Assembly: GCA_964019415.1 (NCBI GenBank)
Contig: OZ025870.1
Location: 3,680,908-3,744,907 of the forward strand
DNA length: 64,000 nucleotides
Reading direction: 5' to 3'
From: Ianthella basta
Lineage: Eukaryota; Porifera; Demospongiae; Verongiida; Ianthellidae
This document shows, piece by piece, positions 1 through 64,000 of the stretch; the stretch's first letter is position 1; each line of letters starts with the position of its first letter. The translations under genes were made by a program, and so were the position numbers. The notes beneath the pieces are model-generated. The model was given only the letters and a program-made list of their open reading frames with translations. It was not told the origin of the DNA and made no database searches.

Positions 1-18
1 GGCAGGGGGGATCCCTGA

Positions 19-257
19 TTACTCAATGTCATCCATTAAGAGGAGGGTTTCATTAGTCGCTGGTTGTGGACAGGGCAGGACCTCAGGGGTGGGTGGGGGG
101 AGGGAGCTGTTCACCTTCAGCAGAGCAGAGGCCTTCTCCTTCAGGGAGTTGTATAAGCCATCTGGGTCACGTACCGTGGGCAGGAGAGAGAGATTTTGGG
201 AAAAAAACCTTCTCCTAGCAAGGTGACCATTTGAGCTTCCAGGTGTCCTATTTGGAT
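19..257 (-). CDS. HYDIN: HYDIN-like exon d (central-pair protein), 3' part uncertain
   Basis: A good acceptor (tgtgcag) precedes position 257, and the exon opens in phase 0 with IQIGHLEAQMVTLLGEG then FFPKISLSCPR. This matches the HYDIN pattern in which an ASH/MSP-type Ig-like domain ends in a 'QVGHLEP..ITL.GEG.FPRI.LDLPR' segment. HYDIN is a very large scaffold of the axonemal central pair. The frame is open to about 162. The following stretch (DGLYNSLKEKASALLK) still looks coding but lies in a frame one base off, and that frame stops with TAA at 19-21. Explanations are a one-base coding or assembly indel near 160-175, or an exon end at the donor-like CCACG/gtacgt near 174. Another donor-like site, CTGAAG/gtgaac, lies at 115/114. 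I am sure of the domain family from 257 to about 175 and unsure of everything left of it. Confidence 0.7.
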
Positions 258-430
258 CTGCACATGTGACATGAGTACAGTCAGAGGCAACACACAACTC
301 TTGGCCATGTACCCAACACACAACTCATCTACTGCGATACACCATTTGAAGCCCAACCTGAATGAATATCATACATTAGCTCTTATGTAGGTAAGTAGGT
401 TACAAGGTTTTGAAGTGGTGTGTACTGTAC

Positions 431-514
431 CTGAGATAGTGAACTGAATGGGTCTGGTGTTCCGGGGAGGTAGCTCACTGTCAGGACCTGCTCACTCAGT
501 GGAGCCACCTCACC
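431..514 (-). CDS. HYDIN: HYDIN-like exon c
   Basis: This 84-nt, phase 0/0 exon lies between acceptor ctctccag (AG at 516-515) and donor CAG/gtacag (GT at 430-429). It encodes 28 residues beginning GEVAPLSEQVLTVSYLPG and ending DPFSSLSQ. It continues without a gap from exon b (55,515-55,649), which ends VHPSS, and into exon d, which opens IQIGHLE. In HYDIN the same order is a '.PSSG.I.P..EQ.LTV.YLPG.PE.FHKSFQIQV.HLEP' run within one ASH-type domain. The acceptor lies only about 55 bp from the first unit of the giant minisatellite, so the array reaches almost to the branch-point zone. Family assignment rests on motif memory, not a search. Confidence 0.75.
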
Positions 515-540
515 CTGGAGAGGGATGCACACAAGTACAG

Positions 541-567
541 TAGATACATGTACATAATATGTATCTA
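541..567. repeat. 9-bp inverted repeat at the array edge
   Basis: TAGATACAT at 541-549 and ATGTATCTA at 559-567 are perfect inverted repeats around a 9-nt loop. They lie in the 50 bp between the HYDIN exon c acceptor and the first minisatellite unit. Confidence 0.6.
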
Positions 568-568
568 T

Positions 569-3500
569 GATAAGGTAAGATCTGGCAAGATATGACAAGG
601 TAAGATCTGGCAAGATATGACAAGGTAAGATCTGGCAAGATATGACAAGGTAAGATTAGGCAAGATTAGGGAAGATATGACAAGGTAAGATTTGACAAGA
701 TTTGGCTAGATATGACAAGGTAAGATTAGGCAAGATTTGGCAAGATATGACAAGGTAAGATTAGGCATGATTAGGCAAGATATGACAAGGTAAGATTTGG
801 CAAGATTTATGGCAAGATTTGGAAACATATGGCAAAGTTAGAATTGGCAAGATTTGGCAAGATATGACAATGTAAGATTTGGCAAGATTTGGCAAGATAT
901 GACAAGGTAAGATTTGGCAAGATTTGGCAAGATATGACAAGGTAAGATTAAGCAAGATTTGGCAAGATATGACAAGGTAAGATTAAGCAAGATTTGGCAA
1001 GATATGAGAAGGTAAGATTTGGTAAGATTAGGCAAAATATGACGAGGTAAGATTTGGCAAGATTTGGCAAGATATGACAAGGTAAGATTTGGCAAGATTT
1101 GGCAAGATATGACAAGGTAAGATTAAGCAAGATTTGGCAAGATATGACAAAGTAAGATTAAGCAAGATTTGGCAAGATATGACACGGTAAGATTTGGCAA
1201 GATTTGGCAAGATATGACAAGGTAAGATTAAGCAAGATTAGGCAAAATATGACAAGGTCTGATTTGGCAAGATTAGGCAAGATATGACATGGTAAGATTT
1301 GGCAAGATTTGGCAAGATATGACAAGGTAAGATTTGGCAAGATTTGGCAACATATGACAAGGTAAGATTTGGCAAGATTATGCAAGATATCATGACAAGG
1401 TAAGATTTGGCAAGATTTGGCAAGATATGACAAGGTAAGATTAAGCAAGATTATGCAAGATATGACAAGGTAAGATTAAGCAAGATTTGGCAAGATATGA
1501 CAAGGGAAGATTTGGCAAGATTAGGCAAAATATGACAACTTGAAGGTAAGATTTGGCAAGATTTGGCAAGATATGACAAGGTAAGATTTGGCAAGATTTG
1601 GCAAGATATGACAAGATATGATTTGGCAAGATCTGGCAAGATATGACAAGGTAAGATCTGGCAAGATATGACAAGGTAAGATCTGGCAAGATATGACAAG
1701 GTAAGATTTGGCAAGATTAGGGAAGATATGACAAGGTAAGATTTGACAAGATTTGGCTAGATATGACAAGGTAAGATTAGGCAAGATTTGGCAAGATATG
1801 ACAAGGTAAGATTAGGCATGATTAGGCAAGATATGACAAGGTAAGATTTGGCAAGATTTATGGCAAGATTTGGAAAGATATGGCAAAGTTAGAATTGGCA
1901 AGATTTGGCAAGATATGACAATGTAAGATTTGGCAAGATTTGGCAAGATATGACAAGGTAAGATTTGGCAAGATTTGGCAACATATGACAAGGTAAGATT
2001 TGGCAAGATTATGCAAGATATCATGACAAGGTAAGATTTGGCAAGATTTGGCAAGATATGACAAGGTAAGATTAAGCAAGATTATGCAAGATATGACAAG
2101 GTAAGATTAAGCAAGATTTGTCAAGATATGACAAGGTAAGATTAAGCAAGATTTGGCAAGATATGAGAAGGTAAGATTTGGTAAGATTAGGCAAAATATG
2201 ACGAGGTAAGATTTGGCAAGATTTGGCAAGATATGACAAGGTAAGATTTGGCAAGATTTGGCAAGATATGGCAAGGTAAGATTAAGCAAGATTTGGCAAG
2301 ATATGACAAGGTAAGATTAAGCAAGATTTGGCAAGATATGACACGGTAAGATTTGGCAAGATTTGGCAAGATATGACAAGGTAAGATTAAGCAAGATTAG
2401 GCAAAATATGACAAAGTCTGATTTGGCAAGATTAGGCAAGATATGACATGGTAAGATTTGGCAAGATTTGGCAAGATATGACAAGGTAAGATTTGGCAAG
2501 ATTTGGCAACATATGACAAGGTAAGATTTGGCAAGATTATGCAAGATATCATGACAAGGTAAGATTTGGCAAGATTTGGCAAGATATGACAAGGTAAGAT
2601 TAAGCAAGATTATGCAAGATATGACAAGGTAAGATTAAGCAAGATTTGGCAAGATATGACAAGGGAAGATTTGGCAAGATTAGGCAAAATATGACAACTT
2701 GAAGGTAAGATTTGGCAAGATTTGGCAAGATATGACAAGGTAAGATTTGGCAAGATTTGGCAAGATATGACAAGGTAAGATTAGGCAAGATTAGACAAGA
2801 TATGACAAGGTAAGATTAGGCAACATTAGGCAAGATATGACAAGATATGATTTGGCAAGATTTGGCAAGATATGGCAAGGTAAGATTTGGCAAGATTAGG
2901 CAAGATATGACAAGGTAAGATTTGGCAAGATTTGGCAAGATATGACAAGGTAAGATCTGCATGGCAAGATTAGGCAAGATATGACAAGGTAAGATTAGGC
3001 AAGATTAGGCAACATGACAAGGTAAGATGAAGCAAGATTTGGCAAGATATCACAAGGTAGATTTGGCAAGATTTGGCAAGATATGGCAAGGTAAGATTTG
3101 GCAAGATTTGGGAACATATGACGAGGTAAGATTAGGCAAGATACGGCAAGATATGACAAGGTAAGATTTGACAAGATTAGGCAAGATAAGACAAGGTAAG
3201 GTCTGGCAAGATTAGGCAAGATATGACAAAGTAAGATCTGGCAAGATATGACAAGGTAAGATTCTGGCACGATTAGGCAAGATATGACAAGGTAAGATCT
3301 GGCATGATATGACAAGGTAAGATTTGGCAAGATTTGGCAAGATATGACAAGGTAAGATTTGGCAAGATTAGGCAAAATATGACAAGGTAAGATTTGGCAA
3401 GATTAGGCAAGATATGACAAAGTAAGATTTGGCAAGATTAGGCAAAATATGACAAGGTAAGATTTGGCAAGATTAGGAAAGATATGACAAGATAAGTTTT

Positions 3501-5027
3501 GGCAAGATTTGGTAAGATATGACAAGGTAAGATATGCATGGCAAGATTAGGCAAGATATGACAAGGTAAGATTAGGCAAGATTAGGCAACATGACAAGGT
3601 AAGATTTGGCAAGATTTAGCAAGATATGACAAGGTAAGATTAGGCAAGATTTGGCAAGATATGAGAAGGTAAGATTTGGCAAGATTAGGCAAGTTATGAC
3701 AAGGTAAGATTAAGCAAGATTTGGCAAGATATGACAAGGTAAGATTTGGCAAGATTAGGCAAAATATGACAAGGTAAGATTTGGCAAGATTTGGCAAGAT
3801 ATGACAAGGTAAGATTTGGCAAGATTAGGCAAGATATGACAAGGTAAGATCTGGCAAGATATGACAAGGTAAGATTTGGCAAGATTAGGCAAGATATGAC
3901 AAGGTAAGATCTGGCAAGATATGACAAGGTAAGATTCTGGCAAGATTAGGCAAGATATGACAAGGTAAGATCTGGCAAGATATGACAAGGTAAGATTTGG
4001 CAAGATTTGGCAAGATATGACAAGGTAAGATTTGGCAAGAATTGGCAAGATATGACAAGGTAAGATTTCGCAAGATTTGGCAAGATATGACAAGGTAAGA
4101 TTTGGCAAGATTAGGCAAAATATGACAAGGTAAGATTTGACAAGATTAGGCACGATATGACAAGTTAAGATTAGGCAAGATTTGGCAAGATATGACAAGG
4201 TACGATTAGGCAAGATTTAGACAAGATATGACAAGGTAAGATTAGGCAACATTAGGCAAGATATGAAAAGATAAGATTTTGCAAGATTTGGCAAGATATG
4301 ACAAGGTAAGATTTGGCAAGATTAGGCAATATATGGCAAGGTAAGATTTGGCAAGATTTGGCAAGATATGACAAGGTAAGATTAGGCAAGATTAGGCAAT
4401 ATATGGCAAGGTAAGATTTGGCAAGATTTGGCAAGATATGACAAGGTAAGATTTGGCAAGATTTAGCAAGATATGACAAGGTAAGATTAGGCAAGATTTG
4501 GTAAGATATGAGAAGGTAAGATTTGGCAAGATTTGGCAAGATATGACAAGGTAAGATTAAGCAAGATTTAGCAAGATATGAGAAGGTAAGATTTGGCAAG
4601 ATTAGGTAAGTTATGACAAGGTAAGATTAAGCAAGATTTGGCAAGATATGACAAGGTAAGATTTGGCAAGATTAGGCAAAATATGACAAGGTAAGATTTG
4701 GCAAGATTTGGCAAGATATGACAAGGTAAGATTTGGCAAGATTAGACAAGATATGACAAGGTATGATCTGGCAAGATATGACAAGGTAAGATTTGGCAAG
4801 ATAAGGCAAGATATGACAAGGTAAGATCTGGCAAGATATGACAAGGTAAGATTCTGGCAAGATTAGGCAAGATATGACAAGGTAAGATCTGGCAAGATAT
4901 GACAAGGTAAGATTTGGCAAGATTTGGCAAGATATGACAAGGTAAGATTTGGCAAGAATTGGCAAGATATGACAAGGTAAGATTTCGCAAGATTTGGCAA
5001 GATATGACAAGGTAAGATTTGGCAAGA
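569..5027. repeat. 25/35-bp minisatellite, block 1
   Basis: This is a tandem array on the plus strand. The long unit is 35 bp: a 10-mer GATATGACAA, the 5-mer GGTAA, then two copies of GATTTGGCAA (often GATTAGGCAA or GATTAAGCAA). The short unit is 25 bp, with only one trailing 10-mer, usually GATCTGGCAA. Block 1 contains a tandem higher-order duplication with a 1,159-bp shift (for example about 950-1,450 against 2,107-2,607) and another of 917 bp (about 3,694-3,927 against 4,611-4,844). It ends at LINE A, whose candidate target duplication is 5,015-5,027. Confidence 0.97.
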
Positions 5028-6112
5028 AAGGAAGCAGACTAGAGTGTGCAAACTACAGAGGAATTAGTCTAATGAGTATTGTTGGTAAGGTGTTTGCGAG
5101 GGTATTGAATGAGCGGGTGAAGATGGCAACAGTTGACACAGTGATGGACGAGCAAGGAGGTTTCAGAACTGGCAGGGGGTGCAATGACCAAATTTTTGCA
5201 GTCAAGCAAATTGTGGAGAAAACCATTGAGAAAGATAAGAAAACATACATGGCTTTTGTGGATCTGGAAAAGGCATACGACAATGTAAGCAGGGAAAAGT
5301 TGTGGAAAGTGCTATATGCTTATGGGGTGAAAGGAAGGCTGTTAAGGGCAATTCAGGCACTGTATGTCAACGGAAGGGCCAAGGTGAAAGTTGGGGAAAT
5401 GGAATCAGAGTTGTTTGAGGTGCATAGAGGTGTGAGGCAGGGTTGCACTCTCTCACCATGGCTCTTTAATGTGTTTATCGACAGCGTGACGAGGGAGGCA
5501 AGAAGGCAGTTTCTGAGGGAGGTGAAGTTGTCAACTGGTGATGTAGGGCTACTCCTTTTTGTGGATGACATGGTGGTAATGGCAGAATCAGTGGAAGGGC
5601 TACAGCACAATTTACAGGTGATGAGTGATGTGCTGAGCAGGTGGGAGCTGAGGGTGAATTGGAGAAAGACTAAAGTGATGAGGATTGCAAGGAAGAGAGA
5701 GGAATGTGAAGTCAAAATTGATGAAGAGGTAATAGAACAGGTAGATGCAATGAAGTACTTGGGTGTGATGATTAGTAGTGATGGGAGAATGGAGAAGGAA
5801 GTAGAGGCAAGGATTGGGGGTGCAACACGGGTGATCGGAGGGTTGAATGATGTAGTACTGAGAAGGAAGGAATTGAGCAGGAGCACTAAGCTGAAAGTAG
5901 TGAATGCCACAGTGATGCCAACATTATTGTACGGTTGTGAGACGTGGACTCTATCTAAGCAGCAGCAATTGAAAGTGCAGGCCACCCAGATGAAGGTGTT
6001 GAGGCAGATCGAAGGTGTGACTAGGTTGGATCGGATGAGAAATGTAGACATTAGGGAGAAGTTGAGACAAGAAAGTGTTTTGGATGCAGTGAAGAGAAGG
6101 CAGGAGAAGTGA
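5028..6112 (+). pseudogene. LINE A reverse transcriptase, decayed
   Basis: The open frame encodes about 360 residues of a non-LTR RT. Recognisable segments in order are NYRGISLMSIVGKVFARVL, the GFRTGRGCNDQIF block, FVDLEKAYD (palm motif A), GVRQGCTLSPWLFNVFID (motif B), LLFVDDMV (motif C, normally FADD), KTKVM, and LLYGCETWTLSK with GVTRLDRMRN in the C-terminal region. The endonuclease half is missing, so the copy is 5'-truncated. A TGA at 6,110-6,112 interrupts the frame. After it the expected C-terminal text (RLEEMSNERL, then PRGRPRSRW) continues but with a further frame change near 6,180. The open frame runs in from array sequence to the left, so no native start exists. The clade is not certain. 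Confidence 0.85.
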
Positions 6113-6346
6113 AGGGTTAGACTGGAAGAAATGAGCAATGAGAGGTTAACAAAGAAAGTTTTTGTTGGAGAGATGGAGGAAAAGAGACCAAGAGGAAGAC
6201 CACGCTCAAGATGGACAGATAATTTTAAATAGCTTCTATATCGTATAACTAACTACTTGCCATGCTAACATATCAGTGTATAAGTATAGGGATGACCTCC
6301 AGTATTGGAGATGTATCCATTTTGGTTATTGAATTCAATTGAATTG
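5028..6346 (+). mobile_element. LINE A: 5'-truncated non-LTR retrotransposon
   Basis: This is a unique 1.3-kb insertion in the array carrying a reverse transcriptase ORF and a 3' region ending in an ATTGAATT-rich tail. AGATTTGGCAAGA occurs on both sides (5,015-5,027 and 6,347-6,359) and can be a 13-bp target-site duplication, although the array itself repeats this word, so the evidence is weak. The 5' end begins inside the RT domain, as expected for incomplete target-primed reverse transcription. It is related to LINE B but is a different family member. Confidence 0.88.
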
Positions 6347-9300
6347 AGATTTGGCAAGATTAGGCAAAATATGACAAGGTAAGATTTGGCAAGATTAGGC
6401 AAGATATGACAAGTTAAGATTTGGCAAGATATGACAAGGTAAGATTAGGCAAGATTTAGACAAGATATGACAAGGTAAGATTAGGCAACATTAGGCAAGA
6501 TATGAAAAGATAAGATTTTGCAAGATTTGGCAAGGTATGACAAGGTAAGATTTGGCAAGATTAGGCAATATATGGCAAGGTAAGATTTGGCAAGATTTGG
6601 CAAGATATGACAAGGTAAGATTTGGCAAGATTTAGCAAGATATGACAAGGTAAGATTAGGCAAGATTTGGTAAGATATGAGAAGGTAAGATTTGGCAAGA
6701 TTAGGCAAGATATGACAAGGTAAGATTAAGCAAGATTTGGCAAGATATGATAAGGTAAGATTTGGCAAGATTAGGCAAAATATGACAAGGTAAGATTTGG
6801 CAAGATTAGGCAAGATATGACAAGGTAAGATTTAGCAAGATTTGGCAAGATATGACAAGGTAAGATTTGGCAAGATTAGGCAAGATATGACAAGGTAAGA
6901 TTTGGCAAGATTTGGCAAGATATGACAAGGTAAGATCAGCATGGCAAGATTAGGCAAGATATGACAAGGTAAGATTAGGCAAGATTAGGCAACATGACAA
7001 GGTAAGATTAAGCAAGATTTGGCAAGATATGACAAAGTAAGATTTGGCAAGATTTGGCAAGATATGACAAGGTAAGATTTGGCAAGATTTGGCAACATAT
7101 GACGAGGTAAGATTAGGCAAGATAAGGCAAGATATGACAAGGTAAGATTTGACAAGATTAGGCAAGATATGACAAGATAAGATCTGGCAAGATATGACAA
7201 GGTAAGATTTGGCAAGATTAGGCAAGATATGACAAGGTAAGATCTGGCAAGATTAGGCAAGATATGACAAAGTAAGATTCTGGTAAGATTAGGCAAGATA
7301 TGACAAGGTAAGATTTGGCAAGATATGACAAGGTAAGATTTAGCAAGATTAAGTAAGATATGACAAGGTAAGATCTGGCAAGATATGACAAGGTAAGATT
7401 TGGCAAGATTAGGCAAGATATGACAAGGTAAGATTCTAGTAAGATTAGGCAAGATATCACAAGGTAAGATTTGGCAAGATATGACAAGGTAAGATTTGAC
7501 AAGATTTGGCAAGATATGACAAGGTAAGATCTGGCAAGATTAGGCAAGATATGAAAAGGTAAGATTAGGCAACATTAGGCAAGATATGAAAAGATAAGAT
7601 TTTGCAAGATTTGGCAAGATATGACAAGGTAAGATATGGCAAAATTTGGCAAGATATTGCAAGGTAAAATTTGGCAAGATTTGGCAAGATATGACAAGGT
7701 AAGATTAAGCAAGATTAGGCAAGATATGACAAGGTAAGATTCGGCAAGATTTGGCAAGATATGACAAGGTAAGATCTGGCAAGATTAGGCAAGATATGAC
7801 AAGGTAAGATCTGGTAAGATATGACGAGGTATGATCTGGCAAGATATGACAAGGTAAGATCTGGCAAGATTAGGCAAGATATGACTAGGTAAGATCTTGC
7901 AAGATTTGGCAAGATCTGACGAGGTATGATCTGGCAAGATATGATGAGGTAAGATTTGGCAAGATTAGGCAAGATTAGGCAAGATATGACAAGGTAGGAT
8001 TAGGCAAGATTTGGCAAGATATGACAAGGCAAGATCTGGCAAGATATGACAAAGTAAGATTAAGAAATATTTGGCAAGATATGAGAAGGTAAGATTTGGC
8101 TAGATATGACCAGGTAAGATTAAGCAAGATTTGGCAAGATATGACGAGGTAAGATTTGGCAAGATTTGGCAAGATATGACAAGGTAAGATCTGGCAAGAT
8201 TAGGCAAGATATGACAAGGTAAGATCTGGCAAGATATGACGAGGTATGATCTGGCAAGATATGACAGGGTAAGATCTGGCAAGATTAGGCAAGATATGAC
8301 TAGGTAAGATCTTGCAAGATTTGGCAAGATATGACAAGGTATGATCTGGCAAGATATGATGAGGTAAGATTTGGCAAGATTAGGCAAGATATGACAAGGT
8401 AAGATTAAGCAAGATTAGGCATAATATGACAAGGTAAGATTTGGCAAGATTAGGCAAGATATAACAAGGTAAGATTAAGCAAGATTTGGCAAGATATGAC
8501 CAGGTTAGATTAGGCAAGATTAGACAAGATATGACAAGGTAAGATTAGGCAACATTAAGCAAGATATGACAAGATAAGATTTTGGCAAGATTTGGCAAGA
8601 TATGACAAGGTAAGATTTCGCAAGATTTGGCAAGATATGACAAGGTAAGATTTGGCAAGATTTGGCAAGATGTGACAAGGTTAGATTAGTCAAGATTAGA
8701 CAAGATATGACAAGGTAAGATTTGGCAAGATATGACAAGGTAAGATTTGGCAAGATTTGGCAAGATAAGACAAGGTAAGATTTGGCAAGATTTGGCAAGA
8801 TATGACAAGGTAAGATTAGGCAAGATTAGACAAGATATGACAAGGTAAGATTAGGCAACCATATGCAAGATATGACAAGATAAGATTTGGCAAAATTTGG
8901 CAAGATATCACAAGGTAAGATTTGGCAAGATTAGGCAAAATATGACAAGGTAAGATTAGGCAAGATTAGACAAGATATGACAAGGTAAGATTAGGCAACA
9001 TCAGGCAAGATATGACAAGATAAGATTTGACAAGATTTGGCAAGAACATTTATGACAAGGTAAGATTTGGCAAGATTAGGCAAGATATGACAAGGTAAGA
9101 TTTGGCAAGATTTGGCAAGATATGACAAGGTAAGATCTGGTAAGATTAGGCAAGATAAGGCAAGATATGACAAGGAAAGATTTGACAAGATTAGTCAAGA
9201 TATGACAAGGTAAGATCTGGCAAGATATGACAAGGTAAGATTTGGCAAGATTAGGCAAGATATGACAAGGTAAGATTTGGCAAGATTTGGTAAGATATGA

Positions 9301-12300
9301 CAAGGTAAGATTTGGCAAGATTAGACAAGATATGACAAGGTAAGATTAGGCAACATTAGGCAAGATATGACAAGATAAGATTTGGCAAGATTTGGGAAGA
9401 TATGACAAGGTAACATTAAGCAAGATTATGCAAGATATGACAAGGTAAGATTAAGCAAGATTTGGCAAGATATGACAAGGTAAGATTTGGCAAGATTAGG
9501 CAAAATATGACAAGGTAAGATTTGGCAAGATTAAACAAGATATGACAAGGTAAGATTTGGCAAGATTTGGCATGATATGACAAGGTAAGATTAGGCAAGA
9601 TTAGACAAGATATGACAAGGTATGATTAGGCAACTTTAGTCAAGATATGACAATATAAGATTTGGCAAGATTTGGCAAGATATGACAAGGTAAGATTTGG
9701 CAAGATTAGGCAAGATATGGCAAGGCAAGATTTGGCAAGATTTGGCAAGATATGACAAGGTAAGATTTGGCAAGATTTAGCAAGATATCATAATTTAAGA
9801 TTAAGCTAGATTTGGCAATATACAAGAAGGTAAGATTTGGCAGATTAGGCAAGATATGACAAGGTAAGATTTGGCAAGATTAGGCAAGATATGACGAGGT
9901 AAGATTTGGCAAGATTTGGCAAGATATGACAAGGTAAGATTAAGCAAGATTATACAAGATATGACAAGTAAGATTCTGGCAAGATTAGGCAAGATATGAC
10001 AAGGTAAGATTCGGCAAGATTAGGCAAAATATGACAAGGTAAGATTTGGCAAAATTAGGCAAAATATGACAAGGTAAGATTTGGCAAGATTTGGCAAGAT
10101 ATGACAAGGTAAGATTAGGCAAGACTAGAAAAGATATGACAAGGTAAGATTCGGCAACATTAGGCAAGATATGACAAGATGAGATTTGGCAAGATTTGGC
10201 AAGATATGACAAGCTAAGATTTGGCAAGATTAGGCAAGATATGACAAGGTAAGATTTGCCAAGATTTGCCAAGATATGACAAGGTAAGATTTAGCAAGAT
10301 TTGGCAAGATATGACAAGGTAAGATTTGGCAATATTTAGCAAGATATGACAAGGTAAGATTAAAAAGATTTGGTAAGATATGAGAAGGTAAGATTTGGCA
10401 AGATTAGGCAAGATATGACGGGGTAAGATTTGGCAAGATTTGGCAAGATATGACAAGGTAAGATTTGGTAACAATTTGGCAAGATATGACAAGTAAGATT
10501 AAGCAAGATTTGGCAAGATATGACGAGATAAGATTTGGCAAGATTAGGCAAGATATGACATGGTAAGATTTGGCAAGATTAGGCAAGATATGAAAAGGTA
10601 AGATTTGGCTAGATTTGGCAAGATATGACAACGTAAGATCTCCATGGCAAGATTAGGCAAGATATGACAAGGTAAGATTTGGCAAGATTTGGCAAGATAT
10701 GATAAGGTAAGATTTGGCAAGATTTGGCAAGATTAGGCAAAATATGACAACGTAAGATTTGGCAAGATTAGGCAAGATACGACAATGTAAGATTAAGCAA
10801 GATTAGGCAAGATATCACAAGGTAGATTCGGCAAGATTAGGCAAGATATGACAATGTAAGATTTGGCAAGATTTGGCAAGATATGATAAGGTAAGATTTG
10901 GCAAGATTTGGCAAGATTAGGCAAAATATGACAACGTAAGATTTGGCAAGATTAGGCAAGATACGACAAGGTAAGATTTGGCAAGATTTGGCAAGTTATG
11001 ACAAGGTAAGATTAGACAAGATTAGACAAGATATGACAAGGTATGATTAGGCAACATTATGCAAGATATGACAAGATAAGATTTGGCAAGATTTGTCAAG
11101 ATATGACAAGGTAAGATTTGGCAAGATTAGGCAAGATATGACGGGGTAAGATTTGGCAAGATTAGGCAAGATATGACAAGGTAAGATTTGGCAAAATTTG
11201 GCAAGATATGACAAGGTAAGATTAAGCAAGATTTGGCAAGATATGACGAGATAAGATTTGGCATGATTAGGCAAGATATGACAAGGTAAGATTTGGCAAG
11301 ATTAGGCAAGATATGAAAAGGTAAGATTTGGCTAGATTTGGCAAGATATGACAACGTAAGATCTCCATGGCAAGATTAGGCAAGATATGACAAGGTAAGA
11401 TTTGGCAAGATTTCGCAAGATATGATAAGGTAAGATTTGGCAAGATTTGGCAAGATTAGGCAAAATATGACAACGTAAGATTTGGCAAGATTAGGCAAGA
11501 TACGACAAGGTAAGATTAAGCAAGATTAGGCAAGATATCACAAGGTAGATTCGGCAAGATTAGGCAAGATATGACAATGTAAGATTTGGCAAGATTTGGC
11601 TAGATTAGGCAAAATATGACAACGTAAGATTTGGCAAGATTAGGCAAGATACGACAAGGTAAGATTTGGCAAGATTTGGCAAGATATGACAAAGGTAAGA
11701 TTAGACAAGATTAGACAAGATATGACAAGGTATGATTAGGCAACTTTAGTCAAGATATGACAATATAAGATTTGGCAAGATTTGGCAAGATATGACAAGG
11801 TAAGATTTGGCAAGATTTGGCAAGATATGACAAGGTAAGATTAAGCAAGATTTGGCAAGATATGACAAGGTAAGATTAAGCAAGATTTGGCAAGATATGA
11901 CACGGTAAGATTTGGCAAGATTTGGCAAGATATGACAAGGTAAGATTTGGCAAGATTAGGCAAGATATGACGGGGTAAGATTTGGCAAGATTTGGCAAGA
12001 TATGACATGGTAAGATTTGGCAAAATTTGGCAAGATATGACAAGGTAAGATTAAGCAAGATTTGACAAGATATGACAAGATAAGATTTGGCAAGATTTGG
12101 CAAGATATGACAAGGTAAGATTTGGCAAGATTAGGCAAGATATGACAAGGTAAGATTTGGCAAGATTAGGCAAGATATGAAAAGGTAAGATTTGGTTAGA
12201 TTTGGCAAGATATGACAAGGTAAGATCTGCATGGCAAGATTAGGCAAGATATGACAAGGTAAGATTAGGCAAGATTAGGCAACATTACAAGGTAAGATTA

Positions 12301-15300
12301 AGCAAGATTTGGCAAGATATCACAAGGTAGATTTGGCAAGATTAGGCAAGATATGACGGGGTAAGATTTGGCAAGATTTGGCAAGATATGACAAGGTAAG
12401 ATTAAGCAAGATTTGGCAAGATATGACGAGGTAAGATTAAGCAAGATTTGGCAAGATATGACAAGGTAAGGTTTGGTAAGATTTGGCAAGATATGACAGG
12501 GTAAGATTTGGCAAGATTAGGCAAGACATGACAATGTAAGATTTGGCAAGATTTGGCAAGATAAGACAAGGTAAGATCTGCATGGCAAGATTAGGCAAGA
12601 TATGACAAGGTAAGATTCGGCAAGATTAGGCAACATGACAAGGTAAGATGAAGCGAGATTTGGCAAGATATCACAAGGTAGATTTGGCAAGATTTGGCAA
12701 GATATGGCAAGGTAAGATTTGGCAAGATTTGGCAAGATATGACGAGGTAAGATTAGGCAAGATAAGGCAAGATATGACAAGGTAAGATTTGACAAGATTA
12801 GGCAAGATATGACAAGGTAAGATCTGGCAAGATATGACAAGGCAAGATTTGGCAAGATAAGGCAAGATATGACAAGGTAAGATCTGGCAAGATGTTACAA
12901 GGTAAGATTCTGGCAAGATTAAGGAAGATATGACAAGGTGAGATCTGGCAAGATATGACAATGTAAGATTAAGCAAGATTTGGCAAGATATGACAAGGTA
13001 AGATTTGGCATGTTTAGGCAAAGTATGACAACGTAAGATTTGGCAAGATTGGGCAAGTTATGACAAGGTAAGATTTGGCAAGATTTGGCAAGATATGACA
13101 AGGTTAGATTAGGCAAGATTAGACAAGATATGACAAGGTAAGATTAGGCAACATTAGGCAAGATCTGACAAGATAAGATTTGGCAAGATTTGGCAAGATA
13201 TGACAAGGTAAGATTTGACAATATTAGGCAAGATATGACAAGGTAAGATTTGGCAAGATATAGCAAGATATGACAAGGTAAGAATTGGCAAGATTAGGCA
13301 AAATATGATGGGGTAAGATTTGGCAAGATTAGGCAAGATATGACAAGATAAGATTTGGCAAGATTTGGCAAGATATGACTAGGTAAGATTTGGCAAGGTT
13401 AGGCAAGATTTGACAAGGTAAGATTTGGCAAGATGTGGCAAGATATGACAAGGCAAGATTTGGCAAGATTAGGCAAGATGTGACAAGGTAAGATTTGGCA
13501 AGATTTAGCAAAATATGACAAGGTAAGAATTGGCAAGATTAGGCAAAATATGACAAGGTAAGATTTGGCAAGATTAGGCAAGATATGACAAGATAAGATT
13601 CGGCAAGATATGACAAGGTAAGATTAGGCAAGATTAGACAAGATATGACAAGGTATGATTAGGCAACTTTAGGCAAGATATGACAATATAAGATTTGGCA
13701 AGATTTGGCAAGATATGACAAGGTAAGATTAGGCAACCATATGCAAGATATGACAAGATAAGATTTGGCAAAATTTGGCAAGATATCACAAGGTAAGATT
13801 TGGCAAGATTAGGCAAAATATGACAAGGTAAGATTTGGCAAGATTTGGCAAGATATGACAAGGTAAGATTTGGCAAGATTAGGCAAGCTATGACAAGGTA
13901 AGATTTGGCAAGATTTGGCAAGATATGACAAGGTAAGATTTGGCAAGATTAGGCAAGATATGACAAGGTAAGATTTGGCAAGATTTGGCAAGATATGACA
14001 AGGTAAGATTTGGCAAGATTAAACAATATATGACAAGGTAAGATTTGGCAAGATTTGGCATGATATGACAAGGTAAGATTAGGCAAGATTAGACAAGATA
14101 TGACAAGATAAGATTTGACAAGATTTGGCAAGAAAATTTATGACAAGGTAAGATTTGGCAAGATTAGGCAAGATATGACAAGGTAAGATTTGGCAAGATT
14201 TGGCAAGATATGACAAGGTAAGATTTGGCAAGATTTAGCAAGATATGACAAGGTAAGATTTGGCAAGATTAGGCAAAATATGACAAGGTACGATTTAGCA
14301 AGATTAGGCAAGATATGACAACATAAGATTTGGCAAGATTTGGCAAGATATGACAAGGTAAGATTTGGCAAGATTTAGCAAAATATGACAAGGTAAGATT
14401 AAATAAGATTTGGCAACATATGAGAAGGTGAGATTTGGCAAGATTAGGCAAGATATGAAGGGGTAAGATTTGGCAAGATTTTAGCAAGATATGACAAGGT
14501 AAGATTTGGCAAGATTTGGCAAGATATGACAAGGTAATATTAAGCAAGATTTGGCAAGATTTAACGAGGTAAGATTAAGCAAGATTTGGCAAGATATGAC
14601 AAGGTAAGATTTGGCAAGATTTGGCAAGATATGACAAGATAAGATTTGGCAAGATTAGGCAAGCTATGACAAGGTAAGATTTGGCAAGATTTGGCAAGAT
14701 ATGACAAGGTAAGATTTGGCAAGATTAGGCAAGATATGACAAGGTAAGATTTGGCAAGATTTGGCAAGATATGACAAGGTAAGATTTGGCAAGATTAAAC
14801 AAGATATGACAAGGTAAGATTTGGCAAGATTTGGCATGATATGACAAGGTAAGATTTGGCAAGATTAGACAAGATTTGACAAGGTATGATTAGGCAACTT
14901 TAGTCAAGATATGACAATATAAGATTTGGCAAGATTTGGCAAGATATGACTAGGTAAGATTTGGCAAGGTTAGGCAAGATTTGACAAGGTAAGATTTGGT
15001 AAGATTTGGTAAGATATGACAAGGTAAGATTTGGCAAGATTTAGCAAGATATGACAATGTAAGATTAAGCAAGATTTGGCAATATATGAGAAGGTAAGAT
15101 TTGGCAAGATTAGGCAAGATATGACAAGGTAAGATTTGGCAAGATTAGGCAAGATGTGACAAGGTAAGATTTGGCAAGATTTGGCAAGATATGACAAGGT
15201 AAGATTAAGCAAGATTATGCAAGATATGACAAGGTAAGATTAAGCAAGATTTGGCAAGATATGACAAGGTAAGATTTGGCAAGATTAGGCAAAATATGAC

Positions 15301-18300
15301 AAGGTAAGATTTGGCAAGATTAAACAAGATATGACAAGGTAAGATTTGGCAAGATTTGGCAACATATGACGAGGTAAGATTAGGCAAGTTAAGACAAGAT
15401 ATGGCAAGGTAATATTTGGCAAGATTAGGCAAGATATGACAAGGTAAGATATGGCAAGATATGACAAGGTAAGATTTGGCAAGATAAGGCAAGATATGAA
15501 AAGGCAAGATCAGGCAAGATATGACAAGGTAAGAATTGGCAAGATTAGGCAAGATATGACAAGGTAAGGTTTGGCAAGATAAGGCAAGATATGAAAAGGC
15601 AAGATCAGGCAAGATATGACAAGGTAAGAATTGGCAAGATTAGGCAAGATATGACAAGGTAAGATTTGGCAAGATTAGACAAGATATGACAAGGTAAGAT
15701 TTGGCAAGATTTGGCAAGATATGACAAGGTAAGATTTGGCAAGATTTAGCAAAATATGACAAGGTAAGAATTGGCAAGATTAGGCAAGATATGACAAGAT
15801 AAGATTCGACAAGATAAGACAAGGTAAGATTAGGCAAGATTAGACAAGATATGACAAGGTATGATTAGGCAACTTTAGGCAAGATATGACAATATAAGAT
15901 TTGGCAAGATTTGGCAAGATATGACTAGGTAAGATTTGGCAAGGTTAGGCAAGATTTGACAAGGTAAGATTTGGCAAGATTAGGCAAGATATGACAAGGT
16001 AAGATTTGGCAAGATTTGGCAAGATATGACAAGGTAAGATTAAGCAAGATTATGCAAGATATGACAAGGTAAGATTAAGCAAGATTTGGCAAGATATGAC
16101 AAGGTAAGATTTGGCAAGATTAGGCAAAATATGACAAGGTAAGATTTGGCAAGATTAAACAAGATATGACAAGGTAAGATTTGGCAAGATTTGGCAACAT
16201 ATGACGAGGTAAGATTAGGCAAGTTAAGGCAAGATATGGCAAGGTAATATTTGGCAAGATTAGGCAAGATATGACAAGGTAAGATATGGCAAGATATGAC
16301 AAGGTAAGGTTTGGCAAGATAAGGCAAGATATGAAAAGGCAAGATCAGGCAAGATATGACAAGGTACGATTTGGCAAGATTAGGCAAAATATGACAAGGT
16401 AAGATTTGGCAAGATTAGGCAAAATATGACAAGGTAAGATTTGGCAAGATTAAACAAGATATGACAAGGTAAGATTTGGCAAGATTTGGCATGATATGAC
16501 AAGGTAAGATTAGGCAAGATTAGACAAGATATGACAAGGTATGATTAGGCAACTTTAGTCAAGATATGACAATATAAGATTTGGCAAGATTTGGCAAGAT
16601 ATGACTAGGTAAGATTTGGCAAGGTTAGGCAAGATTTGACAAGGTAAGATTTGGTAAGATTTGGTAAGATATGACAAGGTAAGATTTGGCAAGATTTGGC
16701 AAGATATGACAATGTAAGATTAAGCAAGATTTGGCAATATATGAGAAGGTAAGATTTGGCAAGATTAGGCAAGATATGACAAGGTAAGATTTGGCAAGAT
16801 TAGGCAAGATGTGACAAGGTAAGATTTGGCAAGATTTGGCAAGATATGACAAGGTAAGATTAAGCAAGATTATGCAAGATATGACAAGGTAAGATTAAGC
16901 AAGATTTGGCAAGATATGACAAGGTAAGATTTGGCAAGATTAGGCAAAATATGACAAGGTAAGATTTGGCAAGATTAAACAAGATATGACAAGGTAAGAT
17001 TTGGCAAGATTTGGCAACATATGACGAGGTAAGATTAGGCAAGTTAAGGCAAGATATGGTAAGGTAATATTTGGCAAGATTAGGCAAGATATGACAAGGT
17101 AAGATATGGCAAGATATGACAAGGTAAGGTTTGGCAAGATAAGGCAAGATATGAAAAGGCAAGATCAGGCAAGATATGACAAGGTAAGATTTGGCAAGAT
17201 TAGGCAAGATATGACAAGGTAAGATTTGGCAAGATTTGGCAAAATATGACAAGGTAAGATTTGGCAAGATTTGACAAGATATGACAAGGTAACAATAAGC
17301 AAGATTTGGCAAGATATGACAAGGTAAGATTTGGCAAGATTAGGGAAGATATGACAAGGTAAGATTTGGCAAGATTTGGCAAGATATGCCAAGGTAAGAT
17401 AAGGCAAGATTAGGCACTATATGGCAAGGTAAGATTTGGCAAGATTTAGCAAGATATGACAAGGTAAGATTAGGCAAGATTTGGCAGGATATGACAAGGT
17501 AAGATTTGGCAAGATTAAACAAGATATGACAAGGTAAGATTTGGCAAGATTTGGCAAGATATGACAAGGTAAGATTAGGCAAGATTAGACAAGATATGAC
17601 AAGGTATGATTAGGCAACTTTAGGAAAGATACGACAATATAAGATTTGGCAAGATTTGGCAAGATATGACTAGGTAAGATTTGGCAAGGTTAGGCAAGAT
17701 TTGACAAGGTAAGATTTGGCAAGATTAGACAAGACATGACAAGGTAAGATTTGGCAAGATTTAGCAAGCTAGGACAAGGTAAGATTTCGCAAGATTTGGC
17801 AAGATATGACAAGGTAAGATTTGGCAAGATTAGGCAAGATATGACAAGGTAAGATTTGGCAAGATTAGGCAAGATGTGACAAGGTAAGATTAGGCAAGAT
17901 TAGACAAGATATGACAAGGTATGATTAGGCAACTTTAGGCAAGATATGACAATATAAGATTTGGCAAGATTTGGCAAGATATGACTAGGTAAGATTTGGC
18001 AAGGTTAGGCAAGATTTGACAAGGTAAGATTTGGTAAGATTTGGTAAGATATGACAAGGTAAGATTTGGCAAGATTTCGCAAGATATGACAATGTAAGAT
18101 TAAGCAAGATTTGGCAATATATGACAAGGTAAGATTTGGTAAGATTAGGCAAGATATGACAAGGTAAGATTAAGCAAGATTTGGCAAGATATGACAAGGT
18201 AAGATTTGGCAAGATAAGGCAAAATATGACAAGGTAAGATTTGGCAAGATTTAACAAGATATGACAAGGTAAGATTTGGCAAGATTTGGTAAGATATGAC

Positions 18301-21300
18301 AAGGTAAGATTAGGCAAGATTAGACAAGATATGACAAGGTATGATTAGGCAACATTAGGCAAGATATGACAAGATAAGATCTGGTAAGATTTGGCAAGTT
18401 ATGACAAGGTAAGATTAAGCAAGATTTGGCAAGATATGACAAGGTAAGATTTGTCAAGATTAGGCAAAATATGACAAGGTAAGATTTGGCAAGATTCAGT
18501 AAGATATGACAAGGTAAGATTTGGCAAGATTTGGTAAGATATGACAAGGTAAGATTAGGCAAGATTAGACAAGATATTACAACTGAAGGTAAGATTAGGC
18601 AACATTAGGCAAGATATGACAAGATAAGATTTGATAAGATTTAGCAAGTTATGACAAGGTAAGATTTGGCAAGAATAGGCAAGATATGACAAGGTAAGAT
18701 TTGGCTAGAATTGGCAAGATATGACAAGGTAAGATTTGGCAAGATTTGGCAAGATATGACAAGGTAAGATTTGGCAAGATTTGGCAAGATATGACAAGGT
18801 AAGATTAAGCAAGATTTGGCAAGATATGATGAGGTAAGATTTGGCAACATTTGGCAAGATATGACAAGGTAAGATTTGGCAAGATATGACAAGGTAAGAT
18901 TTGGCAAGATTTAATTGGCAAGATATGACAAGGTAAGATTAAGCAAGATTTGGCAAGATATGACGAGGTAAGATCTGGCAACATTTGGCAAGATATGACA
19001 AGGTAAGATCTGGCAAGATATGACAAAGTAAGATTTGGCAAGATAAGGCAAGATATGAAAAGGTAAGATTTGACTAGATTTGGCAAGATATGTCAAGGTA
19101 AGATCTGCATGGCAAGATTAGTCAAGATATGACAAGGTAAGATTAGGCAAGATTAGGCAACATGACAAGGTAAGATCAAGCAAGATTTGGCAACATATGA
19201 CGAGGTAAGATTAGGCAAGTTAAGGCAAGATATGGCAAGGTAAAATTTGACAAGATTAGGCAAGATATGACAAGGTAAGATCTGGCAAGATATGACAAGG
19301 TAAGATTCTGGCAAGATTAGGCAAGATATGACAAGGTAAGATCTGGCAAGTTATGACAAGGTAAGATTCTGGCAAGATTAGGCAAGATATGACAAGGTAA
19401 GATCTGGCAAGATATGACAAGGTAAGATTCTGGCAAGATTAGGCAAGATATGACAAGGTAAGATTTGGCAAGATTTGGCAAAATATGACAAGGTAAGATT
19501 TGGCAAGATTTGGCAATATATGACAAGGTAAGATTAGGCAACATTAGGCAAGATATGACAAGGTAAGATTTTGCAAGATTTGGCAAGATATGACAAGGTA
19601 AGATTTGGCAAGATTAGGCACTATATGGCAAGGTAAGATTTGGCAAGATTTAGCAAGATATGACAAGGTAAGATTAGGCAAGATTTGGCAGGATATGAGA
19701 AGGTTAGATTTGGCAAGATTAGGCAAGATATGACAAGGTAAGATTAAGCAAGATGTGGCAAGAGATTAGGCAAGATATGACAAGGTAAGATTTGGCAAAA
19801 TTTGGCAAAATATGACAAGGTAAGATTTGGCAAGATTAGGCAAGATATGACAAGGAAAGATTTGGCAAGATTTGACAAGATATGACTAGGTAAGATTAGG
19901 CAAGATTAGACAAGATATGACAATGTAAGATTCTGGCAAGATTAGGCAAGATATGACAAGGTAAGATCTGGCAAGATATGACAAGGTAAGATTTCGCAAG
20001 ATTTGGCAAGATATGACGAGGTAAGATTTTTCAAGATTTGGCAACATATGACAAGGTAAGATTAAGCAATATTTGGCAAGATATGACAAGGTAAGATTTG
20101 GCAAGATTAGGCAAAATATGACAAGGTAAGATTTGGCAAGATTAGGCAATATATGGCAAGGTAAGATTTGGCAAGATTTGGCAAGACATGACAAGGTAAG
20201 ATTTGGCAAGATTTAGCAAGATATGACAAGGTAAGATCTGGCAAGATTTGGCAAGATATGAGAAGGCAAGATTTAGCAAGATTAGGCAAGATATGACAAG
20301 GTAAGATTAAGCAAGATTTGACAAGATATGACGAGGTAAGATTAAGCAAGATTTGGCAAGATATGACAAGGTAAGATTTGGCAAGATTAAGCAAAATATG
20401 ACAAGGTAAGATTTGGCAAGATTAGGCAAGATATGACAAGGTAAGATTTGGCAAGATTTGGCAAGATATGACAAGGTAAGATTTGGCAAGATTTGGCAAG
20501 ATATGACAAGGTAAGATTAAGCAAGATTTGGCTAGATATGACGAGGTAAGATTTGGCAAGATTTGGCAAAATATGACAAGGTAAGATTTGGCAAGATTAG
20601 GCAAGATATGACAAGGTAAGATTTGGCAAGATTTGGCAAAATATGACAAGGTAAGATTTGGCAAGATTAGGCAAGATATGACTAGGTAAGATTAGGCAAG
20701 ATTAGACAAGATATGACAATGTAAGATTCTGGCAAGATTAGGCAAGATATGACAAGGTAAGATCTGGCAAGATATGACAAGGTAAGATTTCGCAAGATTT
20801 GGCAAGATATGACGAGGTAAGATCTTTCAAGATTTGGCAAGATATGACAAGGTAAGATTAAGCAATATTTGGCAAGATATGACAAGGTAAGATTTGGCAA
20901 GATTAGGCAAAATATGACAAGGTAAGATTTGGCAAGATTAGGCAATATATGGCAAGGTAAGATTTGGCAAGATATGGCAAGACATGACAAGGTAAGATTT
21001 GGCAAGATTTAGCAAGATATGACAAGGTAAGATCTGGCAAGATTTGGCAAGATATGAGAAGGCAAGATTTAGCAAGATTAGGCAAGATATGACATGGTAA
21101 GATTAAGCAAGATTTGGCAAGATATAACGAGGTAAGATTAAGCAAGATTTGGCAAGATATGACAAGGTAAGATTTGGCAAGATTAGGCAAAATATGACAA
21201 GGTAAGATTTGGCAAGATTAGGCAAGATATGACAAGGTAAGATTTGGCAAGATTTGGCAAGATATGACAAGGTAAGATTTGGCAAGGTTAGGCAAGATAT

Positions 21301-23245
21301 GACAAAGTAAGATTTGGCAAGATTTGGCAAGATATGACAAGGTAAGATTTGGCAAGATTAGGCAACATGACAAGGTAAGATTTGGCAAGATTTGGCAAGA
21401 TATGACAAGGTAAGATTTGGCAAGATTTGGCAAGATATGACAAGGTAAGATTTGGCAAGATTTGGCAACATATGACGAGGTAAGATTAGGCAAGATAAGG
21501 CAAGATATGACAAGGTAAGATTTGACAAGATTGGGCAAGATATGACAAGGTAAGATCTGGCAAGATATGACAAGGTACGATTTGACAAGATTATGCAAGA
21601 TATGACAAGGTAAGATCTGGCGAGATATGACAAGATAAGATTCTGGTAAAATTAGGCAAGATATGACAAGGTAAGATCTGGCAAGATATGATATGGTAAG
21701 ATTTGGCAAGATTTGGCAAGATATGACAAGGTAAGATCTGGCAAGATTAGGCAAGATATGACAAGGTAGAATTAAGCAAGATTTGGCAAGGTATTGAAGG
21801 TACGATTTGGCAAGATCTTGCAAGATATGACAATGTAAGATTTGGCAAAATTGGGCAAGATATTGCAAGGTATAATTTGGCAAGATTTGGCAAGATGTGA
21901 CAAGGTAAGATTAAGCAAGATTAGGCAAGATATGACAAGGTAAGATCTGGCAAGATTAGGCAAGATATGACAAGGTAAGATCTGGCAAGATTAGGTAAGA
22001 TATGACAAGGTATAATCTGGTAAGATATGACGAGGTATGATCTGGCAAGATATGACAAGGTAAGATCTGGCAAGATTAGGCAAGATATGACTAGGTAAGA
22101 TCTTGCAAGATTTGGCAAGATCTGACGAGGTATGATCTGGCAAGATATGATGAGGTAAGATTTGGCAAGATTAGGCAAGATATGACAAGGTAGGATTAGG
22201 CAACATTAGGCAAGATATGACAAGGTAGGATTAGGCAAGATTTGGCAAGATATGACAAGGCAAGATCTGGCAAGATATGACAAAGTAAGATTAAGAAATA
22301 TTTGGCAAGATATGAGAAGGTAAGATTTGGCAAGATTTGGCAAGATATGACAACGTAAGATTAAGCAAGATTTGGCAAGATATGATGAGGTAAGATTTGG
22401 CAAGATTTGGCAAGATATGACAAGGTAAGATCTGGCAAGATTAGGCAAGATATGACAAGGTAAGATCTGGCAAGATATGACGAGATATGATCTGGCAAGA
22501 TATGACAGGGTAAGATCTGGCAAGATTAGGCAAGATATGGCTAGGTAAGATCTTGCAAGATTTGGCAAGATATGACGAGGTATGATCTGGCAAGATATGA
22601 TGAGGTAAGATTTGGCAAGATTAGGCAAGATATGAGAAGGTAAGATTAACTTAAGCAAGATTTGGCAAGATATGACAAGGTAAGATTAAGCAAGATTTGG
22701 TAAGATATGACACGGTAAGATTTGGCAAGATTTGGCAAGATATGACCAGGTAAGATTTAAGCAAGATTAGGCAAAATATGACAAGGTAGGATTAGGCAAG
22801 ATTAGGCAAGATATGACAAGGTAGGATTAGGCAAGATTTGGCAAGATATGACAAGGCAAGATCTGGCAAGATATGACAAAGTAAGATTAAGAAATATTTG
22901 GCAAGATATGAGAAGGTAAGATTTGGCAAGATTTGGCAAGATATGACAACGTAAGATTAAGCAAGATTTGGCAAGATATGATGAGGTAAGATTTGGCAAG
23001 ATTTGGCAAGATATGACAAGGTAAGATCTGGCAAGATTAGGCAAGATATGACAAGGTAAGATCTGGCAAGATATGACGAGATATGATCTGGCAAGATATG
23101 ACAGGGTAAGATCTGGCAAGATTAGGCAAGATATGGCTAGGTAAGATCTTGCAAGATTTGGCAAGATATGACGAGGTATGATCTGGCAAGATATGATGAG
23201 GTAAGATTTGGCAAGATTAGGCAAGATATGACAAGGTAAGATTAA
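6347..23245. repeat. 25/35-bp minisatellite, block 2
   Basis: This is the longest uninterrupted block of the same array. Local tandem higher-order duplications can be recognised by equal spacing of variant units: about 723 bp (10,404 against 11,127), 835 then 820 bp (15,285, 16,120, 16,940), 796 bp (19,886 against 20,682) and 596 bp (about 22,210 against 22,806). A marker variant containing GATCTGCATGGCAAG recurs irregularly (for example near 6,935, 12,225, 12,575 and 19,107). Confidence 0.97.
22646..22649. other. Empty TTAA site paralogous to the MITE insertion
   Basis: The 596-bp array duplicate here reads TAAGATTAACTTAAGC without an insert. The later copy has the same left flank at 23,237-23,245 and the same right flank from 23,740, separated by the 490-bp MITE. 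The following roughly 90 bp of variant units match between the two copies. Confidence 0.8.
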
Positions 23246-23735
23246 CCCATTAGCACTGAAGTTTAAAATTCGCGCCGTGCACCAGGTGCCGAAATTAAAA
23301 TGGCGACGCACGTGAGCGATTCGGGGTGCCACAATTTTAACTTTATTCGTGCCCGAGACGGTAGGAAGAAGAGCGCCGTGTTGCCAATGTCAGGCGGAAA
23401 GATGGAAGGGTCGTCGCATACGACTTCAAGATTCCTGCTCGCCCTGGTTTAGTCGCTGCGTCGTGTAATAAACTCACCTTCACCCGTTGCGTACAGGGTG
23501 CAAACTTTGGCGCTCGAGTGCAGGCTTTGGACACAAGTAAGGGACGGGACAACGCGGCTGTTCCAAGCTCCGTGACTGCTATCTATTCTTCGAAAGTGGT
23601 GTGTCCTTGAAAGGCTCGTAGCGAGAAATATACGAAGGTTAATGCGCGCCTTCGGCTATGACGCCTACAGGCGTCATCCGGACTTTCGCGCAAACTAATA
23701 AATGACGCCTACAGGCGTCATTCGGCGCTAATGGG
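23246..23735. mobile_element. piggyBac-type MITE with TTAA target duplications
   Basis: This 490-bp insertion is flanked by TTAA at 23,242-23,245 and 23,736-23,739. Its ends are inverted: CCCATTAGCACTGAA on the left, and the complement of the right end reads CCCATTAGCGCCGAA (two mismatches in 15). TTAA duplication with CCC..GGG ends is the piggyBac superfamily signature. The interior is much more GC-rich than the array and has no convincing ORF. Near the right end are two copies of a 20-bp imperfect palindrome (arms ATGACGCCT and AGGCGTCAT), starting at about 23,658 and 23,702. Confidence 0.85.
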
Positions 23736-23995
23736 TTAACTTAAGCAAAATTTGGCAAGATATGACAAGGTAAGATTAAGCAAGATTTGGTAAGATATGA
23801 CACGGTAAGATTTGGCAAGATTTGGCAAGATATGACCAGGTAAGATTAAGCAAGATTAGGCAAAATATGACAAGGTAAGATTTGGCAAGATTAGGCAAGA
23901 TATGACAAGGTAATATTTGGCAAAATTTGGCAAGATATGACAAGGTAAGATTAGGCAAGATTAGACAAGATATGACAAGGTAAGATTAGGCAACA
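23736..23995. repeat. 25/35-bp minisatellite, block 3
   Basis: A short array segment lies between the MITE and LINE B. It continues the same variant-unit order as the duplicate after 22,650. It ends with ATTAGGCAACA (23,985-23,995), the left copy of the LINE B target duplication. Confidence 0.95.
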
Positions 23996-24183
23996 ATCAA
24001 TCAATCAATCAATCACCACAGCTTATCTCCTATGCAGGAGGTCGCCATTATCTTTACAATCAATCAATCAATCAATCACCACAGCTTATCTCCTATGCAG
24101 GAGGTCGCCGTTATCTTTACAATCAATCAATCAATCAATCACCACAGCTTATCTCCTATGCAGGAGGTCGCCGCTATCTTTAC
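23996..24183. repeat. Triplicated 63-bp 3' terminus of LINE B
   Basis: Three tandem 63-bp units each hold an (ATCA/TCAA)n microsatellite followed by CACCACAGCTTATCTCC, a conserved TATGCAGGAGGTCGCC word and ATCTTTAC. The units differ at only a few bases. They form the 3' end of LINE B as read on the minus strand, where each unit ends in the (TGAT)n tail. Confidence 0.85.
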
Positions 24184-24276
24184 AGTATTTAAAAATTTAT
24201 GACATTGTCATAGTTCAGTGTAACATCTACATATGCATAGTCTATAGTCAATATGTAGTATTATTCAAATCTGTAG

Positions 24277-24693
24277 CTAGAAGCTGTCAATCCATTTCTT
24301 TCTAGGTCTTCCTCTTGGCCTTTTCCCTGCAATTTTCTCAGTGTACACCTTCTTCACTAATCTGTTGTCTTCCATCTGCTCCAGCTTCTCCTTCCATGCT
24401 CTTTGTTTCCTTTTTACTTTTTCCATCACCTCCTCTCGTCCAACTGCCTCTCTCACATCGGCATTTCTTACTCGGTCCATCCTTGTCACTCCTTCGACTC
24501 TTCTCAAGTAAGCCATCTCTGTTGCCCCTAGTCTGCTCTCATGTCTTTTCATCACTGTCCATGTCTCACTGCCATACAGCATGTTTGGTAGCACTATCGC
24601 ATTGTACACCCTCATCTTCGTAGCTTTCTTCAACTCCTTCCTTTCCAACACCTCCTTCCGCATTGCTCCTATCACTCTGGCTGCTGCTCCCAC
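24277..24693 (-). pseudogene. LINE B ORF, C-terminal part
   Basis: About 139 residues are open, from RVIGAMRKEVLERKELKKAT, through NMLYGSETWTVMKRHE, the GVTRMDRVRNADVRE block and the KRKQRAWKEKLEQMEDNRL block, to PRGRPRKKWIDSF and a TAG at 24,277-24,279. The order matches the C-terminal region of LINE A residue block by residue block. The terminal PRGRPRK resembles an AT-hook core. The part joining it to the RT (about 24,694-24,830) is out of frame: MKYLGAILIE lies in a second frame and ADGTCEEEIEQRVGAAAR in a third. At least two frameshifts therefore separate this piece from the RT palm. Confidence 0.82.
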
Positions 24694-24774
24694 TCTCTGT
24701 TCAATTTCCTCTTCACATGTCCCATCTGCACTCGATCAGGATAGCTCCTAGGTATTTCATATTCTGCACTTGTT

Positions 24775-25305
24775 CTATCTCTTCCCCATCCACACACACT
24801 TTGCATTCTTCTCCTTTCCTACTCCTCCCTCCTTCCTAACCATCATCACTTTAGTCTTGCCCCAATGTATCTTCATTCCCCAGTTACTCATTGCCTTCTT
24901 CAACTCCCTCAAATTTGCCTCCATGTCCTCCTTCCTCTCTGTTAGTAGCATCACGTCATCTGCAAATAGCACTACACCCACTTCAGTAGTTGACATCTTC
25001 ACACCTCCAACAAAATTCTTCATTCCTTCCCTCACTATCTTATCCATGAAGACATTAAACAGCCATGGTGACATGACACAGCCCTGCCTCACTCCTTGTG
25101 TTATTGGGAACCAGCTTGACAATTCATCCTTTACTCTGACACACCCTTTACTCTTCTTGTACAATGATCTAATGGCCCTCAACAGTCTTCCCTTCACACC
25201 ATATTCCTCTAGCATTTTCCATAACTTATCTCTACCCACCCTGTCATACGCCTTTTCAAAATCCACACATGCCACCACCATCTTCTCTATCATCTTTTCA
25301 CTCAA
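24775..25305 (-). pseudogene. LINE B reverse transcriptase palm
   Basis: This open frame encodes an RT palm: CVDFEKAYDRVGRDKLW (motif A), GVRQGCVMSPWLFNVFMD (motif B), VVLFADDVMLL (motif C with both aspartates) and HWGKTKVMMV. It opens at the truncation point beside the array, so the methionine there is not a native start. After about residue 160 the frame departs from the expected protein and ends at a stop. The expected text then resumes in another frame toward 24,277. Motif C is better preserved than in LINE A. Confidence 0.85.
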
Positions 25306-28300
25306 TTAGGCAACATTAGGCAAGATATGAGAAGATAAGATTTGGCAAGTTTTGGCAAGATATGACAAGGTAAGATTTGGCAAGATTAGGCAAGATATGA
25401 CAAGGTAAGATTTGGCAAGATTTGGCAAGATATGACAAGGTAAGATTTGGCAAGATTTGGCAAGATATGACAAGGTAAGATTTGGCAAGATTTAGCAAGA
25501 TATGACAAGGTAAGATTAAGCAAGATTTGGCAAGATATGACAAGGTAAGATTTGGCAAGATTTGGCAAGATATGACAAGGTAAGATTAAGCAAGATTTGG
25601 CAAGATATGACGAGGTAAGATTAAGCAAGATTTGGCAAGATATGACAAGGTAAGATTAGGCAAGATTTGGCAAAATATGACAAGGTAAGATTTGGCAAGA
25701 TTAGGCAAGATATGACAAGGTAAGATTTGGCAAGATTTGGCAAGATATGACAAGGTAAGATTTGGTAAGATAGGCAAGATATGACAAGGTAAGATTTGGC
25801 AAGATATGACAAGGTAAGATCTGCATGGCAACATTAGGCAAGATATGACAAGGTAAGATTAGGCAAGATTAGGCAACATGACAAGGTAAGATTAAGCAAG
25901 ATTTGGCAAGATATGAAAAGGTAAGATTTGGCAAGATTTGGCAAGATATGACAAGGTAAGATTTGGCAAGATGAGGCAAAATATGACAAGGTAAGATTTG
26001 GCAAGATTAGGCAAGATATGACAAGGTAAGATTTGGCAAGATTTGGCAAGATATGACAAGGTAAGATTAAGCAAGATTATGCAAGATATGACAAGGTAAG
26101 ATTAAGCAAGATTTGGCAAGATATGACAAGGTAAGATTTGGCAAGATTAGGCAAAATATGACAAGGTAAGATTAAGCAAGATTAGGCAAGATATGACAAG
26201 GTAAGATTTGGCAAGATTTGGCAAGATATGACAAGGTAAGATTAGGCAAGATTAGACAAGATATGACAAGGTAAGATTAGGCAACATTAGACAAGATATG
26301 ACAAGATAAGATTTGGCAAGATTTGGCAAGATATGACAAGTTAAGATTTGGCAAGATTAGGCAAGATATGAAAAGGTAAGATTTGGCTAGATATGACAAG
26401 GTAAGATTTGGCAAGATTAGGCAAGATATGGCAAGATATGACAAGGTAAGATCTGCATGGCAAGATTAGGCAAGATATGACAAGGTAAGATTAGGCAAGA
26501 TTAGGCAACATGACAAAATAAGATTAAGCAAGATTTGGCAAGATTTCACAAGGTAGATTTGGCAAGATTTGGCAAGATATGGCAAGGTAAGATTTGGCAA
26601 GATTTGGCAACATATGACGAGGTAAGATTAGGCAAGATTAGGCCAGATATGACAAGGTAAGATTTGACAAGATTAGGCAAGATATGACAAGGTAAGATCT
26701 GGCAAGATATGACAAAGTAAGATTTGGCAAGATTAGGCAAGATATGACAAGGTAAGATCTGGCAAGATATGACAAGGTAAGATTCTGGCAAGATTAGGCA
26801 AGATATGACAAGGTAAGATCTGGCAAAATATGACAAGGTAAGATTTGGCAAGATTAGGCAAGATATGACAAGGTAAGATTTGGCAAGATATGACAAGGTA
26901 AGATTAAGTAAGATTTGGCAATATATGACAAGGTAAGATTTGGCAAGATTAGGCAAAATATGAAAAGGTAAGATTTGGCAAGATTAGGCAAGATATGACA
27001 AGGTAAGATTTGGCAAGATTTGGCTAGATATGACAAGGTAAGATTAGGCAAGATTAGACAAGATATGACAAGGTAAGATTAGGCAACATTAGGCAAGATA
27101 TGACAAGATAAGAATTGGCAAGATAAGGCAAGATATGACAAGGTAAGACCTGGCAAGATATGACAAGGTAAGATTTGGCAAGATTAGGCAAGATATGACA
27201 AGGTAAGATCTGGCAAGATATGACAAGGTAAGATTTGGCAAGATGAAGCAAGATATGACAAGGTAAGATCTGGCAAGATATGACAAGGTAAGATTTTGGC
27301 AAGATTAGGCAAGATATGACAAGGTAAGATTAGGCAAGATTAGGCAACATGACAAGGTAAGATTAAGCAAGATTTGGCAAGATATCACAAGGTAGATTTG
27401 GCAAGATTTGGCAAGACATGGCAAGGTAAGATTTGGCAAGATTTGGCAACATTTGACGAGGTAAGATTAGGCAAGATAAGGCAAGATATGACAAGGTAAG
27501 ATTTGACAAGATTAGGCAAGATATGACAAGGTAAGATCTGGCAAGATATGACAAGGTAAGATTTGGCAAGATTAGACAAGATATGACAAGGTAAGATCTG
27601 GCAAGATATGACAAGGTAAGATTCTGGCAAGATTAGGCAAGATATGACAAGGTAAGATCTGGCAAAATATGACAAGGTAAGATTAGGCAAGATTAGGCAA
27701 GATATGACAAGGTAAGATTTGGCAAGATTTGGCAAGATATGACAAGGTAAGATTAAGCAAGATTTGGCAATATATGACAAGGTAAGATTTGGCAAGATTA
27801 GGCAAAATATGACAAGATAAGATTTGGCAAGATTTGGCAAGATATGACAAGGTTAGATTAAGCAAGATTATGCAAGATATGACAAGGTAAGATTAAGCAA
27901 GATTTGGCAAGATATGACAAGGTAAGATTTGGCAAGATTAGGCAAAATATGAAAAGGTAAGATTTGGCAAGATTAGGCAAGATATGACAAGGTAAGATTT
28001 GGCAAGATTTGGCAAGATATGACAAGGTAAGATTAGGCAAGATTAGACAAGATATGACAAGGTAAGATTAGGCAACATTAGACAAGATATGACAAGATAA
28101 GATTTGGCAAGATTTGGCAAGATATGACAAGTTAAGATTTGGCAAGATTAGGCAAGATATGAAAAGGTAAGATTTGGCTAGATATGACAAGGTAAGATTT
28201 GGCAAGATTAGGCAAGATATGGCAAGATATGACAAGGTAAGATCTGCATGGCAAGATTAGGCAAGATATGACAAGGTAAGATTAGGCAAGATTAGGCAAC

Positions 28301-28917
28301 ATGACAAAATAAGATTAAGCAAGATTTGGCAAGATATCACAAGGTAGATTTGGCAAGATTTGGCAAGATATGTCAAGGTAAGATTTGGCAAGATTTGGCA
28401 ACATATGACGAGGTAAGATTAGGCAAGATTAGGCAAGATATGACAAGGTAAGATCTGGCAAGATATGATGAGGTAAGATCTGGCAAGATATGACAAGGTA
28501 AGATTCTGGCAAGATTAGGCAAGATATGACAAGGTAAGATTGGGCAAGATTAGGCAACATGACAAGGTAAGATTAAGCAAGATTTGGCAAGATATCACAA
28601 GGTAGATTTGGCAAGATTTGGCAAGACATGGCAAGGTAAGATTTGGCAAGATTTGGCAACATTTGACGAGGTAAGATTAGGCAAGATAAGGCAAGATATG
28701 ACAAGGTAAGATTTGACAAGATTAGGCAAGATATGACAAGGTAAGATCTGGCAAGATATGACAAGGTAAGATTTGGCAAGATTAGACAAGATATGACAAG
28801 GTAAGATCTGGCAAGATATGACAAGGTAAGATTCTGGCAAGATTAGGCAAGATATGACAAGGTAAGATCTGGCAAAATATGACAAGGTAAGATTTGGCAA
28901 GATTATAGGCAAGATAT
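25305..28917. repeat. 25/35-bp minisatellite, block 4
   Basis: The same array continues. A 1,210-bp tandem higher-order duplication is visible (27,363-27,614 against 28,573-28,824, with near-identical variant order). The GATCTGCATGGCAAG marker recurs near 25,818, 26,450 and 28,243. Confidence 0.97.
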
Positions 28918-30582
28918 CCCATGAGCCTGAGCATATTGTTCACATAGGGCAAGCATCTTTCTAAGGGCATCTGGGGATGGAGCAAGAATGGTTAGATCAT
29001 TGGCATAGCAAAAAGCCCCGGAGAAATGATCCTCCCAGTAACAGCCACGACCACTAGTACGAAGTGAATCTAGCAGGCCATCAAGATAAATTGTGAACAA
29101 TATTGGGCTAAGGACACCGCCTTGGCGAACCCCATTGGAGACCTCAAAGTGGTCAGAGGATTTACCCAACCATCGAACACACAATTTCTGAGACTTGTAC
29201 CACTGCAATAACAGACGTACAATAGGCTTGGGCATTCTTCTTTCAAGCAATTTCGAAAACAGGATGCCGTGGTCAACTGTGTCAAAGGCTTTTGAGGCAT
29301 CAATCAAGCAAGCATACACTTTAGAACCTTTATTCAAGTAGCGATTGATAACAGATTTCATGACACCAGTACAAAGGGTAGTAGAAAAGCCAGATTTGAA
29401 GCCAAATTGTAAATCACTCGTGATAAAGAATTCATTCCAGGTAATCAGAATGGACCACTCTAGGACTTTGCTTAGGGAGGAAGCAAGGGCTATTCCACGA
29501 TAGTTTGCAGAGTGGGAAGGATCTTTAGAGCCCTTTGGAATAGGCTGAATGGTGGCATCTCGCAGTGCAGTTGGCATGAAGCCATGTCTCAGTAGTGTTG
29601 TAAACAGACGAGCCAGAAACTGATGTAATGAGGCAGGTGCGTTCAGAATATGGTCTGAAGCCAATGTGTCACCACCAATCTTACCATGCCTAAGCTTCCC
29701 AATGGCCTCATGGATTGTATCAGGTGATATAGAAATGTGCTCAATCTCTGCTGAAGTTAGAGCTGAATTAAGATTATCCAGCAGTTCTTCAGCGGCGGAA
29801 GAGTCTGTGGAGTTGTACAGTTGTTTAAAACTATTGGCAAACAGATTGGCAATATTGTCAGACCCAGTAACACTATCAACAACTGGAGATGGAGTAGCTT
29901 TGCTGTTACCAAAGTGTCGATGCACTTCAGACCAGAAACCACGATTGGGATCTTTGAGCAACGACTCAGCCAATTTTGTACGTTTGATCTGATCTTGTCT
30001 TCTCCTGACACGTCGTACAGCGTATTTGTATCTGCGGTGGTGATGCTTTTTAAGCTGAAACAGAACACCAGCAGAAGGGGAACCGGCCTCAAGCCACAGC
30101 TTATGCCACCACTGGCTAGCCTGCAGTTCAGGTTTGACAAACTGTGACCACCCAGCAATGCGAGGTCGTTTGCCAGGGCCTTTGCCTGGGATTGAGCAGT
30201 TCCCAGCAACTTTAAGGCACTTAACAAGCTGATCACACACCTGCTCAAGCTGTTGTTGATGAGCTGTGCAGGCTGGGTCACAACAGGTGATAATGGCATC
30301 ATCCAACATCATGTTCAGAGACTCAAGCATGTGCTCAACTGTAGTCTGGTACTTGTCAATGTGATCAATAGTGGCTCTGTACCAGGCCCTCGTGGTTGGT
30401 TCAGGGACTGTAGAAGATGTATGGTCAGCTACAGTGCATGGCAAGTCCAGATAGAAGAATAAAAGATTATGATCAGATAAATTCCTGCCATCCTTGATTG
30501 CATGAACATTGCTGACTAATGGGAGAAAACAGCTAGAGACAGCTACATGATCAATCCATGATTTGGACCCATTATGACCCAT
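28903..30582 (-). pseudogene. LINE C endonuclease-RT ORF, incomplete
   Basis: One uninterrupted frame of 559 residues is open. It begins with the C-terminal end of an APE-type endonuclease (SWIDHVAVSS, then NLSDHNLLFF with the SDH catalytic motif), followed by a basic linker. The RT follows: FMPTALRDATIQPIPKGSKD, SANYRGIALASSLSKVLE, LIDASKAFDTVDH (motif A), GVRQGGVLSPILFTIYLDGL (motif B) and FCYANDLTILAPSPDALRKM (motif C). Motif C reads YAND where YADD is expected, so the first catalytic aspartate is asparagine. The last five codons and the stop are array sequence, so the ORF end is a fusion artefact. The long open frame suggests a fairly recent copy despite the truncation. Confidence 0.85.
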
Positions 30583-30591
30583 ATATGTAAA
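28918..30591 (-). mobile_element. LINE C: internal fragment truncated at both ends
   Basis: This 1.67-kb minus-strand non-LTR segment starts inside the endonuclease domain and stops just after the RT palm, where the array resumes directly. There is no 3' UTR or tail, and I see no clear target duplication. It differs in sequence family from LINEs A and B and resembles the CR1/L2/Jockey side of the non-LTR tree, though the clade is uncertain. Confidence 0.85.
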
Positions 30592-32961
30592 ACAAGGACA
30601 AGGTAAGATTTGGCAAGATTAGGCAAGATATGACAAGGTAAGATTTGGCAAGATTAGGCAAGATATAACGAGGTAAGATTTGGCAAGATATGACAAGGTA
30701 AGATTTGGCAAGATTTGGCAAGATATGACAAGGTAAGATTTGGCAAGATTTGGCAAGAAATGACAAGGTAAGATTTGGCAAGATTTGGCAAGATATGACA
30801 AGGTAAGATTTGGCAAGATTTTGCAAGATATGACAAGGTAAGATTTGGCAAGATTTGGCAAGATATGACAAGGCAAGATTTGGCAAGATTTGGCAAGACA
30901 TGACGAGGTAAGATTAAGCAAGATTTGGCAAGATATGACAAGGTAAGATCTGGCAAGATTAGGCAAGATATGACAAGGTAGGATTAAGCAAGATTTGGCA
31001 AGGTATTGAAGGTACGATTTGGCAAGATTATGCAAGATATGACAAGTTAAGATTTGGCAAAATTTGGCAAGATATTGCAAGGTAAGATTTGGCAAGATTT
31101 GGCAAGATATGACAAGGTAAGATTAAGCAAGATTAGGCAAGATATGACAAGGTAAGATTTGGCAAGATTTGGCAAGATATCACAAGGTAAGATCTGGCAA
31201 GATTAGGCATGATATGACAAAGTAAGATCTGGTAAGATATGACGAGGTATGATCTGGCAAGATATGACTAGGTAAGATCTTGCAAGATTTGGCTAGATCT
31301 GACGAGGTATGATCTGGCAAGATATGATGAGGTAAGATTTGGCAAGATTAGGCAAGATTAGGCAAGATATGACAAGGTAGGATTAGGCAAGATTTGGCAA
31401 GATATGACAAGGCTAGATCTGGCAAGATATGACAAAGTAAGATTAAGAAATATTTGGCAAGATATGAGAAGGTAAGATTTGGCTAGATTTGGCAAGATAT
31501 GACAAGGTAAGATTAAGCAAGATTTGGCAAGATATGACGAGGTAAGATTAAGCAAGATTTGGCAAGATATGACAAGGTAAGATCTGGCAAGATTAGGCAA
31601 GATATGACAAGGTATGATCTGGCAAGATATGACATGATAAGATCTGGCAAGATGAGGCAAGATATGACTAGGTAAGATCTTGCAAGATTTGGCAAGATAT
31701 GACGAGGTATGATCTGGCAAGATATGATGAGGTAAGATTTGGCAAGATTAGGCAAGATATGACAAAGTAAGATTAAGCAAGATTTGGCAAGATATGACAA
31801 GGTAAGATTAAGCAAGATTTGGCAAGATATGACACGGTAAGATTTGGCACGATTTGGCAAAATATGACAAGGTAAGATTTGGCAAGATTAGGCAAAATAT
31901 TACAAGGTAAGATTTGGCAAGTTTTGGCAAGATATGACGAGGTAAGATTAGGCAAGATTAAACAAGATATGAAAAGGTAAGATTAGGCAACATTAGGTAA
32001 GATATGACAAAATAAGATTTGGCAAGATTTGGCAAGATATGACAAAGTAAGATTAAGCAAGATTTGGCAAGATATGACAAGGTAAGATTTGGCAAAATTT
32101 GACAAGATATGACAAGGTAAGATTAAGCAAGATTTGGCAAGATATGACAAGGTAAGATTTGGCAAGATTTGACAAGATATGACAAGGTAAGATTAAGCAA
32201 GATTTGGCAAGATATGACACGGTAAGATTTGGCAAGATTTGGCAAGATATGACAAGGTAAGATTAAGCAAGATTAGGCAAAATATGACAAGGTAAGATTT
32301 GGCAAGATTAGGCAAGATATGACAAGGTAAGATTTGGCAAGATTTGGCAAGATATGACAAGGTAAGATTAGGCAAGATTAAACAAGATATGACTAGGTAA
32401 GATTAGGCAACATTAGGCAAGATATGACAAAATAAAATTTGGCAAGATTTGGCAAGATATGACAAGGTAAGATTAGGCAAGATTTGAAAAGATATGACAA
32501 GGTAAGGTTTGGCAAGATTTAGCAAGATATGACAAGGTAAGATTAAGCAAGATTTGGCAAAATATGACAAGGTAAGATTTGGCAAGATTAGGCAAGATAT
32601 GACGAGGTAAGATTTGGCTAGATATGACAAGGTAAGATTAAGCAAGATTTGGCAAGATATGACGAGGTAAGATTAAGCAAGATTTGGCAAGATATGACAA
32701 GGTAAGATTTGGCAAGATTAGGCAAAATATGACAAGGTAAGATTTGGCAAGATATGACAAGGTAACATTTGGCAGGATTTGGCAAGATATGACAAGGTAA
32801 CATTTGGCAGGATTTGGCAAGATATGACAAGGTAAGATTTGGCAAGATATGACAAGGTAAGATTTGGCAAGATATGACAAGGTAACATTAGGCAAGATTA
32901 GACAAGATATGACAAGGTAAGATTTGGCAAGATTAGGCAAGATATGACAACGTAAGATCTG
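30592..32961. repeat. 25/35-bp minisatellite, block 5
   Basis: The same array runs between LINE C and the YR retrotransposon. Near 32,745-32,830 a short local triplet of GGTAACATTTGGCAGG variants shows very recent unit-level duplication. Confidence 0.96.
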
Positions 32962-33275
32962 TTAATTGACCTCCGGAGGCGAGTCCGTGACACCGGCAAC
33001 CTAGACAACTCCTAACAACCTACCAGGATTGGCGGCAGTGCTGGGCCCAGCAGGCTGGCCATCACGTGACCCCTGCACGTGAGTCTCGATCACGTGAGGC
33101 AGTCACATGAGCCACGGCCACCCCGTCCCCCCATCACGTGACCAGGGTGGCCCCACCCGGTTGTCATGAGGGCCAGGAGACTCCACCCCGTCACGTGGGT
33201 CCTGGAAGTTCCGCCCACCCTGTCACGTGCATGCGTTCACACTTGGGTGAGCAACGGGAGGTACCCGCTGGGCCC
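32962..33275. repeat. YR element split repeat B2
   Basis: This 314-bp terminal segment is identical by eye to 33,618-33,931 (a 656-bp shift). It contains six CACGTG palindromes. A 92-bp spacer with a G-run separates it from A2. Confidence 0.88.
33060..33230. promoter_or_regulatory. Cluster of CACGTG palindromes in repeat B2
   Basis: Six CACGTG hexamers fall within about 170 bp of B2 (in contexts TCACGTGA, GCACGTGA, TCACGTGG and TCACGTGC) and recur in B1. Two more lie in each A repeat (ACACGTGG and CCACGTGG). CACGTG is the core E-box bound by Myc/USF-type bHLH factors. A role as promoter or recombinase-binding site is inference. Confidence 0.45.
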
Positions 33276-33367
33276 TAACACATGATCACAGTATGGCCAT
33301 ACTGGAAAGAACCACTCAGAATCTGACACCTACCCAAGAAGAGGGAGGGAAAAGGGGGGGGGGGGGG

Positions 33368-33617
33368 GGAACACACAACACGTCTCTGCCGACACGTGGC
33401 ACCTTGCTAGCGATCCGCCTACCGGCAGTCCTTCCTCCGCGCTGATAGGCGCATGTGACCAGAGCCCGCCAATGAGCCATGGCAGACCCCTCCCCAATCA
33501 CGCGACCCCACGCGGCCTGTGCCCCCATCGGTAGCCTGCCCCCGTCTCGCGCACCACGTGGTCCGTATAACCCCCGGCCAATTAACCTGGGTTAACGTCT
33601 GCCCCGTTAACCCTCAC
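33368..33617. repeat. YR element split repeat A2
   Basis: This 250-bp segment is identical by eye to A1 at 38,913-39,162. It abuts B1 directly at the CCCTCAC/TTAATTGACC junction, which is the joint expected for a circular YR intermediate. Confidence 0.88.
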
Positions 33618-33931
33618 TTAATTGACCTCCGGAGGCGAGTCCGTGACACCGGCAACCTAGACAACTCCTAACAACCTACCAGGATTGGCGGCAGTGCTGG
33701 GCCCAGCAGGCTGGCCATCACGTGACCCCTGCACGTGAGTCTCGATCACGTGAGGCAGTCACATGAGCCACGGCCACCCCGTCCCCCCATCACGTGACCA
33801 GGGTGGCCCCACCCGGTTGTCATGAGGGCCAGGAGACTCCACCCCGTCACGTGGGTCCTGGAAGTTCCGCCCACCCTGTCACGTGCATGCGTTCACACTT
33901 GGGTGAGCAACGGGAGGTACCCGCTGGGCCC
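33618..33931. repeat. YR element split repeat B1
   Basis: This 314-bp copy of B2 lies immediately after A2 in plus coordinates. It lies downstream of the recombinase ORF in element orientation. Confidence 0.88.
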
Positions 33932-34079
33932 AGAGGGTGGTTGGGCCTGGCACAGCCACCCCTCACCCAAGCCTGTCATCCTGGGACTAGAGAGCAAGTA
34001 CTAAGACATACCCACTCTGAAGGGACTGACCGACCGACTGTGGTCGGGCAGTCAAACACTATACAGTAATTATAATCAT

Positions 34080-34134
34080 CGTAATAGTAGTAGTGATAAT
34101 AATAATAATAATAGTAATGATAATGATAACGTAA
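34080..34134. repeat. AT-rich microsatellite in the YR element 3' region
   Basis: A run of TAA/TGA-type triplets (GTAGTAGTGATAATAATAAT and onward) lies between the recombinase ORF and repeat B1. Confidence 0.7.
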
Positions 34135-34393
34135 GGTCGGGCAGCCAAACACTATATAGTAATGTCAGGAACTGAGAGCAACTCAGGGGTACATGCAGGT
34201 AAATTACAATCATCAGTAACAGCAAACTGGGCATGCACCAAGAAAACAAACAGACACAAAACAAAACAACTAACCAACCAACAAAACAGGAAGTTAGTAT
34301 CAAACCACAAGCCAATGAAACAACTAAGCAGGAAGTTATTGTCCAACAAGACACAACAACAAGCCACCAACACAGGAAGTTAATGACAAATAG

Positions 34394-35416
34394 TCACCCT
34401 CTGGAAGCCGGACAGGTCAGCAACCGCGCGACCGAGCACAGAGTGTCGCGAGGTGTCCGAATGTACACCATGTAGGCAGCACTCTGCCACCGACCAAGGG
34501 TCTTAATGAGGGAATCCGGGATGCCACATTGAGCAGCTGTGGTCGCTGCCCCGATGCGAAAGCTATGCCCAGCATACAGGCCAGAATCCAGCCCAGCCAG
34601 GGCCAAGGCCTCCCGCACTTCAGTAACAAAACGGTCCCGGGTGAGGAATTTTCCATCCTGAAAGAGGAAAAATGGTCCAGCGGCTGGACCCCGACGGACC
34701 ATGTAGTCTAGAATGGCAGCAACGGGGCACAGCTCCTCTGCTGTGACCCCAAGATACACCGACACCCCCTGGCGGAAGGGGTCCGTCTTTGAAGCCTTTA
34801 TCCTGACCTCCAAATACTGGGGGGCAGCCGTGTTGTCGACCCGGACATCCCCGTACGCCAGATGGGACGACGGGTCAAACTGGGAGTCCGAGGGGACCAC
34901 GACCTCTCCCGCCCGGAGAAAGCCAAAAAAGCACATACAGGCTGCTGCCCACAACATGGCAGCGTCTCGCCGGTCCTGCCGAGCAGCCCAGACTGCCTTG
35001 AGTTGCCTCAGGATCTCAGGGGTAATAGGTAACCTAGACCGCGTGGATCGGGGTGGGGCCGCCCTCTTCATTCCCTTAACCACATACTCCAATTGGGGCA
35101 TGTCTGCCATGTGAGGATCCCCCAATCCCTGAGCAATCTGGGCGTAGCGCACCGCTGCCAGGTAACTTTTGACTGTACCGGGGGCCAGGCCTGTGGTGTG
35201 GAGGTACGCCACAAAAGCCGACAGCACTCGTTCGGTAACCGGGAAGGGGAGGGGTACCCGGTAAGTCTCACAAAATTGGACAAACCGGCGGCTGCCTGTA
35301 CGGTATACTGCCCGAGTGGAGGAGGCTAACCCGGCGGAAAACAGCGCCTGAACAGCCGCGTCCAGGCTGTGGAGGTCCAGTCTGGCTGTTGGTCCACCAG
35401 CAGGGCCAGCAAGCAA
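34394..35416 (-). CDS. YR element tyrosine recombinase ORF
   Basis: A frame of 340 residues encodes a tyrosine recombinase. An N-terminal SAM-like core-binding part (STRAVYRTGSRRFVQFCETY, then GLAPGTVKSYLAAVRYAQ) precedes a catalytic domain with FFGFLRAGEVV, the GHSFRIGAATTAAQCG box (HxxR) and LGRWQSAAYMVYIRTP (nucleophile tyrosine). In Ngaro/DIRS-type elements this enzyme integrates a circular DNA intermediate in place of an integrase. Its start overlaps the RT-RNase H ORF by about 90 bp in another frame. The element is treated here as one unit and looks whole. Confidence 0.88.
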   Translation of the reverse strand: MLAGPAGGPTARLDLHSLDAAVQALFSAGLASSTRAVYRTGSRRFVQFCETYRVPLPFPVTERVLSAFVAYLHTTGLAPGTVKSYLAAVRYAQIAQGLGDPHMADMPQLEYVVKGMKRAAPPRSTRSRLPITPEILRQLKAVWAARQDRRDAAMLWAAACMCFFGFLRAGEVVVPSDSQFDPSSHLAYGDVRVDNTAAPQYLEVRIKASKTDPFRQGVSVYLGVTAEELCPVAAILDYMVRRGPAAGPFFLFQDGKFLTRDRFVTEVREALALAGLDSGLYAGHSFRIGAATTAAQCGIPDSLIKTLGRWQSAAYMVYIRTPRDTLCSVARLLTCPASRG

Positions 35417-37026
35417 GGGGGTACGGGCCGACGTCTGTTGGCTGCCCCGGGCACCTGTGAGAAGAAGTGGGGGAGGTGATTACGGGAGATGGCGTCTGCC
35501 CAGCTGTTCTGCACCCCGGGGACATGCACTGCCCAGACAGCTAAGTGAAATCGTGCCCGGATGAAAAATAAGCATCGTAACAGATGCATGATTGAGGGAA
35601 CACGGCTATACCCCGAGTTCACCGCGGCCACTGCCCCCATGTTGTCGCAGTGGACGACGACTGAGGACCCTTGCCAGTCTGGCCCCCACACCGCACAAGC
35701 CAAGACAATGGGGAGCAGCTCCTGGAGCAAAATGCTCTCCTTGTGCAGTTGCAAGCCTCCCGGTTTGGGAGGGCACGGCCAGGGCAACTGCAGCCAAGAT
35801 AGAGAGGCCGGCCACACCGCCCCACAACCAAACTGTCCAGAGGCATCCGTCCACAGATGGTGTGAGGGGTCCTCCGAACCCGGGTGGGGCATCATCGCCA
35901 CCCCATTCCAAGCCTCCAAGAAGGTGGCCCACCAGAGAAGGTCAGAACGAAAAGCTGCACCAAGTCTCACGTGGTGGTGAGCCTGTCTTGTGCCCCCGAG
36001 CAGTTCAAACATACGTCTCAAGAAAGTCTTGCCCGGCGGTACCACCCTACTGGCGTGGCCCAGTTTCCCCACCAGAGACTCTAGTTCCTTCCTTGTGCAC
36101 CTTTTTCGCCCAATCCAAGAGCCGATCAGTTGTTGGAGCTCCGTTAACTTCTTGGAGGGGACCCGTATCACCATGGATGAGGAGTCCAGTTCGAACCCCA
36201 GAAAAGTGAGCTGGCTACAGGGGCCCTCGAGCTTCTCCGGGGCCACCGGGAGACCCAGCCGGTCGAAGACACTAAGTAGGGTGGTCAGTGCCCCTGCACA
36301 CTCCGGTGAGGCCGGGGGCCCGATCAGCAGGAAATCGTCCAAGTAGTGGATCAAGGAGTGAACACCTTCCTGTTTGACCACCCACTCTGCAGCGTCGGCA
36401 ATTGCGGTGAAGATCTTGGGGGCGGATCGCAGGCCGAAGGGAAGGGCAGTGTCGATGTACAAGTCCCCGTCCCATAGCATCCCCATCAGCCACCTGTCCT
36501 CCGGGTGGATTGGTACGTTACGGTAGGCACTCTTCACGTCTACCTTAGCCATCAAGGCCCCCCTGCCCCAGGCTACCACAGCCTTGGCCGCATCGTGCAC
36601 ATCGACATACGACAGAGAGCACAACGCCTCTTGGATCCCGTCATTCACACTGTGCCCCTCCGGGGAGGACATATCCAAGATGAGGCGCCACTTGCCTGAG
36701 GAGCCTTTAGGGATAACCCCAAACCTGCTGACATGAACCTGGGGGAAATCCCCCGGGTTCAACGGGCCTAGAACCCGGCCCTCACTGCATTCCTTCCCCA
36801 GGTACTCCCGGATCACCTGAGGCTGCTCCAGAGCCGATGCCATGTTACGGCGGGCCTTCTGGCAGCTGTGCCTGTAGTCATACCCCACTCGGAAGCCGTA
36901 ACGGAGACCGTCCCGGATGTATGCGCGGAATTGTTGGTCGGGATGCGACGCCAAGCTACGATCCCATTCCTGCCAGGGCAATGGGCAGTGCACTTCCTCT
37001 AAGCGAGGTGGGAGGCGGGTGGGCAC
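35326..37026 (-). CDS. YR element reverse transcriptase-RNase H ORF
   Basis: A frame of 566 residues is open. The RT segment includes FGVIPKGSSGKWRLILDMS, the AKVDVKSAYRNVPIHPED palm block, LPFGLRSAPKIFTAIADA and HYLDDFLLIG (YLDD motif C). RNase H follows with HLWTDASGQFGCGAVW, ELLPIVLACAVWG and VVHCDNMGAVAAVN. This RT-RH type is characteristic of DIRS/Ngaro elements. The extra methyltransferase domain of DIRS1 itself is not evident, which favours the Ngaro/PAT side. Confidence 0.88.
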   Translation of the reverse strand: MPTRLPPRLEEVHCPLPWQEWDRSLASHPDQQFRAYIRDGLRYGFRVGYDYRHSCQKARRNMASALEQPQVIREYLGKECSEGRVLGPLNPGDFPQVHVSRFGVIPKGSSGKWRLILDMSSPEGHSVNDGIQEALCSLSYVDVHDAAKAVVAWGRGALMAKVDVKSAYRNVPIHPEDRWLMGMLWDGDLYIDTALPFGLRSAPKIFTAIADAAEWVVKQEGVHSLIHYLDDFLLIGPPASPECAGALTTLLSVFDRLGLPVAPEKLEGPCSQLTFLGFELDSSSMVIRVPSKKLTELQQLIGSWIGRKRCTRKELESLVGKLGHASRVVPPGKTFLRRMFELLGGTRQAHHHVRLGAAFRSDLLWWATFLEAWNGVAMMPHPGSEDPSHHLWTDASGQFGCGAVWPASLSWLQLPWPCPPKPGGLQLHKESILLQELLPIVLACAVWGPDWQGSSVVVHCDNMGAVAAVNSGYSRVPSIMHLLRCLFFIRARFHLAVWAVHVPGVQNSWADAISRNHLPHFFSQVPGAANRRRPVPPCLLALLVDQQPDWTSTAWTRLFRRCFPPG

Positions 37027-37348
37027 CTTCGAGTGGCAGGCGTCCAGCTGCCCCAGGTCCGACGTGTATTTGTAGGAGCCTGCGGGGAAATGAGTACGAA
37101 AGTGTCAACACCGTTCAGTGCGCGATGCCCCGGCTCCTGTGTCCGTTGCCCGCCCCCCCGGAGGCCGTGTTCGTGTACGCATTGTCATGAGCATCGTCAG
37201 GAAGAAAAATGAATTAATAATAACACCCCTCACACAGCAGTCCCTTTCCCTATAAGCAAAACTCAACACAAGTCATGTGTGCCCCCCCCCCCCCCCCCCC
37301 AACTCAAGTCGGGGCTCTAGCCACGAAGTCCGAGAGCCCTCCTCCCTC

Positions 37349-38488
37349 TCAGTAAGGGCGAGCTGCCCCCCCAGAGGCACGCCTGCTGGGAGGGGGCGCA
37401 GTGGTTGGTGGTGGAGCTGACTGCGGGACTGGACGTGTACATGAGAGGGCGGGATGGGGACCTGCACACCTACTGCACACGTGGGTGTGCTTGCAGTGGT
37501 AATAGGTGCACTGGTTCGCATTCCACAGCCGGCACACCTGCCCTGATGCACGCGGGGTCCACCCTGTCCGTGGTGGGGGGGTGGGTGCAGGGGACATAGA
37601 AAGGACAGCTTTCTCAATAGCCCGGAGGCGTTCCCGCACCCCCGGGTCCGGGTCCCCCTGCTGAGCGCATTCTTGAGTGGAGTGAGTAGTCGCGAAGCAG
37701 AGATCGCACCTGGTAGCTGTCTTGGCGATTCCTGCAAAGCATAGGGTATAGATCGTGGGGTTGATCGCCGACCACTTCACTAGGCCCGTGAGGGCAGCTT
37801 GCCGTCGAAAGGCTGAGTCGTAGCGCATCCAGGCCAATCCGGCGTAGTCCTGGCTTGCTCTGACTATAGTGGACTGGTATGCCATCAACTCTGCAATGCG
37901 CTCCGGGTAAAGCGGAGCCAGGACGCTGACATAGAGCCCGAAACATTGCAGCCAGGTAAAGATGTCCTGTACGGACCGAGCCCGCCGGGACCTGGCTTCC
38001 AACTTGCCCCCATCCTCGACTCTGGGAAGGGCCCAGAACTCGGGCAGGAGCTCCGCCATGTCCACGAAATCTCCCCGGCGGATCTTAGCTGCCACCTTGG
38101 CTGGCACAGGCGGCAGGCCTTCCCCCACGTATACCCCCTGAGGAATGGAGGCTAAGCCCGAGTTCGCCTGAGGCAGCAGATTTGCCATCAGGGCCGACGC
38201 GGACTCCCCCGTTGGGGCGATGCTGATGCCTGCTGCCTCTCCACCGAGGGCCGTGGCGGTACGTCTGACCGTCCCCGTGGTGGTGCGTGGGTCCATCCCT
38301 GTGGCGGTGCGTGGGTCCGTCCCCATGGCAGCATGCCCGTCCGTTCCCGTGCTGGTGCGTGGGTTCGTCCCCATGGTCCGTGCGTCTGCCCCCGTGTGGG
38401 CTATCCGCGGTATTCCCCCCAAGGCCATGGCCGAGGGCATCGTGCCCAGACCTACACACACACAAGCAGTGGGGGGATGGTGAGACAT
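37349..38488 (-). CDS. YR element gag-like ORF
   Basis: A frame of 379 residues lies at the 5' side of the element. The N-terminal third contains a low-complexity Thr/Gly/Arg region made of imperfect ten-residue tandem repeats (GTDPRTATGM-like). A gag-like alpha-helical middle follows, then a zinc knuckle CDLCFATTHSTQEC (C-x2-C-x4-H-x4-C) and a second Cys/His-rich stretch (CTYYHCKHTHVCSRC). The position before RT-RH and the zinc knuckle support a nucleocapsid-type protein. The exact start is uncertain because other in-frame methionines are nearby. Confidence 0.75.
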   Translation of the reverse strand: MSHHPPTACVCVGLGTMPSAMALGGIPRIAHTGADARTMGTNPRTSTGTDGHAAMGTDPRTATGMDPRTTTGTVRRTATALGGEAAGISIAPTGESASALMANLLPQANSGLASIPQGVYVGEGLPPVPAKVAAKIRRGDFVDMAELLPEFWALPRVEDGGKLEARSRRARSVQDIFTWLQCFGLYVSVLAPLYPERIAELMAYQSTIVRASQDYAGLAWMRYDSAFRRQAALTGLVKWSAINPTIYTLCFAGIAKTATRCDLCFATTHSTQECAQQGDPDPGVRERLRAIEKAVLSMSPAPTPPPRTGWTPRASGQVCRLWNANQCTYYHCKHTHVCSRCAGPHPALSCTRPVPQSAPPPTTAPPPSRRASGGAARPY

Positions 38489-38912
38489 CCGGACCCCTTA
38501 CTGTGAATACATGCAGCCTGCCCCTACTCCTTCCCGAGAGCAATCTAGGGTGACACTAGAGGGTATAGGGGGCCCGCGTGAGGGCTACCCTGGTCGTCTC
38601 GAGGAGCCTACGGCTCCCGAGCGACGCTGCCAGTGGTCCGCCCCCCGCTAATCCTGTACCTGCTCCCCCGCGACTACTCACCGTTGTCGCTCGAGGTGGG
38701 GTTCTGCGGGGGCCCACCGTCCGCCATGGCCTTCCGTACCAGGTCCTGGACGATTGTGCCCAGGTCGTCCACACGCACGACCTGCGGCTGCGAGTCGTTG
38801 GGGTTCACGGTCGGGTCCTGAGAGCTCTCTCCACCGTCCTGGGTCGCCATCCCGTCGCTGTCGCGTACAATGGGACACGCTGAACACTACAATTCTCTGT
38901 CGACTGTGGCAC

Positions 38913-39162
38913 GGAACACACAACACGTCTCTGCCGACACGTGGCACCTTGCTAGCGATCCGCCTACCGGCAGTCCTTCCTCCGCGCTGATAGGCGCATG
39001 TGACCAGAGCCCGCCAATGAGCCATGGCAGACCCCTCCCCAATCACGCGACCCCACGCGGCCTGTGCCCCCATCGGTAGCCTGCCCCCGTCTCGCGCACC
39101 ACGTGGTCCGTATAACCCCCGGCCAATTAACCTGGGTTAACGTCTGCCCCGTTAACCCTCAC
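38913..39162. repeat. YR element split repeat A1
   Basis: This 250-bp repeat lies at the 5' end of the element in its own orientation and is identical by eye to A2. The array resumes at 39,163 with GCAAGATATGACAAGG. Confidence 0.88.
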
Positions 39163-42100
39163 GCAAGATATGACAAGGTAAGATCGGGCAAGATTAGGCA
39201 AGATATGACAAGGTAGGATTAAGCAAGATTTGGCAAGGTATTGAAGGTACGATTTGGCAAGATTTGGCAAGATATTGCAAGGTAAGATTTGGCAAAATTT
39301 GGCAAGATATGACAAGGTAAAATTAAGCAAGATTAGGCAAGATATGACAAGGTAAGATTCGGCAAGATTTTGCAAGATATGACAAGGTAAGATCTGGCAA
39401 GATTTTGCATGATATGACAAGGTAAGATTTGGCAAAATTTGGCAACATATTGCAAGGTAAGATTTGGCAAGATTTGGCAAGATATGACAAGGTAAGATTA
39501 AGCAAGATTAGGCAAGATATGACAAGGTAAGATTCGGCAAGATTTGGCAAGATATCACAAGGTAAGATCTGGCAAGATTAGGCAAGATATGACAAGGTAA
39601 GATCTGGTAAGATATGACGAGGTGTGATCTGGCAAGATATGACAAGGTAGGATTAGGCAAGATTTGCCAAGATATGACAAGACTAGATCTAGCAATATAT
39701 GACAAAGTAAGATTAAGAAATATTTGGCAAGATATGAGAAAGTAAGATTTGACTAGATTTGGCAAGATATGACAAGGTAAGATTAAGCAAGATTTAGCAA
39801 GATATGACGAGGTAAGATTTGGCAAGATTTGGCAAGATATGACAAGATAAGATCTGGCAAGATTAGGCAAGATTTGACAAGGTAAGATCTGGCAAGATAT
39901 GACGAGGTATGATCTGGCAAGATATGACAGGGTAAGATCTGGCAAGATTTGGCAAGATATGACTAGGTAAGATCTTGCAAGATTTGGCAAGATATGACGA
40001 AGTATGATCTGGCAAGATATGATGAGGTAAGATTTGGCAAGATTAGGCAAGATATTAACAAGGTAAGATTAAGCAAGATTTGGCAAGATATGAAACAGTA
40101 AGATTTGGCAAGATTTGGCAAGATATGACAGGGTAATATTAAGCAAGATTAGGCAAAATATGGCAAGGTAAGATTTGGCAAGTTTAGGCAAGATATGACA
40201 AGGTAAGATTTGTCAAGATTTGGCAAGATATGACAAGATAAGATTTGGCAAGATTTGGCAAGATATGACAAGGTAAGATTTGGCAAGATTAGGCAAGCTA
40301 TGACAAGGTAAGATTTGGCAAGATTTAGCAAGATATGACAAGGTAAGATTAAGCAAGATTAGGTAAGATATGACAAGGTAAGATTTGGCAAGATTAGGCA
40401 AGATATCACGAGGTAAAATTTGGCAAGATATGACAAAATAAGATTTGGCAAGATTTGGCAAGAAATGACAAGGTAAGATTAAGCAAGAATTGGCAAGTTA
40501 TGACGAGGTAAGATTAAACAAGATTTGGCAAGATATGACAAGGTAAGATTTGGCAAGATAAGGCAAAATATGACAAGGTAAGATTTGGCAAGATTAGGCA
40601 AGATATGTCAAGGTAAGATTTGGCAAGATTAGGCAAGATATGACAAGGTAAGATTTGGCAAGATTAGGCAAGATATGACAAGGTAATAGTTGGCAAGATT
40701 TGGCAAGATATGTCATGGTAAGATCTGGATGGCAAGATTAGGCAAGATATGACAAGGTAAGATTAAGCAAGATTTGGCAAGATATGACGAGGTAAGTTTA
40801 AGCAAGATTTGGCAAGATATGACAAGGTAAGATTTGGCAAGATTAGGCAAAATATGACAAGGTAAGATTTGTCAAGATTAGGCAAGATATGACAAGGTAA
40901 GATTTGGCAAGATTTGGCAAGATATGACAAGGTAAGATTAAGCAAGATTTAGCAAGATATGACAAGGTAAGATTTGGCAAGATTAGGCAATATATGACAA
41001 GGTAAGATTTGGTAAGATTTGGCAAGATATGACAAGGTAAGATTTGGCAAGATTTGGCAAGTTATGACAAGGTAAGATTTGGCAACATTAGGCAAGATAC
41101 GACAAGGTAAGATTTGGCAAGATTTGGCATGATATGACAAGGTAAGATTTGGCAAGATTTGACAAGATATGATAAGGTAAGATTTGGCAAGATTTGGCGA
41201 GATATGACAAGGTAAGATTCTGGCAAGATTAGGCAAGATATGACAAGGTAAGATCTGGCAAGATATGACAAGGTAAGATTTGGCATGATTTGGCAAGATA
41301 TGACAAGGTAAGATTTGGCAAGATTTGGCAAGATATGACAAGGTAAGATTAAGCAAGATTTGGCAAGATATGACAAGGTAAGATTTGACAAGATTCGGCA
41401 AGATATGACAAGGTAAGATTTGGCAAGAATTGGCAAGATATGACAAGGTAAGATTTGGCAGTATTTGGCAAGGTATGACAAGGTAAGATTTGGCAAGATT
41501 AGGCAAGATATGACAAGGTTAGATTTGGCAAGATTTGGCAAGATATGACAAGGTAACATTAGGCAAGATTAGACAAGATATGACAAGGTAAGATCTGGCA
41601 AGATTAGGCAAGATATGACAAGGTAAGATCTGGCAAGATATGACAAGGTAAGATTTGGCAAGATTTAGCAAGATATGACAAGGTAAGATTAAACAAGATT
41701 TGGCAAGATATGAGAAGGTAAGATTTGGCAAGATTAGTCAAGATATGACGAGGTAAGATTTGGCAAGATTTGGTAAGATATGACAAGGTAAGATTTGACA
41801 AAATTTGGCAAGATATGACAAGGTAAGATTAAGCAAGATTTGGTAAGATATGACGAGGTAAGATTAAGCAAGATTTGGCAAGATATGACAAGGTACGATT
41901 TGGCAAGATTTGGCAAGTTATGACAAGGTAAGATTTGGCAAGATTAGGCAAGATATGACAAGGTAAGATTTGGCAAGATTTGGCAAGATATGACAAGGTA
42001 AGATTAAGCAAGATTTGGCAAGATATGACAAGGTAAGATTTGGCAAGAATAGGCAAGATATGACAAGGTAAGATTTGGCAAGATTTGGCAAGATATGACA

Positions 42101-45100
42101 AGGTAAGATCTGCATGGCTAGATTAGGCAAGATATGACAAGGTAAGATTAGGCAAGATTAGGCAACATGACAAGGTAAGATTAAGCAAGATTTGGCAAGA
42201 TATGATAAGGTAGATTTGGCAAGATTTGGCAATATATGACAAGGTAAGATTTGGCAAGATTAGGCAAGATATGACAAGGTAAGATTTGGCAAGATTTGGC
42301 AAGATATGACAAGGTAAGAGCTGCATGGCAAGATTAGGCAAGATATGACAAGGTAAGATTAGGCAAGATTAGGCAACATGACAAGGTAAGATTAAGCAAG
42401 ATTTGGCAAGATATGATAAGGTAGATTTGGCAAGATTTGGCAAGATATGGCAAGGTAAGATCTGGCAAGATATGACAAGGTAAGATTTGGCATGATTTGG
42501 CAAGATATGACAAGGTAAGATTTGGCAAGATTTGGCAAGATATGACAAGGTAAGATTAAGCAAGATTTGGCAAGATATGACAAGGTAAGATTTGACAAGA
42601 TTCGGCAAGATATGACAAGGTAAGATTTGGCAAGAATTGGCAAGATATGACAAGGTAAGATTTGGCAGTATTTGGCAAGGTATGACAAGGTAAGATTTGG
42701 CAAGATTAGGCAAGATATGACAAGGTAAGATTTGGCAAGATTTGGCAAGATATGACAAGGTAACATTAGGCAAGATTAGACAAGATATGACAAGGTAAGA
42801 TCTGGCAAGATTAGGCAAGATATGACAAGGTAAGATCTGGCAAGATATGACAAGGTAAGATTTGGCAAGATTTAGCAAGATATGACAAGGTAAGATTAAA
42901 CAAGATTTGGCAAGATATGAGAAGGTAAGATTTGGCAAGATTAGTCAAGATATGACGAGGTAAGATTTGGCAAGATTTGGTAAGATATGACAAGGTAAGA
43001 TTTGACAAAATTTGGCAAGATATGACAAGGTAAGATTAAGCAAGATTTGGTAAGATATGACGAGGTAAGATTAAGCAAGATTTGGCAAGATATGACAAGG
43101 TACGATTTGGCAAGATTTGGCAAGTTATGACAAGGTAAGATTTGGCAAGATTAGGCAAGATATGACAAGGTAAGATTTGACAAGATTTGGCAAGATATGA
43201 CAAGGTAAGATTAAGCAAGATTTGGCAAGATATGACAAGGTAAGATTTGGCAAGAATAGGCAAGATATGACAAGGTAAGATTTGGCAAGATTTGGCAAGA
43301 TATGACAAGGTAAGATCTGCATGGCTAGATTAGGCAAGATATGACAAGGTAAGATTAGGCAAGATTAGGCAACATGACAAGGTAAGATTAAGCAAGATTT
43401 GGCAAGATATGATAAGGTAGATTTGGCAAGATTTGGCAATATATGACAAGGTAAGATTTGGCAAGATTAGGCAAGATATGACAAGGTAAGATTTGGCAAG
43501 ATTTGGCAAGATATGACAAGGTAAGAGCTGCATGGCAAGATTAGGCAAGATATGACAAGGTAAGATTAGGCAAGATTAGGCAACATGACAAGGTAAGATT
43601 AAGCAAGATTTGGCAAGATATGATAAGGTAGATTTGGCAAGATTTGGCAAGATATGGCAAGGCAAGATTTGGCAAGATTTGGCAACATATGACGAGGTAA
43701 GATTTGGCAAGAAAAGGCAAGATATGACAAGGTAATATTTGACAAGATTAGGCAAGATATGACAAGGTAAGATCTGGCAAGATATGACAAGGTAAGATTT
43801 GGTAAGATTAGGCAAGATATGACAAGGTAAGATCTGGCAAGATATGACAAGGTAAGATTTGGCACGATTTGGCAAGATATGACAAGGTAAGATTTGGCAA
43901 GATTTAGCAAGATATGACAAGGTAAGATTAAGCAAGATTTGGCAAGATATGACAAGGTAAGATTTGGCAAGATTAGGCAAGATATGACAAGGTAAGATTT
44001 GGCAAGATTTGGCAAGAAATGACAAGGTAAGATTAGGCAAGATTAGATAAGATATGACAAGGTAAGATTAGGCAACATTAGGCAAGATATGACAAGATAA
44101 GATTTGGCAAGATTTAGCAAGATATGACAAGGTAAGATTAGGCAAGATTTGGCAAGATATGAGAAGGTAAGATTTGACAAGATTAGGCAAGATGTGACAA
44201 GGTAAGATTTGGCAAGATTTGGCAAGATATGACAAGGTAAGATTTGGCAAGAATTGGCAAGATATGACAAGGCAAGATTAAGCAAGATTTGGCAAGACTT
44301 GACAAGGTAAGATTAAGCAAGATTTGGCAAGATATGATGAGGTAAGATTAAGCAAGATTTGGCAAGATATGACAAGGTAAGATTTGACAAGATTAGGCAA
44401 GATATGACAAGGTAAGATCTGGCAAGATATGACAAGGTAAGATTTGGAAAGATTAGGCAAGATATGACTAGGTAAGATCTGGCGATATATGACAAGGTAA
44501 GATTCTGGTAAGATTAGGTAAGATATGACAAGGTAAGATCTGGCAAGATATGACAAGGTAAGATTTGGCAAGATTTGGCAAGATATGACAAGGTAGGATT
44601 AAGCAAGATTTGGCAAGATATGACAAGGTAAGATTCGGCAAGATTTGGCAAGATATGACAAGGTAAGATTTGGCAAAATTTGGCAAGATATTGCAAGGTA
44701 AGATTTGGCAAGATTTGGCAAGATATGACAAGGTAAGATTAAGCAAGATTAGGCAAGATATGACAAGGTAAGATTCGGCAAGATTTGGCAAGATATGACA
44801 AGGTAAGATTTGGCAAGATTAGGCAAGATATGACAAGGTAAGATCTGGTAAGATATGACGAGGTATGATCTGGCAAGATATGACAAGGTAAGATCTGGCA
44901 AGATTAGGCAAGATATGACTAGGTAAGATCTTGCAAAATTTGGCAAGATCTGACGAGGTATGATGTGGCAAGATATGATGAGGTAAGATTTGGCAAGATT
45001 AGGCAAGATTAGGCAAGATATGACAAGGTAGGATTAGGCAAGATTTGGCAAGATATGACAAGGCAAGATCTGGCAAGATATGACAAGGTAAGATCTGGCA

Positions 45101-48100
45101 AGATTAGGCAAGATATGACAAGGTATGATCTGGCAAGATATGATGAGGTAAGATCTGGCAAGATAAGACAAGGTAAGATCTGGCAAGATTAGGCAAGATA
45201 TGACAAGGTAAGATCTGGCAAGATATGACGAGGTAAGATTAGGCTAGATTAGGCAAGATATGACAAGGTAAGATTAAGCAAGAATTGGTAAGATATGACA
45301 TGGTAAGATTGGGCTAGATTTGGCAAGTTATGACAGGGTAAGATTAGGCAAGATTAGGCAAGTTATGACAAGGTAAGATTAAACAAGATTTGATTAGATA
45401 TGACTAGGTAAACTTAAACAACATTAGGCAAGATATGACAAGGTAAGATTTGGCAAGATATGACAAAGTAAGATTGAGAAATATTTGGCAAGATATGAGA
45501 AGGTAAGATTTGGCAAGATTTGGCAAGATATGACAAGGTAAGATTAAGCAAGATTTGGCATGATATGACGAGGTAAGGTTTGGCAAGATTTGGCAAGATA
45601 TGACAAGGTAAGATCTGGCAAGATTAGGCAAGATATGACAAGGTAAGATCTGGCAACATATGACGAGGTATGATCTGGCAAGATATGACAGGGTAAGATC
45701 TGGCAAGATTAGGCAAGATATGACTAGGCAAGATCTTGCAAGATTAGGCAAGATATGACAAGGTAAGATCTGGTAAGATATGACGAGGTATGATCTGGCA
45801 AGATATCACAAGGTAAGATCTGGCAAGATTAGGCAAGATATGACTAGGTAAGATCTTGCAAGATTTGGCAAGATCTGACGAGGTATGATCTGGCAAGATA
45901 TGATGAGGTAAGATTTAGCAAGATTAGGCAAGATTAGGCAAGATATGACAAGGTAGGATTAGGCAAGATTTGGCAAGATATGACAAGGCAGGATCTGGCA
46001 AGATATGACAAAGTAAGATTAAGAAATATTTGGCAAGATATAAGAAGGTAAGATTTGGCAAGATTTGGCAAGATATGACAAGGTAAGAATAAGCAAGATT
46101 TGGCAAGATATGACGAGGTAAGATTTGGCAAGATTTGGCAAGATATGACAAGGTAAGATCTGGCAAGATTAGGCAAGATATGACAAGGTAAGATCTGGCA
46201 AGATATGATGAGGTATGATCTGGCAAGATATGACAGGGTAAGATCTGGCAAGATTAGGCAAGATATGACTAGGTAAGATCTTGCAAGATTTGGCAAGATA
46301 TGATGAGGTAAGATTTGGCAAGTTTAGGCAAGATTAGGCAAAATATGACAAGGTCAGATTAGGCAAGATTTGGCAAGATATGACAAGGTAAAATCTGGCA
46401 AGATTTGACGAGGTATGATCTGACAAGTTATGACGAGGTAAGATCTGGCTAGATAGGAAGAGGTAAGATTTGGCAAGATTAGGCAAGTTTAGGCAAGATG
46501 TGACAAGGTAAGATCTTGCAAGATATGACCAGGTAAGATTTGGCAAGATCTGGCAAGATATGAGGAGGTACGTATGATCTGGCAAGATATGACGAGGTGA
46601 GATTAGGCAAGATATGACAAGGTAAGATCTGGCAAGATTAGGCAAGATATGACAAGGTAAGATCTGGCAAGATATGACAAGGTAAGATTTGGCAACATTT
46701 GGCAAGATGTGACGAGGTATATGATCTGGCAAGATATGACAAGGTAAGATTTGGCAAGATTAGGCAAGATATGACACGGTAAGATCTGGCAAGATTAGGC
46801 AAGATATGACATGGTAAGATCTGGCAAGATATGACAAGGTAAGATCTGGCAAGATTTGACAAGGGAAGATTAGGCAAGATATGACAAGGTAAGATCTGGC
46901 AAGATATGACAAGGTAAGATTTGGCAACATTTGGCAAGATGTGACGAGGTATCTGATCTGGCAAGATATGACAAGGTAAGATTTGGCAAGATTAGGCAAG
47001 ATATGACAAGGTAAGATCTGGCAAGATTAGGCAAGATATGACATGGTAAGATCTGGCAAGATATGACAAGGTAAGATCTGGCAAGATTTGACAAGGAAAG
47101 ATTAGGCAAGATATGACAAGGTAAGATCTGGCAAGATATGACAAGGTAAGATTTGGCAACATTTGGCAAGATGTGACGAGGTATCTGATCTGGCAAGATA
47201 TGACAAGGTAAGATTTGGCAAGATTTGGCAAGATATGACAAGGTAAGATCTGGCAAGATTAGGCAAGATATGACATGGTAAGATCTGGCAAGATATGACA
47301 AGGTAAGATCTGGCAAGATTTGACAAGGAAAGATTAGGCAAGATATGACAAGGTAAGATCTGGCAAGATTAGGCAAGATATGACAAGATAGGATTAAGCA
47401 AGATTTGGCAAGGTATTGAAGGTACGATTTTGAAAGATTTTGCAAGATATGACAAGGTAAGATTTGGCAAAATTTGGCAAGATATTGCAAGGTAAGATTT
47501 GGCAAGATTTGGCAAGATAAGACAAGGTAAGATTAAGCAAGATTAGGCAAAATATGACAAGGTAAGATTCGGCAAGATTTGGCAAGATATGACAAGGTAA
47601 GGTCTGGCAAGATTAGGCAAGATATGACAAGGTAAGATTTGGCAAAATTTGGCAAGATATTACAAGGTAAGATTTGGCAAGATTAGGCAAGTTATGACAA
47701 GGTAAGATTAAGCAAAATTTGGCATGATATGACAAGGTAAGATTTAGCAAGATTTGGCAAGGTAAGATCTGGCAAGATACGACAAGGTAATATTAGGCAA
47801 GATATGGCAAGGTAAGATCTAGCAAGATTAGGCAAGATATGACAAGGTAAGATTAAGCTAGATTTGGCAAGGTATTGAAGGTAAGATTTGGCAAGATTTT
47901 GCAAGATATGACAAGGTACGATTAGGCAAGATTAGGCAAGATATGACAAGGTAAGATTTGGCAAAATTTTGCAAGATATTGCAAGGTAAGATTTGGCAAG
48001 ATTAGGCAAGTTATGACAAGGTAAGATTAAGCAAGATTTGGCATGATATGACAAGGTAAGATTTGGCAAGATTTGGCAAGATATGACAAAGTATGATCTG

Positions 48101-51100
48101 GCAAGATATGACGAGGTAAGATCTGGCAAGATATGACAAGGTAAGATTAGGCATGATATGACAAGGTAAGATCTGGCAAGATTAGGCAAGATATGGCAAG
48201 ATATGACAAGGTAAGATTTGGCAAGATTAGGCAAGATATGACAAGGTAAGATTAGGCAAGATTAGGCAAGATATGACAAGGTAAGATTTGGCAAAATTTG
48301 GCAAGATATTACAAGGTAAGATTTGGCAAGATTAGGCAAGTTATGACATGGTAAGATTTGGCAATATTAGGCAAGATATGACAAGGTAAGATTTGGCAAG
48401 ATTTGGCAAGGTAAGATCAGGCAAGATACGACAAGGTAAGATTAGGCAAGTTATGGCAAGGTAAGATCTAGCAAGATTAGGCAAGATATGACAAGGTAAG
48501 ATTAAGCTAGATTTGTCAAGGTATTGAAGTTAAGATTTGGCAAGATTTTGCAAGATATGACAAGGTACGATTAGGCAAGATTAGGCAAGATATGACAAGG
48601 TAAGATTTGGCAAAATTTTGCGAGATATTACAAGTTAAGATTTGGCAAGATTAGGCAAGTTATGACAAGGTAAGATTAAGCAAGGTTTGGCATGATATGA
48701 CAAGGTAAGATTTGGCAAGATTTGGCAAGATATGACAAGGTATGATCTGGCAAGATATGACGAGGTAAGATCTGGCAAGATATAACGAGGTAAGATTAGG
48801 CAAGATATGACAAGGTGAGATCTGGCAAGATTAGGCAAGATATGACAAGGTAAGATCTGGCAAGATATGACAAGGTAAGATTTGGCAAGATTTGGCAAGA
48901 TTAGGCAAGATATGACAAGGTAAGATTAGGCAAGATTAGGCAAGATATGACGAGGTAAGATTTGGCAAAATTTGGCAAGATATTACAAGGTAAGATTTGG
49001 CAATATTAGGCAAGTTATGACATGGTAAGATTTGGCAAGATTAGGCAAGATATCACAAGGTAAGATTAAGCAAGATTCGACAAGTTAAGATTAGGCAAGA
49101 AATGGCAAGGTAAGATCTAGCAAGATTAGGCAAGATATGACAAGGTAAGATTAAGCTAGATTTGGCAAGGTATGAAGGTAAGATTTGGCAAGATTTTGCA
49201 AGATATGACACGGTACGATTAGGCAAGAATAGGCAGGATATGACAAGGTAAGATTTGGCAAAATTTGGCAAGATATTACAAGGTAAGATTTGGCAAGATT
49301 AGGCAAGTTATGACAAGGTAAGATTAAGCAAGATTTGGCATGATATGACAAGGTAAGATTTGGCAAGATTTGGCAAGATATGTCAAGGTAAGATCTGGCA
49401 AGATACGACAAGGTAAGATTAGGCAAGATATGACAAGGTAAGATCTGGCAAGACTAGGCAAGATATGACATGGTAAGATTAAGCTAGATTTGGCAAGGTA
49501 TTGAAGGTAAGATTTGGCAAGATTTTGCAAGATATGACAAGGTAAGATTTGGCAAGATTTGGCAAGATATGACAAGTTAAGATTAAGCAAGATTAGGCAA
49601 GATATGACAAGGTAAGATTTGGCAAGATATGACAAGGTGAGATTTGGTAAGATTCGGCAAGATATGACAAGGTAAGATCTGGCAAGATATGATGAAGTAT
49701 GATCTGGCAAGATTTGGCAAGATATCACAAGGTAAGATTAAGCAATAGTTGGCAAGATATGACAAGGTAAGATTAGGCAAGGTTAGGCAAGATATGACAA
49801 GTTAAGATTAGGCAATATTGGGTAAGATATGACAAGGTAAGATTAAGCAAGATTTGGCAAGATATGACATGGTAAGATTTGGCAAGATTTGGCAAGATAT
49901 GACATGGTAAGATTTGACAAGATTTGGCAAGATATGACAAAGTAAGATTTGGCAAGATTTGGCAAGATATGACAAGGTAAGATTTGGTAAGATTAGGCAA
50001 GATATGACGAGATATAATCTGGCAAGATATGGCGAGGTAAGATCTGGCAAGATATGACAAGGTAAAATCTGGCAAGATATGACAAGGTAAGATCAGGCAA
50101 AATTTTGCAAGATATTTTAAGGTAAGATTTGGCAAGATTAGGCAGGTTATGACAAGGTAAGATTAAGCAAGATTTGGCAAGATATGACAAGGTAAGATTT
50201 GGCAAGATTTGGCAAGATATGACAAGGTATGATCTGGCAAGATATGACGAGGTAAGATCTGGCAAGATATGACGAGGTAAGATCTGGCAAGATATGACAA
50301 GGTAAGATTTGGCAAGATTTGGCAAGATTAGGCAAGATATGACAAGGTAAGATTTGGCAAGATTTGGCAAGATTAGGCAAGATATGACAAGGTAAGATTA
50401 CGCAAGATTAGGCAAGGTAAGATTTGGCAAGATTTGGCAAGATTAGGCAAGATATGACAAGGTAAGATTACGCAAGATTAGGCAAGATATGACAAGGTAA
50501 GATCTGGCAAGATATGCCAATGTAAGATTTGCCAAGATTTGGCAAGATATGACAAGGTAAGATTTGGCAAGATTAGGCAAGATATGACGAGGTAAGATCT
50601 GGCAATATATGACGAGGTAATATCTGGCAAGATATGACAAGGTATGATCTAGCAAGATATGACAAGGCAAGATGTGGCAAGATTAGGCAAGATATGACAA
50701 GGTAAGATCTGGCAAGATATGATGAGGTACGATCTGGCTAGATAGGACGCGATAAGATTTGGCAATATTAGGCAAGATATGACAAGGTAAGATCTGGCAA
50801 GATATGACAAGATAAGATTTGGCAAGATTTGGCAAGATTAGGCAAGATATGCCAAGGTAAGATTAGGCAGATATGACAAGGTAAAATTAGGCAAGATTAG
50901 GCAAGATATGACAAGGTAAGATTTGACAAGATCTGGCAAGATACGACGAGGTATGATCTGGCAAGATATGACGAGGTAAGATCTGGCAAGATATGACGAG
51001 CTAAGATTAGGTAAGATATGACAAGGTAAGATCTGGCAAGATTAGGCAGGATATGACTAGGTAAGATCTGGCAAGATATGACAAGATAAGATTTGGCAAG

Positions 51101-53956
51101 ATTTGGCGAGATTAGGCAAGATGTGACAAGGTAAGATTAGGCAGATATGACAAGGTAAGATTAGGCAAGATTGGGCAAGATATGACAAGATATATTTGGC
51201 AAGATTTGGTAAGATATAACAAGGTAAAATCTGGCAAGATATGACAAAGTATGATCTGGCAAGATATGACAAGGTAACATCTGGCAAGATATGACAAGGC
51301 AAGATTTGGCAAGATATGACAAGATATGACAAGGTAAAATCTGGCAAGATATGACGTGGTAAGATCTGGCAAGATACGATGAGGTAAGATCTGGCAAGAA
51401 ATGACAAGGTAAGATCTGGCTAGATTAGGCAAGATATGACAAGGCAAGATTTGGCAAGATATGACAAGGTAAAATCTGGCAAGATATGACGTGGTAAGAT
51501 CTGGCAAGATATATATGATGAGGTAAGATCTGGCAAGATATGACAAGGTAAGATCTGGCTAGATTAGGCAAGATATGACAAGGTATAATCTGGCAAGATA
51601 TAACAATTTATGATCTGGCAAGATATGACGAGGTAAGATTTGGCGAGATTAGGCAAGATTAGGCAAGATATGAGAAGGTAAGATCTGGCAAGAAATGACA
51701 AGGTAAGATTAGGCAAGATATGAGAAGGTAAGATCTGGCAAGATATGACGAAGTTAGATTTGGCAAGATTTGGCAAGATATGACATGGTAAGATCTGGCA
51801 AGATATGACAAGGTAAGAACTGGCAAGATTAGGCAAGATATGACAAGGTAGAATCTGGCAAGATATGACGAGGTATGATCTGGCAAGATATGATGAGGTA
51901 AAATCTGGCAAGATAGGACGAGGTAAGATTTGGCAAAATTAGGCAAGATTAGGCTAGATATGACAAGGTAAGATTAGGCAAGATTTGGCAAGATATGACA
52001 AGGTAAGATCTGGCAAGATATGACAAGGTAAGATTAGGCAAGACTAGGCAAGATATGACAAGGTAAAATCTGGCAAGATATGACATGGCAAGATTTGGCA
52101 AGATTTGGCAAGATATGACGAGGTATGATCTGGCAAGATATGATGAGGTAAGATCTGGCAAGATATGACAAGGTAAGATTTGGCAAGATTAGGCAAGATA
52201 TGAGAAGGTAAGATCTGGCAAGAAATGACAAGGTAAGATTAGGCAAGATATGAGAAGGTAAGATCTGGCAAGATATGACAAGGTTAGATTTGGCAAGATT
52301 TGGCAAGATATGACGAGGTAAGATCTGGCAAGATATGACAAGGTAAGATTTTGCAACATTAGGCAAGATATGACAAGGTAAGATCTGGCAAGATATGACA
52401 AGGTAAGATCTGGCAAGATATGACAAGGTAAGATTAGGCAAGACTAGGCAAGATATGACAAGGTAAAATCTGGCAAGATATGACATGGCAAGATTTGGCA
52501 AGATTTGGCAAGATATGACGAGGTATGATCTGGCAAGATATGATGAGGTAAGATCTGGCAAGATATGACAAGGTAAGATTTGGCAAGATTAGGCAAGATA
52601 TGAGAAGGTAAGATCTGGCAAGAAATGACAAGGTAAGATTAGGCAAGATATGAGAAGGTAAGATCTGGCAAGATATGACAAGGTTAGATTTGGCAAGATT
52701 TGGCAAGATATGACGAGGTAAGATCTGGCAAGATATGACAAGGTAAGATTTTGCAACATTAGGCAAGATATGACAAGGTAAGATCTGGCAAGATATGACA
52801 AGGTAAGATCTGGCAAGATATGACAAGGTAAGATTAGGCAAGACTAGGCAAGATATGACAAGGTAAAATCTGGCAAGATATGACATGGCAAGATTTGGCA
52901 AGATTTGGCAAGATATGACGAGGTATGATCTGGCAAGATATGATGAGGTAAGATCTGGCAAGATATGACAAGGTAAGATTTGGCAAGATTAGGCAAGATA
53001 TGAGAAGGTAAGATCTGGCAAGAAATGACAAGGTAAGATTAGGCAAGATATGAGAAGGTAAGATCTGGCAAGATATGACAAGGTTAGATTTGGCAAGATT
53101 TGGCAAGATATGACGAGGTAAGATCTGGCAAGATATGACAAGGTAAGAACTGGCAAGATTAGGCAAGATATGACAAGGTAGAATCTGGCAAGATATGACG
53201 AGGTATGATCTGGCAAGATATGACGAGGTAAAATCTGGCAAGATAGGACGAGGTAACATTTGGCAAGATTAGGCAAGATTAGGCTAGATATGACAAGGTA
53301 AGATTAGGCAAGATTAGGCAAGATATGACAAGGTAAGATCTGGCAAGATATGACAAGGTAAGATTAGGCAAGACTAGGCAAGATATGACAAGGTAAGATC
53401 TGGCAAGATATGACAAGGTAACATCTGGCAAGATATGACAAGGTAAGATTTGGCAAGATTTGGCAAGATATGACGAGGTAAGATCTGGCAAGATATGACA
53501 AGGTAAGATTTGGAAAGATATGACGAGGTAAGATCTGGCAAGATATTCCGAGGTATGATCTGGCAAGATATGACAAGGTAAGATCTGGCAAGATATGACA
53601 AGGTAAGATCTGGCAAGATTAGGCAAGATATGACAAGGTAAGATCTGGCAAGATATGACAAGGTAAGATCTGGAAGATACGACAGATAAGATCTGGCAAG
53701 ATATGACGAGGTAAGATCTGGCAAGATATAACAAGATAAGATCTGGCAAGATTTAGCAAGATATGACTAGGTAAGATCTGGCAAGATTAGGCAAGATATG
53801 ACAAGGTAAGATTTGGCAAGATATGACGAGGTATGATCTGGCAAGATATGATGAGGTAAGATCTGGCAAGATAAGACGAGGTAAGATTTGGCAAGATTAG
53901 GCAAGATTAGACAAGATTAGGCAAGATATGACAAGGTAAGATTTGGCAGGATATAA
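39163..53956. repeat. 25/35-bp minisatellite, block 6
   Basis: This is the last large block. It contains a near-identical 1,207-bp tandem duplication (for example 41,604-42,341 against 42,811-43,548), a 232-bp unit in three copies (about 46,640-47,340) and a 400-bp unit in three copies (about 52,000-53,260). Toward the right end the 25-bp unit with GATCTGGCAA predominates, while the 35-bp unit dominates further left. This suggests different local amplification histories. Confidence 0.97.
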
Positions 53957-53960
53957 GGTA

Positions 53961-54757
53961 ATGGGGCAGAAGTGAAGTTCATTGGGGCACCAGATACAAA
54001 ATGTTTGCAGGGGATGCCGTATTCCCCAGTGAAGTTCACTGGGGCACCAGATGCCAAATGTTTGCAGGGGATGCCGTATTCCTCGGTAAGTTCATTGGGG
54101 CACCAGATGCCCAATGTTTGCAGGGGATGCCGTATTCCCCACTGAACTTCACTGGGGCACCAGATGCCCAATGTTTGCAGGGGATGCCGTATTACTCAGT
54201 GAAGTTCACAGGGAAACCAGATGCAAAATGTTTGCAGAGGATGCCGTATTCCCCGGTGAAGTTCATTGGGGCACCAGATGCCCACTGTTTGCAGGGAATG
54301 CCGTATTCCCCGGTGAAGTTCACTGGGGCACCAGATGCCCAATGTTTGCAGGGGATGCTGTATTTCCCGGTGAAGTTCACTGAGGCACCAGATGCAAAAT
54401 GTTTGCAGGGAATGCCGTATTCCCCAATGAACTTCACTGTGGCACCAGATGCCCAATGTTTGCAGGGGATGCCGTATTACTCAGTGAAGTTCACAGGGGA
54501 ACCAGATGCAAAATGTTTGCAGAGGACGCCGTATTCCCCGGTGAAGTTCATTGGGGCACCAGATGCCCAATGTTTGCAAGGGATGCCGTATTTCCGGTGA
54601 AGTTCACTGAGGCACCAGATGCAAAATATTTGCAGGGAATGCAGTATTCCCCGGTGAAGTTCACTGGGGCACAAGATGCAAAATGTTTGCAGGGGATGCC
54701 GTATTCCCCAGTGAAGTTCACTGGAGCACCAGATGCAAAATGTTTGCAGGGGACAAG
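53961..54757. repeat. 57-bp minisatellite, about 14 copies
   Basis: Tandem 57-bp units contain GTGAAGTTCACTGGGGCACC, a CAGATGC word, a TGTTTGCAGGGGATGCC word and GTATTCCCC. Two variant types (GATGCCCAATG and GATGCAAAATG) are mixed, and a five-unit (285-bp) higher-order period is visible between about 54,185 and 54,590. Because 57 is divisible by 3, 19-residue repeat frames stay open on both strands, but there is no start or context to support a gene. The unit is unrelated to the 25/35-bp array. Confidence 0.9.
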
Positions 54758-55189
54758 ATTCTGCGGCGACGATTCCTAACAGCAATCCCCATTCCATGGC
54801 AATGCATTTACTGAAGAGAAGAATCGTTCTGTACAGTACTGATTTCTTTAATGATATCTGCAATATCTAGCTACGTTGCACACCTGCCAGTAAGAGAGAT
54901 TTTGCGATTTGTTCTGTTTGGCTAGTTGTACCATGGCTACAAGCGTTACTAAATTGGAGAGACAGTTGTCGTCACACTTACAACAAGCATTGAGTTCAAG
55001 TGGTCTGAGTACTGGCGAAGAGAGGTCAGCTGTGTAGCTAGGCCATTTGGCCAACACCAAGGGGCATGTGATTGAGCATAGATGTACCGTAAATATTCTA
55101 AATAAATAATCAAAAATCTAAAGTTCGCAAACTTTCAGTGATCTTGCCTTGACCCGCTCTAAAATTCGATTTATTGGCCGTCTCTAATG
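54758..55189. other. Unique intronic sequence, nothing recognised
   Basis: This is AT-rich sequence without a supportable ORF, RNA gene or repeat. Confidence 0.5.
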
Positions 55190-55228
55190 TTTGGCAAATA
55201 TGACTTAGGGTGGCAAGATTTGGCAAGG
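55190..55228. repeat. Stray decayed minisatellite units
   Basis: TTTGGCAAATATGACTTAGG followed by GTGGCAAGATTTGGCAAGGC resembles two diverged array units. They lie more than 1.2 kb beyond the end of the main array and past the 57-bp minisatellite. Confidence 0.6.
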
Positions 55229-55337
55229 CACATACATGTACACACCTCACCTTGTCTGAAGTAGGTTCATACATACGTAGATATTCGTCTCACACTCACC
55301 TCCACATCACCACATTCCAAGCTATATGCATACATAC

Positions 55338-55492
55338 ACACAGCCCACTCTCCACCAGTAACACCCACACACAGCCCACTCTCCACCAGTAACACCCACA
55401 CACAGCCCACTCTCCACCAGTAACACCCACACACAGCCCACTCTCCACCAGTAACACCCACACACAGCCCACTCTCCACCAGTAACACCCAC
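55338..55492. repeat. 31-bp minisatellite, 5 copies
   Basis: Five near-identical 31-bp units (CAGCCCACTCTCCACCAGTA then ACACCCACACA) start at 55,341, 55,372, 55,403, 55,434 and 55,465. The array begins about 22 bp downstream, in sense orientation, of the HYDIN exon b donor at 55,514. Confidence 0.92.
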
Positions 55493-55514
55493 TAACCCAA
55501 CACACTTTACTCAC

Positions 55515-55649
55515 GGAGGAAGGATGAACTGTGACTTGTCCCAGTGGGGGTGGTCCTGCCCCTCCCTCTGCTCCAAATACACTGTACTCAAACTCAACAC
55601 GGCCAGTGTTCCTCAGCACCACTGCCTCCAGGAGCACCCTGTCATACAA
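55515..55649 (-). CDS. HYDIN: HYDIN-like exon b
   Basis: This 135-nt, phase 0/0 exon has acceptor TGTGTAG before 55,649 and a very strong donor TCC/gtgagtaa after 55,515. It encodes 45 residues: LYDRVLLEAVVLRNTGRVEF, then EYSVFGAEGG, a short Pro-rich insert, and GQVTVHPSS. It matches the recurrent HYDIN segment '.L.D.V..E..L.NTG.V.F.F.V', the start of an ASH/MSP-type domain whose remainder is encoded by exon c 55 kb away. The acceptor is preceded in sense by (TC)n then (TG)n, which forms both the pyrimidine tract and the last bases before the AG. Confidence 0.82.
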
Positions 55650-55651
55650 CT

Positions 55652-55724
<73 letters not shown>
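55652..55724. repeat. (CA)n(GA)n microsatellite abutting an exon acceptor
   Basis: About 25 CA dinucleotides, with one CG interruption, are followed by about 11 GA dinucleotides on the plus strand. On the HYDIN sense strand this is (TC)n(TG)n running straight into the TAG acceptor of exon b. Confidence 0.95.
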
Positions 55725-55789
55725 AAAGTGGTCACTTCAGGCAGAGTTATACACCACCTAAACACTCCATGATACTGAACACTGTACAC

Positions 55790-55999
55790 ATGTCCCTCCT
55801 CCTCCTCCTCCTTGCCACAGTCGATTGTTGTCCTGTCAAGGTGGTAGGTGACCTGTGCAGACTCCCCTCTGAGATGGACATGGTACGAGGGTCCTCCTTC
55901 CACCCGGCACACTGCCACTGCATGTGCCACCAACCCGCAGTGACCGTAGAAAGTCAGCTTGATTTGCTGTGTCTACCCAGGGGTCAGGATGTCAAAGAT
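55790..55999 (-). CDS. HYDIN: HYDIN-like exon a, with in-frame TAG
   Basis: The exon encodes QIKLTFYGHCGLVAHAVAVC, then RVEGGPSYHVHLRGE, then SAQVTYHLDRTTIDCGK. This is a classic HYDIN inter-domain signature ('VEGGP.Y.V.L.GE...V.YS.....IDYG'). A strong acceptor (ctttcccctag) at 55,999 would open with IFDILTPG, which also fits HYDIN, but the next codon is TAG (55,973-55,975). A weaker acceptor, gacacag, at 55,966 skips the stop in the same phase. The 3' end is uncertain: after DCGK a GAG run gives a poly-Glu stretch, and the best donor I see is GGACAT/gtgtac at 55,790. The exon lies on the same strand as exon b, 140 bp upstream. Confidence 0.72.
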
Positions 56000-56150
56000 C
56001 TAGGGGAAAGGGAGGAGTTAATTGTATGGGGAAGCAGCATACATACATATGTCATAATTCAGCTATGATCCATAGTATACAATACACAGTTGAAGATAAG
56101 TACATTCAACACTTTTGCACACAATTTATCTTTGTTAGTGTGAAAGAATA

Positions 56151-56337
56151 TACAGTGAACCTGTCTAAGAGGGTCACTATGTAAGGCAGCCCCCTTTTTA
56201 AACAGCCAGCCTTCCTGTCACCAAATAACTCTAACATAGCACTAAGACATTAGAGTTTACTTCTGTAAGGCAGCCACCTCTCTAAGAAGGGCCTATAACC
56301 AGCCCACAGGTGACCATCTTAGACAGGTTCCACTGTA
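56151..56337. mobile_element. 187-bp MITE with 27-bp inverted ends
   Basis: The left end reads TACAGTGAACCTGTCTAAGA, and the complement of the right end reads TACAGTGGAACCTGTCTAAG, each followed by a GGTCAC-like word. The ends start with TA, consistent with Tc1/mariner-type TA duplication. The interior has AGGCAGCC words in both halves and no coding capacity. Confidence 0.8.
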
Positions 56338-56883
56338 CCAACATTCATGTATACACATGTACATGCAGGTAGCTAGGGCTTGGTGTGTTCCTTTTGAAGG
56401 TGCACACTCTTAACTGGAAAGGGCCAGTGTCCTCGAGTCCCCACTATAGTGTGTTACACCACCATGATTACCTGCTGGATACTGATAGGGACAAAGGGGT
56501 CTTCTTTAAAGACATCGCAAGATCGTAGTTGATATGGGCACATGCTTTTCAGCCTTATCCTTAACTGCAGGAATGTGCCCATAACATTGGAAATACAGGT
56601 AAACTAATGTATAATTAATGCAGATAGTGAAGAAGATGATGCAGAAACACAGAGCACATGTACAGTGATGCCACTCTAGATGAGCTGGCTGCTGTGTTTC
56701 AGTAGCAGGATATCATGTGATCATGTATTTACGGATGTGAACGCAACAAAATGGCTGAAATGTCATGAATTATCAATGCATGTTGTCCCACTAACTGCAC
56801 CCTTGAGCGTGGGTGACCCCAGATCGTATAATAGGATGGGGATTGTCCTGGTATAGATGTACATATATATATAGCCCCAGGGG
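56338..56883. other. Non-coding stretch, nothing recognised
   Basis: No convincing exon, RNA gene or repeat is visible. I looked for further upstream HYDIN exons on the minus strand here and found none. Confidence 0.5.
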
Positions 56884-57010
56884 TCGGGCATTGGTTAGAC
56901 TGTCTAGAAATCCTAGATCTGCGTGTTAGAATGGTGTTCGAATCCCCACCTATTGGGGCGGGAATTTGCAGCAAAGTTGCGCCCAAGGGGTGGGGGAAAG
57001 AGCAGCAGCA
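56884..57010 (+). mobile_element. Possible tRNA-derived SINE
   Basis: A near-perfect pol III B box GTTCGAATCC lies at 56,936-56,945. An A-box-like TTGGTTAGACTG lies 45 bp upstream at 56,891, the spacing seen in tRNA genes. The T-stem does not pair fully and there is no good acceptor stem, so a functional tRNA is unlikely. No tail or target duplication was identified. Confidence 0.4.
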
Positions 57011-58428
57011 AAGTGACAATTAATCTCTTACCTGGGGCACCCTGAGGTGGGATAGGTGGGGACAGCGATTGATAGGTGCATAAAAATACATAGGAAAAAC
57101 AAACATCAAACTTGCTCCAAAGCTATACTTGTTGGACTGTCACCAGTGCTCAGATCCTCGCCTTCATGTCTGTATGTGAGTCCTCCTACACAACTTGGGT
57201 CCATAGGTGCCCTGTGTTGTGCCCTATGAGCATGCAAACTTGCTGTGAAAATCAATATATAATAATTATGCTATCCATGGCTATCTACTGCTCTTAGCCA
57301 TGCACCGTCAATTGGCTAGTTTAATCGTCATGTGCTAATACAATAAAAGATAAGAGTAGCCATATTTATTGTTTATGGGCTCGTTCCTTTGCTTGACTTT
57401 ACAAGTATGACATCTGATACACACATTAGGCAAATGCATAGTAGCCTAAACTCCACAGCTTTGATCGGTGCAATGATTTTCAGTATAATTATATGATGTC
57501 CCTTCTACTGCCATATGGCATGAATTTACAAATTAGCAGCACAACATGCAATGTCAAGTGCAGCAGGTTTCCAAATAAGCTCTGGATTCAAATGCACATG
57601 CCAGGCCAGCATGACTGATTGTTGTTTCTGTGCACCATTCCTGCACCATTTTGTATAGCATACATACGAAATAAAACACCTGTAGCTAATACACCACTAC
57701 TGGCACTCCATTCACTGTGTACCTTTGCACCTGCATCATTATTGTACAGGTGAAGAAACCTCATGACAAATGTCTGGCAAGTACATGTTGAACCACCACA
57801 GCAGGGACAACAGCATTCATTGTCCACATCTTAAATTAGCACAATGTCATATTAAAGTTGGAATTAATTAATGATTGAATATGTATAAATGGACATTTCA
57901 GCAGCAAGTAATGTGCAGTATTATACTCATCAGCATCACACATGTAGTCGACTCTGTGCACCACGACATCTCTACACTAACCTTTCCAAATTTATGCAAT
58001 GACACATGCACATCACTGAGTAATTGTGAAATGAAACACATTGTTTTTAGCTGGAAAGATGGATTAAACACTAAGTTAAACCTGCATGTTTAGTACATGT
58101 ATACACTTGCCTGCATGCATGGGCTAATTATAATTGACAATGCATTGTGACTTGCTATTTTGTGTATGCATGCTTCATGCTATAGCATTATTGCTCCAAT
58201 CCATTGATAAGTTGTTTTTAAATGTTTAGCAATATTTTGAATAAACATAATAATAATTACTATTATCTATTATTATGTATAAGTATAACTTGTAATATTA
58301 CATAGCATTTTCACATTGTAGCCCTAATGGGCTTAATCCAGGTAATACACCATGTTTCTATTTTCTATACCTATAGCAAAACAGCGAATGTATGTATGCA
58401 TCAATTGTTAGAAATTTTCCACGGTTCA
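57011..58428. other. AT-rich intergenic or intronic region, nothing recognised
   Basis: Short ORFs on both strands show no recognisable family, splice context or compositional bias. The region contains the 3' flank of the kelch gene. No polyadenylation signal could be assigned with confidence. Confidence 0.5.
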
Positions 58429-59412
58429 TTACAAAGCCACAACTTCAACAGAGGCTGACCTTCTTTCGCACACATCATACTCATTCCACACATAGCCACC
58501 AGCAACGAACAATGTATGACTCCCAAGTGGCACAACAGCATGGCGGAACTTCCCAATGTTCATGTTCCCCACTTTGATCCAATGGTTGCCATCTTGTTCT
58601 CTGACTAACCTGTAGATGACGTCCTGGGGCTTGCCATCTTTCACACCACCAACGGAAAAGATGGAATTTTCACAAGATACTACCGTGGACCGTAAGACAG
58701 GAAGGTCAGTTGTTGGTTTCCACAAACATTTCTCTGACATTGCTGCTGGGAATTGGACAGCTTTCTCTAGATCAGTGCATTTCACTCTCCAAGTATTGCA
58801 GGAAAAGGCACTATCCTTATGAAAGCTTGATGACCCACCTGTAGCGTAGATGTACCCTTCAAAGCAAACTAAGAAATGTGATCGTCGAGCTTCTGGCAGT
58901 TGCAGTTCTGGAGGAGTATTCCATTGCTGAGATGTAAAATTGTATACATCTACCCTGTTTACAGCTGTGCGATCTGTACCATTTTCAACTGCTCCACCAG
59001 CAACAATAAGAATGTTACCATAGTGGCAAACTGCAATTGCCATTCGTGCTCTAGGCATTGGTGAGAGCATACTATGCCCCCATCGACCCTCTTTCTCAAT
59101 CCAGGACCACACAATATCAGTGGGCTCATCAGTCTTCACAGCACACCCTCCTAGCAATGTAATTTGGTCATTCACAAACACAATATCTGCATTGTAAATT
59201 GGAGCTTCGGGCAGCGTAGACCATGCTGCATCTTTTAGTGAGTACACGTGAATTTGGCAACTTTTTGGCATGTCGTCTTCTCTGGTTCCTGAGATGTAAA
59301 TTTTATTTTCAAAAATGACTGAGGAAATCACATTCATTGCAACAGGCAAGGGTGGTAATTTAAGGAAATTGCTGCCAGCTCCACTATTCTCTTCTGATTG
59401 AAAGACGAATTC
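58429..59412 (-). CDS. Coiled-coil/kelch protein, exon 2 (kelch propeller)
   Basis: The acceptor ttcatgcag precedes 59,412. The exon reads 327 residues in phase 0 to TAA at 58,429-58,431. At least five kelch blades are visible by their hydrophobic-GG or -SG turns: NKIYISG, DQITLLGG, GNILIVAGG followed by VNRVDVYNFTSQQW, EGYIYATGG, NSIFSVGG and SHTLFVAGG. This predicts a single beta-propeller, a protein-interaction module. Between blades, LPEARRSHFLV and GKFRHAVV keep the usual R-x-x-H/x-hydrophobic pattern. Joined to exon 1 it gives a protein of 408 residues with an N-terminal coiled coil. No BTB or BACK domain is seen, so it is not a Cullin-3 adaptor of the KLHL type on this evidence. Confidence 0.85.
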   Translation of the reverse strand, partial: EFVFQSEENSGAGSNFLKLPPLPVAMNVISSVIFENKIYISGTREDDMPKSCQIHVYSLKDAAWSTLPEAPIYNADIVFVNDQITLLGGCAVKTDEPTDIVWSWIEKEGRWGHSMLSPMPRARMAIAVCHYGNILIVAGGAVENGTDRTAVNRVDVYNFTSQQWNTPPELQLPEARRSHFLVCFEGYIYATGGSSSFHKDSAFSCNTWRVKCTDLEKAVQFPAAMSEKCLWKPTTDLPVLRSTVVSCENSIFSVGGVKDGKPQDVIYRLVREQDGNHWIKVGNMNIGKFRHAVVPLGSHTLFVAGGYVWNEYDVCERRSASVEVVAL

Positions 59413-60005
59413 CTGCATGAAGGTATATATGTAACGATTACATGAAGAATATATACATACAGTGTCGACTGTATACTTACTAACCATGCATTTAAACATG
59501 CAGAGTTAACAGTTAGCTCTGCATGGTCCATAAAGTGCCACTGACATGCATTTTCTCCGCAAATGATAGTCTACTGTTAATGAACAACTGCCGTGGTGGT
59601 TATAAGCGCCTCTGATGCCTGCAATAGGGGGAAGTTCAATAATAAAGTTGCCAAAAGTGTAATTTTTTTATTAATGATGTGACAAATATACTGCTTCCGG
59701 AAATTCTTGTGATGTCACAAGAGGAATGGATATTTTCCAGGGTTGAGAACACGTGAACTTAGTGTGTCCTGCATGCAGTGATTCGCCATGAGGCTAACAT
59801 GAATGGCTCAGTGTTTAAGGAGTGTATGACATGTATAGTGAGGATAACAGTGAGTACGGCGACGACAGGAACTCGGACTATTTGCAATGGAGCTGTATTT
59901 CAGTACAAACGGTCGTAGGCCTTGACGTGTTTGGCCGCTCAGCCGAGGACAAGGACAAGGCAGACTGGGCAAGACAGTCAATTATCGCTGTACAATTGAA
60001 CTTCA
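59413..60005. other. Unassigned sequence within the intron
   Basis: A 62-residue plus-strand ORF (59,822-60,010) reads SEDNSEYGDDRNSDYLQW and onward. It could be a remnant of the N-terminal part of the Brinker/pogo-type element found at 60,456, cut by the Penelope-like insertion, but I do not recognise it. Confidence 0.3.
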
Positions 60006-60365
60006 GTTAAGGAGGTTGAAACCAACCTGTCCAACAGAAGAATAATGGAGGCCCTACACATCCACCGAACGCCCTACACCACTAACCTGGATTGTGGGCT
60101 AAACATGGACCCTATCTGGTTTCTCCTCTTGCCCTGACCCTATTACACCACCCCCCCCCCCCTCTACATACCCCGTTAAAACCCTTTTAATTTACTGTAT
60201 ATGATGTCACTCCCTTCACTTATAGCATCTATGACGTCACTGAACTTTATGTCACCCCACCCCCCCCCCCCCCTTTTCCCACCATATTACCTTATAAATA
60301 GTCGTACCTCACCCATGTTTTGTATACAACTGATGAAGATCTTCGGATCAAAACGTCTTGTTCTA
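60006..60365 (+). mobile_element. Penelope-like element, 3' remnant
   Basis: At 60,012-60,137 a 41-residue frame reads SNRRIMEALHIHRTPYTTNL, then DCGLNMDPIW, and a TGA. This matches the end of Penelope-like GIY-YIG endonucleases ('..EALYIR.HKP.LN.D.GYNL.PIY'). A roughly 190-bp C-rich, AT-rich untranslated part follows. At 60,326-60,361 there is a hammerhead-like fold, which Penelope-like elements are known to carry near their ends. The copy is strongly 5'-truncated. Two C-runs (about 60,150 and 60,250) suggest slippage-prone sequence. Confidence 0.6.
60326..60361 (+). ncRNA. Hammerhead-ribozyme-like motif
   Basis: Stem I is ACAA (60,326-60,329) pairing with TTGT (60,358-60,361). The core CTGATGA is at 60,330-60,336. 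Stem II is GATC-TTCG-GATC (60,338-60,349). AAAACGTC (60,350-60,357) then supplies the expected GAAAC-GUC strand. This is the minimal type I arrangement with a near-absent stem III. Departures from the consensus are an extra A before stem II and A in place of the first G of GAAA, so cleavage activity is doubtful. Confidence 0.5.
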
Positions 60366-60455
60366 TTGAATTAATGTTTCCTGCTGCAATCTGCTCCAGT
60401 ATTCTCCCCCTTCTAGCAACAATACAACACGCAGCAATGAACCTCTACAGCATCA

Positions 60456-60691
60456 TTTAAGCTGAAGTTTATTGACTATGCCTTGCAGTATAGTAACAGA
60501 GCAGCTGCCCGGATGCATGGAATTGATGAGAAGAGAGTTCGCGAGTGGAAGAAACAAAAGGAAGACTTGGAGAATCTCCTGGCAAAGAGGAAGTGGCTGG
60601 ATGGGGCAGGTCACAAACAGCACTACCAGATGTCAAAACATTGCTGACTCTGTGGATCAATGATGTGAGAGCAGAAAATTATCTCGAATAG
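60456..60691 (+). pseudogene. Brinker/pogo-type DNA-binding domain fragment
   Basis: The frame reads FKLKFIDYALQYSNRAAARM, then HGIDEKRVREWKKQKEDLEN, then KRKWLDGAGHK. This is the helix-turn-helix (BrkDBD/CENP-B-like) found in pogo-type transposases and derived host genes: 'N.AAAR.FGI.EK.VREWRKQ...L.....KR.LDG.GRK'. The following region, LPDVKTLLTLWINDVRAEN, is also recognisable but in another frame, so there is a frameshift near 60,625. The frame then ends at TAG (60,689-60,691). An acceptor-like ctctacag sits at 60,443-60,450. Most likely a decayed DNA transposon piece. Confidence 0.65.
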
Positions 60692-60830
60692 TAGCCGCCA
60701 TCAAATAGACGCCACATTCTTCCAGACCTGAAAACAATTGTAACCACGATGTCCCTTCCAGCTAATACGGTTCATTGTAAATACCATAGGACACAGCTAA
60801 CAGGGATTTCTACTAGAAAAAAATAAAAAA

Positions 60831-61040
60831 TTCTACAAAAATAGCAAGGAAGTAGGAATGGCATAAAAAGGACAGAAACAAGTAAGGCTCTTACACAGTG
60901 GAGCATTGTCCCTACATGCAAGAATGTCGCACCGCACAGTCCTACACCCTTGAAGGTAGGGACAATGGTTGATGCTCCACTGTATATGGGCTTTACTTGT
61001 TTCCGCACTTTTTATGTCATCCTCACTATTTTTGCAAATA
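60831..61040. mobile_element. Foldback MITE, copy 1
   Basis: Left arm words TACAAAAATAGC, CATAAAAAGG, GAAACAAGTAA, ACAGTGGAGCAT and TTGTCCCTAC recur in reverse complement, in reversed order, on the right (up to CTATTTTTG at 61,026-61,034). The arms are about 60-70 bp and imperfect, around a roughly 45-bp loop containing AATGTCGCACC. No coding capacity. Confidence 0.75.
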
Positions 61041-61074
61041 AATTTGTTTTTAAATATTTTAAGTTTCTCTACTT

Positions 61075-61335
61075 TTTAATGTGTGTGCTTGCTAAGCTGT
61101 AGCTACATACTAACTCACAACTACAGGGTGCTGATGTGGTCATTGGACCTTATTTCTGTAACCCTGGGACTCAAAGTTTCAGCTAGCTACGTACCTAAGT
61201 TCTGCGCTAATGATAACCTAATCGAAAAGAATACAGTTCGGTCACTATGCAGTAGTTTTGTCTTGAAATTAGTTTGATAGCTAATTATGTTCATCAGTTA
61301 CAGCTGGCAAAGAAGAATATGAAGAAGAAATAATA
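61075..61335. repeat. First copy of a tandem 0.5-kb duplication (tail part)
   Basis: Words such as GTAGCTACAT, TTTCTGTAACC, GTTTCAGCTAGCTA, GCAGTAGTTT, GTTCATCAGTTACAGCTG and CAAAGAAGAATATGAAGAA recur in the same order at 62,175-62,735. Together with MITE copies 1 and 2 this indicates duplication of a segment of about 0.5 kb. Confidence 0.7.
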
Positions 61336-61500
61336 ATTTTCTACAATAAGGATGTAGGGATAGCATAAAAAGTGCAAAGCAAGTAGAGACTATTACACAG
61401 TGGTGCATTAACCATGGTCCCTACATGCAAAAATGTCGCACCTTATAGTCACCCTTAAATGTAGGAACGAGGGTTAATGCTTCACTGTGTATCATATACG

Positions 61501-62130
61501 TACAAATTTTTGCAGGATGTAAATTTCACCTGACAAGTTTTGTGATTTTAATTTCGTGAAGGCCTGAAAATTTTGCGAATGCCTCCCTTTCTATGGACAA
61601 TATCACCACCTAGAGTGACTCAGGCATCACAGTACGCTTTAGTTCGTTCCACAGGTGCTTTGAGGATCATTTCTGACCGTTTACAGATGTCTTTGTTCCA
61701 TCTACTAAGTAGTTGCGTTCACAGGTATCACGTTTACAATGATGTCTGGATGCCATCAACAGGAGCAGTTCTTCAGTGCAAACGGAAAGCTGAAACAGCC
61801 AAGTTCGTACGCGGTGGCATTCATGAAAGACGGCCTGTCTGTGGACACATTCTACACCATATCCTGCCTTTGCTCCATGTTTGTTTGCCGCAGTGGCTTG
61901 ACAATATGAACGATTACTGGAGCGAGTAAGTGCTCCACTGATTTGCCACAGGGAGGTCTGTTATTGCTTTACACTTGCACCTTCAATGGTCCTGAAGATA
62001 CCGTCAAGGAGGAGAAGCATTGCTTTTGCTTTTCTTATGTGCATATTGGCTTGCAAATTTGCGATTTTAATTTCATGAACCTCCACGGATTTGCAAAATT
62101 TGTGAAAATAACATCCTGCGAAAATTTGTA
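61501..62130. mobile_element. 630-bp TIR element carrying a HIRAN-domain fragment
   Basis: The left end TACAAATTTTTGCAGGATGT (61,501-61,520) is inverted at the right end ACATCCTGCGAAAATTTGTA (62,111-62,130), with one mismatch over 20 bp. Similarity continues inward (AAATTTCAC against GTGAAAATA). The element lies inside MITE copy 2. A TA duplication is possible. The interior contains the HIRAN-like fragment. Confidence 0.7.
61714..61950 (+). pseudogene. HIRAN-domain-like fragment, frameshifted
   Basis: The first half reads RYHVYNDVWMPSTGAVLQCK. This matches the 'GYHVYKDIW.P..GE.L.C.RE' start of HIRAN-type domains seen in uncharacterised metazoan proteins. The second half reads SSYAVAFMKDGLSVDTFYTI, then SCLCSMFVCRSGL, in a different frame, corresponding to 'D.YAVAV.KDG..VGH.PR.IS..CSLFL.R.G'. 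A frameshift near 61,800 and an in-frame TGA after about 61,905 break it. HIRAN modules bind DNA ends in HLTF. Here the sequence is only a relic inside a TIR element. Confidence 0.6.
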
Positions 62131-62329
62131 TGTAATAGCCTTTATAATTAATTATTATTTCTTGTTACTGTACTTTTTATAGTGTGTAGCTAGCTAGGCG
62201 GTAGCTACATGCTAACCCACGACCATAGGATGTTGTTGCTGCTATTGGACTTATTTTCTGTAACCTTAGGGCTCGAGGTTTCAGCTAGCTAAGTTCGTAG
62301 GTTTTGTGCTAATCATAACCCATCAAAAA

Positions 62330-62630
62330 CAATGCAGAAATGGCTGCTGGAAGCCAATTAACAGTAATTAAAATGGTATGCACGAACAAGAATGTACTTC
62401 AAACGGTGCAACTTTGGCGGAGGATAGCAATGTACGTACCTCCAAAATGGACATATGACAACATTGCTAAACTATTGAACTGAATTTGGAGGATGGAGGA
62501 GTAGGTAACCAAATAAAGCGTTTGATAACATCATCATAAAATGGCGTCTCTCGTGCAGCAACGTCACTCAGAGTACTGGAAACCTACACACTGAGTGAGC
62601 TGTAGCGCTTTCATTGCCTATACTATGAAC
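62330..62630. other. Extra segment in the second duplicate
   Basis: About 300 bp separates the two halves of the duplicated tail and is absent from the first copy. No terminal repeats or coding capacity recognised. Confidence 0.4.
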
Positions 62631-62705
62631 GAATACAGTTAAAATAATTTGCAGTAGTTTCGTCTTGGTATAATTTCAATAGCTAAGTTTGTTCATCAGT
62701 TACAG

Positions 62706-62797
62706 CTGACAAAGAAGAATATGAAGAATATGAAGACAAAAAGCATGTTCTTGAGTGTCATTTTCTTGCTGACAGACCATGTTCACGTGCCTTCCAG
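62706..62797 (+). other. Possible plus-strand exon
   Basis: After acceptor-like TTACAG at 62,705 an open frame reads DKEEYEEYEDKKHVLECHF, then LADRPCSRAFQ, and meets a perfect donor CAG/gtaagt at 62,797. The protein is not recognised and no partner exon is evident. The donor side is missing from the duplicate at 61,300. Confidence 0.3.
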
Positions 62798-62799
62798 GT

Positions 62800-63477
62800 A
62801 AGTTTAGTTTAAGAATAGTTTGTATTTAACTCTACTGAGCCTTGTTTCGGCAGTTTTCGGCACTTTTTGTGATTTCATCCCTATACCAATGATATTGTGA
62901 ATTCAAAACACCTTGTACCATCCCAACATATGGAGAGTACTATTGTACTCTCAGATAAGAAGATGAAACATGAAAAAGTCAAGTTCCTTTTCAGTGGGAG
63001 CGCGCAGTTTCACTCAGAAGTAAGGTTAAGCTGAGTGGTATACAACTGACGCTTCATCATGGGCAGCCTCTTTCGTCGTTTTTTTTAGCCCTACATAGTA
63101 ATAGCACTACTATTCATTTGTATTACAGCATACAAACGACCACTGCCATCCCTACATAGACAGCACTACCATGCTGTCTGATATGGGACAAAATTATAGT
63201 TAATATTATTGCATTGTATATGTGTAAGGGAACCAAATGAAGTAAAGATGCTGTCACTTTTGGACTGCTGTTGAGTTTTTCTTTATTATTACACTGTTTA
63301 GTTTTGACACAGTTTAGTTTGTAATTGAGTTATTATTCATTATTTATGAAGTTAGGGGGTTAGTGCGTCCTTGCTTGTGCTTTTATTTCCCAGAATCTGT
63401 TTGAACCCATGGGTGTGCATGGGGATGCATCATTCCTATTGATAAATATATCTACGTAAGTAACTAATCTTCCTCAC
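62800..63477. other. Intronic sequence, nothing recognised
   Basis: AT-rich with short ORFs only. Confidence 0.5.
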
Positions 63478-63720
63478 CTGTTTCCTCTGCATTGACAGCA
63501 GTTTCTCCTCAAGGCTAGTAATTTCTTGTTTACTGGCATCTAGCTCGCTCTGTAAGGCTGTGTTGCTATCAGTCAGTTCAATCCTCTCTTGGTCAGATCT
63601 CTTCAATTCATCCTGTAACTCCTGGACACGGGACAGCAGCTCATTGCCCCCAACCTCTTTCTCCTTCACCCCAACTTTGGGAGGCAACTTCTCTTCAAAT
63701 GGATGAATGCAATTGGACAT
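63478..63720 (-). CDS. Coiled-coil/kelch protein, exon 1
   Basis: ATG at 63,718-63,720 opens 81 codons ending at donor CAG/gtgagg (63,478/63,477). A TGA lies in frame two codons upstream and there is no acceptor close by, which supports this start. Residues about 28-81 (ELLSRVQELQDELKRSDQER, then LQSELDASKQEITSLEEKLL) show strong heptad spacing of Leu/Ile with many charged residues: a parallel coiled coil. The exon ends phase 0, matching the phase-0 kelch exon at 59,412, so the predicted protein is a short head, a coiled coil and a kelch propeller. The pairing is inferred. Confidence 0.7.
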
Positions 63721-64000
63721 TATTCATAATATTGCACATGTGTATCAATAAATGCTTTTATGATTAGTACAATACCGTATTCTCTCTAAACTTCCCTTCC
63801 TAATATGCCAACCAGAATTATAACAGTGCAAACTTACTCTAAACAATGACAAATACCAACTTCTTTAATATTGGTCACATTATTGAAAAATCAAGAGGCA
63901 CAAAGCATATATATTCAACATTTAGTCACAGTAGATACGTACATAGATAGCCTCTAGCTGCACCATGTGCAAAAACAACCACTGGAAGTTGCACATGCAC
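63721..64000. other. 5' flank of the kelch gene
   Basis: AT-rich. No clear TATA or initiator pattern that I can defend. Confidence 0.4.

Follow-up and report, generated by a model that had tools for sequence, protein, structure and literature searches.

Gigantic introns carrying 5-bp satellites, e.g., AATAT and AAGAC, are described for the Drosophila Y-linked fertility genes kl-3, kl-5, and ks-1, with those of kl-3 reaching megabases (available part of PMC6508621). In C. elegans, the intronic minisatellite CeRep25B, built of 24-base palindromic units, is present in several genes and tied to splicing choices (PMC4039745, in its available part). Human HYDIN2 represents a 364-kb duplication of 79 internal HYDIN exons (PMC5345166, likewise available in part). 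Literature on sponge introns and satellites, as far as its available parts reach, included titles on compact sponge genomes and yielded nothing to the point.

Here, we describe a HYDIN-like locus in a 64-kb window, i.e., the whole stretch of 64,000 nucleotides that was analyzed, from the sponge Ianthella basta. Because its HYDIN-family intron consists mostly of one satellite, it recalls kl-3 and kl-5 with their satellite introns, and the gene family is likewise axonemal. This parallel, drawn in the initial annotation, holds for the mainly satellite intron in a HYDIN-family locus but fails on scale, with 55 kb here versus megabases in the described part of the Drosophila system, where the unit is also a 5-bp satellite and not one of 35 bp. 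Unlike these fly genes, the HYDIN-like copy contains a stop codon, and the locus is known from DNA alone. Y linkage, transcription in spermatocytes, and binding by Blanks or Heph, which characterize the Y-loop type, would be hypothetical here, as would the special transcription or splicing in ciliated or sperm-forming cells that the initial annotation suggested. CeRep25B shares the feature of minisatellite arrays in introns; its units, however, are palindromic and 24 bases long, and no array of tens of kb is described in the available part of PMC4039745. Like HYDIN2, the locus contains exons derived from HYDIN and may lack the 5' part of the gene; the duplication that gave rise to HYDIN2, however, is defined (available part of PMC5345166), and the sponge locus is known from the 64-kb window alone. 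A satellite-swollen HYDIN-family intron would belong to a kind already known, satellite-filled introns, with a putative function at most.

HYDIN-like exons and the interval between them

The HYDIN-like features on the minus strand are as follows.

56472..56564, minus strand: exon -1, 31 codons (LRIRLK...ISIQQ), phase 0, donor CAG/gtaatc
55817..55999, minus strand: exon a, IFDILTPG, stop, TQQIKLTFYGHC...TTIDC, 3' end and donor only putative
55649-55515, minus strand: exon b, 135 nt, 45 codons, VHPSS at its end, donor TCC/gtgagt
515..55514, minus strand: intron between exons b and c, exactly 55,000 bp, phase 0 on both sides, GT/AG ends
514-431, minus strand: exon c, 84 nt, 28 codons (GEVAPLSEQ...SLSQ), acceptor tccctctccag/G, donor CAG/gtacag
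115..257, minus strand: exon d, beginning IQIGHLEAQMVTLLGEGFFPKISLS..., two alternative ends

Joined exons -1, a, b, and c matched residues 1355-1509 of HYDIN 9ijj in phmmer searches (E 3.4e-28) and residues 1203-1338 of 7n6g/7sqc (E 5.4e-21 and 2e-20). Alignment to HYDIN, which the initial annotation had put forward as a check, thereby established colinearity across several exons: the 3' part of exon -1 aligns to 9ijj from residue 1355 or 1356, and the match of exon d begins at residue 1514, next in order and weak (E 0.064). The window stops at base 1, just beyond exon d on the minus strand. Among Pfam families, PF24507, which is named for CFAP65, exceeded its cut-off on the HYDIN-like exons (29.5 bits, cut-off 27); PF22544 (14.5 bits, cut-off 25.5) and the ASH family PF15780 (13.5 bits, cut-off 27) did not.

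Exons b and c had been read as phase 0 and as continuous HYDIN sequence, which is borne out by the junction VHPSS/GEVAPLSEQ, gapless against two distinct HYDINs (9ijj; 7n6g and 7sqc). Exons -1, b, and c are open, in phase 0, and bounded by GT/AG sites. On splice-site matrices of approximate human frequencies, on which all splice-site scores in this study rest, exon c has an acceptor of 9.64 bits and a donor of 4.73 bits, and exon b a donor of 3.62 bits and a weak acceptor of 1.07 bits within a (TG)n tract. Homology, phase, and splice signals together make it very probable that the 55,000 bp form a genuine spliceosomal intron, flanked by consecutive exons of a HYDIN-family locus. It is unlikely that the flanks were misassembled, as chance would hardly bring two consecutive HYDIN exons together in phase.

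Exon d can end at 115, with an internal frame change, or at 175, with the frame kept; the donor ACG/gtacgt of the latter (7.19 bits) removes the need for a frame change. Neither this possible frame change nor the TAG in exon a figured in the initial annotation.

The minisatellite array and its insertions

The intron holds the following features.

572..53948, plus strand: minisatellite, 42,369 bp in six segments, single orientation, antisense to the gene
5028..6346, plus strand: reverse transcriptase (RT) fragment, probably non-LTR, ORF 4973-6112, RVT_1 E 7.1e-41
23246..23741: MITE-like block, inverted ends TTAACCCATTAGC / GCTAATGGGTTAA, TTAA at both ends, read by eye
23993-24184: 63-bp tandem repeat, three copies, with the following RT fragment
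23995..25305, minus strand: RT fragment, probably non-LTR, RVT_1 E 7.7e-30
28918..30596, minus strand: RT fragment, probably non-LTR, 571-aa ORF, RVT_1 E 1.8e-24
32961..39163, minus strand: Ngaro-like tyrosine-recombinase retrotransposon, ORFs gag-like (37349-38497), RT (35326-37104), and recombinase-like (34394-35479)
53971..54753: 57-bp minisatellite, 13.8 copies, beside the main array
55336..55492: 31-bp tandem repeat, 5.1 copies, 100% matches, adjoining the exon b donor

An interval of 55,000 bp with about 42 kb of a single minisatellite had been reported for this locus; as assembled, the length is exact, and the minisatellite amounts to 42,369 of the 55,000 bp (77%). Its consensus is AAGATTTGGC AAGATTTGGC/AAGATTAGGC AAGATATGACAAGGT, a 35-bp unit of 10+10+15 bp, which reads CTTACCTTGTCATATCTTGCC in the gene sense. 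A consensus 23-mer occurred 362 times versus a mean of 0.00 in 100 shuffles. The exact satellite pattern was found in none of the viral contigs and none of the genome contigs searched, and Rfam gave no matches at gathering thresholds.

The array is interrupted by the 6.2-kb Ngaro-like retrotransposon, the three RT fragments, and the MITE-like block, which we take to be piggyBac-like by its hallmarks (TTAA, inverted ends). A hallmark of Ngaro elements is a set of split direct repeats arranged as A1-ORFs-B1-A2-B2. The element at 32961..39163 has this order on the minus strand, with repeats identical at 314/314 and 250/250 positions, and shares RT and recombinase-like ORFs with Ngaro-type elements. 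Its RT ORF matched RVT_1 above cut-off (E 7.1e-13) and its gag-like ORF had no Pfam match. It differs from Ngaro-type elements in that the recombinase-like ORF matched PF13495 alone and below cut-off (21.7 bits, cut-off 27); otherwise only its place inside the array is unusual.

A k-mer script detected 19 internal duplications of at least 400 bp at >93% identity, including pairs of 1212 bp at 99.8% and 763 bp at 100%. Growth of the intron is partly recent, because the split repeats of the retrotransposon are 100% identical and internal duplications are 99-100% identical. Near-identical duplications are also where assemblers miscount copies, so that flanks or array length might be wrong. Such an assembly artefact is nevertheless improbable given the consecutive in-phase HYDIN exons on the two flanks and the array sequence seen by eye on either side of the Ngaro-like element.

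The sequence shows two routes of enlargement: a single 35-bp minisatellite was amplified in tandem, and retrotransposons and a MITE-like element inserted. This growth was probably essentially neutral.

Strand asymmetry of the array

We use sense for the array strand that would appear in the RNA if the gene were transcribed. Splice donor motifs are confined to the other strand, with GTAAG counts of 0 in sense versus 1,063 and AGGTAAG counts of 0 versus 929. Matches to the donor matrix of at least 6 bits numbered 0 per kb in sense and 28.42 per kb on the opposite strand, and the best sense-strand donor scored 2.6 bits. The poly(A)-signal A[AT]TAAA occurred once in sense and 17 times on the other strand of the 42-kb array. 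Given a sense strand without strong 5' splice sites and with a single poly(A)-signal match, the splicing machinery could skip the array and excise it as one intron. A donor-poor sense strand would therefore explain tolerance of the array and implies no function.

We considered, and rejected, the idea that the sense array is splice-silent: donors are absent, but acceptor-like sites of at least 6 bits reach 5.95 per kb (about 250 in all), exceeding the 3.51 per kb of the flank. With so many acceptor-like sites on the sense strand, splicing could join exon b to sequence within the array. As for orientation, the effect is that of a single founding event, which has an even chance of falling either way. 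One 280-nt piece of sense RNA folded worse than its shuffles (z +1.86).

TCTT, a PTB-type motif, occurred 3129 times in the sense RNA versus a mean of 710 in five mononucleotide shuffles. Heph, the fly PTB homologue, localizes to Y-loops A and C (available part of PMC6508621). Together with a mainly satellite intron in an axonemal gene family, this would fit a working, regulated giant intron, a model put forward for Y-loop genes in flies: transcription of the satellite, together with RNA-binding proteins dedicated to it, would set the timing of HYDIN expression in flagellated or sperm-forming cells. This analogy is very doubtful, however. The intron has just 55 kb, exon a carries a stop, and the sense array is poor in other pyrimidine motifs (CTCT 4 versus 506, TTCT 80 versus 726), so the TCTT excess may merely mirror the founder unit. 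It is equally far-fetched to propose convergence, by which an axonemal gene far from flies would have independently gained a satellite intron with thousands of TCTT motifs and no strong donors on its transcribed strand, orientation would decide which satellites introns hold, a PTB-like protein would coat the intron RNA, and long axonemal genes of different animals would share a solution for splicing.

Integrity and meaning of the HYDIN copy

The initial annotation assumed a working axonemal gene. This is not supported, because exon a has an in-frame TAG (55973-55975, as assembled) that interrupts the reading frame through the exons, exon d possibly changes frame, and a kelch ORF (58429-59505) in the same orientation reaches its 3' end 1.9 kb upstream of exon -1. 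Pseudogene, partial duplicate, null allele, and base error are all candidate explanations. The first two form a serious contender that we place somewhat below even: in a HYDIN copy that is decaying or only partly duplicated, satellite and transposons would have accumulated once splicing had ceased to matter. Besides the stop, the possible frame change, and the kelch ORF, it is supported by a deficit of six residues beside the TAG versus 9ijj, but there is no gap at this position versus 7n6g and 7sqc. Columns with the same residue in both HYDIN references point both ways, with just 10/19 retained in exon b and 6/10 in exon c, yet 17/20 in exon a. Decay is further countered by the open, phase 0 exons -1, b, and c with their GT/AG sites and by the nearer donor of exon d, with which its frame is intact. 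The best in-frame donor candidate of exon a reaches only 2.75 bits. An alternative acceptor with its AG inside the stop codon would preserve the frame, at the cost of a weak score (2.17 versus 10.98 bits). The TAG might also be a base error or null allele, and the kelch gene might be nested in another large intron.

Upstream sequence bears on the same alternative. A query of 14 of 48 ORFs covered 12 of the 29 ORFs of at least 22 aa listed above exon -1, none of these from above 57685; it found no HYDIN in the 12 and recovered exons -1 and a (E 6.2e-11) as a working internal control, in favor of a pseudogene. Three-frame searches of 56592-64000 and a Pfam scan of these stretches found no HYDIN either, negatives that are weak because two intended positive controls, with exon b but not exon a in a long read-through query, equally gave nothing. 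Two of the three-frame searches had no match at all, and in the third the best 60 of 70 matches were kelch-type by name.

A non-standard code that reads TAG as an amino acid was rejected, as Pfam-matching ORFs are open under the standard code (379, 571, 592, 361, and 358 aa; an argument, not a formal test).

On balance, we lean towards a real HYDIN-family intron that has grown, essentially neutrally, by satellite amplification and insertions. If the locus is a pseudogene, kl-3 and kl-5 cease to be a parallel, and the array would amount to ordinary repeat growth in dead DNA. The new detail is the absence of GTAAG from the sense strand (0 versus 1,063) alongside about 250 acceptor-like sites. 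If the locus is expressed, it would provide a small satellite intron in an axonemal gene family, entire within one assembled window and of a length that suits single long reads and RNA imaging. Whether introns tolerate satellites in one orientation only could then be tested directly.

HYDIN-like exons and the probable intron between exons b and c

Five exon blocks resembling HYDIN, an axonemal (cilium) gene family, lie on the minus strand of the window in the order -1, a, b, c, d.

HYDIN-like exon blocks and the kelch ORF upstream of them
58429-59505, minus strand: kelch ORF, intact, 358 aa (PF24681, E 2.4e-17)
56564-56472, minus strand: exon -1, 93 nt, a multiple of three, open
From 55999, minus strand: exon a, HYDIN-like
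55649-55515, minus strand: exon b, 135 nt, a multiple of three, open
514-431, minus strand: exon c, 84 nt, a multiple of three, open
From 257, minus strand: exon d, HYDIN-like

When joined, exons -1, a, b and c match residues 1355-1509 of HYDIN chain 9ijj in the Protein Data Bank (E 3.4e-28). The joined sequence also matches residues 1203-1338 of two further HYDIN chains, 7n6g (E 5.4e-21) and 7sqc (E 2e-20). Identity of the HYDIN-like exons amounts to 61/145 positions with 9ijj and 47/137 with 7n6g. The start of exon d aligns to 9ijj from residue 1514, directly after exons -1 to c, as a weak match (E 0.064). The junction of exons b and c (VHPSS/GEVAPLSEQ) is gap-free in the 9ijj, 7n6g and 7sqc alignments, and the interval between them (55514 to 515) measures exactly 55,000 bp, which confirms to the base the 55-kb interval of the initial annotation. 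Its donor TCC/gtgagt scores 3.62 bits and its acceptor tccctctccag/G 9.64 bits; splice-site scores throughout derive from approximate matrices. The b-c intron is the sole giant among these introns, as the c-d intron spans 173 bp and that between exons -1 and a 472 bp by their coordinates. The accompanying estimate that about 42 kb of the interval is one minisatellite also held, with six pure segments totalling 42,369 bp (77% of the intron).

The satellite array and its insertions

Tandem Repeats Finder placed one 35-bp array at 602 to 53915, and a k-mer mask set its edges at 572 and 53948. The unit consists of two 10-bp modules and one 15-bp module; core spacings of 10 and 15 dominate, and self-identity peaks at lag 35 (0.809 in one and 0.758 in the other of the two longest segments). 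Nineteen pairs of array stretches of at least 400 bp share >93% identity (k-mer script); a 1212-bp pair reaches 99.8%, a 763-bp pair 100%, and two stretches separated by 37 kb agree at 99%. The array was therefore turned over recently, provided that the assembly is right. The distant pair (7637-8052 and 44671-45086; 416 bp, 99% identical) has several insertions between its members and possibly reflects long-range exchange within the array. A satellite-like remnant, GGCAAGATTTGGCAAGG, lies at 55200-55227, 1.3 kb beyond the array edge, and so the array may once have extended further. The exact satellite pattern had no match in the viral contigs or genome contigs searched.

Insertions and other repeats in the b-c intron
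5028-6346, plus strand: RT fragment
23246-23741: MITE-like block, inverted ends TTAACCCATTAGC and GCTAATGGGTTAA, TTAA at ends
23995-25305, minus strand: RT fragment
28918-30596, minus strand: RT fragment
32961-39163: Ngaro-like tyrosine-recombinase retrotransposon, 6.2 kb, with ORFs and split direct repeats
53971-54753: 57-bp minisatellite between array and exon b
55336-55492: 31-bp minisatellite between array and exon b

The Ngaro-like element is flanked by array sequence on either side and is apparently complete. Its RT ORF matches RVT_1 (E 7.1e-13), its recombinase-like ORF reaches 21.7 bits with PF13495, below the cut-off of 27, and its gag-like ORF had no Pfam match. Because its split repeats are 100% identical (314/314 and 250/250), the element looks young. 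By its ends, the MITE-like block resembles a MITE of piggyBac type; it also contains the palindrome ATGACGCCTACAGGCGTCAT.

Array orientation and transcription

The array runs in a single orientation: AGGTAAG, which fits the 5' splice-site consensus, occurs 929 times on the plus strand and 0 times on the minus strand of the six segments. Its complement CTTACCT, which RNA of the sense strand (that of the HYDIN-like locus) would carry, resembles the 5' end of U1 snRNA. A polymerase could traverse the array, with no internal exons defined and the transcript uncut, because the sense array is without strong donors (GTAAG 0 versus 1063 on the other strand; hits of at least 6 bits 0 versus 28.42 per kb; best sense site 2.6 bits), carries one A[AT]TAAA signal (17 on the other strand) and folds weakly (z +1.86 versus -2.69 in one 280-nt piece). 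However, acceptor-like sites of at least 6 bits are frequent in the sense array (5.95 per kb, compared with a flank value of 3.51; approximate matrix) and speak against a simple orientation rule. As the orientation stems from one founder, it amounts to one coin toss and is no evidence for selection.

TCTT, a PTB-type motif, occurs 3129 times in the sense array (five shuffles averaged 710), while CTCT and TTCT are depleted (4 versus 506; 80 versus 726). An excerpt of PMC6508621 places the fly PTB homologue Heph at Y-loops A and C; a parallel for the array RNA would be a lead only.

State of the gene copy and comparison with fly introns

We consider it plausible, though not probable, that the locus is a HYDIN pseudogene or partial duplicate; partial HYDIN duplicates do occur, as an excerpt of PMC5345166 describes for human HYDIN2. 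Exon a contains an in-frame TAG at 55973-55975 (IFDILTPG*TQQIKLTF), beside which it is six residues shorter than 9ijj, with no gap there relative to 7n6g and 7sqc. An alternative acceptor with its AG within the stop codon would preserve the frame, although at 2.17 bits, compared with 10.98, it is weak. Among candidate donors of exon a that would keep the frame of exon b, the best reaches 2.75 bits, compared with 3.62 for the donor and 1.07 for the acceptor of exon b (approximate matrices). The HYDIN-like start of exon d and the long open stretch that follows (LLPTVRDPDGLYNSLKEKASALLK) are in different frames; the 9ijj alignment barely enters this stretch, and exon d could end at the nearer donor ACG/gtacgt (7.19 bits, approximate matrix) with no frame change. 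Neither a base error nor a null allele would look any different from a pseudogene or partial duplicate.

Upstream, the kelch ORF lies on the same strand as the HYDIN exons and ends 1.9 kb from exon -1; a coiled-coil-like ORF seen by eye near 63500-63720 may belong with it. Three-frame searches and a Pfam scan of 56592-64000 gave no HYDIN match, nor did the intended positive controls, and in one such search the matches were kelch-type by name (best 60 of 70), whereas two others had no matches at all. No HYDIN match was found for 12 of the 29 listed upstream ORFs, searched with a working internal control (E 6.2e-11).

The satellite-filled introns of the Drosophila Y-linked axonemal genes kl-3 and kl-5 attain megabase size and account for >99% of those loci according to an excerpt of PMC6508621, and an excerpt of PMC11207136 describes their splicing as co-transcriptional. 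Among the matches listed from a limited literature collection, neither those on sponge HYDIN, introns, satellites or minisatellites nor those on satellites within introns of axonemal or gigantic genes included such an intron outside flies. The parallel with kl-3 and kl-5 drawn in the initial annotation stands for the satellite make-up, whereas scale, unit length and known expression are not shared. Its placing of the locus in an early animal was a guess. While the gene function of this HYDIN-like copy is in doubt, the b-c interval is very probably a real satellite-filled intron, an already known kind of intron.
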